A stretch of 64,000 nt of DNA from Indolivaga capnocytophagoides DSM 22835 (lineage in GTDB: Bacteria; Bacteroidota; Bacteroidia; Bacteroidales; Dysgonomonadaceae). The notes under the pieces were generated by a model, which worked only from the letters and a program-made list of their open reading frames with translations, was not told where the DNA came from and searched no databases. Position numbers and translations under genes: made by a program. The DNA lies in NCBI RefSeq assembly GCF_000426485.1, contig NZ_AUFL01000005.1, positions 1-64,000 of the forward strand. The letters are read 5' to 3'. This document shows positions 1 through 64,000 of this stretch, in pieces; positions within the stretch are counted from its first letter, which is position 1; each line of letters opens with the position of its first letter.

Positions 1-216
1 GCTAAAGAACGTTCAATACTGCTTGACATCATCGAGGATCGTCATGAGCGAAAATCTATCATTGTGACTTCACAATTACCGGTTGCCAACTGGTATGATG
101 CAATAGGAGAGCCAACAGTCGCTGATGCCATTCTTGACCGCATCGTGCACTCGGCACATCTGATAGAACTCACCGGTGAGAGTGTGAGAAAAATGAAGGT
201 AGGTAAAAACAAGTAA
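1..216 (+). CDS. istB: IstB-type transposition helper ATPase, 3' end only (IS21 family)
   Basis: This is the last 71 codons of an open frame entering from the left edge. The translation contains TSQLPVANWYDAIGEP followed by ADAILDRIVHSAHLIEL, the characteristic C-terminal block of IstB, the AAA+ ATP-binding helper of the IS21 transposase IstA. The Walker motifs lie outside the window. IstB normally ends close to the right end of the element, so the IS terminus should lie within the next 100 bases or so, which fits the GGGGGCAA repeats that follow. Family assignment is firm from the motif. Whether the element is intact cannot be seen. Confidence 0.85.
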   Translation, partial: AKERSILLDIIEDRHERKSIIVTSQLPVANWYDAIGEPTVADAILDRIVHSAHLIELTGESVRKMKVGKNK

Positions 217-313
217 ATCTGAAATAAAAATGACCCCATCGACCAGGATATTTTAGGGGTAATTATAAAGTTTTTTCAGGGGGCAATTTAGATTTGGCAC
301 GAGGGGGCAACGC
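217..313. repeat. Probable right end of the IS21-family element
   Basis: Between the istB stop and the broken methyltransferase lies a short non-coding stretch with two direct copies of GGGGGCAA (279-286 and 303-310, 24 bp apart). IS21-family ends carry short internally repeated transposase-binding sites, so these copies are likely terminal repeats. The exact junction with host DNA is not visible without the left end of the element. It probably lies around 300-330, where methyltransferase similarity starts. Confidence 0.45.
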
Positions 314-475
314 TCACTGGATTTTCCAATTATCACCTTTTAGAATTTTCTTAAAAGAATCAATTAAGAATTTGCCTTCTTTGTCGAAACAGTTAGGAAA
401 ATGTTTTTTCAAAATGGTAATTTGTTTGCTATTGGCGGTTATATCCTTGTTGTCGAATATGTTTTGTTCTGTCAT
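314..475 (-). pseudogene. Truncated type III DNA methyltransferase (Mod), N-terminal fragment
   Basis: An ATG at 475 opens a 53-codon frame beginning MTEQNIFDNKDITANSKQ and continuing KKHFPNCFDKEGKF. I recognise this as the start of Bacteroidota site-specific adenine methyltransferases of the type III Mod kind, which normally run to 600 or more residues. The frame stops at 314, where IS21-like sequence begins, and none of the catalytic motifs (FxGxG, DPPY) is present. The simplest reading is a mod gene cut by the IS21 insertion or a later deletion, leaving only the first ~45 native codons plus a few from the element. The family call rests on remembered similarity of the N-terminus, so moderate confidence. 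Confidence 0.55.
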
Positions 476-647
476 AACGCTTTATCTTGTATTATTTTTA
501 GAATTATAACAAAAGTAACATTAAATCAAATTAAAGTGATGTATAATAGCTATGAAAATTTAGCCATAGGACATATTGAATACATCTTTTAAAAGAAAAA
601 TATATGTTGTCTAAAAAAATAGGGCAGTCGATAAACTGCCCCAATGC

Positions 648-1844
648 CTACAACAAATTCTTCATTGCTTCATCAATCTGACTATTTTCAAAGCTGTCTA
701 AGTAGATTTGAGTGATCTTTTCGGAACTATGACCTAGTGATTCAGAAATTATAGAAGTATTCACTCCAGAGCGTTTTAATACAGTTGCGTATGTGTGCCT
801 TGCAACATAGGTTGTAATATCAATCGGTAGTTCCAACTCTTCACCTATCTCTTTTAAACTCTTATTGATTATTCGTAAAACCTTATTCACTCGATTAGCT
901 TTCTGCTGAGCTGTTTTATGAAATGCAGAAAGGATTGGAAACAGGTACGCATTGTCCGAATGGTACTTTTCTACTATAAATAATGCCTTATCTTGAATAG
1001 GTAACTTTATAAGCTTCTTCGTTTTCTTTCTAGTATATACAAGCCTAGTATCAATAATATTATCTCTTGTAAGATAAGCCATATCAACAAAGTTGATTCC
1101 TCCAGATAAATAAGAGAAATAAAATAAATCGATTGCTAATTGTGTATATTCTCTGTCTACTTTATAATTTATAATCTGTTCAACATCTGTCTTTGTAATA
1201 GAGCGTTTAACAGTCTCTTTTTTGAGCTTAGAGACTTTATATATTCTAAATGGGTAATAGTCTGCTTTAACAATATTTTCTGTAATAGCACGATTGTATA
1301 ACACCCTAAAAGTTCTAAAGCGTACTCCGATTGAATTATCACCTAAACCTTTATTTCTAAGAAATGATTCATATTGTTTCAACCAATTAATATCAATATC
1401 TGAAAAATATACGTCAAGATGCTTATTAAATTCTAACAATGAAGCTCTTAATTCCTTAAATGTCGATGCATATTTTAATCTCCCCTCATTGTAAAGTCTA
1501 TCTATTTCGGAATGTAAGAAATCAGATACAGTCTGAATACTGTTTCCTCCTACTACAACTTCAACAAGTTTAGTTACTGTAAAATCTTTGCTTTCAGATT
1601 TGAATTCTATAATTTGATTAGAAAACTCTTTTGTCTTCTCTGTAATTAGATTGTTTATTAACTCTTTGTTCGGACAATTTCTTCGTGGTTTATTCTTGTC
1701 AAAATCCCAAAATTGTGGTAAAATAGATATTCCAAGACTTAAATATTTAAGCTTTCGACCTTGACAAAGTCTAATCATTAATGGATGTTCTCCGTTTGCT
1801 AAAGTTTTTGATTTGTAACATACAACATTCACAGTCGTTTGCAT
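648..1844 (-). CDS. Site-specific tyrosine recombinase (integrase) of an integrated element
   Basis: A 398-residue integrase with the usual three-part layout: an N-terminal arm-binding region (about 1-90), a SAM-like core-binding domain (about 105-195) and a C-terminal catalytic domain. Catalytic residues are visible in ARHTYATVL (R349, H350), LGHSS (H372) and the nucleophile Y381 in QIYLDSF. The box I region reads SGGINFVD with no arginine, a substitution also known in IntDOT-type Bacteroides recombinases. It starts 110 bp from the 3' end of tRNA-Arg and reads away from it, the arrangement expected for an element integrated at the tRNA 3' end. Two GGTTTAAAC boxes lie directly upstream. It is probably the integrase of the island that contains the istB and mod remnants to the left. 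Confidence 0.9.
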   Translation of the reverse strand: MQTTVNVVCYKSKTLANGEHPLMIRLCQGRKLKYLSLGISILPQFWDFDKNKPRRNCPNKELINNLITEKTKEFSNQIIEFKSESKDFTVTKLVEVVVGGNSIQTVSDFLHSEIDRLYNEGRLKYASTFKELRASLLEFNKHLDVYFSDIDINWLKQYESFLRNKGLGDNSIGVRFRTFRVLYNRAITENIVKADYYPFRIYKVSKLKKETVKRSITKTDVEQIINYKVDREYTQLAIDLFYFSYLSGGINFVDMAYLTRDNIIDTRLVYTRKKTKKLIKLPIQDKALFIVEKYHSDNAYLFPILSAFHKTAQQKANRVNKVLRIINKSLKEIGEELELPIDITTYVARHTYATVLKRSGVNTSIISESLGHSSEKITQIYLDSFENSQIDEAMKNLL

Positions 1845-1853
1845 TGTTTTGTC

Positions 1854-1874
1854 GGTTTAAACCTTGGTTTAAAC
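1854..1874. promoter_or_regulatory. Tandem GGTTTAAAC boxes upstream of the integrase start
   Basis: Two identical 9-bp copies of GGTTTAAAC (1854-1862 and 1866-1874) lie 12 bp apart, about 10 bp before the integrase ATG. Each contains the 8-bp palindrome GTTTAAAC. They could be an operator for integrase control or arm-type recombinase binding sites. The sequence alone does not decide. Confidence 0.4.
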
Positions 1875-1911
1875 ATCTGTCATATTCCATCACCAAAACC
1901 ACCCATATCCA

Positions 1912-1949
1912 CAACAAAAAAGCACTCATAATTTCTTATAAGTGCTTTT
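1912..1949 (-). terminator. Terminator downstream of tRNA-Arg
   Basis: Arms 1918-1931 and 1936-1949 form a 14-bp hairpin with one mismatch and a 4-nt loop. On the minus strand it is followed by a run of T. It starts 5 nt past the tRNA 3' end, so it probably ends the tRNA transcript. It may also mark the element boundary. Confidence 0.7.
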
Positions 1950-1953
1950 GGAG

Positions 1954-2027
1954 TGACCTCGACAGGATTCAAACCTGTAACCTTCTGATCCGTAGTCAGA
2001 TGCTCTATTCAGTTGAGCTACGAAGCC
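1954..2027 (-). tRNA. tRNA-Arg (anticodon ACG)
   Basis: Read on the minus strand, the 74-nt cloverleaf is complete. The acceptor arms GGCTTCG and CGAGGTC pair with two G-U wobbles, and the discriminator is A. The anticodon stem TCTGA/TCAGA encloses the loop CTACGGA, with anticodon ACG decoding CGU and, after A34 deamination, CGC and CGA. The T arm reads ACAGG-TTTGAAT-CCTGT. No CCA is encoded. An integrase gene lies just past its 3' end, so this tRNA is the likely chromosomal attachment site of the element to the left. Confidence 0.95.
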
Positions 2028-2044
2028 ATTGCTTAAATGCGTTG

Positions 2045-2075
2045 CAAAAGTACGGAGCTTTTTTTAATTTTGCAA
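2045..2075 (-). promoter_or_regulatory. Promoter of tRNA-Arg
   Basis: On the minus strand TTGC (2075-2072), a 19-nt spacer and TACTTTTG (2052-2045) match the Bacteroidota -33/-7 consensus. The predicted start lies about 10 nt upstream of the tRNA 5' end. Confidence 0.65.
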
Positions 2076-2144
2076 GAGTTGATGCGTATTTTTTTGAATT
2101 AAAATAACCTGATAACTGTAAATGATTAGTAGCTCAGCATTTAA

Positions 2145-2182
2145 GAAATAAAAAAAGCAGAGTAATTTTTATTTACTCTGCT
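2145..2182 (-). terminator. Terminator after gnd
   Basis: A perfect 10-bp stem, AGCAGAGTAA (2156-2165) with TTACTCTGCT (2173-2182), has a 7-nt loop. On the minus strand it is followed by TTTTTT. It sits 24 nt beyond the gnd stop codon. Confidence 0.85.
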
Positions 2183-2205
2183 CTATATTCTATGATATCG
2201 ACTGC

Positions 2206-3657
2206 TTATACATTATATGTCGAAGAAGCTGTGTCTCCACCGTGACCTGTCCAATTTGTATGGAAGAATTGTCCGCGAGGTTTATCAATTCTTTCATAAG
2301 TATGAGCTCCGAAATAGTCTCTTTGAGCTTGCAGTAAGTTCGCAGGCAATCTATCGGAACGTAATCCGTCGAAATAATTAAGAGCAGCAGCCAATGCAGG
2401 CACTGGCACTCCATTAAGTACAGCTTGTGCAATAACTTGTCTCCAACCATCTTGAGTTTGTTCGATTTTCTCTTTGAAAAATGAATCAAGGATCAAGCTT
2501 GGTAAGCTAGGATTCTTATCAAATGCTTTTTTGATATCTCCCAAGAATGCAGAACGGATAATACAGCCACCTCTCCACATAAGAGCGATACCTCCATAAT
2601 TAAGGTTCCATTTGTATTCTTTAGCAGCTTCCATCATCAGGTTGTAACCCTGAGCATACGAAATAATTTTAGCTCCATACAAAGCCATTTTCAGATCGTC
2701 AACAAATTTCTGTTTGTCTCCTTTGAAGTTTGCTTTAGTTCCGGTAATTTGTTTCGAAACTTCTACTCGAAATTCTTTCTGAGCCGATAAGCAGCGAGAG
2801 AATACCGATTCGGCAATTAGAGTAAGCGGTATACCTAATTCTAAAGCCGAATCTACAGTCCATTTACCTGTTCCTTTTTGCCCGGCAGTATCAAGGATAG
2901 AATCAACTAGAGCATTTCCGTTTTCATCTTTGTATGCAAGAATATCTGCTGTTATTTCTATTAAATATGAATTAAGCTCTTCAGTATTCCATTTTTTGAA
3001 AACTTCGTGTTGTTCATCAGCACTCATTCCCAATAAATCTTTCATTAATTGATATGCCTCTGTTATGATTTGCATATCTCCATACTCAATACCATTGTGC
3101 ACCATTTTCACAAAGTGTCCGGCTCCACCTTCGCCAACCCAATCACAACAAGGTTCACCATCGACTTTAGCGGCAATCGATTGGAATATGCCCTTTACAT
3201 AAGGCCAGGCAGCAGGAGAACCTCCGGGCATCATTGAAGGTCCTTTCAATGCACCTTCTTCACCACCCGATACACCTGTACCTACATATAACAGCCCTTT
3301 GCTTTCTACATAAGCTACTCTACGGTTAGTATCGGTATATAGACTGTTTCCTCCATCTATAATAATATCACCTTCTTCAAGATGAGGTAACAACAATTCG
3401 ATGAAATCGTCAACAGGCTTTCCAGCTTTAACCAACATCATCACTTTTCGGGGACGCTCAAGAGATGCGATAAGTTCTTCAATAGAGTGCGTGCCGATAA
3501 AATTCTTTCCAGCTCCACGTCCATTGACAAAAGCATCTACTTTCTCCACTGTTCGGTTATATACAGCTACGGTATAGCCTTTACTTTCCATATTTAACAC
3601 TAGGTTCTCACCCATCACGGCAAGACCAATCAATCCTATATCCGCAAGTTTTTTCAT
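2206..3657 (-). CDS. gnd: 6-phosphogluconate dehydrogenase, decarboxylating
   Basis: The 483-residue protein is full length for the family. It oxidises and decarboxylates 6-phosphogluconate to ribulose 5-phosphate with NADP+ in the cytoplasmic oxidative pentose phosphate pathway. The N-terminal Rossmann fold starts with GLAVMGENLVLNM (about 10-22). The substrate-binding motif VGTGVSGGEEGALKGPSMMPGG is split around 127-148, and KMVHNGIEYGDMQ (around 184-196) holds the catalytic Lys and the family Asn/Glu. The C-terminal helical domain includes AGQKGTGKWT. The ATG at 3657 starts directly at the nucleotide-binding fold. The gene stands alone with its own terminator; no zwf or pgl is adjacent in this window, although these are neighbours in some relatives. 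Confidence 0.96.
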   Translation of the reverse strand: MKKLADIGLIGLAVMGENLVLNMESKGYTVAVYNRTVEKVDAFVNGRGAGKNFIGTHSIEELIASLERPRKVMMLVKAGKPVDDFIELLLPHLEEGDIIIDGGNSLYTDTNRRVAYVESKGLLYVGTGVSGGEEGALKGPSMMPGGSPAAWPYVKGIFQSIAAKVDGEPCCDWVGEGGAGHFVKMVHNGIEYGDMQIITEAYQLMKDLLGMSADEQHEVFKKWNTEELNSYLIEITADILAYKDENGNALVDSILDTAGQKGTGKWTVDSALELGIPLTLIAESVFSRCLSAQKEFRVEVSKQITGTKANFKGDKQKFVDDLKMALYGAKIISYAQGYNLMMEAAKEYKWNLNYGGIALMWRGGCIIRSAFLGDIKKAFDKNPSLPSLILDSFFKEKIEQTQDGWRQVIAQAVLNGVPVPALAAALNYFDGLRSDRLPANLLQAQRDYFGAHTYERIDKPRGQFFHTNWTGHGGDTASSTYNV

Positions 3658-4334
3658 ATTATATTATTGATATATATTATTTGTTAGAACAATCGGTTTT
3701 AGTATGTGTTTTCATTAATTTTTTAATATTTGCTAAAGTTAATCAATAGTTTTGAATTTAAGCCCAATATAATAGATAGAAACTATTTATATCAATTACT
3801 ATCTTATAGCAATCATCTCCTCATCACGCTATCTACATGATACATAATACATTGTACACTTCCCTCCAGCAGAACAAGCTTCCTAAAGAGATGAAAAGCA
3901 TCCTATTTATGTTAAATTGAAAAGTAATTCTATCTATTTTATTTCATTATGATAATTTATTCTATATTTGCATTTCAAATTGACATTAATAAAAGTAGTG
4001 ATATAATTTTAAGTTTTTCTATTATTAATTATTGAGTTATAGCTTCTGCCTAAATAATAGATTTACGCAAAAAAAGAAATTGAACAAGTGTTATTACAGT
4101 GTTTAAAAGATTCGTTTCGATTTTCGGTTATTTAAAAGAGTGGAGTTAACAGATAATAAGTGGATAATTTATTTAATGTTACCCATCTGAACCTATCAGC
4201 GTAACAATTATGAAATAATTTCTTCACATAAGCTTATTGCAAATGCAATATATCTGTAAAAAAAATATAAGTATTTAGCATCGCATTTAAAGTTTTTTTA
4301 AGGCATATATTATAATATTAATCAACAGGTAATT
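3658..4334. other. 677-bp intergenic region before the TonB receptor
   Basis: No supportable coding sequence or RNA gene is seen. The region is very AT-rich and divergent, holding the gnd promoter on one side and the receptor promoter on the other. The best promoter-like element for the receptor is TATATTTG at 3963-3970. If used, it leaves a leader of roughly 360 nt. Confidence 0.4.
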
Positions 4335-7300
4335 ATGGTAAAGAGAATCAGTCATTACTTATCACTAATTTTGTTAGTGGTTTCTATTACTGTTAACGCA
4401 CAGGTTACGACCTCGTCAATGAGTGGTAAAGTAACTGACGTAAACAATGAAGTTATTATCGGGGCTACAATCCAGGCTCTTCACGTTCCTTCCGGTACTT
4501 CATACGGTGGAGTAACCAATACTGACGGACGCTACACAATTCAAGGAATGCGTGCCGGAGGTCCTTACAAGGTTACAATCTCTTATGTGGGCTACGAAAC
4601 AAAGGTCTTTTCTGAATTAGTCCTAAAATTAGGAGAAGCCACAAACATTTCCACAGAATTAAAGGAGTCTACAGAGCTAAAAGAAGTTGTAGTACTAGGT
4701 AGATCCGGTGTAGATGCAAATAAAACGGGAGCCGCAGCAAGTATAAATGCTGCGCAAATAAATAACATGCCTTCTATTACTCACGGTATAGCAGATGTTC
4801 TGAGACTGAACCCTCAGATAAGTGTAAGTTCGTCGGGAGCAATGTCGTTCGCTGGTGTTAACAACCGTTATAACAGCTTTCAGATTGATGGAGCTATGAA
4901 TAATGATGTTTTTGGGTTAACATCGAATGGATCGAATGGAGGACAAGCCGGAACCCAGCCGGTATCAATGGAAACGATTGACCAAATACAGGTTAATATA
5001 GCTCCATTTGATGTTCGTCAATCAGGATTCACAGGAGGCGCTATAAATGCCATCACAAAATCGGGAACTAATAATTTCCATGGATCTGTTTATGGTTATG
5101 GAAACAATCAGAATCTGATAGGAAATAAATACACCCTGATGAATGGCAGCAACAGTGAAAAATATGACAAGCAGAAAGAATATCAAACAGGTATTACTTT
5201 TGGAGGTCCTATCATTAAGAACAAGTTATTCTTCTTTACAAATTACGAAAAAGCAAGCAAAACATATCCAAATGGCTATGGACTGGGAGCTTCTGCATCA
5301 AGCATCACTCCTGCACTAGCTGAAAGTATTTTAGCGATAATCCAAGCTAAGGCTCTAGAACAAGGAGTTACTTACAATGGAGGCTTCAGTAATTCTGATG
5401 TATATACTAAATCAGACAAAGCAAGTGCAAAATTAGATTGGAATATCAACGATAAACATAAAGCCTCTTTCCGTTGGAGCTTGGTATCTGCAAAGCAATT
5501 AAATAGCACCAGTACAGCTTCTAATCTCAACAGTTCTGACTATAGCTATGACTTTATATCTAAAACAAATACATTTGTTGCAGAATTACAAAGCCGTTTA
5601 TCAAACAATTTAAGCAATGAATTCCGCGCATCTTATGTTCGCGCAAGAGATCAACGTGATCCGGGAAATCCATTTCCTATGATAAGCATTTCCAATGTAG
5701 GAAACGGAACTTTAAATATAGGTAATGAACGTTCATCAATGGCTAATTCTCTTGATCAAGATATATGGTCATTTACAGATAACCTTACTATATACAAAGG
5801 AAATCATAACATCACATTAGGTACACATAATGAGTTCTACAATTTTGCAAACTTGTTTATTCAAGATGCATATGGAACTTATTATTATAATAGCGTTGAC
5901 GATTTTGTTGCAGGTAAGATCAATCGTTATCGTTATGGACAAGCCAATGTTGATGTAACAGGTGATCCTCTATGGAAAGCATCTTTTGGTGCCGGACAAT
6001 TGGGATTATATGCGCAAGACAAATGGAATGTATCAGATAAACTAGATATTACTTTAGGTCTTCGCATGGATATTCCTTTGTTTTTCGATACTCCAGCTGA
6101 AAATGCAGGTTTCAACGATTATTCAACACAGCAGGGTTGGGGTTACAAAACAAATCAAAAACTAAGTAGTACACCTATGTTCTCGCCCCGCGCAGGATTC
6201 CGTTGGAATGCTGATGGTCACAATAAACTTGTACTTCGGGGTGGAGCAGGTATCTTCACTGGTCGTATCCCTTTTGTATGGTTGAGCAATAACTTCTCTA
6301 ACACAGGTATACAGTTATCGACATACAATACAACTTCAACTGGAAACCTATCTCTGATATTGGATCCTAACAAGCAATCTGAAAATGCGAGCAAGCTGGC
6401 AGCTTCTGGTGCTCAGACAATCAATGTATTTGATAAAGATTTCAAATTTTCTCAGAATCTACGGTTCAATTTAGGTTTAGACTTCGAATTGGGAGGCATC
6501 AACTGGACAGCAGAGGCTATATATTCTAAAACACTGAATGATATCCTTTATCAAAACAAAGCCTACGACGTTAATGGTAAAACTTTAGGTGGAACTATCA
6601 GCAGTTTGGATTTTGATCAACGCCCAATGTTTTCACGGACAACTACCGGAACAGACTATGCTTACATATATGCATTATCAAATACCAGTAAGGGTTACTC
6701 GTATAACTTATCTTTGAAAGGTGAAAAGAAATTTGATTTCGGTTTGGATCTGATGGCGTCATATACCTATACACGTTCTAAATCACTTAATAGCGGAACT
6801 TCTTCTGTAGCTCAGTCAAACTGGAACTACAACTATACAAGAAGCAATCCGAATGATCCGGAATTAGGATTTTCTGCATTCAATTTCCCTCACAGAATCA
6901 ATGCATCTGCCTTCTACCACAAAACATACGGATCAGGATGGACAACAACTGTTGGCCTTATCTATTCAGGCTCATCTGGTGCTCCTTATTCAATATATTA
7001 TAATGGAGACCTAAATGGCGACAGTTCTAATGGTAATGACTTGATCTTTATCCCAACAGATGCACAAATAGATCAAATGCCATTTTTAGCTACCAGTGCT
7101 TATTCTGTTGATGCTCAAAAAGCAGGAATGAAAGAATGGATCGCCAAAGATTCTTATTTAAGTAAACACCGCGGAGAGTACTTTGACCGTTATGCAGACA
7201 ATGAAGATTTTGAACATCACTTCGACTTCCACTTGGCTCAAAAATTCAGCTTTAACGCAGCTGGTACAGTACACTCTATAGAGCTTTCATTCGATATTAT

Positions 7301-7499
7301 GAACGTTGGTAATATGCTTAATAAGAAATGGGGACGCTATGCGGCTGCCGGAGGCTCTTCTACTTATTACAGCCCTATCACTTATAATAGCTCCACATCT
7401 CAATTCCAATTCTTACATGATGGAGACTACAACATGCGTTCATACAGCGATTATTATTCTCGCTGGAGAGGACAACTTGGTTTGAAATACACTTTCTAA
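4335..7499 (+). CDS. Oar-like TonB-dependent outer-membrane receptor
   Basis: A 1,054-residue outer-membrane protein. After a signal peptide (1-22, ending VNAQ) comes a carboxypeptidase-regulatory-like beta-sandwich (about 28-110; GKVTDVNNEVIIGATI, then VSYVGYE-type end) followed by a TonB plug and a long beta-barrel ending in aromatic GLKYTF. The plug has NRYNSFQIDGAMNNDVFG and VNIAPFDVRQSGFTGGAINAITKSGTN, typical of Oar-family receptors rather than SusC. No SusD partner follows, consistent with that assignment. Oar-type proteins have been tied to export or uptake of peptides or proteins, but the substrate here is unknown. The gene is monocistronic, with a strong terminator. Confidence 0.85.
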   Translation: MVKRISHYLSLILLVVSITVNAQVTTSSMSGKVTDVNNEVIIGATIQALHVPSGTSYGGVTNTDGRYTIQGMRAGGPYKVTISYVGYETKVFSELVLKLGEATNISTELKESTELKEVVVLGRSGVDANKTGAAASINAAQINNMPSITHGIADVLRLNPQISVSSSGAMSFAGVNNRYNSFQIDGAMNNDVFGLTSNGSNGGQAGTQPVSMETIDQIQVNIAPFDVRQSGFTGGAINAITKSGTNNFHGSVYGYGNNQNLIGNKYTLMNGSNSEKYDKQKEYQTGITFGGPIIKNKLFFFTNYEKASKTYPNGYGLGASASSITPALAESILAIIQAKALEQGVTYNGGFSNSDVYTKSDKASAKLDWNINDKHKASFRWSLVSAKQLNSTSTASNLNSSDYSYDFISKTNTFVAELQSRLSNNLSNEFRASYVRARDQRDPGNPFPMISISNVGNGTLNIGNERSSMANSLDQDIWSFTDNLTIYKGNHNITLGTHNEFYNFANLFIQDAYGTYYYNSVDDFVAGKINRYRYGQANVDVTGDPLWKASFGAGQLGLYAQDKWNVSDKLDITLGLRMDIPLFFDTPAENAGFNDYSTQQGWGYKTNQKLSSTPMFSPRAGFRWNADGHNKLVLRGGAGIFTGRIPFVWLSNNFSNTGIQLSTYNTTSTGNLSLILDPNKQSENASKLAASGAQTINVFDKDFKFSQNLRFNLGLDFELGGINWTAEAIYSKTLNDILYQNKAYDVNGKTLGGTISSLDFDQRPMFSRTTTGTDYAYIYALSNTSKGYSYNLSLKGEKKFDFGLDLMASYTYTRSKSLNSGTSSVAQSNWNYNYTRSNPNDPELGFSAFNFPHRINASAFYHKTYGSGWTTTVGLIYSGSSGAPYSIYYNGDLNGDSSNGNDLIFIPTDAQIDQMPFLATSAYSVDAQKAGMKEWIAKDSYLSKHRGEYFDRYADNEDFEHHFDFHLAQKFSFNAAGTVHSIELSFDIMNVGNMLNKKWGRYAAAGGSSTYYSPITYNSSTSQFQFLHDGDYNMRSYSDYYSRWRGQLGLKYTF

Positions 7500-7521
7500 T
7501 CAATTAATATAGTTAAACAGT

Positions 7522-7552
7522 AAAAGCCGATTACTTAAAGTAATCGGCTTTT
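7522..7552. terminator. Bidirectional terminator between the TonB receptor and dapA
   Basis: A 15-bp perfect stem (7522-7536 with 7538-7552) has A runs on one flank and T runs on the other. The genes on both sides converge on it, so it can serve both strands. Confidence 0.9.
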
Positions 7553-7598
7553 TTATATCTTAATTTTAAAAGAATCTGCTTTTAGAGAAAGATGAAGA

Positions 7599-8492
7599 TC
7601 AGCATTTTATGTTCAGTTCATTCAGCACTAATCTTATTTTCTCGAAAGTGGTGATACGAGTAGGAACTAAAGGCAGTCTTAACTTATTCTCTATATATCC
7701 CATCATATTCAGCATGGACTTTACACCGGCAGGATTACCATCGATAAAAAGCAAACTGAACAATTCACTAAAACCATGATGTATAGTCAATGCACTCTGA
7801 TAATCTCCGTCTAAAGCAAGGCGGGTCATCCGGCTAAATTCTTTCGGAAAAGCATTGGCTATAACTGATATAACACCTATTGCACCTAATGTAATAAGAG
7901 GAAAAGTAATTCCGTCATCGCCTGATATTACATCAAATGATTCTGGTTTACGCTTTATTATATCATCCATCTGGGTCATATCTCCGGATGCTTCTTTGAT
8001 AGCAACCACATTCTTAAATTCATTTGCTATACGTAAGGTTGTTTCGGCAGACATATTCACGCCTGTCCTTCCAGGAACATTATACAGTATAACAGGCAGT
8101 TTAGATGCTTCGGACACAGCCTTATAATGTTGATATATACCCTCCTGCGAAGGTTTATTATAGTATGGAACAACTGACAGTATAGCATCTATTCCGTCAA
8201 AATTGCCATTTCTCAGGTAATCGACTATAGCACGCGTATTATTACCTCCGGCTCCGAGTATAATAGGAATCTTCCCATTAACCCGATTAACAACCAATTC
8301 GATAATATTCTTTTTTTCGTCTTCTGTAAGGGTTGGAGTTTCAGCTGTTGTCCCCAGTATTACAAGATAATCTGTATTATTCTGAATCTGGTAATCAACA
8401 AGTCTGGTCAGAGCATCATAATCAACACTCTCATCGTCCTTAAACGGAGTAATTAATGCAACACCTACACCTCTTAGATTTATTCTTGACAT
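7599..8492 (-). CDS. dapA: 4-hydroxy-tetrahydrodipicolinate synthase
   Basis: The 297-residue protein condenses pyruvate with aspartate semialdehyde, the first committed step of lysine and diaminopimelate synthesis, so it feeds peptidoglycan as well as protein. The (beta/alpha)8 landmarks are present: GTTAETPTLTEDEK (around 46-59), SVVPYYNKPSQEG with the catalytic Tyr, LYNVPGRTG, and VAIKEASGD with the Schiff-base Lys near 165. Length and motifs are standard. Two minus-strand genes, the 173-residue conserved protein and ligA, lie directly upstream, and the three may share transcription. Confidence 0.96.
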   Translation of the reverse strand: MSRINLRGVGVALITPFKDDESVDYDALTRLVDYQIQNNTDYLVILGTTAETPTLTEDEKKNIIELVVNRVNGKIPIILGAGGNNTRAIVDYLRNGNFDGIDAILSVVPYYNKPSQEGIYQHYKAVSEASKLPVILYNVPGRTGVNMSAETTLRIANEFKNVVAIKEASGDMTQMDDIIKRKPESFDVISGDDGITFPLITLGAIGVISVIANAFPKEFSRMTRLALDGDYQSALTIHHGFSELFSLLFIDGNPAGVKSMLNMMGYIENKLRLPLVPTRITTFEKIRLVLNELNIKC

Positions 8493-8570
8493 AAATTATA
8501 TTCTTGTCTTGTTTGGCTGTTGACTCTTCTGTTTCTTGAAAATTACGGTAAAGTTAATCAATATTTAAAC

Positions 8571-9092
8571 TTACCGCATCTGAGCCAGATAAATTTTTAG
8601 CTGTTCGTATGCTTCCGTTAGCGTTTTATCATTTTCACGATAAAACACAAAATCATAAACCTTATACTTCACCTCAGATGTTCCGATACAAAAACGACTC
8701 TTATTTCGAACAAGGAGAGACAACAAATAATTGTCTTTTTCGGCAGATAAATCTATCAGTGTATCATATTTTTCATTCCCGAATTCGGTAAATACACCGG
8801 AACGTATCGCCTTCATCCAGCTTAGATCTTTATTTAAATCTACAGTCTTCACCCATTCGGGTAATGTTATACCGAATATTTCACCCTTCGATGTTTTCGG
8901 CAAGACAGTCCACGCAGATACCAATTTACCTGCTCCTTGCAGGTCAGCGGCAACAGACTGCACTTCTTCCCAATCTTTGATATCAAAAAGAATAAGTACA
9001 TTCTTTATTTTATCGAAATTCAGAAATTGGTGCTCACGCTTATTATTCTTTAGTTCCGATTCTATACTCTTTTGTATGAAGTATTCAAACAT
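8571..9092 (-). CDS. Conserved Bacteroidota protein of unknown function (DUF6913-like)
   Basis: A 173-residue soluble protein without signal peptide or membrane segment. Visible features are a basic N-terminus (SIESELKNNKREHQFLNF), an alternating hydrophobic strand pattern (VLILFD) and a middle block KYDTLIDLSAEKD. I associate it with a Bacteroidales family of unknown function that is often found between dapA and ligA, as here. It ends 78 bp before dapA starts, and its ATG is 7 bp past the ligA stop, so it is probably cotranscribed with ligA. The DUF number is from memory. No biochemical role is proposed. Confidence 0.7.
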   Translation of the reverse strand: MFEYFIQKSIESELKNNKREHQFLNFDKIKNVLILFDIKDWEEVQSVAADLQGAGKLVSAWTVLPKTSKGEIFGITLPEWVKTVDLNKDLSWMKAIRSGVFTEFGNEKYDTLIDLSAEKDNYLLSLLVRNKSRFCIGTSEVKYKVYDFVFYRENDKTLTEAYEQLKIYLAQMR

Positions 9093-9099
9093 AAGCAGA

Positions 9100-11142
<2,043 letters not shown>

Positions 11143-11216
11143 TTAATTTGAATTAAGTCTGCAGCCCTTTTTATTTACAGACGGAGAAAAAGGCTCTGCT
11201 ATTCAAAGCGATTCTC

Positions 11217-11831
11217 TCATATCGTAAATGTGAGGACATAATAGTCCGTAATAAAATACTGAATATTAAAACAAAGCTGTCGCTCTGTATAAAATTCACG
11301 AGATGTTAAAACTCCTGATGCAGCAGGTGTAAATGAATTGATCAGAAAATCGTTTTTCAACTCAACACCTTCCATACTTAACGCCTTATACATCGTTTCT
11401 TTTGCCGACCAATGGAGTAAAAGATGGATTATTTCGTTTTCGGAATCGATAAATTCCTTATCGGAAATAAAGCGGGAACGTATTCGTTTTACCCGATCAG
11501 ATATATATTCTATATCTATACCGAGATACTCCGAATGCGACAAAATAACAGCTGCATATCCTTTTGTATGACTGATAGATATATTAAGAGGATAATCTCT
11601 GAGATACGGTTTACCATTCGACTGATATTCTATTTTTGCAGAACGATCTATTATATGAGACAATAATACCCGTGTTGCAGCAATTTCGAGAAGACGGCTT
11701 TCGGAATGATATTCCTGACGCAGCGTATCAGACTCTTCTTTTTCAAGCTGAGATAATAGAGTATCCGCGGATTCTGTTATCTTCCAGACCCCTAATATAT
11801 ATTTAGAATTTGTTTCTTTATGAATCAGCAT
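11217..11831 (-). CDS. 4'-phosphopantetheinyl transferase family protein
   Basis: A 204-residue Sfp/HetI-type enzyme that moves the phosphopantetheine arm of CoA to a serine of a carrier protein. The magnesium-binding motif LGIDIEYI (around 100) and the later SAKETMYKAL (W/FSxKEAxxK motif) carry the Asp and Glu ligands, and ISISHTKGYAAV precedes them. The length suits the Sfp class rather than the short AcpS class. No polyketide or peptide synthetase is nearby, so the target may be the fatty-acid acyl carrier protein or a distant cluster. It is transcribed with the neighbouring VOC gene on the minus strand, 76 bp apart. Confidence 0.88.
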   Translation of the reverse strand: MLIHKETNSKYILGVWKITESADTLLSQLEKEESDTLRQEYHSESRLLEIAATRVLLSHIIDRSAKIEYQSNGKPYLRDYPLNISISHTKGYAAVILSHSEYLGIDIEYISDRVKRIRSRFISDKEFIDSENEIIHLLLHWSAKETMYKALSMEGVELKNDFLINSFTPAASGVLTSREFYTERQLCFNIQYFITDYYVLTFTI

Positions 11832-11907
11832 TAATATTTTAATTTAACTCATCCTTGTAGTTTACTCTCACGAATATACGAAAAGAGATGATACCCTAAA
11901 AACGAAT

Positions 11908-12294
11908 TCACCGCTCATACATCTCAATCGGTAACCCATCGGGGTCACTGAAAAAAATAAACGATTTACCTGTATATTCATCAACTCTGATATCTTCGTG
12001 AAGAATCCCTTTCGAATCCAGTTCTCTCACAGAATCTTTAATATCATCAACGGCAAAAGCCAGATGCCTCAAGCCTGCGGCCTCGGGATAAGACAAACGT
12101 TTGGGAGGATCGGGGAAAGAAAATAATTCGATCAGATAAATCGCGTTCAGAGACAAATCTGTTTTATATGAATTTCTTTCTTCCCTAAAATATTCAGCTT
12201 CTACTTTAAAGCCCAATACATCTGTATAAAATTGTTTGGATTTGGAGTAATCCGAACAAATAATTGCGATATGGTGTATACCTTGTAATTTCAT
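11908..12294 (-). CDS. VOC-family (glyoxalase-like) metalloprotein, YaeR/GloA2-like
   Basis: The 128-residue protein has two beta-alpha-beta-beta-beta modules typical of the vicinal oxygen chelate fold. Metal ligands are visible as the His of GIHHIAIICSDYSKS, the Glu in LIELFSF, the His in LRHLAFAVDD and the Glu of LPIEMYER. The pattern FYTDVLGF and DPDGLPIE is that of YaeR/SMU1112c-type proteins. These resemble lactoylglutathione lyase, but their substrate is often unproven, so a role in methylglyoxal removal is only possible. A degenerate copy of the AGGTCTGAGACCT-type repeat lies directly before its start codon. Confidence 0.85.
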   Translation of the reverse strand: MKLQGIHHIAIICSDYSKSKQFYTDVLGFKVEAEYFREERNSYKTDLSLNAIYLIELFSFPDPPKRLSYPEAAGLRHLAFAVDDIKDSVRELDSKGILHEDIRVDEYTGKSFIFFSDPDGLPIEMYER

Positions 12295-12296
12295 TT

Positions 12297-12360
12297 AAGG
12301 ATGCAAACCTATTTATAGCCTTGGCAAGTATAACAATCAGAGTTCGTTATAACTTGAAAA
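12297..12360 (-). repeat. Dispersed intergenic repeat, degenerate copy (minus orientation)
   Basis: Read on the minus strand, this stretch matches the repeat at 59286-59361: TATTTAAT just outside, then CAAGTTATA, GTTATACTTGCCAA and ATAAATAGGT. The terminal palindrome is degraded (AGGTTTGCATCCT). It ends 3 nt from the start codon of the VOC gene. Confidence 0.6.
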
Positions 12361-12482
12361 CATATTATTAAATACCTCATATTACTTAAATATTCTTCTT
12401 TGAAAGAAACGAATGTAACAAAAAATACATCATTCTGAATAAAATGACTTATATCTTCTCTATTTTTGACCAGAAATTAGTG

Positions 12483-12512
12483 TTTGTTTTACAATAATTA
12501 ATTATATCTTCG
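12483..12512 (+). promoter_or_regulatory. Promoter of the first arabinofuranosidase gene
   Basis: TTTG (12483-12486), an 18-nt spacer and TATCTTCG (12505-12512) give a near-consensus Bacteroidota promoter. The predicted leader is about 145 nt and contains the palindrome at 12630. Confidence 0.5.
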
Positions 12513-12629
12513 TGTCAGAGCTCGGGACTCTTTCATTTGATCAGAATCCTTATAAGCAACTGAAAGTATTTAATGATATATTTAACAAAATAATTATCTG
12601 ATGCTTTTACATTCGTCTAGTCAATAAAC

Positions 12630-12642
12630 AGGTCTGAGACCT
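12630..12642 (+). repeat. AGGTCTGAGACCT palindrome, 20 nt before the GH51 start
   Basis: Exact copy of the recurrent 13-mer (6-bp arms around a central G), followed by TAA. Upstream sequence from about 12566 (AAAGTATTTAAT, then ATAAAC) resembles the longer repeat seen at 59286-59361. Confidence 0.75.
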
Positions 12643-12662
12643 TAACCACTTAATTAATACAC

Positions 12663-14207
12663 ATGAAAAAAATCCTTACCACAGTTTATGCGATTTTGTT
12701 AGTTACATTCTCAGCATCATCACAGAATTCGGATGTTTCGATCCGTGTCTATCCCGAAAAGGGAAATCAAGTTATCAGCAAACACATTTACGGTCATTTT
12801 GCAGAGCATCTGGGGTCGTGTATATACGGCGGACTTTGGGTTGGGGAGAACTCTCCGATACCGAACACCAAAGGTTATCGCACAGATGTGCTTGAAGCCT
12901 TAAAAAAGCTGCAAATACCCAACCTGCGCTGGCCTGGAGGCTGTTTTGCAGATGAATACCACTGGATGGACGGAATAGGTCCTCGTGAAAAAAGGCCGAA
13001 GATGGTCAACAACAATTGGGGCGGCACTGTTGAAGACAATAGCTTCGGCACACACGAATTTCTTAACCTTTGCGAATTATTAGATTGCGAACCTTATATC
13101 AGTGGCAATGTCGGCAGCGGAACAGTTGAAGAACTTGCCAAATGGGTAGAATATATGACATCTGACGGAGACAGCCCGATGGCAAATCTGCGCCGTCAAA
13201 ACGGACGTGAAAAACCTTGGAAAGTAAAATACCTTGGTGTCGGAAACGAAAGCTGGGGATGCGGAGGCGATATGCTCCCTGAATATTATGCAGATCTGTA
13301 CCGCAGATATGCTGTATATTGCCGCAACTTCGACGGGAACCAGCTTTTCAAAATAGGCAGCGGTGCCAGCGACTATGATTATAACTGGACAGATGTACTA
13401 ATGAAAAAAGCAGGTAATAAAATGAATGGCTTATCGCTTCATTATTATACTGTAAAAGGATGGGGTAAGGACCAAAAAGGGTCTGCAACCAACTTTACCG
13501 ATGAAGACTACTACTGGACACTAGGCAAATCGCTCGAAATAGAAGAAGTCATACAAAAACATATGTCTATCATGGACAAATACGACAAAGACAAAAAAGT
13601 CGGTCTGATGGTGGACGAATGGGGTACATGGTTTGAAGTCGAACCCGGAACCAATCCCGGATTTCTTTATCAGCAGAATACAATGAGAGATGCTTTTGTA
13701 GCAGCACTAACGTTAAACACCTTCAACAAATACGGAGACCGTATACAAATGGCTAATATTGCTCAGGTTGTTAATGTTTTACAATCAATGATACTAACCA
13801 AAGACGATAAGATGACCCTAACCCCTACATATCATGTGTTTGATATGTATAGAGTACATCAGGATGCGACCTATTTACCTTTGGACATTATCTCTCAAAC
13901 TAAAGAAATCAGAGGACGGAATGTATCTTTAGTGAATGCTTCGGCTTCAAAAAAAGACGGACTGACTCATATTACTTTAGCGAATATAGACCTGACCAAT
14001 TCTCAGAATGTCAATATAGATTTATCAAATACGAAGATATCCAAAGTCAGCGGACGTATTCTTACTTCAAAAGATATACATGATCATAACACCTTCGAAA
14101 ACCCGAATCTGGTACAACCCCAGACTTTCAACGGCGCAAAAATCGTAAATGGTAAACTGAACGTTCAATTACCGGCTAAATCTATTGTTGTTCTCGAAAT
14201 ACAATAA
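12663..14207 (+). CDS. Secreted alpha-L-arabinofuranosidase, GH51
   Basis: A 514-residue retaining glycoside hydrolase that removes terminal arabinofuranose from arabinan or arabinoxylan. A signal peptide (1-20, ending FSASS/Q) sends it across the inner membrane. GH51 motifs: [30 protein letters not shown], the acid/base E196 in GVGNES and the nucleophile E319 in VDEWGTWF, followed by the C-terminal beta-sandwich. Length is usual for one-domain GH51 enzymes. It heads a pair with a second GH51 gene 334 bp downstream. No SusC/SusD pair or sensor is next to them, so this is not a typical full polysaccharide utilization locus. Confidence 0.93.
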
Positions 14208-14540
14208 AGGAATCAGATCTGTTTTATCTCTTTTTATCTATACGGAAAGGGACGAATTAATTAAGAGAAATCAGCTAGCACTGAAACAAATACCAATTGA
14301 AAGGGGAAAAGGTGTCATTCGAAAAAGTGTAATTTTAGAGTAACCTTTGTTACCTTTTAATTATGAGCAATTATCTGACACGAACAGGTAAGGTTACAAA
14401 AGGAAAAAGTAACACCCCAAAGCGTACACAAAGGGTGTAACCTTTGTTACCTTTTTCAAAATTGATAACTGTTGACTGATCACTGATTTTTGTCTTTTTC
14501 GATAAATACTCATTAATAAGCATTTATATTATAGAAAACA
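14208..14540. other. Intergenic region between the two GH51 genes
   Basis: No coding sequence is supported. Most of it (14321-14480) is a diverged copy of the GGTAACAAAGG repeat family described separately. No convincing terminator follows the first GH51 gene, so the second may be reached by readthrough. Confidence 0.5.
14321..14480. repeat. Diverged third copy of the 263-bp repeat family
   Basis: The stretch GAAAAAGTGTAATTTTAGAG, then TAACCTTTGTTACCTTTT, aligns with 48098-48133. The later part (AAAGTAACA..CCAAAGCGTACACAAAG, TGTAACCTTTGTTACC, TTGATAACTGTTGACTGAT) aligns with 48229-48330. The central GGGCGAATAATTATTCGCCC palindrome present in the other copies is missing. Confidence 0.7.
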
Positions 14541-17147
14541 ATGAAAAAAATTATATTCCTGATCAGTATATTTATACTGACCACGTTATATACAACTAGA
14601 GCATCGGCACAAGCCGTAGCCAATGCTCCACAGTCGGCATACATATTTGCGTATGCCACCACCAAGAACAACGGACACAACGGGCTGCATTTTGCATGGA
14701 GTTTAGATAAAGTCTATTGGCATAGCATCGGACCGGAACACAGTTATATGAAAAGTGATTATGGCCCTTGGGGTAGTCAAAAGCGTATGCTCGCTCCATT
14801 TCTATTTCAGGCAGCTGATGGTGTATGGCACTGCATCTGGAGCCTGAACGAAAGGGACGGAGTTTTTGCTCATGCGGCATCACAGGATCTTGTTACATGG
14901 AAAAGACAATCTTACCCTGAAGTCATGGAAGGCAGTAACTGCTTAAATCTTCAAATTACCCCCGATAAAGCTGCCGGATCGTATCAAATATCGTGGATTA
15001 GCGACAAAGCATCAGCCAAACAAGCCTTTATCGTAACAACCAAAGATTTCAAAAATTATTCTTCAACAAAATCTATAAATACGCCAGCTCAGGATTTAAG
15101 AACTTCTGTCATTATAGACGGTACAGCCGAAACAGGAACAGTTCATTCTGTCTCATGGAGTATTGTGGATGGACTCATCAAAAGTCAAAAACTAGCAGCC
15201 TATAACAATTCAATCTGGTCGGAACTCGCAAAAGACGATCCTATCCGATTTGCATCTTTGGAACCATTTTCTGTAAACATATCTGTCGATGCTTCAAAAA
15301 GCAAGAAGATAAGCGACCTGCTTATCGGTGCATTCTTCGAAGATATTAACTATGCGGCAGACGGAGGACTGTATGCTGAGCTTATTCAAAACAGAGACTT
15401 TGAATATACTGTAAGCGACAAAAAAGGCAGAGACCAAAACTGGAACAGCAAGTATGCATGGGACGTATCCGGAAATGGCATCAGCTTCTCTATTGACTCG
15501 GTTTCACCCATACATATAAATAATAAGCATTATGCAGTTCTGAATATCAGCCAGCAAGGTGCATCTTTCACGAATAAGGGATATGACGGAATTGCAGTAA
15601 AAGGAGGAGAAAAGTATTATCTTTCACTATTTACCAAAGTTCTCAACGGAAAAGGAGGAAAACTATCCATTCGCTTGAAAAACAAAAATGGCAAAACCAT
15701 TGCTGAAAGTCAGATTAAAACAGGCTCTACAGATTGGAAAAAGCAAGAAATAATTCTATCTGCTAAAGAAACATCTGCTGAAACTATTCTCGAAATAACC
15801 CCTGAATTTACGGGTAAAGTTGCACTTGATATGGTTTCTCTATTCCCACAGAACACATTCAAGGGACATCGCAATGGACTACGTGCCGATCTGGCACAAA
15901 CTATCGCAGATATACATCCCCGATTTGTCCGTTTTCCCGGTGGCTGCGTCACTCACGGCGATGGATTACACAATATCTACCAATGGAAAAATACAATCGG
16001 GTCTCTTGAGTCTCGTATCTCACAAGGCAATATCTGGAATTACCACCAATCGATGGGACTGGGATATTTCGAGTATTTCCAATTCTGCGAAGATATGGGG
16101 GCAGAACCTCTGCCTGTAATCGCAGCCGGAGTGCCCTGCCAGAATTCAGGAACGGGAGGTGCAGGCCAGCAAGGCGGCGTACCTATGGAAGAAATGGGAC
16201 AGTATATTCAGGATATTCTCGATCTGGTAGAATATGCCAACGGAGATGTAAAAACCACATGGGGTAAAAAACGTGCCGAAGCCGGACATCCCAAACCATT
16301 CAATCTGAAATATATCGGTATAGGAAATGAAGATCTTATTACAGATATTTTCGAAGATCGCTTCACAATGATATACAACGCTTTAAAAGAAAAGCATCCC
16401 GAAATTACAGTTATCGGAACAGTAGGTCCATTTTGTGAAGGTACTGATTATGAAGAAGGATGGGACGTAGCAAGCAGGTTGCATGTACCTATGGTAGACG
16501 AACATTATTATCAGACTCCGGGCTGGTTTATTCACAATCAGGATTTTTATGATAAGTACGATCGTTCTAAATCGAAAGTCTATCTGGGAGAATATGCATC
16601 ACACGTTCCGGGAAGGCATAACAATATGGAAACTGCTTTGTCGGAAGCTTTGTATATGACTTCGCTCGAAAGAAACGGCGATGTGGTAAGTATGAGTTCT
16701 TATGCTCCATTGCTGGCTAAAGAGAAATATACCAACTGGAATCCCGATTTGATCTATTTCAATAATACAGAGGTGAAACTAACACCGGGCTACTATGTGC
16801 AAAAGCTATATGGCCAAAATGCAGGAAATGAATATCTGCCTTCGATAATCAGCACGAATGAAACCAATAATTCGGCGAAAGTAAGAGTCGGCAAGTCGAT
16901 TGTCCGTGACAGCAAAACGGGGGATATTATAATAAAACTGGTAAATATGCTTCCTGTGGCTGTAGATACCAAAATAAACATGGGAGACATATCCATTACT
17001 GATACTAATGCCCAGAAAACAGTACTACAAGGACAACCCGATGACAAAACACCGACTCCGGTAGTATCGGATTTTAAAGTAGGAAAAGAGTTTAACAATG
17101 AACTTCCACCCTACTCGTTTACTGTAATCAGAATAAAAGCCCAATAA
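14541..17147 (+). CDS. Multidomain secreted GH51 arabinofuranosidase with N-terminal propeller-like domain
   Basis: An 868-residue protein with a signal peptide (1-24). Residues about 30-235 look like a beta-propeller glycosidase fold of the GH43/GH32 kind (FAYATTKNNGHNGLHFAWS, KRMLAPFLFQAADGVWHCIWS, SQDLVTWKRQ). From about 243 it becomes a GH51 enzyme: IGAFFEDINYAADGGLYAE, an inserted carbohydrate-binding-like sandwich (about 290-435) and the catalytic barrel with VRFPGGCVTHG, acid/base E597 in GIGNED and nucleophile E684 in YLGEYASH. It probably acts on the same arabinose-bearing polymer as the upstream GH51. Whether the N-terminal domain is catalytic or only binds sugar cannot be told; I do not see a full GH43 catalytic triad with confidence. 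Confidence 0.88.
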   Translation: MKKIIFLISIFILTTLYTTRASAQAVANAPQSAYIFAYATTKNNGHNGLHFAWSLDKVYWHSIGPEHSYMKSDYGPWGSQKRMLAPFLFQAADGVWHCIWSLNERDGVFAHAASQDLVTWKRQSYPEVMEGSNCLNLQITPDKAAGSYQISWISDKASAKQAFIVTTKDFKNYSSTKSINTPAQDLRTSVIIDGTAETGTVHSVSWSIVDGLIKSQKLAAYNNSIWSELAKDDPIRFASLEPFSVNISVDASKSKKISDLLIGAFFEDINYAADGGLYAELIQNRDFEYTVSDKKGRDQNWNSKYAWDVSGNGISFSIDSVSPIHINNKHYAVLNISQQGASFTNKGYDGIAVKGGEKYYLSLFTKVLNGKGGKLSIRLKNKNGKTIAESQIKTGSTDWKKQEIILSAKETSAETILEITPEFTGKVALDMVSLFPQNTFKGHRNGLRADLAQTIADIHPRFVRFPGGCVTHGDGLHNIYQWKNTIGSLESRISQGNIWNYHQSMGLGYFEYFQFCEDMGAEPLPVIAAGVPCQNSGTGGAGQQGGVPMEEMGQYIQDILDLVEYANGDVKTTWGKKRAEAGHPKPFNLKYIGIGNEDLITDIFEDRFTMIYNALKEKHPEITVIGTVGPFCEGTDYEEGWDVASRLHVPMVDEHYYQTPGWFIHNQDFYDKYDRSKSKVYLGEYASHVPGRHNNMETALSEALYMTSLERNGDVVSMSSYAPLLAKEKYTNWNPDLIYFNNTEVKLTPGYYVQKLYGQNAGNEYLPSIISTNETNNSAKVRVGKSIVRDSKTGDIIIKLVNMLPVAVDTKINMGDISITDTNAQKTVLQGQPDDKTPTPVVSDFKVGKEFNNELPPYSFTVIRIKAQ

Positions 17148-17150
17148 GTA

Positions 17151-17186
17151 AAAAAGAAGACTGCCTCATTGAGGTAGTCTTCTTCA
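17151..17186 (+). terminator. Terminator after the GH51 pair
   Basis: Arms 17154-17167 and 17171-17184 pair over 14 positions, including one G-U, around a 3-nt loop, 4 nt after the stop codon. The trailing T tract is weak (TTCTTCATATA). Confidence 0.65.
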
Positions 17187-17196
17187 TATAATAGTC

Positions 17197-17273
17197 GAAA
17201 GCGTTCTAAAAGAACTTTGTTTAAAATCATAATAACCAATACAAAGGTTAATGAGTACTTTTCGAACGCTTTC
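17197..17273. repeat. Nested inverted repeat between GH51 and the Hsp20-like gene
   Basis: Outer arms GAAAGCGTTC (17197-17206) and GAACGCTTTC (17264-17273) are perfect complements. Inner arms AACTTTGT (17213-17220) and ACAAAGGTT pair with one bulge. The structure lies 7 nt after the Hsp20-like stop codon and could shape the 3' end of that transcript. Confidence 0.5.
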
Positions 17274-17279
17274 TTTATC

Positions 17280-17600
17280 TTATACAGACAAATCCTTTTT
17301 GGGAAACGATACTTTAAATGACCCGTGCTTGCAGTCCATACAACTGGACGATACATCTATAGAGCCCGGTATCTTTATATTTCTTAGGAAACAAGTATCG
17401 GTACCTCTCTGACAACCATATATACACAACACATTATCTTTGAAGCTCAATTTGAAATCGCCTTCATGAAATCCGGGAGCATACAATTCGATTCTGAATT
17501 CGTCTTTATTATCAACATAGCTTACTGACGAATAGCACCCGTGATGATAATCTCTTACTTGGCTTTGTTCCAAAGATGGTAATAAACGTCTACTCTCCAT
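17280..17600 (-). CDS. Cysteine-rich small Hsp20/alpha-crystallin-like protein
   Basis: A 106-residue protein with the alpha-crystallin core pattern: FRIELYAPGFHEGDFKLSF, NVLCIYG, then IPGSIDVSSS and GSFKVSFPKK in the usual order. Small heat-shock proteins hold unfolded proteins in solution. This one is shorter than the usual 140-150 residues, lacks the C-terminal IxI motif and has six cysteines, which is unusual for the family. The frame extends upstream to a TTG at 17642, but the ATG at 17600 (MESRRLLPSL) matches where such proteins begin. It could be a redox-responsive or metal-binding derivative; that is inference. It stands alone between convergent GH51 and an accessory lipoprotein gene. 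Confidence 0.7.
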   Translation of the reverse strand: MESRRLLPSLEQSQVRDYHHGCYSSVSYVDNKDEFRIELYAPGFHEGDFKLSFKDNVLCIYGCQRGTDTCFLRNIKIPGSIDVSSSCMDCKHGSFKVSFPKKDLSV

Positions 17601-17742
17601 AATTATTATTGATTGAAGTTTGTACATATTTATAACAAACAATCAGTCGAAATTGATTTGGTTCTTTTCATAAAGAATCTAAAAGATTTATAGGAATAAC
17701 GATAATAAATCAAAAAAGCTTAAGTATATATACAGAGGTTCA

Positions 17743-19365
17743 TTATAAACAACTTTGACCTTGGATTATTTTATACTGTGGGATATATGACCGAGTCAGA
17801 GTTATAGGCTGAGTTCCATATTCTGGTTTAGGGTATAGCGTTAAAGTAACTTTTACAACAAAATTATGTTTCACTCTTCCCGTTGTTATTGAATGCGCCT
17901 CACATGTAATAACAGTAGGATCCATAGATGGTTTATACGTCGGAGCAGCTCCACTAGTATAACTAATTTTAGGATACCTGTAAAATACATTCGAGTCGTC
18001 CTTATACAACAAAACGCCCTTATCAATTCCAAATTCAGAATAACTGTCACTATTCCAATTAGTACTCCCGTTAAATTTTTCATAATATATAATCTCGGAA
18101 TCAACATTGTATGAGTTAATCATATTCTGAGTTTCCGGATTGAGCTCTACCTTTACCGAACCAGATTCGATATACATAGCCTGAGAATAACTATAAACGC
18201 CATTGTACCCATTTCCACCAGTATGCTCCCATGCTACTTTATCAATAATTATAATAGGACTTTTCTCTATATTCCACACTCCTAACGGCGAGGTATAAAT
18301 TGGAAGAAGTCTGTCTCCTGTTACAGTCAAAGAGCCAGGAAATAATAAGTTCTGAATAGGTTTTCCTGCAGAAGGAATTACACTGGTTATAGATCCTGAT
18401 ATATTTACCGAACCTGTTGTTTTAAAAGATAAGTCCTGTACCGTTTTACTTGAACTTCCTCCTATGCCAAGAAAAGACCCGAAGACCAGATTGACACCAC
18501 TTGTAATCATCGCTGAAACTCCTCCACTAACGATTGCAGAAACAGCAGAAGCCGCTAATGATGGCAAAATTTTCTTCGCTGTCAACTGATTATTAACATA
18601 AGATTTTGCAGAATCGGCAACAACCGTTGCTGCACTATTTATTATATCAGTTACGGGGTTAGAAGAACTTGTACTTACTATTGTACCTTCAGATTTTAAA
18701 TTAACATCTCCTAACAGTGAAATATCCCCAACATTCTTATCATACAAGCCAATACTAAATAATTGTCGTTTAGTTGAAGCATCAGGATCATATGTAAACT
18801 CAATATCAAAACAATTCCAACCTAAAGTTAGACTTTTTGATTCTGTTGACGATATATTAGTCACATAAGATTCTGATGCACCACTGCTGGTTAGAGGCAG
18901 AGTGAAGTGTCCTGCTGTATTTAAGAGTTTAGAAACCTCAGACAGTCGTACCTGCCAAAACGTAACACTGCCTGCTTGGGGTCGTTCTTTCAAATAATAG
19001 AACACTCTCAAAAGTCCTGTCAGCTTATTATAAAACATCAAATAGTATTTACCTTCTTGATATTCTTCAGGATCAGTACAGAAATTATAAACCATCATCC
19101 AACCATTCTTTTTCTGGTAGTCGCTCGTGATATAATATGGAATCTGAGCTTCGGCCCCATTGTACCAAGGTAAAATAACTTCCTGAGAAAAATTAAAAAG
19201 ACTGATCTTGTTAATGTTTTCCCAATCAAAAGAGACATTCTGCCTTAAACTCTCAGAGGATCTTAGCGTAGACTCTGGTTCCAAGGGATCATCCAACAAT
19301 GATTCTTGAGTATTACAACTAAAAAAAAATAAAACAATAGAGAACAATAATAAATTCGTTTTCAT
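17743..19365 (-). CDS. Large surface lipoprotein of unknown function
   Basis: A 540-residue protein with a clear lipoprotein signal peptide (LLLFSIVLFFFSC, modified Cys near residue 17), so it is anchored in the outer or inner membrane. The body is rich in Ser, Thr and aromatic residues in a beta-sandwich-like pattern. In the middle (about 260-300) is a strongly hydrophobic Ala/Gly/Ser segment (AASAVSAIVSGGVSAMITSG, then VNLVFGSFLGIGG) that resembles glycine-zipper membrane-inserting segments. I do not recognise the family. Neighbours are unrelated (Hsp20-like, divergent LuxR regulator). The glycine-zipper segment makes a membrane-active or oligomerising role conceivable, but nothing in the sequence proves it. 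Confidence 0.75.
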   Translation of the reverse strand: MKTNLLLFSIVLFFFSCNTQESLLDDPLEPESTLRSSESLRQNVSFDWENINKISLFNFSQEVILPWYNGAEAQIPYYITSDYQKKNGWMMVYNFCTDPEEYQEGKYYLMFYNKLTGLLRVFYYLKERPQAGSVTFWQVRLSEVSKLLNTAGHFTLPLTSSGASESYVTNISSTESKSLTLGWNCFDIEFTYDPDASTKRQLFSIGLYDKNVGDISLLGDVNLKSEGTIVSTSSSNPVTDIINSAATVVADSAKSYVNNQLTAKKILPSLAASAVSAIVSGGVSAMITSGVNLVFGSFLGIGGSSSKTVQDLSFKTTGSVNISGSITSVIPSAGKPIQNLLFPGSLTVTGDRLLPIYTSPLGVWNIEKSPIIIIDKVAWEHTGGNGYNGVYSYSQAMYIESGSVKVELNPETQNMINSYNVDSEIIYYEKFNGSTNWNSDSYSEFGIDKGVLLYKDDSNVFYRYPKISYTSGAAPTYKPSMDPTVITCEAHSITTGRVKHNFVVKVTLTLYPKPEYGTQPITLTRSYIPQYKIIQGQSCL

Positions 19366-19396
19366 AGGTCTGTTTTATAAAAAATTAATAACAGCC

Positions 19397-19404
19397 CAAA
19401 GGTA
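19397..19404 (-). promoter_or_regulatory. Promoter -7 box of the lipoprotein gene
   Basis: TACCTTTG on the minus strand matches TAnnTTTG and lies 32 nt before the start codon. No good -33 element is seen. Confidence 0.4.
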
Positions 19405-19569
19405 AGAACCAGATAACCATATCACTATAATAAATTTCTCCTTTTATTATAAAATCAGTTATTATTCAAATACTCTAATTTATATTAAAAGACAAATAAT
19501 CTAGGATTATTAATATTTTATCACGTTCTTTGTATTATAAAGAATCATTCTAGATAAGATCAAGAGTAG

Positions 19570-20169
19570 ATGGCAAGCATGAGTAAGGTTTTAGCAGTTG
19601 CAGAAACATCATATATTATCCGAAAAGGATTGGTATATGTACTTTCTCAGTTACCTATTGTAGCAAAAGTAGTAGAACTCAAAGAATTAGAAGACATTAA
19701 TTATCAATTAAATATACTTAAACCGGATGCCCTGCTTATCAATCCAATGCTATTGGGACATACTGCAAAATCCGATATAAAACAACATCTCAGTCTCGAG
19801 AAAAGCATTCCGGTCATAGCTTTGGTTTATAATCTTATCGATGAACGATTCTACCAATCATACGATGCATTGATCAGAATAAATGATTCTGAATCTAAAA
19901 TAGAAGAGGTACTATCGACCGCTCTCAACAAGGATCACATGAAAAAGACCGATCAGGAAGAGTTGAGCGATAGAGAAAAAGAAATATTAACCAGTATCGT
20001 AAAAGGTATGAGCAACAAGGAAATAGCCGAATTTCATAACATATCGATACACACCGTCATTACACACCGCCGGAATATCGGCCGAAAATTGGAAATACAC
20101 AGTGTATCAGGACTTACAATCTATGCTATATTAAACAAATTGGTAGACATAAAAGACATAAAGCTATGA
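19570..20169 (+). CDS. LuxR-type transcriptional regulator with degenerate receiver domain
   Basis: A 199-residue regulator. Residues 1-125 have a receiver-like fold, but the position of the phosphorylated Asp is Asn (N58 in KPDALLINPMLLG), so classical phosphorylation by a histidine kinase is unlikely. Residues about 134-190 form a NarL/LuxR helix-turn-helix (LSDREKEILTSIVKGMSNKE, then SIHTVITHRRNIGRKL). The stop overlaps the start of the hemerythrin-like gene by 4 nt (ATGA), so the two are translationally coupled. The pair suggests that a di-iron protein senses O2, NO or redox state and modulates the regulator. That link is an inference from context. Confidence 0.85.
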   Translation: MASMSKVLAVAETSYIIRKGLVYVLSQLPIVAKVVELKELEDINYQLNILKPDALLINPMLLGHTAKSDIKQHLSLEKSIPVIALVYNLIDERFYQSYDALIRINDSESKIEEVLSTALNKDHMKKTDQEELSDREKEILTSIVKGMSNKEIAEFHNISIHTVITHRRNIGRKLEIHSVSGLTIYAILNKLVDIKDIKL

Positions 20170-20858
20170 GCAACATTACAGTAAAATATAATAAGAAGAT
20201 GAAAATGTCAGATCTTATTGATGCTGATTATAAATTGCTGCTATTACTTACACGCCTGAAATTCTCTTTGGGATTCGGGGATAAAAGCGTCGAAGCCGTA
20301 TGTCAAAAATATAATTTCGATGCAGAATGCTTCTTGTTTCTGGCTAATTTCCAATCAAACAAATCGATTGTCAATATACACGAAGTATTTGAAAAGCTGC
20401 CACTGGCTCCCTTCTTATACTACCTGAGATGCTCCCATGAATACTTTCTGGAAAAGAGATTACCAAATATCAGAAGAAAACTGAAACTAATTTTCGTTGA
20501 CTCGGAAAAAGAACTCGAAAATCTGGTATTAGACTTCTTTGACAATTATATGAAAGAAGTACAGGAACATATGATGTATGAAGACAACACTGTATTTCCT
20601 TATGTGCAGTCATTAATAGAAAAGTCAAATAAAGATAAATATTCGATCAATATATTTGAAGAACGCCACAATGATATCGAGGCTAAAATGACAGACCTGA
20701 AACGAATATTAATGAAGTATGTTTCAGGAATAAAAGACCAAACATTAATGACCAATATTTTGCTCGAATTGTATATGTCGGAAGAAGAACTTGCCGCTCA
20801 TACTTACATCGAAGACAAACTGGTAATACCACGTGTAAAGAAAATAGAAAAGCTATAA
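20166..20858 (+). CDS. Hemerythrin-like di-iron protein (RIC/YtfE-related)
   Basis: A 230-residue helical protein. The His/Glu ligands of a hemerythrin four-helix bundle are visible in order: H91 (CSHEYFLEKRLP), H135 and E139 (EHMMYEDNTVFPY), H168 (EERHNDIE), H212 and E216 (AAHTYIEDKLVIPR). The first 70 residues look like the small helical domain that precedes hemerythrin in RIC/ScdA proteins but lack its Cys pair. RIC proteins repair iron-sulfur clusters after nitrosative or oxidative damage. Given the overlapping LuxR gene, this copy may instead be a sensor. Its own promoter is not seen; it is read from the LuxR gene. Confidence 0.85.
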   Translation: MSNITVKYNKKMKMSDLIDADYKLLLLLTRLKFSLGFGDKSVEAVCQKYNFDAECFLFLANFQSNKSIVNIHEVFEKLPLAPFLYYLRCSHEYFLEKRLPNIRRKLKLIFVDSEKELENLVLDFFDNYMKEVQEHMMYEDNTVFPYVQSLIEKSNKDKYSINIFEERHNDIEAKMTDLKRILMKYVSGIKDQTLMTNILLELYMSEEELAAHTYIEDKLVIPRVKKIEKL

Positions 20859-20862
20859 ATGC

Positions 20863-20892
20863 TTTGTCTTTATAAAATAATTCATATATTTG
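20863..20892 (+). promoter_or_regulatory. Promoter of the surface-protein operon
   Basis: TTTG (20863-20866), an 18-nt spacer and TATATTTG (20885-20892) are a good match to the Bacteroidota consensus. The start would be near 20899, giving a leader of about 435 nt before the ATG at 21335. Confidence 0.6.
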
Positions 20893-21003
20893 TCAGATAA
20901 ATAACTCTTTACCAACAGAGAATGATCTTATATTTCACACATAAAAGACTAGCAGCCCTTCTGAATTTTAACAATTTAGATTTGCTTGTGTCGTGTGAAA
21001 TAT

Positions 21004-21040
<37 letters not shown>

Positions 21041-21253
21041 GCATCTAGCGTAATAATCAAACAAAAAATTCTATTATGTCAAAATGACGAAGCGTTTTTT
21101 TATGCTTTGAGTTTTGTCGTATATCTACCTAAACTAATATATATATTATCAAAAGTAAACCGACAGGATAAAGCGTGCACAGCAGTGTTGTTGTTTTGTT
21201 GTCGTTCTGAATCTGCTTCAAGCATATACTTGTCCGACAGTCGGTTTCATCAT

Positions 21254-21294
21254 GCAGTAAAGTGCATCCTCTGCACTTTACTGCTTTCTTTCTT
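21254..21294 (+). terminator. Terminator-like hairpin in the leader (possible attenuator)
   Basis: GCAGTAAAGTGCA (21254-21266), loop TCCTC, then TGCACTTTACTGC (21272-21284) and TTTCTTTCTT. It lies upstream of the first gene of the operon rather than downstream of a gene, so conditional termination is plausible. Confidence 0.5.
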
Positions 21295-21334
21295 ACTAAC
21301 AATTACTCGAAATATAAACAACAAATGAACAACA

Positions 21335-21919
21335 ATGAAAAAAATCTTATTCTCGATGCTATGCTTTATCTACATAACATCATTTTCACACGCACAAGTT
21401 GGTATCAATACTCAAAGTCCACACACAAGTGCAGCATTGGATGTCACAAGCCCCAATAACGATAAAGGAGTACTTATCCCACGTATGACTACGGCTCAGA
21501 AAACAACGATCTCTGCTCCCGCTGCCGGACTAATGGTGTATGACACTTCAAAAAAATGTCTTTCCCAGAATGTAGGCTCGTCTATATCTCCCATTTGGAT
21601 ATGTCTGGCTCAAAATGAGACTCAATTCTTCTATATGCCTTCAGTAGCTATAGACGCATCAACAGTGGCAATCGGTAAAACTCTAGATTTATATACCGAA
21701 TACAAAAAACAGTTCGGAACACCTAATGCAAAAAGTACAAGTGCACCAGCCAGCATACCTTATTTTCCATCGGCAAACGACTTATATTATTATATAACCT
21801 ATTATGATCCTAATGTAATCAAGATCAATGCTTTGACCGATAGCGGAGTTGCTAGCTATGACATACTAAAAGAAGCAGATTATCAATCATTTATAAATGT
21901 TATATTTGTTATTAAATAA
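21335..21919 (+). CDS. Secreted surface protein, paralogue 1
   Basis: A 194-residue protein with a signal peptide (1-20, ending FSHAQ). It begins after cleavage with VGINTQSPHTSAALDV and continues GVLIPRMTTAQKTTI and PAAGLMVYDTSKKCL, the repeat unit found at the start of many Bacteroidota secreted and tail-fibre-like proteins. The C-terminal half (about 105-194) is aromatic-rich (DLYYYITYYDPNV) and ends VIFVIK. It is clearly paralogous to the third gene of this operon. Function unknown; surface adhesion or structural use is a guess. The first gene of a three-gene operon; 9 nt separate it from the second. Confidence 0.75.
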   Translation: MKKILFSMLCFIYITSFSHAQVGINTQSPHTSAALDVTSPNNDKGVLIPRMTTAQKTTISAPAAGLMVYDTSKKCLSQNVGSSISPIWICLAQNETQFFYMPSVAIDASTVAIGKTLDLYTEYKKQFGTPNAKSTSAPASIPYFPSANDLYYYITYYDPNVIKINALTDSGVASYDILKEADYQSFINVIFVIK

Positions 21920-21928
21920 GGAATATCA

Positions 21929-23479
21929 ATGAACAGAATAATAATACTTTTTGTAGTACTCCTGTCTGCATTAACGATGCAGGCTCAACGCTCTTCATAT
22001 ATCTGGTACTTTGGAAGGAATGCTGGACTTGATTTCAACAACACTCAATCGGCAACATCCTCTACAAGCCAAATAATCAATGATGTCCCCACCCCTCTAA
22101 CTGGTCCAATCTATACAAATGAAGGATGTTTTACTTATAGTGACCGTATAACAGGACAAGTACTTATATCATCGGACGGCATGAATGTTTATAACAAAAA
22201 TAATGTTCTGATGCCAAATGGAACAGGACTGCGAGGAAATCCTTCATCGACCAGTTCCGGAATAATAGTTCCATATCCGGGTAAAAAAAATACATTTCTG
22301 ATATTTACAGTTTCAGCAACCACTGAAGGCAACAAATATGGAATTAATTATTCGGTCGTAGACATGTTGCTTGATAGTGGTTTGGGCGATGTTGTAGCTT
22401 CCCAAAAGAATATAAATCTTCCACTCAACAGTTCAGGCTATAATAATGCAGATGCAGCCGAAAATATCTCAGCTGTACAACACGCCAATGGGGTAGATTA
22501 TTGGCTACTTACCCGTTTCCGTGATGTAATCTTAGTTTGGGAGATTACATCTTCTGGAATTTCTTCTACTCCATCAATTTATAAAACAAGTCATAAGATA
22601 GGAGTACATCCTTATCCTATAGGAGGAGGCATCGGATATTTGAAATTCAATAGCGATGGCTCGAAATTTATTCATGTAGATCATTCAGCTTATAATAGAT
22701 CATGGTTTACAATTGCCGATTTTAACCGCACGACAGGTGTTGTAAGCAATATTAAAGAACGGGATATTGAAAATGAGTATGGAGCGGCATATGCTCTCGA
22801 ATTTTCAAATAATAGCGAATATCTGTATGTGGCTACAATCGAAAGTACTCCAGCAAAAAACGGGCTTTATGTTTCGAAAATGAGCGATGTCGAAAATTTA
22901 TCTCAAACACCTATTCCGGCAACTAAACTGAATGATGTTATCAGCTGCATACAAATGGGGGCGGACAGACGGATTTATGGTATTGCCAACGGATTAAGAA
23001 ATCTTTATATAATAGCCAATCCTGATGAAGGAGATACACAAGTCTCTATTCTGACCAATTATCTGAATACCGGAACAATGGGACGATTAGGTTTACCCGT
23101 ATTTGCCATATCATTCTTTAAAACACTCCCTATTATGGCAAAAGATCCAATATGCGTAGGTATAAGCAATACTTATCGTATAACAATATCCTTATCCGGT
23201 ATAGCCCGCTTAGTTGACCTTACTTGGGATTTTGACGATGGTACAGTTATAACACAAAATATTCCTTCGGGAAGCAGTAGTACAAGCACATTCCATTATA
23301 CGCACACCTATACAACCAACGGTACATACACTTTGACAGTATCTCCTAGTATTGATGACGGGGATGGACAAATATACACAGACCCTGATAAGATCAGTAA
23401 ACGGATAATAACAGTAAGTGACTGCAGTGTCATTACTAATCCAATGATAAGAACCAATATAATAAAAGAAAAACAGTAA
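21929..23479 (+). CDS. Secreted PKD-domain protein
   Basis: A 516-residue exported protein with a signal peptide (1-19, ending MQAQ). The N-terminal two thirds carry repeated short beta motifs (SSYIWYFGRNAGLDFN, GIIVPYPGKKNTFLIF, IGGGIGYLKFNSDGSKFIHV) that look like a beta-propeller. Residues about 415-500 form a PKD domain (DLTWDFDDGTVITQN, then FHYTHTYTTNGTYTLTV). The layout resembles surface proteins of the T9SS/gliding group, but the last residues (NPMIRTNIIKEKQ) show no T9SS sorting domain. The stop shares one base with the next start (TAATG), so translation is coupled to paralogue 2. It may be a scaffold for the two small flanking proteins. Confidence 0.75.
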   Translation: MNRIIILFVVLLSALTMQAQRSSYIWYFGRNAGLDFNNTQSATSSTSQIINDVPTPLTGPIYTNEGCFTYSDRITGQVLISSDGMNVYNKNNVLMPNGTGLRGNPSSTSSGIIVPYPGKKNTFLIFTVSATTEGNKYGINYSVVDMLLDSGLGDVVASQKNINLPLNSSGYNNADAAENISAVQHANGVDYWLLTRFRDVILVWEITSSGISSTPSIYKTSHKIGVHPYPIGGGIGYLKFNSDGSKFIHVDHSAYNRSWFTIADFNRTTGVVSNIKERDIENEYGAAYALEFSNNSEYLYVATIESTPAKNGLYVSKMSDVENLSQTPIPATKLNDVISCIQMGADRRIYGIANGLRNLYIIANPDEGDTQVSILTNYLNTGTMGRLGLPVFAISFFKTLPIMAKDPICVGISNTYRITISLSGIARLVDLTWDFDDGTVITQNIPSGSSSTSTFHYTHTYTTNGTYTLTVSPSIDDGDGQIYTDPDKISKRIITVSDCSVITNPMIRTNIIKEKQ

Positions 23480-24057
23480 TGAAGAAATTTCTTTATATAA
23501 CCATCTGCTGTATATATGCAACAATGGGATACTCACAGATAGCAATCAATACCGAAACTCCAGATGCGAGTGCTGTATTTGATATAGAATCGACAACAAA
23601 AGGAATTATTCTGCCCAGATTAACTACCACAGATAAAGAAACAATAGTGTCTCCGGCGACAGGGCTCATAGTGTATGATACTACAAAAAAATGCCTTTCG
23701 ATGAATATCGGTTCGGAAGAGAGTCCCAACTGGATCTGCGCAACACAAAATTCGACACATTTTTTTTATATGCCATCTATAAATGTACCAACGCCAAGCT
23801 TGGGTGTGGCAACCACCCCTCTTGACCTCTATGCGGAGTATAAAAAACAATTTGACACTCCTATGTATAAAAGCACAAACGCTCCAGCTCAGATTCCTTA
23901 CTACCAGTCGGCAAAGGATTTAGATTATTATGTCACCTATTATGACAGTAATGTTATGAACGTAAGCAATATTGATAACACTGGTAAGATGTCCTATCAC
24001 ATCATTCGCAAAGCAGACTTAGATTCTTATATGAATGTTGTATTTGTTGTAAAATAG
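23479..24057 (+). CDS. Secreted surface protein, paralogue 2
   Basis: A 192-residue protein with a signal peptide (1-19, ending GYSQ), paralogous to the product at 21335. Shared features in the same order are AINTETPDASAVFDI, GIILPRLTTTDKETI, ATGLIVYDTTKKCL, a WICA block, FFYMPS, LDLYAEYKKQF, DYYVTYYDSNV and a final YMNVVFVVK. The two copies probably arose by duplication around the PKD gene and then diverged substantially. No function is known to me. It ends the operon before a shared terminator. Confidence 0.75.
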   Translation: MKKFLYITICCIYATMGYSQIAINTETPDASAVFDIESTTKGIILPRLTTTDKETIVSPATGLIVYDTTKKCLSMNIGSEESPNWICATQNSTHFFYMPSINVPTPSLGVATTPLDLYAEYKKQFDTPMYKSTNAPAQIPYYQSAKDLDYYVTYYDSNVMNVSNIDNTGKMSYHIIRKADLDSYMNVVFVVK

Positions 24058-24072
24058 GTATTTTGTAATCAT

Positions 24073-24108
24073 AAAAAAAGCTCGCATTGTAAAAATACGA
24101 GCTTTTTT
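24073..24108. terminator. Bidirectional terminator between the surface operon and pgk
   Basis: AAAAAAAGCTCG (24073-24084) pairs with CGAGCTTTTTT (from 24098), extended by ATT/AAT inside the loop side. Converging genes on both strands end within 25 nt. Confidence 0.85.
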
Positions 24109-24131
24109 ATATATCTCTAATGTAGGATCGA

Positions 24132-25394
24132 TTAATAACCTCTGATCGCTTTTACTCCGGGAAGAACTTTTCCTTCGATAAATTCAAGCAATGCTCCACC
24201 ACCTGTAGATACATAAGATACCTGATCCGCCAATCCAAATTTATTCACACAAGCAACAGAGTCACCACCTCCAACGAGAGAAAATGCTCCATGTTTAGTA
24301 GCTTCTGCAATAGCCTCTGCAATAACTTTTGAACCATGAGCGAAATTATCAAATTCGAATACACCTACAGGACCATTCCATAGAATAGTTTTCGAATTTT
24401 TGATTACTTCAGAAAATTCAGCTTCACCTTTTGGACCTATATCAAAACCAGACCATCCGTCAGGAATATTAGCAGCATCAGCAAACTGAGAGTTCGCGTC
24501 ATTAGCAAACTTATCTCCGATCTTAGCATCCGATGCCAATACTAGGTTTACATTATTAGCCTTAGCTTTAGCCATTATTTCTTTAGCAAGATCCAGTTTA
24601 TCGTCTTCGCAAAGAGAGTTACCGATTTTTCCGCCTTTAGCTTTTTCGAAAGTAAACGCCATACCACCACCGATGATCAGATTGTCAACTTTAGATAGAA
24701 GGTTTTCGATAATATCAATTTTAGAAGAAACTTTAGATCCCCCGATAATTGCAGTAAACGGACGAGCAGGATCTTTCATGATTTTTTCGACTGCATCCAC
24801 TTCTTTTTGAAGCAGGTAACCAAACATTTTATGATCTGCATCAAACAAGTCGGCGATAAGAGCTGTAGATGCGTGTGCACGGTGAGCTGTACCGAAAGCA
24901 TCATTTACATATACATCAGCGTATGAAGCCAATGTTTTAGTAAATTCTTTCTGTGATTCTTTGACTGCTTTTTTAGCAGCAGCCTTCACTTCATCGGAAG
25001 CATCATCAGCTAATCCACGAGGTTTTCCTTCTTCCTCTGCATAAAAACGAAGGTTTTCAAGAAGAAGAGCCTCTCCGGGTTGCAAAGCAGCAGCTTTCAT
25101 AGCAGCCTCTTCGCTTGCACAATCACTTGCAAACTGAAGATCTACACCTAAAAGTTTAGACACATGAGCAAGAATGTGTTTCAATGAATATTTATCTTCA
25201 ACACCTTTAGGGCGACCCAAATGCGATGCAATAATAGGACTGCCACCATCAGCGATAATTTTTTTCAAAGTAGGCAGAGCTGCACGGATACGTGTGTCAT
25301 CAGTGATGTTAAAGTCCGCATCAAGAGGCACATTAAAGTCAACTCTCACAAAAGCCTTTTTACCGGCAAAGTTAAATTTGTCAATTGTTATCAT
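24132..25394 (-). CDS. pgk: Phosphoglycerate kinase
   Basis: The 420-residue glycolytic enzyme transfers phosphate from 1,3-bisphosphoglycerate to ADP. Landmarks: [10 protein letters not shown] near the start, ASHLGRPKG (substrate-binding), [27 protein letters not shown] (catalytic/substrate residues), [25 protein letters not shown] and the nucleotide-binding GPVGVFEF and [10 protein letters not shown] near the end. Length and order are standard for bacterial Pgk. An exact AGGTCTGAGACCT-type palindrome (minus orientation) lies 25 nt before the start, and a -7 box TATATTTG occurs at 25507-25500, so the palindrome would be in the leader. Confidence 0.97.
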
Positions 25395-25419
25395 AACTTT
25401 TTGAGTTTAAATATATTTA

Positions 25420-25432
25420 AGGTCTCAGACCT
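25420..25432 (-). repeat. AGGTCTGAGACCT palindrome, 25 nt before pgk
   Basis: Exact copy read on the minus strand, followed by TTAA and preceded by an ATAATAAT run as in the other copies. Confidence 0.8.
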
Positions 25433-25499
25433 ATTATTATTCTTAGAAAGAACCATTCATCCAGTAAACAAGTTACCGGTAATCACAAAATAAGCGATA

Positions 25500-25507
25500 C
25501 AAATATA
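25500..25507 (-). promoter_or_regulatory. Promoter -7 box of pgk
   Basis: TATATTTG on the minus strand, 105 nt upstream of the start. No clear -33 box. Confidence 0.4.
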
Positions 25508-25604
25508 CAAAATTATGTATTAGATATTTTACCATAAAATTAAAAAGAGCGGTCACTTATTAAAAAATAAATAAACCGCACTTATTCTAACTTCTCATTG
25601 GCGT

Positions 25605-26042
25605 CTATGCCTCTTCTTCATTTTTCTTTTTCGAAGGAAGGTATCCCCAGATAATACCAATTACGAGTAAAATTAAAACAGGCTTCAACCCGATTTTATT
25701 CCATAATGAGGGGCTTGGACTATCTTTTAATTCGATATTAAACTCCTTCGAAACTTCGGCTAGTTCCGTCTCATTAAGTTCATAATAAGTTTTTTCGTCA
25801 TCCGACACCAAAACATACTGGGCATCACTGTAATTCCAGACAGGCATCCAGAATAAGCCGAACTGCTTATACATAATACCTATATTAAAATGTGTACCAT
25901 CTTCCATTCTTGCATCCGTAGGTAGTTTCTCCACAGTCTCCAGATTAGGTCCATCATGATAAATAATAAGACCTTTGGCCTCTACGTTCTGTGAGATTAC
26001 TAAGAAGAACATCACAAAAACAAATAAAATAAGCTTTTTCAT
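25605..26042 (-). CDS. Small membrane-anchored protein of unknown function
   Basis: A 145-residue protein with an N-terminal signal peptide (1-21, LILFVFVMFFLVISQNVEA), a periplasmic domain (about 22-115, with LIIYHDGPNL and MPVWNYSDAQYVLVSDD) and one C-terminal membrane helix (PVLILLVIGIIWGYLP) followed by a charged KKKNEEEA tail. I do not recognise the family. The frame opens earlier at a TTG (26081), but the ATG at 26042 gives a proper signal peptide and is preferred. It is probably an inner-membrane protein with its bulk in the periplasm. A -7-like TACTTTTG at 26102-26095 supports an independent promoter. Confidence 0.65.
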   Translation of the reverse strand: MKKLILFVFVMFFLVISQNVEAKGLIIYHDGPNLETVEKLPTDARMEDGTHFNIGIMYKQFGLFWMPVWNYSDAQYVLVSDDEKTYYELNETELAEVSKEFNIELKDSPSPSLWNKIGLKPVLILLVIGIIWGYLPSKKKNEEEA

Positions 26043-26574
26043 TAAAAAAAATTGTTTAAAAGTGTTGTTGAGTACTAACAATAGAATTGAGACACAAAAG
26101 TATAAAAAAAGTCTAAATCAAAAACATAAAAAAACACAACCATCTAAATATAAACAAATTACACTAACCACCAATAAAATCTGAACAAACAGAAATACAT
26201 TTCGAAATCAAACACAAAGCTTCAAACACAATAAATAATTGAAGATATAATACCTTCTCTTTTTGTCATTATTAAAAATAAGCCTTATTTTGTGCTTTTC
26301 TTATTAATTAGTAAGCCTACGAAAAGAAAAACGAGCTATGTCAGAAGGCATTGCAGAGGACTTTAAATACCTCTTACAATACAGCATTTACAGCTTAATC
26401 TTTTTTAACGACAAAATATTCATTCTGACATTTAACATTTATAAATTTGTCAGGCTTTTTAGGTAAAACCAAATAAAAGTAAGTTTTAATGACATTCTCA
26501 GAGAGAAGATGATCGATTGTCATTATTAATGATATAAATAGTAACAATAATATAACTAATAATATTTTCTACTT
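26043..26574. other. 532-bp divergent intergenic region before the bat operon
   Basis: No gene is seen. On the minus strand TTTG (26122-26119) and TACTTTTG (26102-26095), 16 nt apart, form a likely promoter for the small membrane protein. On the plus strand TAAATTTG (26442-26449) is the best -7 box for the bat operon, leaving a leader of about 120 nt. The middle is plain AT-rich sequence. Confidence 0.45.
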
Positions 26575-27567
26575 ATGGCTCAAGTTGATATTCGAGAATT
26601 GAATGAACGGATCGAAAGTAAGAGTGCGTTTGTAAACATGATAACAATAGGAATGGACAAAGTAATCGTCGGGCAGAAACACCTTGTCGAATCTTTGTTG
26701 ATTGGATTATTATCTGATGGACACATCCTTCTGGAGGGGGTTCCCGGACTTGCAAAAACCCTTGCAATCAAAACATTGGCTTCTCTTATCGAAGCTGACT
26801 ATCATCGTATACAATTTACTCCTGACTTACTTCCTGCCGATGTTATCGGTACTATGATCTACAGCCAGAAGAATGAAGAATTTTTGGTAAAAAAAGGTCC
26901 CATCTTTTCTAACTTCGTATTAGCGGATGAGATCAACCGTGCTCCGGCAAAGGTACAGAGTGCCCTGCTTGAAGCAATGCAGGAACGTCAAGTCACAATT
27001 GGTGAAACCACTATGAAGCTGCCCAAACCATTCCTTGTAATGGCAACTCAAAACCCGATTGAACAAGAAGGAACATATCCTCTGCCTGAAGCTCAGGTAG
27101 ACCGTTTCATGCTGAAGGTTATCATAAACTACCCGAAGAAAGAAGAAGAAAAATTAATCCTTCGCCAAAACATCCTCAATCAATACGAAGAAATTAAACC
27201 GGTAATGAAGGCCGACGAAATCATCGAAGCCCGTAAAGTGGTAAGTGATGTATATCTGGATGAAAAAATAGAAAAATATATTGTCGACATTGTTTTTGCC
27301 ACACGTTTTCCTGCTGATAACGGACTGCAATCACTTAAAGGGCTAATTGGTTTCGGGGCATCACCTCGTGCATCTATCAGTTTAGCATTGGCATCGCGCG
27401 CTTATGCATTTATCAAACGCAGAGGATATGTAATCCCCGAAGACGTGAGAGCTGTATGCCACGATGTATTGCGCCACCGTATCGGACTTACATATGAAGC
27501 GGAAGCAAGCAACACAACATCTGAAGAAATCATCAGCGAAATCTTAAATAAGATAGAAGTACCTTGA
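26575..27567 (+). CDS. moxR: MoxR-family AAA+ ATPase of the bat operon
   Basis: A 330-residue cytoplasmic AAA+ ATPase with Walker A GVPGLAKT (55-62), Walker B VLADEI (115-120), sensor TQNPIEQEGTYPLPEAQVDRF and a C-terminal lid. MoxR proteins act as chaperone-like ATPases that work with von Willebrand factor A proteins, remodelling or activating them. Here it heads the genes for a DUF58 protein, a BatD-like protein, two VWA proteins and BatC-E, the order known from Bacteroides. The operon has been linked to stress and oxygen tolerance, though its exact target is unsettled. It is 92 bp upstream of the DUF58 gene. Confidence 0.93.
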   Translation: MAQVDIRELNERIESKSAFVNMITIGMDKVIVGQKHLVESLLIGLLSDGHILLEGVPGLAKTLAIKTLASLIEADYHRIQFTPDLLPADVIGTMIYSQKNEEFLVKKGPIFSNFVLADEINRAPAKVQSALLEAMQERQVTIGETTMKLPKPFLVMATQNPIEQEGTYPLPEAQVDRFMLKVIINYPKKEEEKLILRQNILNQYEEIKPVMKADEIIEARKVVSDVYLDEKIEKYIVDIVFATRFPADNGLQSLKGLIGFGASPRASISLALASRAYAFIKRRGYVIPEDVRAVCHDVLRHRIGLTYEAEASNTTSEEIISEILNKIEVP

Positions 27568-27659
27568 TTCTGTGACCAGTCAGGCAAATTCGGAGATATG
27601 TCCTGAACGATAAGTATCGGCATATTCTCACATTAGAAAATTGGCATATTAACTGATTT

Positions 27660-28538
27660 ATGGAAACAAGTGAATTACTAAAGAAAGTACGTCAGATAGA
27701 GATTAAGACCCGTGGATTGTCCCGCAATATTTTTGCAGGACAATACCATTCTGCATTCAAAGGAAGAGGGATGGCTTTTTCGGAAGTTCGGGAATATCAA
27801 TTCGGTGACGATATCCGCGATATAGATTGGAATGTAACAGCCCGTTATAATAAACCTTTCATAAAAGTATTCGAAGAAGAACGGGAAATGACCGTTATGC
27901 TCTTGATTGATGTATCGGGCAGTCTCGACTTCGGTACGCACAATCAAACGAAACGGGATATTGTAACTGAAATGGCTGCTACTCTGGCATTTTCGGCAAT
28001 ACAAAACAACGACAAGATCGGTGTTATATTCTTCACCAATAAAATTGAAAAATTCATACCTCCGAAAAAAGGGAAAAAGCACATCTTATACATTATTCGT
28101 GAACTGATTGATTTTCAACCAACCAACACCCAAACAGATTTGGCGATGGTACTGAAATTTCTCACTAACGCCATAAAAAAAAGATGCACGGCATTTCTTA
28201 TTTCCGATTTTCTGGATGTACACGACTACGACAATGCTTTGACCATAGCCAACAGAAAACATGACCTGATAGCATTACAGATCTATGACAAGTTGGAAAC
28301 GGAATTGCCTGCAGTTGGGCTAATAAAAATGATCGACGCAGAAACAGGTGAAGATACATGGATAGATTCCTCAGCTAAGTCTGTTCGTGAACGCTATCAT
28401 AGGCATTACCAGAAACAGTTGATGAAAGTAGAAATGGCATTTACCAAAAGCCGGGTCGACAGTGTGTCGATAAATACGGACGAAGATTATGTCAAATCAC
28501 TGTTATCGCTCTTTCAGAAAAGGAATTACATGAGATAA
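27660..28538 (+). CDS. DUF58 (VWA-like) protein of the bat operon
   Basis: A 292-residue soluble protein with the DUF58 signature REYQFGDDIRDIDWNVTARY (about 43-62) followed by a VWA-like metal site DVSGSLDFG (around 83-91). It lacks membrane segments, unlike some DUF58 proteins. It is the usual direct partner of MoxR in this operon and is presumed to be folded or activated by it. The reading frame ends within an AGGTCTGAAACCT-type palindrome, where the stop TAA supplies the first base. Confidence 0.9.
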   Translation: METSELLKKVRQIEIKTRGLSRNIFAGQYHSAFKGRGMAFSEVREYQFGDDIRDIDWNVTARYNKPFIKVFEEEREMTVMLLIDVSGSLDFGTHNQTKRDIVTEMAATLAFSAIQNNDKIGVIFFTNKIEKFIPPKKGKKHILYIIRELIDFQPTNTQTDLAMVLKFLTNAIKKRCTAFLISDFLDVHDYDNALTIANRKHDLIALQIYDKLETELPAVGLIKMIDAETGEDTWIDSSAKSVRERYHRHYQKQLMKVEMAFTKSRVDSVSINTDEDYVKSLLSLFQKRNYMR

Positions 28539-28550
28539 GGTCTGAAACCT
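28538..28550 (+). repeat. AGGTCTGAAACCT palindrome inside the bat operon
   Basis: Variant of the 13-mer with one arm mismatch, starting on the last base of the DUF58 stop codon and 30 nt before the next ATG. Confidence 0.7.
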
Positions 28551-28580
28551 TACTTTGTTTAGTATTAGATACAAAAACTT

Positions 28581-29696
28581 ATGTTGAGAAATAAAACGCT
28601 TATATTAACGATCTTACTTTGCTGCGTATCCTTACTGCCATACACCATGTATGCACAAAAGGCTACTGCAAGAGTAAGCGTCGAGCCATACGAGATTTCG
28701 ATCGGGCAACAAGCGACTATCAGTTTACAAGTCATTGCTCCGAAAGGACGGCATATAGCTATGCCGGTATATGCCGACTCGCTAGTCACCGGTATAGAAG
28801 TACTGGCTATGCCCAAACCTGATACCACTTATGCGCATGAGGTGATGACTATAGTGCAGAAGTATGTAGTAACCTCTTTCGACTCGGCATTATACCATGT
28901 ACCTTACATTCCTGTAATTGATGGAAAAGATACAATCAAATCTAACGAACTTGGATTAAAAGTAATCACACCTCCCTTATCGGAAGCGACAAATGCATAT
29001 CTGGAACATTTGAAAGCAAATCCGAATGACTCCATCGTCTTTGATAAGTTAGGTGTATATGACATCAAACCTATTTTGCAGCCACCTTTCGTGTGGCAAG
29101 ATTATCTGATATATATATTGGGTATATTGCTTATATTGATGGCAATTGCTGCTATTATAATAGGTATTTATCTGTACAAGCAAAAGAAGAAAAAAGGATA
29201 TTTCTTCAAACCGGAAGTTATCAAACCGCCTCATGTCATCGCATTAGATGCGCTAGATCATGTAAAAGTAGAAAAACTGTGGCAGCAAGGACGGGAAAAA
29301 GAGTATTATACTGAACTTACAGAGATACTTAGAAAATACATCGAAGATCGCTACCATGTTAATGCTTTTGAAAAGACATCCGATGAGATACTCGCTACCA
29401 TAAATAACTTTATGGAGGCAGATTCGTCTTACGAGAGCCTGAAACAGATATTGAAACTGGCAGACTTTGTTAAGTTCGCTAAGTATAGACCATATCCTGA
29501 CGAAAATGACTTAAGCCTGATCAATGCATACCTGTTTGTCAATCAGACTAAGGTAGAAGAAATCGCACCTCCTGCAAATGAAAATGGAGAATCTAAAAAA
29601 ACTTCGGATGAAGAAGAACACGAGGAAAATATCAACTGGTCGATTTCTGAAGATGATATGATCAATGATCATAAAAATGATAAAAAAAACAAATAG
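28581..29696 (+). CDS. BatD-like membrane protein of the bat operon
   Basis: A 371-residue protein with a signal peptide (1-25, ending MYAQ), a periplasmic beta domain (about 26-165), a membrane helix (LIYILGILLILMAIAAIIIG, about 173-195) and a cytoplasmic helical tail (KLWQQGREKEYYTELTEILR) ending in an acidic KTSDEEEHEEN stretch. This layout (beta domain, one helix, small cytoplasmic helical domain) is shared with BatD further downstream, although the sequence is shorter. It is the usual third gene in Bacteroidota bat operons and probably contacts the VWA proteins in the membrane. Confidence 0.8.
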   Translation: MLRNKTLILTILLCCVSLLPYTMYAQKATARVSVEPYEISIGQQATISLQVIAPKGRHIAMPVYADSLVTGIEVLAMPKPDTTYAHEVMTIVQKYVVTSFDSALYHVPYIPVIDGKDTIKSNELGLKVITPPLSEATNAYLEHLKANPNDSIVFDKLGVYDIKPILQPPFVWQDYLIYILGILLILMAIAAIIIGIYLYKQKKKKGYFFKPEVIKPPHVIALDALDHVKVEKLWQQGREKEYYTELTEILRKYIEDRYHVNAFEKTSDEILATINNFMEADSSYESLKQILKLADFVKFAKYRPYPDENDLSLINAYLFVNQTKVEEIAPPANENGESKKTSDEEEHEENINWSISEDDMINDHKNDKKNK

Positions 29697-29707
29697 GTCT
29701 GAGACCC
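29695..29707 (+). repeat. AGGTCTGAGACCC palindrome before batA
   Basis: Copy with one changed end base, overlapping the stop codon of the BatD-like gene and 15 nt before the batA start. Confidence 0.75.
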
Positions 29708-29722
29708 TAAATTACGTTCGAA

Positions 29723-30706
29723 ATGGAATTTGCAAACCCTAAATATCTGTTTTTACTCATTTTATTAATACCTCTCATTGTCTGGTATATCATAAAATTG
29801 AGAAAAGTACAGCCGACACTGAAGATGTCATCGACCGGAGCATTCAGAGGAGTGTCTCCTACAATCAAAGTATATCTCAGACATGTTCCGTTTATATTAA
29901 GGATGATAGCTATAGCATTAGTTATCATTGTTATCGCAAGACCTCAAAATTCCAATTCATGGGAAACGTCCCAATCGGAAGGTATTGATATTGTTATGGC
30001 TCTTGACGTATCCGGATCTATGATGGCTCAGGACTTCAAGCCAAACCGTCTGGAGGCGGCAAAAAAAGTCGCTTCTGAGTTTATCTCGGATCGGGAACAA
30101 GACAAAATAGGATTGGTAATCTTCGCCGGAGAAAGCTTCACGCAAGCACCCCTGACTACCGATCATGGGGTATTACTCAACTTATTGCATGAAATTCGCC
30201 CCGGAATGATCGACGACGGTACAGCTATAGGTCTAGGTTTAGCAAATGCTGTCAACAGACTGAAAGACAGCCAGACAAAATCAAGAATTGTCATACTCCT
30301 TACCGATGGTTCAAATAACCGGGGACAAATAGCTCCGATCACAGCTGCCGAACTTGCCAAGAGTTATGGTATCAGGGTATATACTATCGGGGTGGGAACA
30401 CGAGGAACGGCTCCTGCACCTGTAATGACTCCCTTCGGAGAACGTATACAAAACGTACCTGTAGATATAGACGAAAAGACATTAACTCAGATAGCCGAAA
30501 TGACCGGAGGTGAATATTTCCGAGCTGTAGACAATTCGAGTTTGAAAAAAATATATGCGCAGATCGACTCTATGGAGAAATACCTTATCAGCGTCAACAA
30601 AGTTACCCGCAAGCAGGAATTATACCTGCCTTACGCCCTATTGGCATTGGGCTTGATTCTAAGCGAAGTAATCTTACGCCGTACCTGGTTACGTAATATT
30701 CCATAA
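29723..30706 (+). CDS. batA: BatA, VWA-domain membrane protein
   Basis: A 327-residue inner-membrane protein with two N-terminal helices (about 7-24 and 55-72), a von Willebrand A domain with intact MIDAS DVSGS (95-99), the second MIDAS Thr region (APLTTDH) and LLTDGSNN, and a C-terminal helix (about 305-322). The VWA domain faces the periplasm or cytoplasm depending on helix insertion, which is not settled from sequence. BatA and BatB are thought to form a complex with MoxR and BatC. The product is the expected length. Confidence 0.92.
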   Translation: MEFANPKYLFLLILLIPLIVWYIIKLRKVQPTLKMSSTGAFRGVSPTIKVYLRHVPFILRMIAIALVIIVIARPQNSNSWETSQSEGIDIVMALDVSGSMMAQDFKPNRLEAAKKVASEFISDREQDKIGLVIFAGESFTQAPLTTDHGVLLNLLHEIRPGMIDDGTAIGLGLANAVNRLKDSQTKSRIVILLTDGSNNRGQIAPITAAELAKSYGIRVYTIGVGTRGTAPAPVMTPFGERIQNVPVDIDEKTLTQIAEMTGGEYFRAVDNSSLKKIYAQIDSMEKYLISVNKVTRKQELYLPYALLALGLILSEVILRRTWLRNIP

Positions 30707-30733
30707 GTTATCTGTTTGAAAAATAAATAAAAT

Positions 30734-30746
30734 AGGTCTGAGACCT
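30734..30746 (+). repeat. AGGTCTGAGACCT palindrome before batB
   Basis: Exact copy, followed by TAA and 15 nt before the batB ATG, the same spacing as at batA. Preceded by AATAAATAAAAT. Confidence 0.8.
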
Positions 30747-30761
30747 TAAACAGTAGTTGAT

Positions 30762-31784
30762 ATGTTTCGATTTGCTAATCCAGAATATTTATATCTGTTA
30801 TTTTTACTTCCGGTTCTGATAGCTGGATTCATTTTCCTGAATATCCAGAAAAGAAAAGCGGCACAGAAACTCGGAGACTTACGTCTGGTAAAACGACTGA
30901 TGCCGGAGTTATCTCTAAAACGGTCGTATCTGAAATTTTGGCTGGTATTTGCCATCTGTGTTTTGGGAATCATTGTTGTAGCACGCCCTCAGTTCGGAAC
31001 TAAGGTTGAGAAAGTCGAACGAAAAGGAATCGAGCTGGTGATTGCAATAGATGTATCGAATTCAATGCTTGCCCGTGATGTAAATCCAGACAGACTATCG
31101 AAAGCAAAGCAAATACTAACGCGTATAGTCGATGAACGTAAAAACGACAAAGTTGCGATTGTAGTCTTCGCCGGAGAATCATATGTACAATTACCTATGA
31201 CTACCGACATACAATCGGCCAAAATATTCCTGGACAACATCAATACATCTCTTGTTCCTGTACAGGGGACAGTTATCGGAAGTGCCATAAATATGGCAAT
31301 GAATAGTTTTACCAGTGACAAAGAGGTGGATAAGTCTATCATTCTGATAACCGATGGTGAAGACCATGAGGATAATGGTGTGCAGATGGCTCAACAAGCC
31401 GGAGCAGCAGGTATACAGATCAATGTGGTAGGTATCGGAACTCCTGAGGGATCACCTGTACCGTCATCACCGAACAGCAATGATATGAAAAAGGATAACG
31501 AAGGCAATGTCGTTGTTTCTAAATTAAACGAAGAGATGTGTAAACAAATAGCTCAGGCCGGAAAAGGAATGTACGTAAGAGCCGATAACTCAAACAATGC
31601 ATTAAAAAGCCTTCAGGCTGAGTTAGACAAGTTGCAGAAGAAGAATGTAGACGGAGTATCATATTCGGAGTATGACGAAAAATTCCAGTTCTTCGCATGG
31701 TGTATGCTTGTATTGCTTATCATCGAAGTTTGTATTTTCGATAAGAAAAATAAAATATTCAGAGGAATAAGACTCTTCAAGTAA
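30762..31784 (+). CDS. batB: BatB, VWA-domain membrane protein
   Basis: A 340-residue paralogue of BatA with helices at about 8-27 and 57-74, MIDAS DVSNS (97-101), LPMTTD, and ITDGEDHEDN, then a C-terminal helix (about 310-330). BatA and BatB are adjacent and similar, consistent with a heteromeric VWA pair. In Bacteroides the Bat proteins have been implicated in aerotolerance. The neighbouring batC TPR protein is a likely partner. It is separated from batC by 92 bp that contain a diverged member of the intergenic repeat. Confidence 0.92.
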   Translation: MFRFANPEYLYLLFLLPVLIAGFIFLNIQKRKAAQKLGDLRLVKRLMPELSLKRSYLKFWLVFAICVLGIIVVARPQFGTKVEKVERKGIELVIAIDVSNSMLARDVNPDRLSKAKQILTRIVDERKNDKVAIVVFAGESYVQLPMTTDIQSAKIFLDNINTSLVPVQGTVIGSAINMAMNSFTSDKEVDKSIILITDGEDHEDNGVQMAQQAGAAGIQINVVGIGTPEGSPVPSSPNSNDMKKDNEGNVVVSKLNEEMCKQIAQAGKGMYVRADNSNNALKSLQAELDKLQKKNVDGVSYSEYDEKFQFFAWCMLVLLIIEVCIFDKKNKIFRGIRLFK

Positions 31785-31810
31785 CCGCAAGAGGTTCTTG
31801 AAGTATTATT

Positions 31811-31867
31811 TCCATTCAACAATCTGTTGTTATACTTACCAAAGTAATAAAAAGGCCAAGAGCCTTC
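31811..31867 (+). repeat. Dispersed intergenic repeat between batB and batC
   Basis: GTTATACTTACCAAAGTAATAAAAAGG matches the copy at 59325-59351 in parts (GTTATACTT, CCAAAGTAATAAA). The terminal palindrome is altered to AGGCCAAGAGCCT (31853-31865) with 4-bp arms, 11 nt before the batC ATG. Confidence 0.65.
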
Positions 31868-31876
31868 GATAGAACT

Positions 31877-32629
31877 ATGAAACAAATTTTTGTTATAATA
31901 TTCGTTTTGATATCTACAAGTTGCTTGTTTGCTCAACGACAAGTAAGGAAGGATATACGTAAGGGTAATAATGCCTATAAAGAACAATTATACAATGCTG
32001 CCGAGGCCAGCTACAAGTCGGCTTTGGAAAAGAATGCAGCATCTCCCGAAGCAATTTATAACCTAGCTAACTCTTACTACAAACAAGGCAACTGGGATAA
32101 TGCTCTGAAAACATATCAGCAGTATCTGGCGACGGAAAATAAAGACCATACCAAAATGGGTGCGGCATGGCACAATATTGGAAATGCTCTATTGCAGAAG
32201 AAAGATCTGAAGCAGTCGATGGAAGCATATAAGAAAGCATTGAGGCTAAATCCCGGAGACGAAGAAGCGCGTTATAATCTGGCTACAGTCCAGAAAATAA
32301 CAAAGGATCAACAGGACAATAAGGATAAAAACAAAGACCAGAATAAAGATCAAAACAAAGATCAGAAAGACAAAAATAAGGATCAGAATAAAGACCAGAA
32401 CAAGGATCAAAACAAAGATCAAAAAGATAAAGATAAGGATCAGAACAAAGACCAGAATAAGGATCAAAAACAAGATCAGCAGCCCCAAATGTCTCAGGAG
32501 AACATCCAGCAGCTATTGAAAGCAATAGAGCAGGACGAAAAAGAGACTCAGGAGAAAGTTCAGCAAATCAAAGCTTCTGACCGTAAACAAAAGAACGAGA
32601 ATAATCGCAGGCAAAATAAAGACTGGTAA
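31877..32629 (+). CDS. batC: BatC, TPR protein with a KDQN-repeat tail
   Basis: A 250-residue protein with a signal peptide (1-20, ending CLFAQ), three tetratricopeptide-like helices pairs (about 30-140, YNLANSYYKQGNWDNALKTY, AWHNIGNALLQKKDLKQSM), then a highly charged stretch made of NKDQ/NKDK units (about 148-205) and a basic C-terminal end (KASDRKQKNENNRRQNK). TPR domains mediate protein contacts, probably with BatA/BatB. The charged repeat is an imperfect tandem of 12-nt units at DNA level, likely to vary in length between strains. Confidence 0.88.
   Translation: MKQIFVIIFVLISTSCLFAQRQVRKDIRKGNNAYKEQLYNAAEASYKSALEKNAASPEAIYNLANSYYKQGNWDNALKTYQQYLATENKDHTKMGAAWHNIGNALLQKKDLKQSMEAYKKALRLNPGDEEARYNLATVQKITKDQQDNKDKNKDQNKDQNKDQKDKNKDQNKDQNKDQNKDQKDKDKDQNKDQNKDQKQDQQPQMSQENIQQLLKAIEQDEKETQEKVQQIKASDRKQKNENNRRQNKDW
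32319..32487. repeat. Tandem 12-nt (NKDQ) repeat inside batC
   Basis: About fourteen imperfect four-codon units (aataaagatcag and variants) encode NKDQ/NKDK, interrupted at intervals by a KDK unit. In-frame unit length means slippage would change protein length without a frameshift. Confidence 0.8.
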
Positions 32630-32672
32630 AAAACCAACGCTATTTGTCTTGATGTAAAATTCGAAAAAGCAG

Positions 32673-34514
32673 ATGTGTACAATGCAAAAATATTTAATTT
32701 TATTTATTTTATCATTACTAAGCTTAGGTATAAACGCACAGGAAGTAACATTCAGAGCCAGTGCTCCTAATACTGTAGCCAAAGGCGACAATTTCAGACT
32801 TGTATATACACTGAGAGGCGGAGAAGGCAGCAATATCAACGTTCCTGAGACTATAAAAGGATTTGACATACTCTATGGCCCCGCAGTATCATCGAGTTAC
32901 AGTACTCAGATTATAAACGGTAAAGCGACAACAGACTCTTCCGAATCGTATATTTATACTATGACTGCTGCATCGGAAGGAACATTTACCATACCGGCCG
33001 CAACAATCAGGGTAAATGGAAAAACCTACACTTCAAATTCGATACAGATAAAAGTTCTGCCTCCGGATAAAAATACAAAAGCAACACAACAAGGAGGAGG
33101 AAATCAAGGAGGACAACCCTCTGAATCATCATCCACTGCTCAAAAAATAAGTTCATCGGATGCTTTTATCCGAGCGATTGTATCTAAATCGAAAGTTTAC
33201 GAACAAGAAGCATTTACTGTAACATTCCGTTTTTATACTACACTGCAGGTATCGGATATCGGAAAAATAGAATTTCCCGAGTTTGAAGGCTTTATGGTCG
33301 AAGATCAGGACCTACCTCCTACCCGTCAGCTGACTATGGAACACTATAATGGTCGGAATTACTATTCGGTAGATCTCAGACGGACATTGCTATTCCCTCA
33401 ACGATCAGGAAAGATAACCATACCATCGGGTAAAATAGAAATGGTTTTTAATGTCAGATCTGGAAAAGCAGTCCAGACATTCTTTGGTCCACAATACGTC
33501 ATGACAGACGTAAAAAAAACCATGACAACCAGCCCGTTGACTATTAATGTAACTCAACTGCCGGAAGGAAAACCCGCAAACTTTTCTAATGGAGTCGGCT
33601 CATTCAGTATGTCCCAGTCAATTACCTCTACCAATGTGAAGGCTAATGATGCGGTTACACTTAAACTGGTTATTTCGGGTACAGGGAATATGAAATTGAT
33701 CAAAACACCTGAACTGGAATTACCGAAAGATTTTGAATCGTATGATCCTAAGATAACCAACGATCTCAAATACACAGACAAAGGATTGACAGGTACAAAA
33801 ACCATCGAATACTTATTTATACCCCGTTATCAGGGAACGTATAAAATACCGCCCGTCATACTGTCTTATTTCGATAATAATTCGAATTCATATAAAACGC
33901 TGTCGACACCCGAATATACCTTGAACGTAGCTAAAGACCCGAATGCAGGACAAAACAACGCTACCAGTTTCAACCAATCGGAGGTGAAAGTAGAGCAGGA
34001 TATCCGTTATCTGAAAACAGGCAATCCTTCGTTTACGAAAACAGACTCTTTCTTTTTCGGTTCTACAGCATATTACCTGTGGTACATAATTCCGATGCTG
34101 ATTTTTATTGTTTGTTTCATTCTTTATAGAAAACAGATAAAAGAAAATGCGGATGTTATCAGAGTGAAAACTAAACAAGCGAATAAGGTAGCTGTAAAAC
34201 GCCTTAAGCTTGCCGGTAAATATTTGCAAGCACATCAGAAAGAACAATTTTATGAAGAGGTACTCCGTGCAACATGGGGATACTTGAGCGATAAACTGGT
34301 CATTCCCGTAGCGAATCTAAACCGTGATAATATAGAAAACGAACTTATCAGGTACGGAGCATCCTCCGAACTTATAAGCAAATTTATTTCGATACTTGAT
34401 ACCTGCGAGTTTGCCCGTTATGCTCCTGTCGAATCCGATACAGCTATGGACAATCTATACAAAGACACTGTAGATGCTATTGGAGAAATGGAAAATCTGA
34501 AGGTCAAAAAATAA
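32673..34514 (+). CDS. batD: BatD, oxygen-tolerance family membrane protein
   Basis: A 613-residue protein with a signal peptide (about 1-22, ending GINAQ), several periplasmic immunoglobulin-like repeats (VTFRASAPNTVAKGDNFRLV at the start), a membrane helix (about 468-488, YYLWYIIPMLIFIVCFILY) and a cytoplasmic helical domain to the end. This is the BatD architecture. Two start codons are possible, ATG at 32673 and ATG at 32682; either keeps the signal peptide. Length is usual for the family. It lies 43 bp after batC and 27 bp before batE, in one operon. Confidence 0.9.
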   Translation: MCTMQKYLILFILSLLSLGINAQEVTFRASAPNTVAKGDNFRLVYTLRGGEGSNINVPETIKGFDILYGPAVSSSYSTQIINGKATTDSSESYIYTMTAASEGTFTIPAATIRVNGKTYTSNSIQIKVLPPDKNTKATQQGGGNQGGQPSESSSTAQKISSSDAFIRAIVSKSKVYEQEAFTVTFRFYTTLQVSDIGKIEFPEFEGFMVEDQDLPPTRQLTMEHYNGRNYYSVDLRRTLLFPQRSGKITIPSGKIEMVFNVRSGKAVQTFFGPQYVMTDVKKTMTTSPLTINVTQLPEGKPANFSNGVGSFSMSQSITSTNVKANDAVTLKLVISGTGNMKLIKTPELELPKDFESYDPKITNDLKYTDKGLTGTKTIEYLFIPRYQGTYKIPPVILSYFDNNSNSYKTLSTPEYTLNVAKDPNAGQNNATSFNQSEVKVEQDIRYLKTGNPSFTKTDSFFFGSTAYYLWYIIPMLIFIVCFILYRKQIKENADVIRVKTKQANKVAVKRLKLAGKYLQAHQKEQFYEEVLRATWGYLSDKLVIPVANLNRDNIENELIRYGASSELISKFISILDTCEFARYAPVESDTAMDNLYKDTVDAIGEMENLKVKK

Positions 34515-34541
34515 CAGGTTTGTAAGAAAAGATTATTAGTT

Positions 34542-35300
34542 ATGAAACATATAGTTGCACTTATATTTATAATTCTACCTATATTTGGCTTAAATGCGGA
34601 AACGGCTTCCGAGCAAGCAGCAAAGGCCTATCAGGATGGAAACTTCCGCAAAGCAATAGAGGTTCTCGAGACAGAAATCAAGGCTCAGAAAGAACAAGGT
34701 AAGGTTTCTCCTGAACTATTTTACAATCTGGGAAACGCTTATTTCAGAGTAAATGAAGTACCTCAGGCCTTATTGAATTACGAACGTTCTTTACTGTACA
34801 ACCCGGGAGACAGAGATGTGAGACATAATATCGAATATGCTCAAACTAAAATAGAAGACAAGATATTAACGGCTGACAACTTTTTTTTACAAATGTGGTT
34901 TGACGGTGTACAAAATCAAACAACAGCCAATAATTGGGCTAAATGGGCTATTACATTTTTTGTAATATTTGTCGCAGCTCTTTTCCTGTTCTTCTTCAGC
35001 CCTAAGTTAAATTTAAAAAAGGCAGGTTTTTATGCAGCGATAGTTTGTTTAGTTGTAGTGATATTTACCAATATATTCGCCTACAGGCAAAAAAATAAAA
35101 TAGAAAACCGAAATACAGCTATAGTTATGGCAGGCTCAGCTCCTGTTATCAGTGCACCAAATACGACCTCAAAAGAGCTTTTTATTCTTCATGCCGGAAC
35201 CAAAGTCGTTATCAATAAAATTGACGGAGGCTGGTACGAGATCGAAATTGCCAATGGAAGTATCGGCTGGGTTCAAAAAGAAAAACTGGAAATAATTTAG
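34542..35300 (+). CDS. batE: BatE, TPR protein with C-terminal SH3-like domain
   Basis: A 252-residue protein with a signal peptide (1-19), two to three TPR units (about 25-100, ELFYNLGNAYFRVNEVPQAL), two membrane helices (about 133-152 and 161-180) and a C-terminal bacterial SH3 domain (about 196-250, FILHAGTKVVINKIDGGWYE, GSIGWVQKEKLEI). SH3 domains of this type often bind cell-wall peptide or partner proteins. It is the usual last gene of the bat core and is followed after 3 nt by a PAP2 phosphatase gene, suggesting that the phosphatase is part of the same transcript. Confidence 0.9.
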   Translation: MKHIVALIFIILPIFGLNAETASEQAAKAYQDGNFRKAIEVLETEIKAQKEQGKVSPELFYNLGNAYFRVNEVPQALLNYERSLLYNPGDRDVRHNIEYAQTKIEDKILTADNFFLQMWFDGVQNQTTANNWAKWAITFFVIFVAALFLFFFSPKLNLKKAGFYAAIVCLVVVIFTNIFAYRQKNKIENRNTAIVMAGSAPVISAPNTTSKELFILHAGTKVVINKIDGGWYEIEIANGSIGWVQKEKLEII

Positions 35301-35303
35301 TGA

Positions 35304-36038
35304 ATGATTGGCTATGAAAACGATGCTGAAAGACTTGTAGAAGAGATATTACCTTACGAACGGAATGCTTTTTTATGGTTGAATGAAGCCCACAATATTT
35401 TTTGGGACAGTTTTATGTGGATTTATAGTGAAAAAACTACATGGATTCCACTTGTTATAGTTGCATTACTTGTATTCATATACAAAGTAAAATGGAAAGA
35501 AGCCGCCATACTTATTTTTTGTATGATACTGCTTGGAGTACTATGCGACCAGCTCTCAGCCGGATTAATTAAAAACACATTCGAACGATTACGGCCGACT
35601 CATCATCCGGATTTCAAAAATTTTGTCACCATTGTCAATGATTACAGGGGAGGACGATTCGGGTTTGTTTCAGCTCACGCAGCAAATGGATTCGGTATAG
35701 CTACATTCTTATCATTGATGTTCAAATATCGCCGATTTACGGTGATCATATTCACCTGGGCAATACTAACCTCTTATTCACGTATTTACCTCGGGGTTCA
35801 CTTCATATCTGATATTATCGGAGGCATGATAGTCGGATCTATTATCGGATTCCTTGTTTATCTGCTGCTGCAGTACTGCCGCATAAAAGTACTGAACCAT
35901 ACACCACAACAACTTAAAATACCTTTATACTCGAAAGTCAGAGCAAACATTCTTAGTCTGACAATTGTTATTATTGTAACAACAATTTTTATAATCAGCT
36001 TCTGTAACTTTATGTTCGGATTTAGTTGGCTGTTTTAA
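35304..36038 (+). CDS. PAP2-family membrane phosphatase
   Basis: A 244-residue integral membrane protein with about six helices. The three PAP2 signatures are present: KNTFERLRP (KxxxxxxRP), FVSAHAAN in the position of PSGH, and SRIYLGVHFISD (SRxxxxxHxxxD) with the catalytic His pair. Such enzymes dephosphorylate isoprenoid pyrophosphates, lipid A or phosphatidate; the substrate here is not determined by sequence. The start is 3 nt past the batE stop, so it is probably cotranscribed with bat. The link to oxygen tolerance, if any, is unknown. Confidence 0.88.
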   Translation: MIGYENDAERLVEEILPYERNAFLWLNEAHNIFWDSFMWIYSEKTTWIPLVIVALLVFIYKVKWKEAAILIFCMILLGVLCDQLSAGLIKNTFERLRPTHHPDFKNFVTIVNDYRGGRFGFVSAHAANGFGIATFLSLMFKYRRFTVIIFTWAILTSYSRIYLGVHFISDIIGGMIVGSIIGFLVYLLLQYCRIKVLNHTPQQLKIPLYSKVRANILSLTIVIIVTTIFIISFCNFMFGFSWLF

Positions 36039-36097
36039 AATGATTTGTTAACTTTAATGCAACAATCTTTTAGTGTTGACCTTAATATAACATCATT

Positions 36098-36352
36098 ATG
36101 ACGAAAACGATTGAATACAACGAGCTTCGTAAGATTAAAGACAGTTTGCCAGATGGCAGCATCCACAGGATTGCTCAAGAACTGGATTTATCCGTTGAAA
36201 CTGTTCGCAATTATTTTGGCGGACATGATTATAAGAAGGGCGAGAGTTGCGGCGTACATCTAGAATCGGGGCCTAATGGAGGCATCGTAGTTTTGGATAA
36301 CACCCAAATTCTCGAAATGGCTTTAAAGATGTTGGAAACCGAACAAAATTGA
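36098..36352 (+). CDS. Small helix-turn-helix protein next to usp
   Basis: An 84-residue protein. The N-terminal half has a helix-turn-helix pattern (SIHRIAQELDLSVETVRNYF, about 21-40) and the rest holds a short beta stretch (GPNGGIVVLDN) and a final helix. Related small proteins occur widely in Bacteroidota; function is not known to me beyond probable DNA binding. It is 9 nt upstream of the universal stress protein gene and almost certainly shares its transcript, so it may control it. Confidence 0.75.
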   Translation: MTKTIEYNELRKIKDSLPDGSIHRIAQELDLSVETVRNYFGGHDYKKGESCGVHLESGPNGGIVVLDNTQILEMALKMLETEQN

Positions 36353-36361
36353 AAAAGAACT

Positions 36362-37480
36362 ATGAGTGATAAATTAGTAACACTTGCCATACATACCGAA
36401 ACAAAGGCTCAAATATTGAAAGCTGTTTTGGAGAGTGAAAAGATCTCCGTTATAGCCGAAAATGTTGGAAGTAATGATAGCAGCCAGCCGACAGGGGTGC
36501 GCTTAAAAATAAAAGAGTCGGATCTACCAAGAGCCTTGAATGTTGTGGAAAGTCGTAACTTATTTAGCTACAGCGAACCTGAAACCTACAAAACAGATGA
36601 CGGGCGTAAAAGAATTTTAGTGCCTGTCGATTTTTCTGATTATTCTTTGAAGGCTTGCCAAATCGCTTTTAATCTGGCAAAAGAAATTGATGCCAAAGTA
36701 AAGATTCTTCACGTCTATTTTAATCCGTACTATCCTACAGCATTACCAATGGCCGAAGCTTTTGCTTATCAAGGTAAAGAAGAGGCCGATTTTCAAAATA
36801 TATTAGAAAGAGTAAACCGAGACATTCAAAAGTTATGTAATAAGATTGACGAAAAGATTGCAAATAATGAATTCCCGTCTGTAAATTACTCTTATGTTCT
36901 GAAAGAAGGATTACCCGAAGAAGAAATAGTTACTTTTGCTAAAGACTACAAGCCGGCCTTAATTGTAATGGGAACCCGCGGCAAAAATCAGAAAAGTGCC
37001 GACCTTATCGGCAGTGTTACTGCTGAAGTGATTGAAATGACAGAAATTCCATTATTGGCAATACCGGAACATACATCATTCAATGATTTTAAGCAGGTAA
37101 AAAATATTTCTTTCCTTACCAATTTTAGTCAACGTGACCTTGTCTCTTTCGATGGCATGATGGATTTCTTTAAAACATACAATGTTAAGATCCACATGAC
37201 TCATATTGAAAATAAAGCTACAGACAAGTGGTCTCTTATCAAACTCGAAGGCATACAGTCTTATTTCAATAAACAATATCCGAATATATCTATTGACTAC
37301 AAATTGATAAGCGGACAAGATGCTGTAACTGCAATGGATGAATTCGTACAGGATTCGAAAATTGAGTTAATCGCACTTACAACCGCAAAAAGAAATATAT
37401 TCTCCAGAATGTTCAAACCAAGTGTATCCCGAAAGATGTTATTCCAGATAGATATACCTTTGTTTGTATTACGTGGATAG
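36362..37480 (+). CDS. Tandem universal stress protein with N-terminal DUF2007-like domain
   Basis: A 372-residue cytoplasmic protein. Residues 1-70 (LAIHTETKAQILKAVLESEK, GVRLKIKESDLPRAL) resemble the small GlnB-like DUF2007 domain. Two Usp domains follow: about 78-236, with RILVPVDFSD and the nucleotide-binding VMGTRGKNQKSADLIGSVTAE (Gx2Gx9G-type), and about 242-372, ending FSRMFKPSVSRKMLF and PLFVLRG, in which the ATP motif is less complete. Usp proteins support survival under stress; this domain fusion is uncommon. It closes the operon after a small HTH gene. Confidence 0.85.
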   Translation: MSDKLVTLAIHTETKAQILKAVLESEKISVIAENVGSNDSSQPTGVRLKIKESDLPRALNVVESRNLFSYSEPETYKTDDGRKRILVPVDFSDYSLKACQIAFNLAKEIDAKVKILHVYFNPYYPTALPMAEAFAYQGKEEADFQNILERVNRDIQKLCNKIDEKIANNEFPSVNYSYVLKEGLPEEEIVTFAKDYKPALIVMGTRGKNQKSADLIGSVTAEVIEMTEIPLLAIPEHTSFNDFKQVKNISFLTNFSQRDLVSFDGMMDFFKTYNVKIHMTHIENKATDKWSLIKLEGIQSYFNKQYPNISIDYKLISGQDAVTAMDEFVQDSKIELIALTTAKRNIFSRMFKPSVSRKMLFQIDIPLFVLRG

Positions 37481-37553
37481 GCTCTCACAAGCCTTTATAT
37501 TAAATTTGTCAATATTAAATTCTAAAAAGCAATTTAAGACTTGTTTTTGATTA

Positions 37554-37660
37554 AGGTCTCAGACCTGTTTAGTGCTTTGGTAAGCACAATAGCCAGAGCC
37601 TGTTATAAACTAAAATATATTATTAATATTTGTATAATTTATAAAACACCTCATATTTTG
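37554..37660 (-). repeat. Dispersed intergenic repeat, long copy (minus orientation)
   Basis: On the minus strand the order is AATATGAGGTGTTTTATA, AATAATATATTTT, TTATAAC, GGCTCTGGCTATTG, TGCTTACCAAAG, then AGGTCTGAGACCT (37566-37554) and TTAA. It matches the copy at 12297 (plus flanking AATATGAGGT at 12374-12383) with a short insertion, and the one at 59286. Confidence 0.65.
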
Positions 37661-37791
37661 ACGAAAAACGTTATAGAACCATCTCATCCTCTACAGATTG
37701 GGTTGGTTCTATCTCGTTATGAACTAAAGAAGAAAAGACTTGTCGGCTTATAAACCCGTTTACTTAGAATTTACTTATCAATATAATAAAA

Positions 37792-37804
37792 AGGTCTGAG
37801 ACCT
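37792..37804 (+). repeat. AGGTCTGAGACCT palindrome before the DPP III gene
   Basis: Exact copy, 18 nt before the ATG, preceded by ATAATAAAA as in other members. Confidence 0.8.
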
Positions 37805-37822
37805 AGCATAATTAATTTATCA

Positions 37823-39883
37823 ATGAAAAGAACGATACTGATGGCTATTACAGGATTGTCGGTTGTTCTCTGTGGCTGTAAAAGTGAAAAGCCAAAGGAC
37901 ACCACTGCTCAAGACGAAAACTTCACATATGAAGTGGATGCTTTTGCAGACTTACAAATATTACGTTACAAAGTTCCCGAATTTGAATCTTTAAGCTTAG
38001 AACAGAAGGAAATGATTTATTATCTTTCTCAGGCAGCTATTGAAGGACGGGATATATTGTTCGACCAGAACAATAAATACAATCTGGCTATTCGCCGTAC
38101 ACTCGAAGCCATCTACGAAAATTACAAGGGAGATAAAACAACAAACGATTATAAAGAGTTTGAAGTCTATCTGAAACGTGTATGGTTTTCGAATGGTATA
38201 CATCACCATTACGGAGAAGAAAAATTCTTACCCGGATTCTCTAAAGAATTTTTTGAATCGCAGGTAAAAGCTCTACCTCAAGATAAAGTTCCGGTAAAAG
38301 CTGGTCAGACGGTCGATGATTTCTTCAAAATGATCGAACCGGTTATGTTTGACCCTACCGTTATGGCTAAAAAAGTAAATCAGGCCGATGGAGTAGACCT
38401 CATCAAAACCTCAGCCAACAATTATTATGGTGACGGAGTTTCTCAGAAAGAAGTTGAAGCATTCTATGCTAAAATGAAAAACCCGAATGACTCCACTCCT
38501 ATTATGTTTGGAATGAACAGTCGTTTGGTTAAAGAAAATAACCAGCTTGTAGAAAAGACATGGAAAGTAGGCGGACTTTATTCCCCTGCTATCGAACGTA
38601 TTGTTGGATGGCTTGAAAAAGCGAAAGGTGTAGCCGAAAACGATGCTCAAAAGAAAGTAATAGACAAACTGGTTTCGTTCTATACAACAGGAGACCTTAA
38701 GACTTTTGACAGCTATGCTATAGCATGGGTTCAGGACTCATTATCAAGAGTCGATTTCGTGAATGGGTTCACAGAAAGTTACGGAGACCCTCTGGGTATG
38801 AAAGCGAGCTGGGAATCTACTGTTAATTTCAAGAATACTGAAGCAACCAAACGTACCGAGATTATCAGTACCAATGCTCAATGGTTTGAAGATCATTCTC
38901 CGGTAGACCCTCGTTTCCGTAAAGAAAAAGTAAAAGGAGTTACAGCTAAAGTGATCACAGTAGCACAACTCGGAGGCGATTGCTACCCATCTACCCCGAT
39001 TGGTATCAACCTACCAAATTCCAACTGGATACGTAAAGATTACGGTTCGAAATCGGTTACCATTGAAAACATCATGGAAGCATACGACAAAGCAGCTGAA
39101 CACAGCGGTTTCAGTGAAGAATTCGTATGGTCTAAAACCGAATTGGACTTATTACATAATTACGGATTCATCACAGACATTCTGCATACCGACCTACACG
39201 AAATTTTAGGTCATGGTTCTGGTCAATTATTGCCGGGAGTAGATCCTGATGCACTTAAAGCGTACGGATCGACAATAGAAGAAGCTCGCGCCGACTTATT
39301 CGGATTATACTATCTGGCTGATCCCAAGTTAGTAGAACTGGGTATCACTCCTGATGCCGAAGCCTTCAAAGCAGAATATTACCGCTATATGATGAATGGA
39401 TTGATGACTCAGTTGACACGCATCGAACCCGGCAAAAATGTAGAAGAAGCACACATGCGCAACCGTCAGTTAATTGCTCGTTGGGCTTATGAAAAAGGGA
39501 AAGCCGACAAAGTGGTGGAATTCAAAGAACGTGACGGCAAAACATTTGTTGTGGTAAATGATTATGCAAAATTGCGTAACTTGTTTGGACAACTGCTTGC
39601 TGAAATTCAACGAGTAAAATCGGAAGGAGATTTCAACGGAGCAAAGAATCTGGTAGAAAACTTTGGCGTTAAGGTTGATCCTAAACTACATAGCGAAGTA
39701 CTTACCCGCTATAAAGCACTTAATCTGAAGCCATACAAAGGATTTATCAATCCTGTATTCGAATTGGTTAAAGATAAAGATGGCAAAATTACGGATGTGA
39801 AGATTTCATATAAAGAAAACTATGTTGAACAAATGTTGAGATATTCTAAAGAATTCTCGGTATTGCCAACCTATAACGATTAA
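37823..39883 (+). CDS. Dipeptidyl peptidase III (M49 zinc peptidase), lipoprotein
   Basis: A 686-residue protein with a lipoprotein signal (lipobox ending at C19, LCGC), so it is anchored to an envelope membrane. The zinc motif HEILGH (H459, E460, H464) is the six-residue HExxGH form specific to M49, with the third ligand Glu in EEARADLFG about 30 residues later. M49 enzymes remove dipeptides from the N-terminus of short peptides. Full length and well conserved, likely in periplasmic peptide breakdown. It is flanked by the palindrome upstream and a bidirectional terminator downstream. Confidence 0.93.
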   Translation: MKRTILMAITGLSVVLCGCKSEKPKDTTAQDENFTYEVDAFADLQILRYKVPEFESLSLEQKEMIYYLSQAAIEGRDILFDQNNKYNLAIRRTLEAIYENYKGDKTTNDYKEFEVYLKRVWFSNGIHHHYGEEKFLPGFSKEFFESQVKALPQDKVPVKAGQTVDDFFKMIEPVMFDPTVMAKKVNQADGVDLIKTSANNYYGDGVSQKEVEAFYAKMKNPNDSTPIMFGMNSRLVKENNQLVEKTWKVGGLYSPAIERIVGWLEKAKGVAENDAQKKVIDKLVSFYTTGDLKTFDSYAIAWVQDSLSRVDFVNGFTESYGDPLGMKASWESTVNFKNTEATKRTEIISTNAQWFEDHSPVDPRFRKEKVKGVTAKVITVAQLGGDCYPSTPIGINLPNSNWIRKDYGSKSVTIENIMEAYDKAAEHSGFSEEFVWSKTELDLLHNYGFITDILHTDLHEILGHGSGQLLPGVDPDALKAYGSTIEEARADLFGLYYLADPKLVELGITPDAEAFKAEYYRYMMNGLMTQLTRIEPGKNVEEAHMRNRQLIARWAYEKGKADKVVEFKERDGKTFVVVNDYAKLRNLFGQLLAEIQRVKSEGDFNGAKNLVENFGVKVDPKLHSEVLTRYKALNLKPYKGFINPVFELVKDKDGKITDVKISYKENYVEQMLRYSKEFSVLPTYND

Positions 39884-39926
39884 AAATCGGGAGTTTTTAT
39901 CAATAAACTCACATAAAGGACAATAA

Positions 39927-39960
39927 AAACAGGCTGCTATATCATAATAGCAGCCTGTTT
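39927..39960. terminator. Bidirectional terminator after the DPP III gene
   Basis: AAACAGGCTGCTAT (39927-39940) pairs with ATAGCAGCCTGTTT (39947-39960), 14 bp with a 6-nt loop. The gene on the minus strand ends 25 nt further on. Confidence 0.88.
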
Positions 39961-39984
39961 GATTATTAATAATAGCTTAAATCT

Positions 39985-40602
39985 TCACTTCATATTGCGC
40001 CGATGCCTGTTTAATTCTTCTTTAAGAGGAATAATACTTAGCGTCACAGATTTGTACAGTTTTTGAAATTCGAGATGATCATCTAACCTCACATTGCGCC
40101 GGACAAATTCATCAATACTCAAATCATCACTATACCCCTTAAATATAGAATCTTTGATTTTTCGGGCTTGTTGAACAGCAATCCCAAAGTGTTTCAAAGA
40201 TGGAATAAGTAATAATGACCGGATTACTTCCGGCAATTCTTTATAATCTAAGGCTGTAGCAAAATCTTTTTCTTCGACAAAAGAAATCCACAATCTCACT
40301 TTTCCTAGCCCCTCAGCTGTAATACCTCCTATCGGTTTATAATTGAGATCGTACATATCTTCTCTTATCATCGAAACAGTACGGTTCAAATCATATTTTT
40401 CCCGTTCATAATATTTCTCGGCAGTATACTTATCACAGCTCGTTTCACTGCATATCTTTGCTATAGCAGCTGCTTTAAACTTTTCGACACAAAGCTTCAC
40501 GTCTCCATTGTTTTCTTTAAGCATCTGCAATGCTTCAGACATGGGGATAGGCACAATCTGTCGAAGTTCTTTTATTTGAGTTTTATAATCGGTCATTTTC
40601 AT
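39985..40602 (-). CDS. Conserved hypothetical protein with EF-Ts/UBA-like N-terminus
   Basis: A 205-residue soluble protein. Residues 5-50 (IKELRQIVPIPMSEALQMLK and DVKLCVEKFKA) resemble the UBA-like helical bundle found at the start of elongation factor Ts. The remainder is helical and basic with no recognised domain (KYDLNRTVSMIRED, LDYKELPEVIRSLLLIPSLK). It is monocistronic and divergent from recN. No function is proposed. Either of the first two Met codons (40602 or 40596) could start it. Confidence 0.65.
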   Translation of the reverse strand: MKMTDYKTQIKELRQIVPIPMSEALQMLKENNGDVKLCVEKFKAAAIAKICSETSCDKYTAEKYYEREKYDLNRTVSMIREDMYDLNYKPIGGITAEGLGKVRLWISFVEEKDFATALDYKELPEVIRSLLLIPSLKHFGIAVQQARKIKDSIFKGYSDDLSIDEFVRRNVRLDDHLEFQKLYKSVTLSIIPLKEELNRHRRNMK

Positions 40603-40656
40603 TCGTAATTAAAGATTACAAATATAAGAAGGTATGTCAAGATAACGAAATTTCAC

Positions 40657-40664
40657 TACCTTTG
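40657..40664 (+). promoter_or_regulatory. Promoter -7 box of recN
   Basis: TACCTTTG followed by C, 78 nt upstream of the recN ATG, matches TAnnTTTGC. No clear -33 box. Confidence 0.45.
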
Positions 40665-40741
40665 CTTTAAGGTTAGATATACGTGTATAAGCACAGACTA
40701 CCTGAAATATAAACATTACATTTTGTTGATTATCAAACATT

Positions 40742-42403
40742 ATGCTAAAATCATTATATATTAAGAATTATGCCTTGATAGATAGTCTGGAGATAGATTT
40801 TGAGTCGGGATTCTCTGTCATCACAGGAGAAACCGGAGCCGGAAAGTCTATTATTCTAGGTGCTCTTTCTCTTATTTTAGGACAAAGAGCAGATATCAAA
40901 GCTATCAAACAAGGTGAAAGCAAATGTATTATTGAAGGAACATTTGATGTAGCGGCTTATGACCTGAAAGATTTTTGCGAACAGGCCGGAATTGAGTATG
41001 ATCCTCAGACTTATATATTACGACGGGAAATATTGTCATCGGGAAAATCCAGAGCATTTATCAATGACTCACCCGTATCTCTTACCGAACTGAAAGATCT
41101 GGGTGGCTTTCTTATAGATATTCATTCGCAGCATCAGAATCTGATGTTGGGTGATACACATTTCCAACTTCAAGTTATAGATTCTTTATCCGGAACAGGA
41201 ACTTTATTAAAAGAATACAGACAAGCGTTCAGAATATACAAACAAGCAGAAAAATCATTACTTGATTTACAGGATCTAGCCGCTCAGAATAAAGCGGATG
41301 AGGACTATGTCAGATTTCAGCACGAAGCCTTGTCCGAAGCTAAATTAACAGAAGGAGAGCAAGACGAACTTGAAAAAGAGATGTCGACTCTCAATCACGC
41401 AGAAGACATAAAATCGGCTCTATATAAAATACACAATCTTTTATCGGATGATGATAAAGGGATTGTTGTATCTCTTAAAGAAGGATTAAATGCAGCAAAC
41501 GGATTGGACGGAGTTTACTCGAATGCCGAATCTATCGCGCAAAGGCTAGAATCGGCGTATATAGACTTAAAAGATTTAAGCAGCGAAACCGAACGCTCCG
41601 CCGGCGATGTAGAATTCGATCCCGAAAGGCTGACCTTTATTGAAGAAAGACTGGATCAGCTATATTCCTTACAGCAAAAGCACAGAGTATCTTCAATCGC
41701 TGAACTGATTTCCATCTACGAAGAACTTACTATTAAACTGAGTAATATAGATTCATACGATCAGCAGATCGAAGAACTGGAAAAAGATTTACAGGCCAAA
41801 CAGAATAAAATGCTCATTTGCGCCGAAAAGCTCAGTAAACAGCGCAAGTCAACAACCCCGAAGATAGAAAAGCAATTAATCGAAAAAATCACCTATCTGG
41901 GTATGCCTAATGTCCGCTTTGAATGCCGGATCACGGCTAAATCTCATCCAGACTCTACAGGAATAGATGATTTGCAATTCATGTTTTCTGCAAATAAGAA
42001 TGTACCTTTGCAACCTGTTGCCGATGTAGCATCGGGCGGTGAAATATCGAGGGTTATGCTATGCCTCAAATCAATGATAGCAGGAGCAACAGCCTTACCA
42101 ACCATTATTTTTGATGAAGTGGATACAGGTGTATCCGGTGAAGTAGCAGATAAAATGGGACAGATAATGAAAGAATTTGGCGGACAGATGCAGGTTATTG
42201 CGATCACTCATCTACCTCAAATAGCAGCCAAAGGTAAAGCCCATTATTTTGTTTATAAAGCGGATAGCCAAACCGAAACCACAACCAATCTGAAACGATT
42301 GAATGATAACGAACGGATTCAGGAGATCGCTCAAATGCTAAGTGGATCGAAAATAACAGATGCGGCCATCGAGAATGCAAAAGAAATGTTAGGAACAAAA
42401 TGA
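40742..42403 (+). CDS. recN: DNA repair protein RecN
   Basis: A 553-residue SMC-like ATPase in double-strand break repair. Walker A is GETGAGKS (29-36), and the signature and Walker B come near the C-terminus (VASGGEISRVMLCLKSM, PTIIFDEVDTGVSG), separated by a long coiled-coil region (about 160-370). Its usual action is to hold broken DNA ends with RecA. The stop overlaps the start of the SUKH-like gene by 4 nt (ATGA), so both are translated together. Length is normal. Confidence 0.96.
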   Translation: MLKSLYIKNYALIDSLEIDFESGFSVITGETGAGKSIILGALSLILGQRADIKAIKQGESKCIIEGTFDVAAYDLKDFCEQAGIEYDPQTYILRREILSSGKSRAFINDSPVSLTELKDLGGFLIDIHSQHQNLMLGDTHFQLQVIDSLSGTGTLLKEYRQAFRIYKQAEKSLLDLQDLAAQNKADEDYVRFQHEALSEAKLTEGEQDELEKEMSTLNHAEDIKSALYKIHNLLSDDDKGIVVSLKEGLNAANGLDGVYSNAESIAQRLESAYIDLKDLSSETERSAGDVEFDPERLTFIEERLDQLYSLQQKHRVSSIAELISIYEELTIKLSNIDSYDQQIEELEKDLQAKQNKMLICAEKLSKQRKSTTPKIEKQLIEKITYLGMPNVRFECRITAKSHPDSTGIDDLQFMFSANKNVPLQPVADVASGGEISRVMLCLKSMIAGATALPTIIFDEVDTGVSGEVADKMGQIMKEFGGQMQVIAITHLPQIAAKGKAHYFVYKADSQTETTTNLKRLNDNERIQEIAQMLSGSKITDAAIENAKEMLGTK

Positions 42404-43113
42404 GTAAAATAAAAAATACAGCAGAAAAAATATTAGGACGGAAATTAGATCCATCCGAAGGTCTCGGCATTGATGCAATAGTATCGGCTGAAGGTAAGTT
42501 AGAAACTAGTCTGCCGAATGATTTGAAAGACTTTTATCTACAGGTCGGAAAAATTCCATTATTTACCGATGGATTTGAATTTTTCGCACAGCCAAAACAA
42601 ATATATATCAAAAGCAATAAGCTAGTATTTCTCGAAGAAAATCAGGCAATGCTTTCTTGGGCAGTAGATCTAGAAGATGCAGACAAGGAAGAAAATATCA
42701 AAGTATATCAGTCTCCTAATATCGGAGAATCTGAGAATAAGGTTGTCTGGTATCCCGAAACGTTACGGCTAACCGAGTTTCTCGAAATGATTATGTATTA
42801 TCAGGCAGCCAGCGGAGATACCGATCTGCAAAAGAAAACCAAAGGAGGGTATCCTTACGGATTTGTTTCTTACAAAAGCGATGTAAAGGAAAACGAGCTT
42901 TGGGAATCGTTCGAAAAGGATCTATCCGATAATTGGGAAAAAGTGGTTGATAATAACGGACTCATGATCTATTATTCACCCGATGCTTTACTCTTATATT
43001 ATACCGTTCAGGATCTGGATACTGATGTCGATGATCTCATATACATCAATACACGCAAAGAGAATACTTTATCAGATTTCAGAGACAAATATGGTTTCGA
43101 GGATGTAAATTAA
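42400..43113 (+). CDS. SMI1/KNR4 (SUKH)-like protein coupled to recN
   Basis: A 237-residue cytoplasmic protein with the SUKH pattern: LPNDLKDFYLQVGKIPLF, FFAQPKQIYI, VFLEENQAMLSWAVD and FLEMIMYYQA. Many SUKH proteins are immunity proteins against contact-dependent toxins, but others are ordinary regulators. Here it overlaps recN and no toxin gene is near, so a housekeeping role, perhaps in repair or regulation, is as likely as immunity. I do not know its function. The assignment to SUKH rests on residue pattern rather than alignment. Confidence 0.65.
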   Translation: MSKIKNTAEKILGRKLDPSEGLGIDAIVSAEGKLETSLPNDLKDFYLQVGKIPLFTDGFEFFAQPKQIYIKSNKLVFLEENQAMLSWAVDLEDADKEENIKVYQSPNIGESENKVVWYPETLRLTEFLEMIMYYQAASGDTDLQKKTKGGYPYGFVSYKSDVKENELWESFEKDLSDNWEKVVDNNGLMIYYSPDALLLYYTVQDLDTDVDDLIYINTRKENTLSDFRDKYGFEDVN

Positions 43114-43144
43114 GGTCTAAAAGTAAATTTATACATAAAGCTAA

Positions 43145-43885
43145 ATGAAAGAAAAAGAAATGATTTTCGGTATACGTGCTGTTATTGAAGCAGTAGAAGC
43201 CGGAAAGGAAATAGATAAAGTGATTGTCAAGCGCGAATTGTCGGGAGATTTATTCAAAGAGCTTTCAACAGTTCTGGCTGCTCATAATATCCCGATGCAG
43301 AAAGTGCCTATCGCACGTATTGATAAGTTTACCCGTAAAAATCATCAGGGAGTTATTGCTTTTCTTTCGGCTATCACATACGAAAGAATCGAAGATATTA
43401 TCCCTTTCTTATACGAACAAGGTAAAAATCCGTTTATAGTTGTACTTGACGGATTGACCGATGTCCGAAATTTCGGCGCGATAGCACGTACTTGCGAAGT
43501 TGCCGGAGTAGATGCGATTGTTATTCCTGCACGTGGGAGTGTAACCGTTAATGCCGATGCAGTAAAAACCTCTGCAGGAGCATTGCTTAAAATTCCTGTA
43601 TGTAAAGAACAAAATCTGGGAGAAGCCTTGCATTTCTTACAAAACAGTGGAATAAAATTGGTAGCCGCTACAGAAAAAGGAGCCAATGTATATACCAATG
43701 TTGATTACACAGGCCCTGTAGCTATCGTAATGGGTGCTGAAGATACCGGTGTATCTCACGAAAACCTTCGGATCTGCGATGAGATGGTAAAAATACCTCA
43801 ATTCGGAACAATAGAATCGCTGAATGTTTCGGTGGCAGCAGGGGTACTTATCTATGAAGTTATACGTCAGAAAAATATACAATAA
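43145..43885 (+). CDS. rlmB: 23S rRNA (guanosine-2'-O)-methyltransferase RlmB, TrmH family
   Basis: A 246-residue SPOUT methyltransferase with an N-terminal substrate-binding domain (FGIRAVIEAVEAGKEIDKV) and a knotted C-terminal domain. The SPOUT motifs are NFGAIARTCEVAGVDAIVIP (motif 1), IVMGAEDTGVS (motif 2) and IPQFGTIESLNVSVAAGVLI (motif 3). RlmB methylates a guanosine in 23S rRNA. The nearby ridA, yccF and mnmA genes are unrelated but on the same strand. Substrate could differ within the TrmH family. Confidence 0.9.
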   Translation: MKEKEMIFGIRAVIEAVEAGKEIDKVIVKRELSGDLFKELSTVLAAHNIPMQKVPIARIDKFTRKNHQGVIAFLSAITYERIEDIIPFLYEQGKNPFIVVLDGLTDVRNFGAIARTCEVAGVDAIVIPARGSVTVNADAVKTSAGALLKIPVCKEQNLGEALHFLQNSGIKLVAATEKGANVYTNVDYTGPVAIVMGAEDTGVSHENLRICDEMVKIPQFGTIESLNVSVAAGVLIYEVIRQKNIQ

Positions 43886-43897
43886 ATTCAAAATACA

Positions 43898-44272
43898 ATG
43901 AAGAAAGTAATATCGACCAATAATGCTCCGGCTGCAATCGGACCATACAGCCAAGCTATAGAAGTAAATGGTACAATATATGCATCAGGACAGATTCCTA
44001 TCAATCCGGCTACCGGAGAATTTGTATCAGGAGGTATCAAAGAACAAACCGAACAGGTGTTCAAGAATATCAAAGCTATCTTGAGTGAAGCAGGATTATC
44101 TACCGATAATATCGTTAAAACAACCGTCTTACTTGCCGATATAGCAGACTTTACTGCCATGAACGAAGTGTATGCAGCCCAATTCAGCGGAACGTTTCCT
44201 GCCCGCTCTGCTTTCGCAGTAAAAGATCTCCCAAAAGGAGCTTTGATAGAAATAGAAGTTATTGCTGTCTGA
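43898..44272 (+). CDS. ridA: RidA-family enamine/imine deaminase
   Basis: A 124-residue protein with the RidA motifs NAPAAIGPYSQAIEVNG, YASGQIPINPATGE and the C-terminal PKGALIEIEVIAV; the conserved catalytic Arg is in FPARSAFAVKDLPKGA. RidA hydrolyses reactive enamines and imines produced by PLP enzymes such as threonine dehydratase. It is 12 nt after rlmB and 7 nt before yccF, so probably one transcript. Confidence 0.94.
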   Translation: MKKVISTNNAPAAIGPYSQAIEVNGTIYASGQIPINPATGEFVSGGIKEQTEQVFKNIKAILSEAGLSTDNIVKTTVLLADIADFTAMNEVYAAQFSGTFPARSAFAVKDLPKGALIEIEVIAV

Positions 44273-44279
44273 TAAGAAT

Positions 44280-44657
44280 ATGATAAAAACCATTTGTAAT
44301 TTAATCTGGCTCGTATTCGGAGGCTTTGCTATAGCTCTCGAGTATATTTTCGGCAGTTTGGCGTTAATGGTGACTATTGTAGGCATACCATTCGGGTTGC
44401 AAACCCTAAAACTGGGAATACTGGCCATCTGGCCTTTCGGAAGCCGTGTAGTGACTACCGAGAACTCATCGGGATGCCTCAATACAATTATGAATGTGAT
44501 ATGGATTATATTCGGAGGCTTTTGGATTGCCTTATCACATATCGTATTGGGTGTACTGCTGTGCATAACCATTATAGGCATTCCATTCGGAAGGCAGCAT
44601 TTTAAATTTATAAAGCTCGCTTTCTTCCCATTCGGAAAACAAGTCGTTGATGCCTGA
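44280..44657 (+). CDS. YccF-family (DUF307) inner-membrane protein
   Basis: A 125-residue membrane protein made of two repeats, each with GLPFG-type motifs (TIVGIPFGLQTLKLGILAIWPFG and TIIGIPFGRQHFKFIKLAFFPFG), as in E. coli YccF. It has four hydrophobic segments (for example ICNLIWLVFGGFAIALEYI). The frame opens earlier at a TTG (44262) inside ridA, but the ATG at 44280 fits the known start. Function is not established. It lies 7 nt after ridA. Confidence 0.85.
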   Translation: MIKTICNLIWLVFGGFAIALEYIFGSLALMVTIVGIPFGLQTLKLGILAIWPFGSRVVTTENSSGCLNTIMNVIWIIFGGFWIALSHIVLGVLLCITIIGIPFGRQHFKFIKLAFFPFGKQVVDA

Positions 44658-44682
44658 CTTTCAGAATTAAAATATACAGGTT

Positions 44683-44716
44683 AAAGCCTCTTCATAAAAG
44701 AAGAGGCTTTCTTTTT
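44683..44716 (+). terminator. Terminator after yccF
   Basis: AAAGCCTCTTC (44683-44693) pairs with GAAGAGGCTTT (44700-44710), followed by CTTTTT. Confidence 0.85.
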
Positions 44717-44795
44717 ACCACCTCGATATAAAAAAATTATATAAGAGATAGATAACCGCCGGAGATATTCATTTCGATACTTCGGAATAAAGCAT

Positions 44796-44803
44796 TATTT
44801 TTG
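44796..44803 (+). promoter_or_regulatory. Promoter -7 box of the small barrel protein gene
   Basis: TATTTTTG matches TAnnTTTG, 27 nt before the ATG. A TTTC at 44772-44775 is a weak -33. Confidence 0.45.
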
Positions 44804-44830
44804 TAAAAAAAATTAAAGAGGGATTATCGT

Positions 44831-45343
44831 ATGAGAAAGATAAAGAGCTTATTATTCGTTTTATTGGTTTTCGTACCACTAATCAGTTACGGACAATTTG
44901 TCGGGATAGGAGGACAATATTCGGAAAAGTCTGATGGACAATTTGTTTTCAGCGGGTCATTTCCAACTTATCATCCGGCTCATAACAAACTTAATTCTTT
45001 TGTTTCGAGCGGACTTGAGTTCACCACATCGGGCGGAGCAAAGATGAGTGGTCTTCATCTGAAACCAATACAGATAAGCACCTTTTTTTCAGAAGATTTT
45101 TTCAATAATACACCATTCACTCTTTTACTCGGTGTAGATGGCGGATACTTGTTCGACTTTCGTCACGATCGTAAAAACGCAATAACAGTCACCCCGAATT
45201 TATACTTCGATTATAAATTCTTTTTTGTGAAAGCAGGATACGATTTTGATGTCAGCCACGGTAGAAGCCAGTACTTTGTGAGAGCAGGAGTATGTATCGG
45301 AATGGGGAGCCTAAAAATGTTTGGCAACACCAAAATCTGGTAA
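44831..45343 (+). CDS. Small outer-membrane beta-barrel-like protein
   Basis: A 170-residue protein with a signal peptide (1-21, ending ISYGQ) and then alternating hydrophobic/aromatic strands such as FVGIGGQYSE, LDFRHDRKNAITVTPNLYFDYKFFFVKAGYDF (split across strands) and YFVRAGVCIGMG, a pattern of an eight-stranded barrel. It ends in FGNTKIW. No family name can be given. It is monocistronic between yccF and mnmA. Role unknown. Confidence 0.65.
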   Translation: MRKIKSLLFVLLVFVPLISYGQFVGIGGQYSEKSDGQFVFSGSFPTYHPAHNKLNSFVSSGLEFTTSGGAKMSGLHLKPIQISTFFSEDFFNNTPFTLLLGVDGGYLFDFRHDRKNAITVTPNLYFDYKFFFVKAGYDFDVSHGRSQYFVRAGVCIGMGSLKMFGNTKIW

Positions 45344-45368
45344 AAAAAACAGCGGACAATTAATTAGC

Positions 45369-45383
45369 AGGGCCTTGAACCCT
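45369..45383 (+). repeat. Palindromic AGGGCCTTGAACCCT before mnmA (possible divergent family member)
   Basis: A palindrome with AGGG/CCCT arms lies 41 nt before the mnmA ATG. It resembles the AGGTCTGAGACCT family in position and shape but not closely in sequence. Confidence 0.3.
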
Positions 45384-45424
45384 AGTTTAAACATTAAAGA
45401 TGGCGAGGAGGTCATCAATCGAGT

Positions 45425-46504
45425 ATGAAAATAGCAGCTCTCGTTTCAGGAGGAGTAGACAGTTCGGTTGTAGTACACCAACTGAAAGAACAAGGTTACG
45501 ATCCGACCATTTTCTATATACGTATAGGAATGGAGGACAAAGACGGGTATATCGATTGCCCTGCAGAAGAAGATATTGAGATAACATCTTACATTGCAAA
45601 AAAATACGGTTGTAAATTTGAAATAGTATCCCTGCATGAAGAGTACTGGGAGAATGTCGTAAACTATACCATAGAAGCCGTAAAACGGGGTTTGACACCC
45701 AATCCGGATATGATGTGCAATAAAATGATCAAATTTGGATGTTTCGAACAAAACTGGGGACATGAGTTTGATAAAATCGCTACCGGCCATTATGCTACAA
45801 CAACAGAGCTGGACGGAAAAAGCTGGTTGTCAACAGCAGCCGATCATGTCAAAGATCAAACCTATTTCCTAGGACAGATCAACTATATGCAGGTATCGAA
45901 ACTCATGTTTCCGATAGGACATCTTCAAAAAAGTGAAGTAAGAGCTATTGCTGCCCAGCAGGGACTACCTTCGGCTATGCGAAAAGACAGTCAGGGTATC
46001 TGCTTTCTTGGAAAAATCAATTATAATGATTTTATAGGTCGTTATCTGGGCGAACGTCCGGGAAAAATAGTCGAACTCGAAACAGGCAAAGTATTAGGCA
46101 AACACAACGGATACTGGTTTCACACTATCGGGCAGCGCAAAGGACTAGGTCTGAGCGGAGGACCTTGGTTTGTGATCAAAAAAGATATAAAGAGAAATAT
46201 TATTTATGTATCGAATGGGTATAATCCCGAAACACAATACGGAAAAGTAGTAAATCTTGGAGGTTTTTCATTCATTACAGAAGATATATGGGGCGATTTT
46301 GAAGGTACTAAAGATATTACATTCAAAGTACGCCATACTCCGGAGTTTACATCAGGCAGGATCGAAAAGATCGGCGATATATACCGTATATATTCTGATG
46401 ATAAGATACAAGGAATAGCAGCCGGACAATTCGGTGTCGTTTATGACAAAGATTCTAAACTTTGTCTGGGCAGCGGTGTTATAGCTGATGAGACAGCCGA
46501 ATAA
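45425..46504 (+). CDS. mnmA: tRNA-specific 2-thiouridylase MnmA
   Basis: A 359-residue enzyme that thiolates uridine 34 of tRNA-Lys, -Glu and -Gln. The ATP PP-loop SGGVDSS (8-14) is at the start. The two catalytic Cys are C98 in [13 protein letters not shown] and C193 in SQGICFLG. The remainder matches the MnmA C-terminal beta-barrel ([11 protein letters not shown]). Full length. Confidence 0.95.
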
Positions 46505-46543
46505 ATTAGACAAAACAGAAACGTATATTTATGGTGTATAGGT

Positions 46544-47182
46544 ATGGAAAAACTACCTGATTTTTGGCAAAATATTCAATTCGTAGATATAATTGAATTT
46601 ATCGGAACTTTTGCGTTTGCCATTAGTGGTATTCGTCTTGCTTCCGCTAAAAAGTTCGACTGGTTCGGTGCTCTTGTCGTAGGTTTGGTTACGGCTATCG
46701 GAGGTGGTACTCTGCGTGATCTGCTTTTGGGGCTGACTCCTTTTTGGTTATTATCGAGCGTATATCTTTGGTGTACTGTTTTTGCTTTGTTTTTTGTAAT
46801 AGTATTCCGAAAGTTTTTGGTAAAACTAAACAATACATTTTTCTGGTTCGACAGCATCGGATTAGGTCTCTTTGTGGTTGTCGGTTCCGAAAAAGCCTTC
46901 TCATTGGGTTACGAATGGTGGGTCGTCATTATTATGGGTACAATAACAGGAGTCGTCGGAGGTATTATCCGCGATATACTGATCAATGAAATACCTATCA
47001 TATTCACTCAGGAACTATACGCTGTAGCTTGTATTTTAGGAGCAGGACTATTCTGTTTTTTGAATTATATTGGGGTAAATATGTCTGTCATTCAGATAGC
47101 CAGCGCCCTATTTGTTTTTGTGATCCGTATCGTGGCAACCCGCTATCAATGGAGATTGCCGATACTTAAAGGAGAGGATTAG
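46544..47182 (+). CDS. TRIC/UPF0126-family membrane protein
   Basis: A 212-residue integral membrane protein with seven predicted helices in two similar halves. The duplicated family motifs are FAFAISGIRLASAKKFDWFG with TAIGGGTLRDLLLG and GTITGVVGGIIRDIL. Bacterial members of this family (YicG/YadS-like) are related to trimeric cation channels and may conduct potassium or amino acids. It starts 39 nt past mnmA and could be cotranscribed. Confidence 0.88.
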   Translation: MEKLPDFWQNIQFVDIIEFIGTFAFAISGIRLASAKKFDWFGALVVGLVTAIGGGTLRDLLLGLTPFWLLSSVYLWCTVFALFFVIVFRKFLVKLNNTFFWFDSIGLGLFVVVGSEKAFSLGYEWWVVIIMGTITGVVGGIIRDILINEIPIIFTQELYAVACILGAGLFCFLNYIGVNMSVIQIASALFVFVIRIVATRYQWRLPILKGED

Positions 47183-47246
47183 CGATTGTGTTAAATCACA
47201 CTGTTAAAAACATTACAAATATCTATATCTAGATAATAATTATCTA

Positions 47247-47278
47247 TTTGATTTATCAAAAGTGAATTTGTAAGTTTG
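47247..47278 (+). promoter_or_regulatory. Promoter of ahpC
   Basis: TTTG (47247-47250), a 20-nt spacer and TAAGTTTG (47271-47278) match the Bacteroidota consensus well. The start would be near 47285, 38 nt before the ATG. Confidence 0.65.
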
Positions 47279-47322
47279 TACTCAGATAACAAACAAATAT
47301 TAAAATTTAAAATTACAAAATC

Positions 47323-47958
47323 ATGGCAGTACTAGTAGGAAAAAAAGCTCCTGTATTTTCAACCGGCGCAGTTATAAACGGAAACGAAATTGTTGAAAAA
47401 TTTTCTTTGGAGCAGTTCATCGGTAAAAAATATGTATTATTTTTCTTTTACCCTGCGGATTTTACATTCGTTTGCCCAACTGAACTAATCGCATTCCAAG
47501 AACAAATCGCAGAATTCGAATCTCGTAATGTAGCTGTTGTTGGTGCATCTGTCGACTCTGCATTTTCTCACTGGAAATGGCTTCAGACACCTCAAAACGA
47601 AGGTGGTATCAAAGGCGTTAAATATCCTATCATTGCAGACCAAACTCTATTGATTTCTAAAAATTTCGATGTATTGGCTGGCGATTTCGACTATAACGAA
47701 GAAGGCGAAGACGTATTCGTTGGAACACCTCAGGCTTACCGCGGATTATTCCTTATCGACAAAGAAGGTATCGTTCGTCACCAAGTTGTAAATGATATGC
47801 CTCTTGGACGTAGCGTTGAAGAAGCAATCCGTGTAGTAGATGCTTTGCAATTCACAGAACAATACGGTGAAGTTTGTCCTGCAAACTGGAAAAAAGGTAA
47901 AGAAGGTTTAAAAGCTACTCAAGAAGGAATTTCAGACTATCTTGCTCATTCTCACTAA
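47323..47958 (+). CDS. 2-Cys peroxiredoxin (AhpC/TSA family)
   Basis: A 211-residue cytoplasmic peroxidase that reduces hydrogen peroxide and organic hydroperoxides. The peroxidatic Cys is C51 in FYPADFTFVCPTE and the resolving Cys is C185 in YGEVCPANW. The GVDSAFSHWKWL-like motif (VGASVDSAFSHWKWL) is typical. The C-terminal extension ending YLAHSH is short. No ahpF or thioredoxin reductase gene is beside it. A good promoter and terminator make it a single-gene unit; peroxide induction by OxyR would be expected but no site is claimed. Confidence 0.93.
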   Translation: MAVLVGKKAPVFSTGAVINGNEIVEKFSLEQFIGKKYVLFFFYPADFTFVCPTELIAFQEQIAEFESRNVAVVGASVDSAFSHWKWLQTPQNEGGIKGVKYPIIADQTLLISKNFDVLAGDFDYNEEGEDVFVGTPQAYRGLFLIDKEGIVRHQVVNDMPLGRSVEEAIRVVDALQFTEQYGEVCPANWKKGKEGLKATQEGISDYLAHSH

Positions 47959-47981
47959 TAGTCAGATCTTTCTAAAACTAT

Positions 47982-48019
47982 AAAAAAAAAGTGACCTAGA
48001 TTTAGGTCACTTTTTTTTT
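47982..48019 (+). terminator. Terminator after the peroxiredoxin gene
   Basis: GTGACCTA (47991-47998) pairs with TAGGTCAC (48003-48010), extended by nine A:T pairs, loop GATT, then T run. The stem is 17 bp. Confidence 0.9.
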
Positions 48020-48276
48020 ATCTATAGTAAAAGAGTTCTTTAAATGGTTGGTATCTGATGAGACAATCTGAAAATGTGATAATAAGGTAACAACGCAAAA
48101 AGTGTATTTTCAGTGTTACCTTTGTTACCTTTTCGGGGATTCTGTAGGGGCGAATAATTATTCGCCCGGTATCTACAAGCGAAAGGTTTTTGACTCTACG
48201 GGCAGGTGAAGTTCCGAAATAGGTAAGAAGTAACAGACCAAAGTGTGCATAAAGACTGTTACCTTTGTAACCTTTT
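48014..48276 (+). repeat. 263-bp repeat, left copy of an inverted pair
   Basis: Reads TATCTATAGTAAAAG, GTTCTTTAAATGGTTGGTAT, CTGATGAGACAATCTGAAAA, CAGTGTTACCTTTGTTACC, the perfect 20-bp palindrome GGGCGAATAATTATTCGCCC (48148-48167), GTGAAGTTCCGAAAT, AAAGTGTGCATAAAG and a final TGTTACCTTTGTAACC. The reverse complement is at 56537-56799 with only scattered mismatches. Not coding. Confidence 0.88.
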
Positions 48277-48456
48277 CGGAAAATTTAAAATGAGCATTTG
48301 ATTATTGTTTATTGATAACTGTCAACTGATTTAAATGTTACCTTTTGCTTTCCTTGATGATATCAAAATTGATTATTCGGACTTAGATTCGCTTCAATCG
48401 TAATTTTTGTTTTAATTTTGTTCTTACAGTCTAGAGCTGTTTACTAATATACAAAT

Positions 48457-48469
48457 AGGTCTGCGACCT
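48457..48469 (+). repeat. AGGTCTGCGACCT palindrome before nadE
   Basis: Member of the family with one arm change, 16 nt before the nadE ATG, preceded by ATACAAAT. Confidence 0.7.
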
Positions 48470-48485
48470 CAATACGAAAGATATT

Positions 48486-50429
48486 ATGGGTAATTATGGT
48501 TTTATAAAAGTAGCTGCAGCGACACCCCGACTTAGGGTTGCTGACTGCATTTTCAATACATCTGAAATCTTAGACACAATAAATAAAGCTAAAAAATCGG
48601 GTGTCAAAGCCATTGTTTTTCCCGAAACTTGCATAACCGGATATACGGCTAATGACTTGTTCCACCAACGGTTACTTATTGATGGTGTGACAGATTCTAT
48701 CGAACGGATCAAAAGAGAACTAGCAGAATCTGACATTATAACAATCATAGGTGCACCTATTGAAATATCAAATAGGTTATACAATGTCGGTATAGTTATT
48801 CATAGGGGCGAAATTTTGGGGATAGTACCCAAAACGTTCCTACCGAACTACAATGAATTTTATGATAAACGCTGGTTTTCTTCGGCTCGTGAGTTGATCC
48901 AATCAACCGTTGAACTTTGTGGACAAAACATACCTGTGGGAACAGACTTGATATTCAAAACCAAAGATTTCAGTTTTGCCATAGAGCTCTGTGAAGATCT
49001 CTGGACTCCGATTCCTCCTTCTTCGATACATTCGTTATATGGGGCTGAAGTTATATTTAATCTTTCGGCAAGTAACGAAACTATCGGAAAGAACGAATAC
49101 CGCCGATTATTGGTCAGCCAGCAATCAGCCCGTTGTATTGCAGGTTATGTTTATGCAGCAGCAGGGAACGGCGAATCGACGACCGATCTTGTATTTTCGG
49201 GCAGCAGCATGATTGCCGAAAACGGAAGCATACTCACCAATACCGAACGTTTTAGTTTCGATTCACAACTGTGTATTGCTGATATTGATATAGACAGATT
49301 AAGATACGACCGACTGAAAAACAAATCGTTTTCGACATCAGAATACAGGCAGCTCGATAATACCCGATACCGTACTATTCATATAGATACAATCAGTACG
49401 GATGACAAATCAGATTATACTCCTGATAGGTTTATCAACCCTACCCCATTTATTCCCTCGGCTGAAAATTTTGATGCCAGATGTTCCGAAATATTCTCTA
49501 TTCAGGTCGGAGGTTTAGCTAAACGTTTGTTACACACCAATATCAAAACAGCAGTAATAGGTGTATCGGGAGGACTGGATTCTACTTTGGCTTTATTAGT
49601 TACCGCTAAAGCTTTCGATAAACTGAATATTCCTCGTGAAAATATATACGGTATCACTATGCCCGGATTCGGAACTACCGACCGTACTTATAATAACGCC
49701 ATTGAATTGATGAAATCACTGGGGGTTTCCATCCGTGAGATATCTATAAAAGATGCTGTCATACAACATTTCAAAGATATTGATCACGATGAAAATATTC
49801 ATGATATAACATACGAAAATTCTCAGGCTAGAGAACGCACACAGATATTGATGGATTATGCCAACAAAGTAAACGGGCTCGTTATAGGTACAGGAGACCT
49901 TTCGGAATTGGCTTTGGGCTGGTGCACATACAATGGCGATCATATGTCGATGTACGCTGTAAACACAAGTATACCCAAAACGCTGGTAAAAACATTGGTA
50001 AGATGGATATCGGAAAAACAAATGGACAATTCATCTCAAGCAATTCTTGTCGACATACTTGATACACCTGTAAGTCCTGAATTATTGCCTGCCGGAGAGA
50101 ATGGTGAGATACTTCAGATAACAGAAGATACTGTTGGCCCTTATATTTTGCATGACTTCTTCTTATACAACATGTTACGATTCGGATATGAGCCACGCAA
50201 GATTTATTTTCTGGCTAAAACAGCATTTTCGGGGCAATATGAAGAATCGGTTATACTAAAATGGCTCAGAACTTTTTACTGGCGTTTTTTCTCTCAACAA
50301 TTCAAACGGAATTGTATACCGGATGGGCCTAAAGTCGGATCCATAAACCTTTCACCTCGTGGCGATTGGCGTATGGTTAGTGATGCATCTATTGCCTTAT
50401 GGATACAGCAATTAGAAACTATGCAATAG
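48486..50429 (+). CDS. nadE: Glutamine-dependent NAD+ synthetase
   Basis: A 647-residue two-domain enzyme making NAD+ from deamido-NAD+ and glutamine. The N-terminal nitrilase-like glutaminase (1-290) has the catalytic Glu in VFPETCITGYTA, Lys in PKTFLPNYNEFYDKRWF and Cys in ELCEDLWTP. The C-terminal ATP pyrophosphatase has SGGLDS (361-366) and LALGWCTYNGDH. The long form with glutaminase domain is expected in many Bacteroidota. No overlapping gene; it lies between the repeat and a FadL-type porin gene. Confidence 0.96.
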   Translation: MGNYGFIKVAAATPRLRVADCIFNTSEILDTINKAKKSGVKAIVFPETCITGYTANDLFHQRLLIDGVTDSIERIKRELAESDIITIIGAPIEISNRLYNVGIVIHRGEILGIVPKTFLPNYNEFYDKRWFSSARELIQSTVELCGQNIPVGTDLIFKTKDFSFAIELCEDLWTPIPPSSIHSLYGAEVIFNLSASNETIGKNEYRRLLVSQQSARCIAGYVYAAAGNGESTTDLVFSGSSMIAENGSILTNTERFSFDSQLCIADIDIDRLRYDRLKNKSFSTSEYRQLDNTRYRTIHIDTISTDDKSDYTPDRFINPTPFIPSAENFDARCSEIFSIQVGGLAKRLLHTNIKTAVIGVSGGLDSTLALLVTAKAFDKLNIPRENIYGITMPGFGTTDRTYNNAIELMKSLGVSIREISIKDAVIQHFKDIDHDENIHDITYENSQARERTQILMDYANKVNGLVIGTGDLSELALGWCTYNGDHMSMYAVNTSIPKTLVKTLVRWISEKQMDNSSQAILVDILDTPVSPELLPAGENGEILQITEDTVGPYILHDFFLYNMLRFGYEPRKIYFLAKTAFSGQYEESVILKWLRTFYWRFFSQQFKRNCIPDGPKVGSINLSPRGDWRMVSDASIALWIQQLETMQ

Positions 50430-50482
50430 TTGCATACACAACAAACTGTTGATAACCAGATAGTTATTTTAAGATAGTTTCT

Positions 50483-50512
50483 TTTGAAACTAAAATAATA
50501 TTAATACATTTG
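50483..50512 (+). promoter_or_regulatory. Promoter of the FadL-type porin gene
   Basis: TTTG (50483-50486), an 18-nt spacer and TACATTTG (50505-50512) followed by C fit the consensus closely. The leader would be about 95 nt. Confidence 0.7.
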
Positions 50513-50520
50513 CAGCCCAA

Positions 50521-50533
50521 AGGTCGTGAACCT
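50521..50533 (+). repeat. AGGTCGTGAACCT element in the porin leader
   Basis: Imperfect relative of the palindrome family (4-bp arms) near the predicted transcription start, 80 nt before the ATG. Membership is uncertain. Confidence 0.35.
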
Positions 50534-50613
50534 CTTTGTTGCTCCGGCAACTAAAGTTGATTGTATTAAACAAGAGTCTCATAAAACTCTATCAATTATT
50601 TATTTTAGATTTC

Positions 50614-52032
50614 ATGAATAAAACTAAACTTATAGCAATTGCTATAGCTTCTAATATCTCAGCCAGCGTTTTGGCAGGAGGTCTTTTAACTAATACTAAT
50701 CAGAGTGCACACTTCTTACGTAATCCGTCGAGAGACGCCTCTACTGAGATAGATGCTGTTTATACTAATCCTGCGGGATTAATAAAACTGAGTGATGGCT
50801 TTCACTTCTCATTTACTAATCAGAGTGCATTCCAGACCAGAACTATAACTTCAACTGCAGATGTTTTCAAACTAAATGGAGGGTCTGCAACTCGCGAATT
50901 TGAAGGAAAAGCATCTGCACCTATTATTCCGAGTTTTCAGGGAGCATATAAGAAAGGACGCTGGGTTCTATCAGGCAGCTTTGCTGTTTCAGGAGGAGGA
51001 GGTAAAGCAACTTTTGATAACGGATTGCCTTCATTCGAAGCAATGCTGGGATCAACAACTGCATTACTGCCTATGGCAAACCCAAACTATACGGCAACCG
51101 CCTATAAAATGGATCAGCATATGAAGGGATCTAACTTTATATTTGGTGGACAGCTAGGGGGTACTTACGAGATCAACAAGATGTTTTCGGCTTATGTAGG
51201 GTTCAGACTTAATATTGTAAAGAATAAATACGAAGGATACATAAAAGGGTTTCAGGTAGAACCGGTAGGAATCAATACAAATGCGATCTATTCAGCCATA
51301 ACCAAGGGCTTAAATGACCAGATACAGGGCTTAATAGCCTCTGGACAAGCTGTCCCTGATCAATTAGCGACAGCATACAAGGGAGCAGCATTTGCCACAA
51401 TGGCTTCTTCCGAAAATGGTATCAACCTCGAAAGCACGCAAAATGGTTGGGGAGTAGCTCCAATTCTAGGGTTCAACTTCAATCACGATAAGCTCAATAT
51501 TGGAGTTAAATATGAATTCAAGACAGCTCTAGATGTTGAGAATGACACAAAAGTCGATGACACCGGCATGTTTGGAGATGGAGTAAATACAGCTCACGAT
51601 ATTCCTGCATTATTGACTGTGGGCGCATCGTATCAGATTACTCCCAAACTATTGGCAAGTGTAGGCTATCACCATTTCTTTGATTCAAATGCAAAGATGC
51701 AAGATAATAAACAAAAGTATGCAGGTTCAACGAATGAATATCTTGCCGGATTAGAATACCGTATCGACAGAATGTTTCTGATAAGTGCCGGAGGACAGAT
51801 TACACGATATGGAGTTGAGGACAGTTATCAAAAAGACTTGAGCTTTTCATGTAATTCCTATTCTTTGGGACTTGGTGGAGCTGTTAACGTTTCTCCTACT
51901 GTAAGAATCAATATTGGTTATTTTTGGACAAACTATTCTGATTATTCAAAAACTCCTGGTGGAGGAACTAATAAAGATGTCTTCTCCAGAACAAACAAAG
52001 TATTTGGAGCAGGGGTAGACTTCTCATTTTAA
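50614..52032 (+). CDS. OmpP1/FadL-family outer-membrane transporter
   Basis: A 472-residue outer-membrane barrel. A signal peptide (1-21, ending SVLAG) is followed by the FadL N-terminal hatch pattern: SAHFLRNPSRDASTEIDAVY, TNPAGLIKLSDG. Barrel strands end in GAGVDFSF. FadL proteins carry hydrophobic molecules such as fatty acids across the outer membrane; the solute is not known here. The frame opens earlier at a TTG (50536), but the ATG at 50614 gives a good signal peptide and lies downstream of the promoter. Confidence 0.85.
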   Translation: MNKTKLIAIAIASNISASVLAGGLLTNTNQSAHFLRNPSRDASTEIDAVYTNPAGLIKLSDGFHFSFTNQSAFQTRTITSTADVFKLNGGSATREFEGKASAPIIPSFQGAYKKGRWVLSGSFAVSGGGGKATFDNGLPSFEAMLGSTTALLPMANPNYTATAYKMDQHMKGSNFIFGGQLGGTYEINKMFSAYVGFRLNIVKNKYEGYIKGFQVEPVGINTNAIYSAITKGLNDQIQGLIASGQAVPDQLATAYKGAAFATMASSENGINLESTQNGWGVAPILGFNFNHDKLNIGVKYEFKTALDVENDTKVDDTGMFGDGVNTAHDIPALLTVGASYQITPKLLASVGYHHFFDSNAKMQDNKQKYAGSTNEYLAGLEYRIDRMFLISAGGQITRYGVEDSYQKDLSFSCNSYSLGLGGAVNVSPTVRINIGYFWTNYSDYSKTPGGGTNKDVFSRTNKVFGAGVDFSF

Positions 52033-52048
52033 CCTTCTTACATATCAT

Positions 52049-52085
52049 AACTAAAAAAAACTGCCAATGGCAGTTTTTTTTAGTT
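52049..52085 (+). terminator. Terminator after the porin gene
   Basis: An 18-bp perfect stem, AACTAAAAAAAACTGCCA with TGGCAGTTTTTTTTAGTT, separated by a single A. Very stable. Confidence 0.9.
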
Positions 52086-52116
52086 ATAGACCTTTCTAAA
52101 ATGTAAAGAAAGTAAC

Positions 52117-52124
52117 TAGCTTTG
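52117..52124 (+). promoter_or_regulatory. Promoter -7 box of the O-acetylation cluster
   Basis: TAGCTTTG followed by C, with TTTC 20 nt upstream (52093-52096), lies 75 nt before the first ATG. Confidence 0.5.
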
Positions 52125-52198
52125 CAGCGAATTAGAACAACAACGACTAGAACGGCAGATTACATTATATCGTATTATAATCTGATTTTCTTTATTTT

Positions 52199-53566
52199 AT
52201 GGAACAAAGAACAAAAAATTATTTTGTAAAGTCATTCTTAGCTATAGCGATAGCAATAGGGGTATTCTTCGGACTAAAACAGATACTTCCCAAGAATATA
52301 TTCACTGATAACAAGAAAGACAGTGATGGCATTGTCATAGATAGTCTTGCACTGGCTGCAATTGCAGATAGTGCGATGATTGTTGATGCTACCCTCCCTG
52401 ATTCGATCAAGGAAGATTCATTGGCAAACAGAGTGCATATATCAATATCCGATGACAGTGAGGGACTTGGCAACCTCTCATCATTCTATGAAAAGCTATA
52501 CCAACTTGAAACAAACGGAAAAGGTAAAGTTAGAATAGCCTATTTCGGTGATTCAATGACAGACGGAGACCTTATAGTACAAGATATCCGTCAAGCCTAC
52601 CAGAGTCGATACGGAGGCAAAGGAGTTGGATTCGTGGGAATTACGTCCTTATCTGCTTCAGCGAGAGGGACAATCAGCCATCAGTATTCAAAAGACTGGA
52701 AAACCCAATCATGTCTGACCGTTAAGAAGCCAACCCGCCCGTTTGGGGTAGACGGACAAGTCTTTTTTGCTGCTCCAGCTGGAACATCCTGGGTAAAATA
52801 TACAGCATCGAATCAAGATAATATATCAATGTTATACAATCCTGTACTATTCTATGGAAGTTCGGGCAACAAGGATGCTCGAATCAGAGTGACCACAGGC
52901 AATAAAGACTCTGTACCCGAATACAAATTAAATACAGATAGAACTCTGAATACATGCAATCTCGGCAATACAGGAAAGACTCTGAAAATCGCATTCGAAA
53001 AAGCTGATTCCATTCCATTCTATGGAGTAAACTTCGATGACGGAAAAGGTGTACACGTAGATAATTTCTCCATTAGAGGAAATTCAGGATTACCGCTATC
53101 TTTGTATAACAAAAGCCTTATGAATGCATTGGATGAAACTTTAAATTACGATCTCATCGTTTTGCAATACGGAACCAATGTTCTCGGATATGGAACCTCT
53201 GATTACAGTTGGTACGAAAATAAAATGATCTCAGTAGTTAATCACCTGAGAAACTGTTTTCCGAAAGCCGACATACTAATCGTATCAGTTGGAGACCGAG
53301 CTAAAAAAGTGGATATGGATATGAAAAGCGATAAAGCAGTTCCGCCATTAGTCAAAGCTCAACGTAATTGCGCCCATGAAGTCTATGCCGGATTTATAGA
53401 CCTCCAGTCTTTGATGGGAGGAGACGGGTCAATGGTAAACTGGGTTAACGAAGGTTACGCCAATAAAGATTATACTCACTTTAATGCCAAAGGAGCCCGA
53501 AAAATAAGCACTTTGCTATACCATGAATTAGATAAAGGCTACTCTGAATACAAGAAAATGAAATAG
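52199..53566 (+). CDS. Membrane-anchored SGNH hydrolase-like protein
   Basis: A 455-residue protein with an N-terminal membrane anchor (about 10-29, FLAIAIAIGVFFGLKQIL) and no cleavage motif, so it faces the periplasm. The SGNH blocks are YFGDSMTDG (block I, Ser in GDS), LIVLQYGTNVLGYG (block III, Asn) and DYTHFNAKG (block V, Asp/His). Enzymes of this fold move or remove acyl groups on sugars. It is followed 17 nt later by a second SGNH protein with a LysM domain and then a MBOAT acyltransferase, so the three probably act on a cell-surface polysaccharide. Confidence 0.85.
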   Translation: MEQRTKNYFVKSFLAIAIAIGVFFGLKQILPKNIFTDNKKDSDGIVIDSLALAAIADSAMIVDATLPDSIKEDSLANRVHISISDDSEGLGNLSSFYEKLYQLETNGKGKVRIAYFGDSMTDGDLIVQDIRQAYQSRYGGKGVGFVGITSLSASARGTISHQYSKDWKTQSCLTVKKPTRPFGVDGQVFFAAPAGTSWVKYTASNQDNISMLYNPVLFYGSSGNKDARIRVTTGNKDSVPEYKLNTDRTLNTCNLGNTGKTLKIAFEKADSIPFYGVNFDDGKGVHVDNFSIRGNSGLPLSLYNKSLMNALDETLNYDLIVLQYGTNVLGYGTSDYSWYENKMISVVNHLRNCFPKADILIVSVGDRAKKVDMDMKSDKAVPPLVKAQRNCAHEVYAGFIDLQSLMGGDGSMVNWVNEGYANKDYTHFNAKGARKISTLLYHELDKGYSEYKKMK

Positions 53567-53583
53567 AACACCATAATTGATTG

Positions 53584-54993
53584 ATGATATTAAAAAGAGC
53601 CATACTACTATTTATTATATCCGCATTTTTTCATGGATTAGTATTCGCTGAAAACGGGATAGAGTCCTCTGGTAATGATTTTCATAATTACCAGCAGCTA
53701 AAACCACTCTTTGAAAAACTGTACAAACTCGAACATAATAAATCGGGTAAAGTCAATATTGTACATATAGGCGATTCTCACATACAGGCGGATCTGTTCA
53801 CCAATACCATACGGCAGGCTCTTCAATCACGCTTCGGAAACGGTGGATATGGATTCTGTTTTCCATATTCACTTGCAAAAACTAACGGAACGGGCTATAC
53901 CAAATTCTCATCTAATGCCGTCTGGAATAACCGCCGGAATATTTTTCCGATTACCGATGTTTCCATCGGCTTGAGCGGTATAGGTTTTTATACAAACAAA
54001 GCAAATGCCAGCCTCCAATTAGAGGTAAATCCGCTGTATGCTTTCAATAAGATAAAAGTCCTATCGACATCTCGCGAAACTAATTTCGAAGTCTCATTCA
54101 CCGATGAACCCCAGGAAAAACGAGAACATATTCATCCTGTGACTAAAGAAGACTTATCCGAATCGGAAGTAAAAATCCATACCGTGAAAACAGGCGAAAC
54201 CCTGTACCGAATCGCATTAAACAATCACACAACCATAGAACAGTTGAAAGCTTGGAATGACCTCAAGTCAAGTACAATAAAGAAAGGAATGGTACTCGTA
54301 GTCTCAGAAAAGGCTAAACCAACAAGATCAGTCCCCAAAACAGATAACCGAAAACCCGAAACAATTACATCTCAAGCCGGGAAATACTATATAGAAGCCA
54401 AAGATTCTATTCTATCCAATACCGCATATATTACATCAAAGAGTAAAGTGACAGAATCCAACTTAAGCGGCATAGTAATCGAGAACGATAAGCCGGGCAT
54501 TATCTATCATACTATCGGAGTAAATGGAGCGAAGCTGTCTGATTACAATAAGTACCCCCTGTTTTTTAAACAATTACCGATACTCCACCCAGATCTTGTC
54601 ATTATCTCTCTGGGCACCAATGAGTCTTTCGGTAAATGGTCGACTCCATACTATATGGATCAGCTAAACCAGTTGGTACAAAGTATTCGATACGAAAATC
54701 CATCTGCAATCATACTCGTAACCACACCGCCTCCATCGCTGTTCAGAAGAAGTACCCCCAACGACTTTATCGAAGATTACAGAGACGCAATGATGCAATC
54801 GAACGACTACGTTGTTTGGGATTTGCTCTCGAAACTGGGAGGAATAGAGGCTCCCCTCAACAATAACCTATCCGGAAATATGGCAAGAGACAGAGTTCAC
54901 TACACCAAAGACGGATACGAAGAACAAGGCATATTATTCGCAACGGACTTTCTAAAAGCTTACGACCAATACATCAAAAACAGAGTAAAATAG
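53584..54993 (+). CDS. Secreted SGNH hydrolase with internal LysM domain
   Basis: A 469-residue protein with a signal peptide (1-21, ending LVFAE). SGNH block I is HIGDSHIQADL, block III VIISLGTNESFG and block V DRVHYTKDGYEEQG. Between them (about 198-245) is a LysM domain: HTVKTGETLYRIALNNHTT with IKKGMVLVV. LysM domains bind peptidoglycan, which suggests cell-wall association. The first codon in frame is TTG (53581), directly before the chosen ATG. The stop is 1 nt from the MBOAT start, so it is tightly coupled to it. Confidence 0.88.
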   Translation: MILKRAILLFIISAFFHGLVFAENGIESSGNDFHNYQQLKPLFEKLYKLEHNKSGKVNIVHIGDSHIQADLFTNTIRQALQSRFGNGGYGFCFPYSLAKTNGTGYTKFSSNAVWNNRRNIFPITDVSIGLSGIGFYTNKANASLQLEVNPLYAFNKIKVLSTSRETNFEVSFTDEPQEKREHIHPVTKEDLSESEVKIHTVKTGETLYRIALNNHTTIEQLKAWNDLKSSTIKKGMVLVVSEKAKPTRSVPKTDNRKPETITSQAGKYYIEAKDSILSNTAYITSKSKVTESNLSGIVIENDKPGIIYHTIGVNGAKLSDYNKYPLFFKQLPILHPDLVIISLGTNESFGKWSTPYYMDQLNQLVQSIRYENPSAIILVTTPPPSLFRRSTPNDFIEDYRDAMMQSNDYVVWDLLSKLGGIEAPLNNNLSGNMARDRVHYTKDGYEEQGILFATDFLKAYDQYIKNRVK

Positions 54994-54994
54994 A

Positions 54995-56497
54995 ATGCTA
55001 TCAACCTACCTAGAACCGATATTATCATATTTCACACCGGATCTTGTTACATCATGGTTTAAATATGACCCGAAAAATCCTATGCTTTTCAGCAGTGCGT
55101 TATTTCTCGGCTTCTTCCTTGTCTTTTACTTCATATACATATTTACCCGCAACTATAAGCATTTCAGAACAGGATATGTAATCCTCTTTTCTTTATTCTA
55201 CTATTACAAGGCCGGAGGCGAATACGTTATATTACTTGTATTCTCGGCTTTGATCAACTATATTCTGTCCGAAACAATGGACTTGTCAAGAAAAAAGGTA
55301 ACACGTAAACTTGTCCTTTCGTTTACCGTTATCTTAAATCTGGGAGTTCTGGCATATTATAAGTACACAAATTTCTTTATTGACAATATAAATACCGTAT
55401 TTCACAAGGACTTTCTGCCACAGCATATTATGCTGCCAATCGGTATCTCATTTTTCACATTTCAGGCAATCAGCTATTCAGTAGACCTCTATCACAAAAA
55501 ACTAAGGCCGGCGGCTAATGTCTTTGACTTTGCATTCTATCTTTGCTTCTTTCCCCAGTTGGTAGCAGGTCCGATAGTGAGGGCAAAAGACTTTTTACCT
55601 CAAGCACTACGAAAAATAACTCTATCGAAAGAAGATGCCAGCTTCGCTTTATTCCTTATCATAAGCGGACTTATTAAAAAGTCAGTGATCTCGGACTTCA
55701 TTTCAATCAATTTTGTAGATCGGATATTCAGCAGTCCTCTAACCTATACTCCATTCGAGTCTTTAATGGCAGCATATGGATATACATTACAAATATTCTG
55801 CGACTTTTCGGGATATTCAGATATGGCTATTGGCATAGCCTTACTGATGGGCTTTAAACTGCCCGAGAACTTTCACACTCCTTATAAATCGACTTCCGTT
55901 ACCGAATTCTGGAAACGATGGCACATATCCCTTTCATCGTGGCTGAGAGATTATCTATACATCCCTTTGGGAGGAAACCGCAAGGGGAAAATCCGAACTT
56001 ACATCAATCTGTTCCTGACTATGCTTATAGGCGGCCTATGGCATGGAGCTGCATGGAAATATATCGCATGGGGGGCATTGCATGGAGGCGCATTAGCTGT
56101 AGAACGACTATGTAAGCAATTTTTTAAACTACCGGAAAAGAATATTCTCGTAAATCTTATTTGCGGGATACTAACCTTCCACTTTGTAACATTCTGCTGG
56201 ATTTTCTTTAAGGCTGATTCATATCAGACCGCAATAGATTTAATCACAAATATATCACACCTAGAGTTTATTCCAGAAGAATGGCTTGTTATTATAGATG
56301 GATACCGCAATGTATTTATTGTAATAGCTATCGGGTATCTGCTACACTTTGTTCCCGAGAAGTTCACTAAACTGGTACAAACAGGATTTGAAAAACTTCC
56401 TTTTATCGGAAAAGCAATTATTATCGGAGTTGTTTTCTGGCTGGTATACGTGACCGCTTCCAGCGAAACTCAACCATTTATCTATTTTCAATTTTAA
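54995..56497 (+). CDS. MBOAT-family membrane O-acyltransferase (AlgI/PatA-like)
   Basis: A 500-residue polytopic membrane protein of ten or so helices. MBOAT landmarks are FWKRWHISLSSWLRDYLYIP (catalytic Asn/His region, with RWH) and LIGGLWHGAAWKYIAWGALHGG, which contains the conserved catalytic His. AlgI and PatA use acetyl-CoA to pass acetyl groups across the membrane onto alginate or peptidoglycan, usually with an SGNH partner. Here two SGNH genes precede it, so a partner for each is present; the acceptor polymer is unknown. Confidence 0.9.
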   Translation: MLSTYLEPILSYFTPDLVTSWFKYDPKNPMLFSSALFLGFFLVFYFIYIFTRNYKHFRTGYVILFSLFYYYKAGGEYVILLVFSALINYILSETMDLSRKKVTRKLVLSFTVILNLGVLAYYKYTNFFIDNINTVFHKDFLPQHIMLPIGISFFTFQAISYSVDLYHKKLRPAANVFDFAFYLCFFPQLVAGPIVRAKDFLPQALRKITLSKEDASFALFLIISGLIKKSVISDFISINFVDRIFSSPLTYTPFESLMAAYGYTLQIFCDFSGYSDMAIGIALLMGFKLPENFHTPYKSTSVTEFWKRWHISLSSWLRDYLYIPLGGNRKGKIRTYINLFLTMLIGGLWHGAAWKYIAWGALHGGALAVERLCKQFFKLPEKNILVNLICGILTFHFVTFCWIFFKADSYQTAIDLITNISHLEFIPEEWLVIIDGYRNVFIVIAIGYLLHFVPEKFTKLVQTGFEKLPFIGKAIIIGVVFWLVYVTASSETQPFIYFQF

Positions 56498-56536
56498 GCG
56501 CCTGTTATTTCATCAATAAATCAACGATTTAACTCT

Positions 56537-56799
56537 AAAAGGTAACAAAGGTAATAGCCTTTATGCACACTTTGCTCTGTTACTTCTTACCAATTTCGGA
56601 ACTTCACCTGCCCATAGAGTCAAAACCTTTCGCTTGTAGATACCGGGAGAATAATTATTCGCCCCTACAGAATCCCCGAAAAGGTTACAAAGGTTACACT
56701 GAAAATATACTTTTTGCATTGTTACCTTATTGGCACATTTTCAGATTGTCTCATCAGATACCAACCATTTAAAGAACGCTTTTACTATAGATAAAAAAG
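56537..56799 (-). repeat. 263-bp repeat, right copy of an inverted pair
   Basis: Reverse complement of 48014-48276 with scattered mismatches. The internal palindrome is GGGAGAATAATTATTCGCCC (56645-56664), one base off the left copy. Together with the left copy it flanks nadE, the porin and the three-gene acetylation cluster. Confidence 0.88.
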
Positions 56800-56911
56800 A
56801 CAAAAGAGACTGTCAGCCTAGATAAAATCCCAAAGAGGTATCACCCCCTTATTTAACAACACATGACACAATTTTCCGCTCAAAAAGTCTAACTATAATT
56901 AAGTTATAAGC

Positions 56912-56919
56912 TATCTTTG
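56912..56919 (+). promoter_or_regulatory. Promoter -7 box of the B12-regulated receptor
   Basis: TATCTTTG followed by C matches TAnnTTTGC, a few bases upstream of the riboswitch. Confidence 0.5.
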
Positions 56920-56929
56920 CAATGTTGTT

Positions 56930-57072
56930 TTGTTCCTCTTCGGGTAACTTTATCTCTACTCCCGAAACGGATGCAAAAGGGTAATCGGGTGAAAATCCCG
57001 GACAGACCCGCTACTGTAAGCTAAACCTAGAAATAATAAAGGTAAAAGCAAGTCAGAAAACCTGCAAAACGA
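56930..57072 (+). ncRNA. Cobalamin riboswitch
   Basis: The conserved core reads GGATGCAAAAGGGTAATCGG, then GTGAAAATCCCGGACAGACC and CGCTACTGTAA (56968-57018), followed by the B12 box AGTCAGAAAACCTGC (57051-57065). The order, spacing and key bases (GGTGAAAATCCCG, GACCCGC, ACTGTAA, CCTGC) are those of the AdoCbl riboswitch family. It lies about 120 nt before a BtuB-like receptor gene and should switch it off when cobalamin is abundant. Confidence 0.92.
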
Positions 57073-57193
57073 CTCCAATCAGACAGCTTTCGAGGGATAA
57101 AGCTTAAGATAGAATCTTCGATTTCTTTCTCTTCAAACTCCCATTCAGAAAGCTGGAATGATTATTTATAAATAAAAATTCTAAGCAACTGTA

Positions 57194-59188
57194 ATGAAGT
57201 TTTACCATATTCTCCCGCTTGTTATCATACAAAGTTATGCTTTATCTGCCGTCGGTCAGGTTAAAGACTCTATCGGTACCCAGCACATTCAAGAAGTAGA
57301 AGTTTCGGCTAAGCTACATCCTTCGATGACCCTGTCGAGTAATCCGGTGCAAACCTTCTCCGGCTCAACCATAGACAAGGTTGGTATTCTTTCAGTTGCG
57401 GATGCTGTACGCCGCTTTTCGGGTGTGGTTGTAAAAGATTTTGGAGGAATAGGAGGAATGAAAACCATTGCTGTAAGAGGTGTAGGCTCAGAACACACTG
57501 CTGTCTTATACGATGGTATGGCTGTGAGTAATGCACAATCGGGACAAATAGATATAGGTAAATTCTCCCTTGATAATGTAGAAATGATATCCTTGACGAT
57601 AGGACAGTCCGACGATATATTCCGTACCGCACGCTCATTGGGAGCCGTTGGAGTATTAGATATACAAACCTCAACACCTCAGTTTAAGCAAAAAGATTAT
57701 TCGGCAAAAGTACAGCTGCGCGCCGGATCGTGGGGACAATTTAATCCATATGTGTATTATGCTCATAAATTGGGCAATAAATTTACACTGTCACTTGACG
57801 GAAGCTGGCAAAGAGCCGACGGACGATACAGATTTGAGATGGATAATATATCCGAAAAATATAAGGGAAAAAGAAATAACACTGATGTTGATATTAAACG
57901 GACAGAACTCAATCTGTTTGGCAATCTCACAGAAAAGCAAAAGCTATCTTTTAAACTTTACTACTTCGACTCGGAACGGGGATTACCAGGTGGAGTAGTC
58001 ATATATTCTGATCAGAAAAACGGAGAACGGCTCTGGGACAAAGATTTTTTCACTCAAGCCAAATATCTTAATTACCTGAATGATAAATTCGACTTACAGG
58101 TACAAGCCAAATATACTCATACATGGACTAAATATATTGACAAAAACCCTAAGCAGCCTAATGGCGAATTAATGAATAAGTACATCCAGAATGAACTGTA
58201 TGTAACTGGTACCCTACTCTACAATCTCAGTAAGAACATATCTTTTTCTTTAGCAGAAGATATCAGCTATGGGCATTTGAGTGCCAATCTTCCTAAATTT
58301 GCTTATCCCGACAGGTACACTTCACTGTCTGCTCTTTCTGGAAAATATCAAGACGACAGATTAACTGTAGTCGGAAAACTCTTAGGGACATATGTATCCG
58401 AAGATGTAGAAAACGGATTAGCAGCAAGTGATAAAAAAAGGTTATCACCATCGGTCAGTCTCTCGTACAAATTACTGGATGAAACCAATTTGCGGGTAAG
58501 GGCTTCTTATAAAGATATATTCAGAGTACCGTCCTTTAACGATTTATATTATACAAACTCAGGAAATTCGTCTCTCAAACCTGAGAAAACCAAACAGTAC
58601 AATATCGGACTAACATGGTCTGAGTCATTCTCCGACTTGTTTAGTTTCTTGTCTGTTACAACGGATTTTTACCACAATACAGTAAAAGATAAAATTATCA
58701 TTTACCCTTCTTCATTCAATCCGAAGTCTGTAAATTTGGGAAAAGTCATCATCGATGGTTTCGACATAAATGTAAACACAAGAATGGACTTTAATACTAA
58801 AGTAAACCTTCAATTATCGGGAAGCTATACATATCAGCATGCAATAGACAAAACCAATGCCGAAGATAAAAACTACAAAGACCAGATACCTTATACCCCT
58901 CGTCATTCGGGAGCCGGATCGGCAAGTCTTGAAAACCCATTTTTGAATATTTCTTATTCTATAGTACTTAGCGGAAAAACATATTCTCTGCCCCAGAATA
59001 TTGATAGTAACAAAATCAGTCCATATCTCGATCAGACAATATCGGTGAACAAATCATTCAATATAGGAATGGTATCAATGCGGGCTCAAGCCGACATTTC
59101 GAATCTGGCAAACAAAATCTATTATATTATGGACGGATATCCTATGCCGGGGCGTGCATATCGTTTCACGTTGAGAATGAACTTCTAA
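57194..59188 (+). CDS. btuB: BtuB-like TonB-dependent cobalamin receptor
   Basis: A 664-residue outer-membrane protein. A signal peptide (1-21, ending SAVGQ) is followed by a TonB-box-like region (IQEVEVSAK), the plug domain (FSGSTIDKVGILSVADAVRR, IAVRGVGSEHTAVLYDGMAV) and a 22-strand type barrel ending in aromatic RFTLRMNF. It lies directly behind a cobalamin riboswitch, so cobalamin or a corrinoid is the likely substrate. It lacks a preceding carboxypeptidase-like domain, in line with BtuB rather than SusC. No btuCDF genes are adjacent. Confidence 0.9.
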   Translation: MKFYHILPLVIIQSYALSAVGQVKDSIGTQHIQEVEVSAKLHPSMTLSSNPVQTFSGSTIDKVGILSVADAVRRFSGVVVKDFGGIGGMKTIAVRGVGSEHTAVLYDGMAVSNAQSGQIDIGKFSLDNVEMISLTIGQSDDIFRTARSLGAVGVLDIQTSTPQFKQKDYSAKVQLRAGSWGQFNPYVYYAHKLGNKFTLSLDGSWQRADGRYRFEMDNISEKYKGKRNNTDVDIKRTELNLFGNLTEKQKLSFKLYYFDSERGLPGGVVIYSDQKNGERLWDKDFFTQAKYLNYLNDKFDLQVQAKYTHTWTKYIDKNPKQPNGELMNKYIQNELYVTGTLLYNLSKNISFSLAEDISYGHLSANLPKFAYPDRYTSLSALSGKYQDDRLTVVGKLLGTYVSEDVENGLAASDKKRLSPSVSLSYKLLDETNLRVRASYKDIFRVPSFNDLYYTNSGNSSLKPEKTKQYNIGLTWSESFSDLFSFLSVTTDFYHNTVKDKIIIYPSSFNPKSVNLGKVIIDGFDINVNTRMDFNTKVNLQLSGSYTYQHAIDKTNAEDKNYKDQIPYTPRHSGAGSASLENPFLNISYSIVLSGKTYSLPQNIDSNKISPYLDQTISVNKSFNIGMVSMRAQADISNLANKIYYIMDGYPMPGRAYRFTLRMNF

Positions 59189-59215
59189 GGATATCAACCT
59201 ATCAATATAGAAAAC

Positions 59216-59250
59216 AAAAAGGTCCTTGAAAATAATTCAAGGACTTTTTT
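59216..59250 (+). terminator. Terminator after the BtuB-like receptor
   Basis: GTCCTTGAA (59222-59230) pairs with TTCAAGGAC (59235-59243), followed by a T run. Confidence 0.88.
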
Positions 59251-59285
59251 GTGAGAAGATATAAAACCTTTTAAGTAAACAAAAG

Positions 59286-59361
59286 TATTTAATCATTTGT
59301 TTCCAAGTTATAGCAAACTAAGGTGTTATACTTGCCAAAGTAATAAATAGGTCTATGACCT
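59286..59361 (+). repeat. Dispersed intergenic repeat, long copy
   Basis: Order: TATTTAATCATTTGTTTC, CAAGTTATAGCAAACT, GTTATACTTGCCAAAG (59325-59340), TAATAAAT, then the variant palindrome AGGTCTATGACCT (59349-59361). It shares this order with 12360-12297 (minus) and, less closely, 37660-37554 (minus). The last base overlaps the stop codon of the minus-strand nucleotidyltransferase gene, so here it is not before a gene. Confidence 0.7.
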
Positions 59362-60266
59362 TATTTCCAGAGAGGAGTCGGATATTCACCTTTATCAACT
59401 AAGCCCTGAAGTTTTGCAACTACAGAGTCTCTGTCTTCAGCATAAGTAACTCCAAACCACTTAGAAGTAGTATCAAGCACTTTTACATCCGCTGTTTTAT
59501 TAGTAATCAAATGGTCAACCATCAATGGTATAAAATATTCAGCTTTCAGGTTACTTTGGTTCAATTCAAGGAATTTCACAAAGTACTCAGCCGAATATTG
59601 GAAATACTCAGGAGTAAATCCCCACATATTCATAGATACCGGAGTATTTTCAGGTAATTCATACCAATAGTCTTCTGCATCTTTGTATTGGATTTTGCCA
59701 TCTTTACGTTCGATATGAGTTCTTTCAACCACACTGGTCAGGAAACCATCTTTATCTGTTTCGCAAACACCACGCGCAACAGCTCCACTTTCCGAAAGAG
59801 TATTACACAAACGGTATCCAACCATACAATAATGATTTTTACAGCCATCGAGATCTTTCAGAAAATTTGCTAAAGTCTGAAAACCGTCACGGCCATAAAA
59901 GTCATCGGCATTGATTACGGCAAAAGGTTCTTTGATAACATCCTTACCCATCAATACGGCATGATTTGTTCCCCATGGCTTAACACGGTCGGGGTGTACG
60001 GTAAATCCTTCGGGTAAATCGGTCAGCTCTTGAAAAACTACCTCTACCTCAATATGTTTGTCATATTTAGATGCAACTTTTTCAACAAATTCTTTTTCGA
60101 ATGATTTGCGAATAACAAATACTAGCTTACCGAATCCGCTTTGAATAGCATCATAGATTGAGTAATCCATGATTGTTTCGCCATTAGGACCTAATCCGTC
60201 TAATTGTTTCAGACCTCCATAGCGACTACCCATTCCGGCAGCCAGAACAAATAATGTTGGTTTCAT
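59361..60266 (-). CDS. Sugar-nucleotide/NTP transferase
   Basis: A 301-residue cytoplasmic enzyme with a nucleotidyltransferase fold: VLAAGMGSRYGGLKQLDGLG (nucleotide-binding loop, start of the protein), VINADDFYG (metal-binding Asp pair) and MVGYRL, VVERTHIERKDG further on. It activates a sugar or related phosphate with a nucleotide. The frame extends to a GTG at 60299; the ATG at 60266 (MKPTLFVLAAG) is preferred because it starts directly at the conserved fold. The gene is single on its strand, between the receptor and the aminotransferase cassette. The substrate is not resolved. Confidence 0.85.
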   Translation of the reverse strand: MKPTLFVLAAGMGSRYGGLKQLDGLGPNGETIMDYSIYDAIQSGFGKLVFVIRKSFEKEFVEKVASKYDKHIEVEVVFQELTDLPEGFTVHPDRVKPWGTNHAVLMGKDVIKEPFAVINADDFYGRDGFQTLANFLKDLDGCKNHYCMVGYRLCNTLSESGAVARGVCETDKDGFLTSVVERTHIERKDGKIQYKDAEDYWYELPENTPVSMNMWGFTPEYFQYSAEYFVKFLELNQSNLKAEYFIPLMVDHLITNKTADVKVLDTTSKWFGVTYAEDRDSVVAKLQGLVDKGEYPTPLWK

Positions 60267-60475
60267 ATGGTTTAGTTTCATTAAATTTAGATGAGTCACA
60301 AAGTTAACTTTTTTGCAAGAAAAGATCGTCCTTTTCTACAAAAAGGAGTAAAAAGATTCGGTTGGAGAATAAAGAAACAGACATATCTGCTCCTTTTCTA
60401 ATAAGATCTAAAGTACGGCTGAGGCCTTAAGTCAAAATATTCAAGGTAAAATTCAATGATTATATATTAATTTAA

Positions 60476-60483
60476 TACCTTTG
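60476..60483 (+). promoter_or_regulatory. Promoter -7 box of the aminotransferase cassette
   Basis: TACCTTTG followed by C, 34 nt before the ATG at 60517. A TTG start in this frame (60481) lies inside the box and is rejected. Confidence 0.5.
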
Positions 60484-60516
60484 CTCCGCACATTAAGAGT
60501 TTTGAAATTTACAAAC

Positions 60517-61581
60517 ATGAATAACCCTAACACTAACGATCTGATATATTTAGATCGAAATGAATACAGCTACGAAATATCTCCGGATGTAGCTAAAGTA
60601 CTGAAAGATTTTAACCCTCAGGAATTATGTACTTATACCCGCTGTTTTCAGAACGGAATAAAAAGTGAACTATCTCAATACATCGGAGACATGTACGGGG
60701 TGGCAGAACAGAATGTTGTTTTAGGCTATGGCGGCGAAGATATTCTGAAAGGTGTTATACATTGTTTCTTAAGTCAGGGACATCAGCAGCGCAAAATGCT
60801 TATCCCCACATTTTCGTGGTGGTACTATAAATCGATAGCCGAAGAAGTTAACGGCATGACCATAATGTATCCTCTTTATGAAGATGGATACGACTTCAAA
60901 TACAATATTCCCGAAATAAAAAAGATAGCTGCTCAGGAAAATCCTGATTTAGTTCTTCTGGCAAGTCCCAACAACCCGACAGGTAACTCGCTGTCATTGG
61001 ATGAAATGAAAGATATCATTTCGTCTCTGAGTAAAGACACTATCATAGTTATTGACGAAGCATATACATCGTTTGCAAATAAAGACATTACATACATATC
61101 CCAATTAATAACCGAATTTCCGAATCTGCTGATTATCCGTACATTTTCTAAATTCTACGGACTTCCGGGACTTCGCCTCGGATATGGGTTTATGGGGGAA
61201 GGATTGAAAAAATTCACAAACTTCAGCACCATGTATTTGGGATACAATAAACTTACAGAACAATTGGGTATCGCCGCACTAAAATCAACTGCATACTATG
61301 ATAAGAATGCAGCCCGCATGCAGAGCGATAAAGAATTATATAAAAACGGACTGAACCCCATCGAAGGATTTAAAGTTTACAATTCTGATGCTAATTTCGT
61401 TTTGGTTAAATATCCGACTGAATTAAAAGAACAACTGCAAGCCGAATTCAAAAAAGAAAATATCGTAGTTAAATTCATGAATGAAGAAGGCTTACGGACA
61501 CATATGCGCATAACATTAGGAACGACTGCCATAAATGAAAGAGTTGTAGATATCATCCGAAGAGTTGCATTAAACAAATAA
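60517..61581 (+). CDS. HisC/CobD-like PLP-dependent enzyme
   Basis: A 354-residue fold-type I PLP enzyme. PLP contacts are in LGYGGEDILKG (about 80), SPNNPTGNSL, VIDEAYTSF (Asp pairing with the PLP nitrogen) and RTFSKFYGLPGLRLGYG (Schiff-base Lys), with a C-terminal MRITLGT motif. It most resembles histidinol-phosphate aminotransferase, but no his genes are near. CobD-type decarboxylases of phospho-amino acids share this fold, and the next two genes are a cytidylyltransferase-like enzyme and a CDP-glycerol-transferase-like protein. Action on a phosphorylated amino acid is therefore an attractive alternative. That reading is inference. Confidence 0.8.
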   Translation: MNNPNTNDLIYLDRNEYSYEISPDVAKVLKDFNPQELCTYTRCFQNGIKSELSQYIGDMYGVAEQNVVLGYGGEDILKGVIHCFLSQGHQQRKMLIPTFSWWYYKSIAEEVNGMTIMYPLYEDGYDFKYNIPEIKKIAAQENPDLVLLASPNNPTGNSLSLDEMKDIISSLSKDTIIVIDEAYTSFANKDITYISQLITEFPNLLIIRTFSKFYGLPGLRLGYGFMGEGLKKFTNFSTMYLGYNKLTEQLGIAALKSTAYYDKNAARMQSDKELYKNGLNPIEGFKVYNSDANFVLVKYPTELKEQLQAEFKKENIVVKFMNEEGLRTHMRITLGTTAINERVVDIIRRVALNK

Positions 61582-61594
61582 TCCAGACAGAAGA

Positions 61595-62326
61595 ATGAAA
61601 GCAGTAATCCTTGCCGCCGGTATAGCCTCACGTTTACGCCCTTTAACAAACAACACTCCCAAGTGCCTGCTCAATGTAGGAAGCAAATGCCTGCTTGCAC
61701 GTACGATTGACTCGTTAATAGCCAATGGCTTCGATCGGTTGGTTATTGTTACAGGATATCTCAAAGAGATGATTGAAAGTTTTGTTTCGGCTAATTATCC
61801 AGATTTAAGAGTCGAATATATTTTCAACAGCAAATACGATTCTACGAATAATATCTATTCATTATGGCTTGCCAAATCTGCGGTACATGGGCAATCTATG
61901 CTGCTTCTGGACAGCGATATTCTCTTCGATGCAGCATTAATCAGCGCATTACTGGAATCAAAACACGAAAACTGCTTAGCTCTAAACTCTCACGAATTGG
62001 GAGATGAAGAGATAAAAGTGATTTTAAACACTGACGGACAAATTACCGAGATAAGCAAGACCTGTTCTATTGAAACTGCCGTTGGCGAATCAGTCGGCAT
62101 AGAGAAATTCTCTGCTGAATTCGTTCAGGATCTTTATACCGAACTTGATGACATGATCTTAAACAAAGGTCAATCGGGAGTCTTCTACGAGATGGCATTC
62201 GAAAATCTTATCAAGAAAGGAGCTGAAATATACACTGTCGATACAACAAATATTTTTTCAATGGAACTTGACACTGTCGAAGATTTCGAGACAGCCTGCG
62301 CAAAGATTCCGGCACACTTACAGTAA
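61595..62326 (+). CDS. LicC-like cytidylyltransferase (nucleotidyltransferase family)
   Basis: A 243-residue enzyme with the nucleotidyltransferase signature VILAAGIASRLRPLTNNTPK (about 4-23), the metal-binding LLLDSDILFD and a late DTTNIFSMELDTVEDF motif. This is the LicC/phosphocholine-cytidylyltransferase-like branch, which makes CDP-choline or related CDP-alcohols. It starts 13 nt after the PLP enzyme and 44 nt before the transferase. The natural substrate (phosphocholine, phosphoethanolamine or other) cannot be told. Confidence 0.8.
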   Translation: MKAVILAAGIASRLRPLTNNTPKCLLNVGSKCLLARTIDSLIANGFDRLVIVTGYLKEMIESFVSANYPDLRVEYIFNSKYDSTNNIYSLWLAKSAVHGQSMLLLDSDILFDAALISALLESKHENCLALNSHELGDEEIKVILNTDGQITEISKTCSIETAVGESVGIEKFSAEFVQDLYTELDDMILNKGQSGVFYEMAFENLIKKGAEIYTVDTTNIFSMELDTVEDFETACAKIPAHLQ

Positions 62327-62370
62327 GAAAAATTCGGATTTACACATATACACTAAGCCTGTTATCTAAA

Positions 62371-63420
62371 ATGAGAGTTGTACTTTTCTGCGAGCATAAA
62401 TATGCCGTGACAATACTTCTGCCCCTTCAGGAGGAAGCAAATAAAACATCAAAACATGAAATACTCTGGTTTGTTGATGCAAGAAATATTCCCGACTTTC
62501 CTTTAAAAAATGAGGTAAGATGGACTAATTCTATACAGGAAACATACAACTTCTCACCCGAAGCTATTTTTGTTCCGGGCAATATTGTACCTTATTATCT
62601 GCCGGGAGTTAAAGCTGAGATATTCCACGGATACGCAGCCGAAAAAAAAGATCATTGGGTAATACGCAGGTATCTGGATATGTATCTGACCCAAGGTCCC
62701 TTTTTCACCAAACCTTTCGAGCAACTGGCTCAGAACTACGGAGACTTTGAAGTCGTGGAAACAGGATGGCCTCGGCAAGACTGGATTTTTAACAACCTGC
62801 ATACATTCGATAATTACCGAGAAGGTCTCTTAACTAAGTACAAGAAGAGTAAGATTGTTTTATATGCCCCGACATTCTCTCCCTCATTAACATCGCTGCC
62901 TTATATTAAAGAAGATATAAAAAAGCTAGCTGATCGAAAAGATGCAGTTATCCTACTTAAATTTCATCCACTGACAAAAAAAGAGTGGGTAGACGAGTAC
63001 AAAGTACTAGCGAAGGAAGTAGAGAACATTTTATGGATAGAAGATCAGAATATTTCAAAATATATCCTTGCTTCGGATATGATGATAAGCGATACTTCTT
63101 CCGCTGTATATGAATTTCTTCTATTGGATAAGCCTGTTATCACTCTAAACAATGTTGCTAAAGACAAATACTGGCTTGATATAGATACTCCCGACAAACT
63201 CGATTGGGCTTATGATACAGTCCTGTCTAGTGACGAATACAAAGCAAAGCGCAAATGGATTATAGATAATTACGACCCGTATCTGGATGGAAAAGTGGCA
63301 GAAAGAATGTTCACTGCCGTGGAAGACTACATTGCAAGACACGGAGTACCCAAATATAGGAAACTCAACCTATGGCGAAAATATCAGTCTGTTAAAAAAT
63401 TCGGAAAAATTAAGAAATAA
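62371..63420 (+). CDS. CDP-glycerol glycerophosphotransferase-like protein
   Basis: A 349-residue protein of the TagB/TagF type: an N-terminal fold with LFCEHKYAVTIL, then VPGNIVPYYLPGVKAEIFHG, TGWPRQDWIF and the C-terminal nucleotide-binding region with LLKFHPLTKKEW, YILASDMMISDTSSAVYEFL and LDKPVITLNN. These proteins move a phospho-alcohol from a CDP carrier to a polymer. It is the third gene of the cassette and ends 4 nt from a converging OmpA-family gene. In a Gram-negative setting the acceptor is probably lipopolysaccharide or capsule. Confidence 0.85.
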   Translation: MRVVLFCEHKYAVTILLPLQEEANKTSKHEILWFVDARNIPDFPLKNEVRWTNSIQETYNFSPEAIFVPGNIVPYYLPGVKAEIFHGYAAEKKDHWVIRRYLDMYLTQGPFFTKPFEQLAQNYGDFEVVETGWPRQDWIFNNLHTFDNYREGLLTKYKKSKIVLYAPTFSPSLTSLPYIKEDIKKLADRKDAVILLKFHPLTKKEWVDEYKVLAKEVENILWIEDQNISKYILASDMMISDTSSAVYEFLLLDKPVITLNNVAKDKYWLDIDTPDKLDWAYDTVLSSDEYKAKRKWIIDNYDPYLDGKVAERMFTAVEDYIARHGVPKYRKLNLWRKYQSVKKFGKIKK

Positions 63421-63424
63421 CTGG

Positions 63425-64000
63425 CTACTTTTCAAATCTCAAAGCGATTCTTCTATCCAATGCCCTGTCAATATCAGGGGCATCAGCAGCGTGTGTCGCA
63501 TATTGATCGCCATAACCGATTGCAGAAATACGTGATCCTTCGATACCTTCTTCTATCAGGTAATTTCTGATTGTATTAGCACGATCCTGAGATAGCTTCA
63601 GATTACTTTCGATAGTACCTGTACGATCTGTAAATCCGGCAATGATCACTTTCGTATCTTTATAGTAGTTTAATATAACTGCAATATTATGTAATTGAGG
63701 CTTAGAAATGTCGGTCAGTTCGGTTGAACTTCCATACTTAAACTCGATATTATCGAAGTTAAACCACTTGTCTTTCAGCTGGTCGGTGGAAGCATTTCCA
63801 TATTCGTCCGAACTAAGAAATCTCACAAGCTGATCTTCAATTCCGCCCTTATAGGCCTGAAGCCGCTTTCCATCGGGTAAAATTACAATAGTCGAAACCT
63901 TTTCCAATGCTTTTGATACAGTTGAAATAGTACCTTCTACCATTGCCGACGTTGCTGTGGTGACGGTATCTTTCACTTTAGTTGAAGTAGAATCTTCGCA
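63425..64000 (-). CDS. OmpA-family peptidoglycan-binding lipoprotein, partial (5' end beyond window)
   Basis: The frame has no start within the window and runs off the right edge, giving 191 codons. It carries the OmpA C-terminal domain: FDNIEFKYGSSTELTDIS, VIIAGFTDRTGTIESNLKLS, RANTIRNYLIEEGI and a final DIDRALDRRIALRFEK, with the peptidoglycan-binding Asp and Arg. The first visible residue is Cys (CEDSTSTK), which may be the lipobox Cys. The N-terminal Ser/Thr-rich stretch (TTATSAMVEGTISTVSK) would be a linker. The gene converges on the CDP-glycerol-transferase gene with only 4 nt between stops. Confidence 0.88.
   Translation of the reverse strand, partial: CEDSTSTKVKDTVTTATSAMVEGTISTVSKALEKVSTIVILPDGKRLQAYKGGIEDQLVRFLSSDEYGNASTDQLKDKWFNFDNIEFKYGSSTELTDISKPQLHNIAVILNYYKDTKVIIAGFTDRTGTIESNLKLSQDRANTIRNYLIEEGIEGSRISAIGYGDQYATHAADAPDIDRALDRRIALRFEK

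Follow-up and report, generated by a model that had tools for sequence, protein, structure and literature searches.

The 13-bp palindrome AGGTCTNAGACCT that recurs in the window (the whole stretch of 64 kb analysed here) is the right end of an AT-rich, non-coding element of about 94 bp, which is present in many intergenic copies in Dysgonomonas. With high probability, the 13-mer is one end of a non-autonomous, MITE-like transposon with the form TA + 89 bp + TA, whose insertion duplicates the TA.

An earlier note on this DNA had reported nine sites for the palindrome, and all of them were found at their positions with 0 or 1 mismatch each. The window contains 9 matches at up to two mismatches, and 100 dinucleotide shuffles of it gave a mean of 1.84 (sd 1.33, largest value 7). 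The genome-wide count that the note had proposed yielded 276 exact copies of AGGTCTNAGACCT in the 4.38 Mb (38 contigs) of the window's genome, and none of the same sequence written backwards, used as a control. In 864 kb of this genome, 84-88% of which was called coding with a crude ORF caller of our own, 68 of 70 exact sites and 63 of 65 one-mismatch sites were intergenic. Genes were called by a longest-ORF script, in such a way that start positions are approximate. The preference for intergenic DNA is thus upheld, but the statement that all the window sites are non-coding is too strong, as those at 28538, 29695 and 59349 touch a stop codon. Seven of the nine sites do lie 15-30 nt upstream of a start codon in the orientation defined by the central G, as had been noted. 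The recurrence of the 13-mer is also real, but the 13-mer makes up just one end of a larger repeat, and the window holds at least three more copies of this repeat without the 13-mer (12295-12388, 31779-31859 and a weak one at 50520-50602).

At the 83 of 134 sites (up to one mismatch, window's genome) that could be oriented, conservation reaches about 80 nt leftward of the palindrome, and iterated profile searches converged on an element of 94 to 95 columns, with 125 matches at E ≤ 0.001 in 864 kb of the window's genome and 74 in 400 kb of D. alginatilytica. The boundaries are sharp, with no conservation past the left end and little past the right one, and the consensus is AT-rich, with 21 G or C among 94 bases. 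The left end reads TAAGTAACAGAAAGTATTTAATG... and the right end ...CAATAAAWAGGTCTGAGACCTTA(A), the latter being TAAGGTCTCAGACCTWTTTATTG when reversed. Both tips carry TAAG and then a TATTTAWTG-like sequence at positions 15-23, with the same spacing (TAAG-N10-TATTTAWTG, a consensus read by eye), so that the ends constitute imperfect, short inverted repeats; the palindrome is the 10-nt spacer (N10) of the right end. For tests on full-length copies, a match had to span roughly positions 5-85. Of 121 near-full copies, 58 measure exactly 94 bp and 24 measure 93 bp, and 96 fall between 92 and 95 bp. The dinucleotide TA is found at both junctions of most of the 58 ungapped copies (left T in 56 and A in 51; right T in 56 and A in 49).

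Four full or nearly full copies were found in the window, among them the one at 12295-12388 that lacks the 13-mer, together with two diverged copies also without the 13-mer, one shortened copy (30734) and right-end remnants:

12295..12388, minus strand: full-length element with a degenerate palindrome (HMM 1-94, E 2e-16); the minus-strand ORF 12294..11908 has its start on the side of the right end.
12553..12645, plus strand: full-length element, 13-mer at 12630-12642 (HMM 1-94, E 1.4e-16); right end about 20 nt upstream of an alpha-L-arabinofuranosidase-like gene (12663-14207).
25417..25448, minus strand: right-end copy, 13-mer at 25420-25432 (HMM 63-94, E 0.003); located 3' of a promoter-like TAnnTTTG motif in the phosphoglycerate kinase leader (gene 25394..24132).
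28535..28552, strand ambiguous: right-end-like remnant, 13-mer at 28538-28550 (E 0.32); on the TAA stop of a DUF58 gene (27660-28538).
29688..29709, plus strand: right-end remnant (E 0.0077); overlaps the stop of 28581-29696, 15 nt upstream of a BatA-like gene (29723).
30672..30749, plus strand: shortened element, 13-mer at 30734-30746 (E 2.8e-5); 15 nt before a BatB-like gene (30762).
31779..31859, plus strand: element with a mutated palindrome (HMM 2-85, E 1.6e-9); its left end covers the stop codon of 30762-31784.
37551..37626, minus strand: nearly full-length element, 13-mer at 37554-37566 (HMM 18-94, E 2.3e-16).
37770..37804, plus strand: right-end copy, 13-mer at 37792-37804 (HMM 57-91, E 5.4e-5); 18 nt upstream of an M49 peptidase-like gene (37823).
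48423..48472, plus strand: right-end copy, 13-mer at 48457-48469 (HMM 39-94, E 7.7e-4); 16 nt upstream of the NAD synthase gene (48486).
50520..50602, minus strand: weak, diverged element without the 13-mer (HMM 1-92, E 4.2e-4).
59272..59363, plus strand: full-length element, 13-mer at 59349-59361 (HMM 1-93, E 2.6e-16); the minus-strand gene 60299..59361 takes its TAA stop from the right end of this copy.

The region 26575-34514 of the window is a Bat-type cluster with the order MoxR-DUF58-unknown-BatA-BatB-TPR-BatD, in which two right-end remnants, one shortened element and one diverged element occupy four intergenic gaps.

Variants of the element were also observed. In D. alginatilytica (C1:132768, 252826 and 254829; L062, L068) a large GGGGCAGACC...GGTCTGCCCC-like hairpin lies immediately to the left of the right end; two of these copies are about 123 bp long, and they resemble a REP nested inside the element. 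A second body type with the same ends, about 168 bp long and with TTTGCCAAATCGCGATAAACGA-like sequence, is present in the window's genome at C1:527693-527860 (L037) and C1:636875 (L042), and the same transposase may mobilise it as a separate element; similar sequence lies to the left of a right end at C1:164430 of D. alginatilytica (L064). At C1:548302-548375 of the window's genome (L038), two inverted right ends 61 bp apart fill an intergenic gap of 88 bp, the orthologous gap of D. macrotermitis being 31 bp long.

Comparison between species points to mobility. Among 61 orthologous gene pairs compared between the window's genome and D. alginatilytica, 31 have the element in neither genome, 15 only in D. 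alginatilytica, 9 only in the window's genome and 6 in both. For the 13-mer, 72 gene pairs compared with D. macrotermitis, the nearest relative examined, gave 43 with the site in neither genome, 21 only in the window's genome, 4 only in D. macrotermitis and 4 in both. Few sites are therefore common to species (6 of 30 element-bearing pairs and 4 of 29, respectively). In the window, the position aligned with the copy at 37551..37626 is free of the element in all four congeners compared, the D. alginatilytica gap having a 13-mer elsewhere. In the phosphoglycerate kinase leader the promoter-like TAnnTTTG is kept in all three species aligned, and the 13-mer is missing from the orthologous leaders of D. 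macrotermitis and of the congener G001. Of five window gaps aligned across congeners, only that of 30734 has a site common to all species: here all five species compared have the right end, and the body occurs in three states: D. macrotermitis has it complete, G001, D. alginatilytica and G005 have a similar short form, and the short form of the window's genome is a different one.

Empty sites were searched with 222 full-length copies, removed and flank-joined, as queries against 2.8 Mb of DNA, and 23 junction-spanning alignments were obtained from 17 queries at 16 loci. Four loci could be aligned through the junction with one TA in the empty site and two in the filled one. Two of them are D. 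alginatilytica loci matched to Dysgonomonas sp. HGC4 over 304 columns at 84% and 94% identity, another comes from the window's genome compared with D. macrotermitis (76% identity, 214 columns), and the last from G005 compared with D. alginatilytica and G001 (85% and 82% identity). Four other loci show a TA beside a gapped junction. The remaining eight have no TA in the aligned empty site and lend no support to TA duplication; most are gapped or have 70-82% identity, one (a G005 copy) being aligned at 89-90%, and divergence can account for them. Within D. alginatilytica, identity between copies reaches 96-98% for the closest ones. The following features of a MITE are found in this element: short uniform length, sharp ends, terminal inverted repeats, dispersed copies, presence/absence differences between genomes, and a target-site duplication seen in the junction TA of most copies and in the single-TA empty sites of four loci.

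Among 30 relatives, the exact 13-mer has 40 to 267 copies in four of five congeners and none in the fifth (G003, 62% complete), 2 copies in one of 13 genomes of the same family, and none in 12 genomes of the same order. At the level of the phylum, 18 of 395 genomes have a match, counting that of the window; sixteen of the other 17 have one copy and one has four. A scan for the extended right end recovered 59 stretches, nearly all of them named Dysgonomonas (strains without a species name as well as D. alginatilytica, D. macrotermitis and D. hofstadii); three are MAG contigs titled Bacteroidales or Prevotella. The records titled Prevotella sp. (TD116 MAGs; L151, L163) could in fact come from relatives of Dysgonomonas under a wrong name. 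With a sequence-only model derived from 60 copies, the element was detected in 21 of the 61 family genomes searched, with at least 69 matches in five of six genomes of the genus (the window's included) and in two genomes of another genus, and 14 matches from three genomes of this other genus have almost the same length and consensus. The congener G003 gave a single match with the model, a scarcity which may reflect either its incompleteness or a true loss. Viral contigs had no match to the exact right-end pattern, and phages and plasmids none to one element copy used as query. An intergenic (CT)n tract (839741-839780) was also observed at C1:839740-839825 of the window's genome (L052), and similar stretches, found at many places in G001 and D. 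macrotermitis, are possibly phase-variable promoters.

The position of the element with respect to stop codons was analyzed, and statistically the placement of the right end at them is orientation-specific. Both tips begin with A after the TA, so that insertion into the TA of a stop codon rebuilds TAA. On a stop codon we found 24 of the 122 full-length right ends, in the orientation opposite to that of start-facing ones; they come from a total of 55 right ends that face a stop, and among the 46 left ends facing one, 10 are also on it, whereas random TA sites in element-spliced intergenic DNA fall on one in 2.4% of cases. At the gene edge itself, right ends lie exactly on the stop in 24 cases and 0-20 nt beyond it in 3, while the corresponding numbers for left ends are 3 and 11 (Fisher p 4e-5 with counts 23, 3, 3, 11, as the 12-nt overlap rule gives 23 right ends on a stop and 24 if deeper overlaps are allowed). 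This right-end bias is present in both genomes, 15 vs 1 in that of the window and 9 vs 2 in D. alginatilytica. The A-tips permit the overlap with stops, but the asymmetry between the ends is not explained by them. Apart from a stop at depth 11 and another immediately beyond the edge, no called gene runs into the right end in a different frame. In three orthologue pairs (own2 40, own2 145 and window 20) the protein terminates at one and the same position whether or not the right end is there, and in two others (own1 67 and own1 86) the C-termini differ. Past the element, 14 of the 24 genes with a stop-abutting right end have a same-strand neighbour, and 7 of these neighbours start within 40 nt of the left end.

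Placement near start codons was measured after leaving out the sites inside called genes or lacking neighbours on both sides. In full copies, 31 of 66 start-facing right ends are at 11-40 nt from the start (13% expected), and 30 of 75 start-facing left ends are within 40 nt of it (17% expected). In full copies, then, both ends tend to lie near starts, and this proximity does not distinguish the right one. The right end is also preserved alike in full copies wherever they are, with 1.05 mismatches on stops (n = 22), 1.24 near starts (n = 38) and 1.03 elsewhere (n = 63; p = 0.6), and this absence of an effect of gene proximity weakens the claim of selection at gene edges. A different picture comes from 13-mers without a recognisable body, which are 79 of the 130 scored in the window's genome and are probably remnants of the element; at 30734 a relative does have the full element, and at most of these loci the intergenic DNA is too diverged between the window's genome and D. 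macrotermitis to trace the origin. Among the start-facing sites of this kind, 46 of 57 are within 40 nt of the start, with a peak at 12-18 nt, in the window's genome, and 5 of 12 in D. alginatilytica, so the strong start peak is limited to the first of the two genomes compared. A promoter-like TAnnTTTG was found 15-120 nt upstream of 16 of the 46 body-less start-proximal sites vs 28% of 438 control starts, an enrichment not worth claiming.

In order to know what the right end could do as RNA, its folding was analyzed. It is predicted to form a hairpin of 5-6 bp (AAGGUC-UCA-GACCUU) with energies of -4.6 to -6 kcal/mol and weak z values of -1.1 to -2.0. Read from the outer side, its energy is -5.1 to -5.5 kcal/mol, the U-rich UUUAUU comes next and several right ends score as terminator-like, so that directly past a stop codon the predicted hairpin and U-rich tract would resemble a weak terminator. 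Over 154 copies, the palindrome arms show 14 double compensatory cells vs a shuffle mean of 2.9 (max 8), a modest excess, since controls with the palindrome slid along gave 4-13 double changes, the copies are related, and 4 of the 14 are one single change, all in D. alginatilytica. At one G005 site both arms are changed together in the aligned G001 sequence. Inside the body, a candidate stem ATAAC...GTTAT was rejected, with 0.664 of the cells pairing vs 0.661 in shuffles. The helix CTTTGG/CCAAAG (loop/3') has 0.640 of its cells paired vs a shuffle maximum of 0.621, and 52 double changes vs a shuffle maximum of 54, or 57 when slid by one. A search with Rfam gathering thresholds in the window and four other loci gave nothing at the element, its only hits being tRNA and a cobalamin riboswitch elsewhere. 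This riboswitch (56918-57083, plus strand) lies just 5' of a TonB-dependent receptor gene (57194-59188), and both likely form a B12 uptake unit.

The enzyme that could mobilise the element was also sought. DDE_3 (PF13358), searched for in the window's genome only, and DDE_Tnp_1 gave no match there, and Y1_Tnp (PF01797) gave none in that genome, in G003 or in G005. Genes for Y1 proteins of the RAYT-like type are present in three congeners (D. alginatilytica, D. macrotermitis and G001), and at these three loci the 13-mer is absent even with two mismatches allowed, and the element model gives a single weak match (E 0.005). In the DNA scanned, no pair of left and right ends was found around a transposase-like ORF, and no convincing autonomous candidate appeared. 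Duplication of a TA fits enzymes of the IS630/Tc1-mariner type, but it is not diagnostic of them because other TA-duplicating IS groups exist.

The earlier note had proposed a leader hairpin or a regulator site. One version of this would make the 13-mer primarily a cis-acting leader element, or an RNA hairpin for translation or stability, that a mobile element has captured or spreads. The peak of body-less right ends at 12-18 nt before starts, the right end kept before the BatB-like gene in five species with three body states, the excess of compensatory cells and the paired arm change between G005 and G001 speak for it. However, the 13-mer ends a transposing element of about 94 bp; few sites are common to species, 30734 being the only such one among the aligned window gaps; fewer than half of the start-facing body-less sites of D. 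alginatilytica are near a start; many right ends are on stops in the opposite orientation; left ends are enriched near starts too; the right end is no better kept near gene edges; the hairpin is weak, and the slid controls reach similar numbers of double changes. We consider this reading unlikely as a primary explanation; as a leader hairpin, the right end may have a secondary function. As a binding site for a global transcription regulator or a nucleoid protein, the 13-mer would offer a perfect palindrome in many sites, but its arms sometimes change together, the sites turn over between species and the conservation extends over 94 bp with sharp ends, all of which leaves this explanation very little probability.

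Another option is that the right end serves as a portable 3'-end module or intrinsic terminator, favoured by selection where it adjoins a stop codon. The asymmetry of both ends at stops, which is seen in both species, the U-rich tract after the hairpin and the terminator-like scores of several right ends agree with this. By contrast, a strong terminator would silence the same-strand neighbour that follows in more than half of the genes, often at a short distance, unless the element carries a promoter; moreover, a terminator has no need to touch the stop codon, and the hairpin is short. We regard this option as possible, though doubtful. A repeat of the REP/BIME class moved by a RAYT would account for a short intergenic palindrome in hundreds of copies, and three congeners do have RAYT-like genes, but the lack of Y1 in the other three genomes, the absence of the 13-mer from the Y1 loci, and the two TIR-like ends with TA junctions largely refute it, in such a way that it is the least credible of these explanations. 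Y1 transposases are not known to insert through TIR-like ends with TA junctions.

Our preferred reading remains that of a MITE-like transposon. In the mechanism that we propose, a transposase acting in trans would insert the element at a TA and duplicate it. When this TA belongs to a TAA or TAG stop codon, insertion would rebuild TAA and leave the protein unchanged, as the sequence logic and the three orthologue pairs suggest. With time the copies would change and their bodies disappear; statistically, right ends do lie preferentially against stops or about 15 nt before starts. The likeliest reason would be a role in RNA, where the right end would be terminator-like past stops and tolerated or useful in leaders.

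Porphyromonas is another genus of the Bacteroidales. BrickBuilt and other MITEs are described in P. gingivalis (PMC5771137); BrickBuilt contains, by the title of a paper cited in that work, a minisatellite, and its likeness to the Dysgonomonas element is by description only. The nearest described relative in kind is the RUP element of pneumococcus, similar in size (about 107 bp), AT-richness, intergenic location (108-110 copies), TIRs and terminal TA with insertion at TA, for which mobilisation in trans has been proposed (PMC2229807, PMC3049150). RUP has a proposed partner with similar TIRs, IS630-Spn1, whereas none was found for the Dysgonomonas element, and the passages on RUP contain no end-specific placement at stops or starts like the one described here. 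The Correia/NEMIS repeats of Neisseria, as presented in the passages on them, are also MITEs with TIR, target-site duplication and terminal TA; their transcribed stem-loops are RNase III targets and their insertions can create promoters, whereas the body of the Dysgonomonas element has no clear covarying stem. In E. coli, REPs within 15 nt of stop codons are reported to stall ribosomes (PMC12306157), and REPs belong with Y1/RAYT proteins (PMC2817692). They resemble the right ends in being palindromic and close 3' of stops, but the Dysgonomonas unit is two-ended, has TA junctions and makes the stop codon part of the junction. In the open-licence PMC literature we found no description of a MITE or of a palindromic intergenic repeat in Dysgonomonas; the 13-mer is absent from it, and one 11-mer core appears once each in three unrelated papers.

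Within this literature, the element would be the first described MITE family of Dysgonomonas and its neighbours. Its uniform length in genomes of two genera makes the search for the mobilising enzyme tractable. The finding explains a puzzling motif that looked regulatory, and it serves as a warning that a conserved palindrome before starts can be the end of a transposon. As a tentative extension, on which we would not insist, the right end may be a ready-made gene-border module, giving a TAA, a hairpin and a U-rich tract in one direction and a hairpin about 15 nt before starts in the reverse one, in such a way that transposition might have reorganised 3' ends and leaders in hundreds of Dysgonomonas genes, the body decaying and the end being retained by selection. 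The bias of the right end onto the stop codon itself is unusual; it might reveal the way in which mRNA ends come to include a mobile repeat as a regular component.
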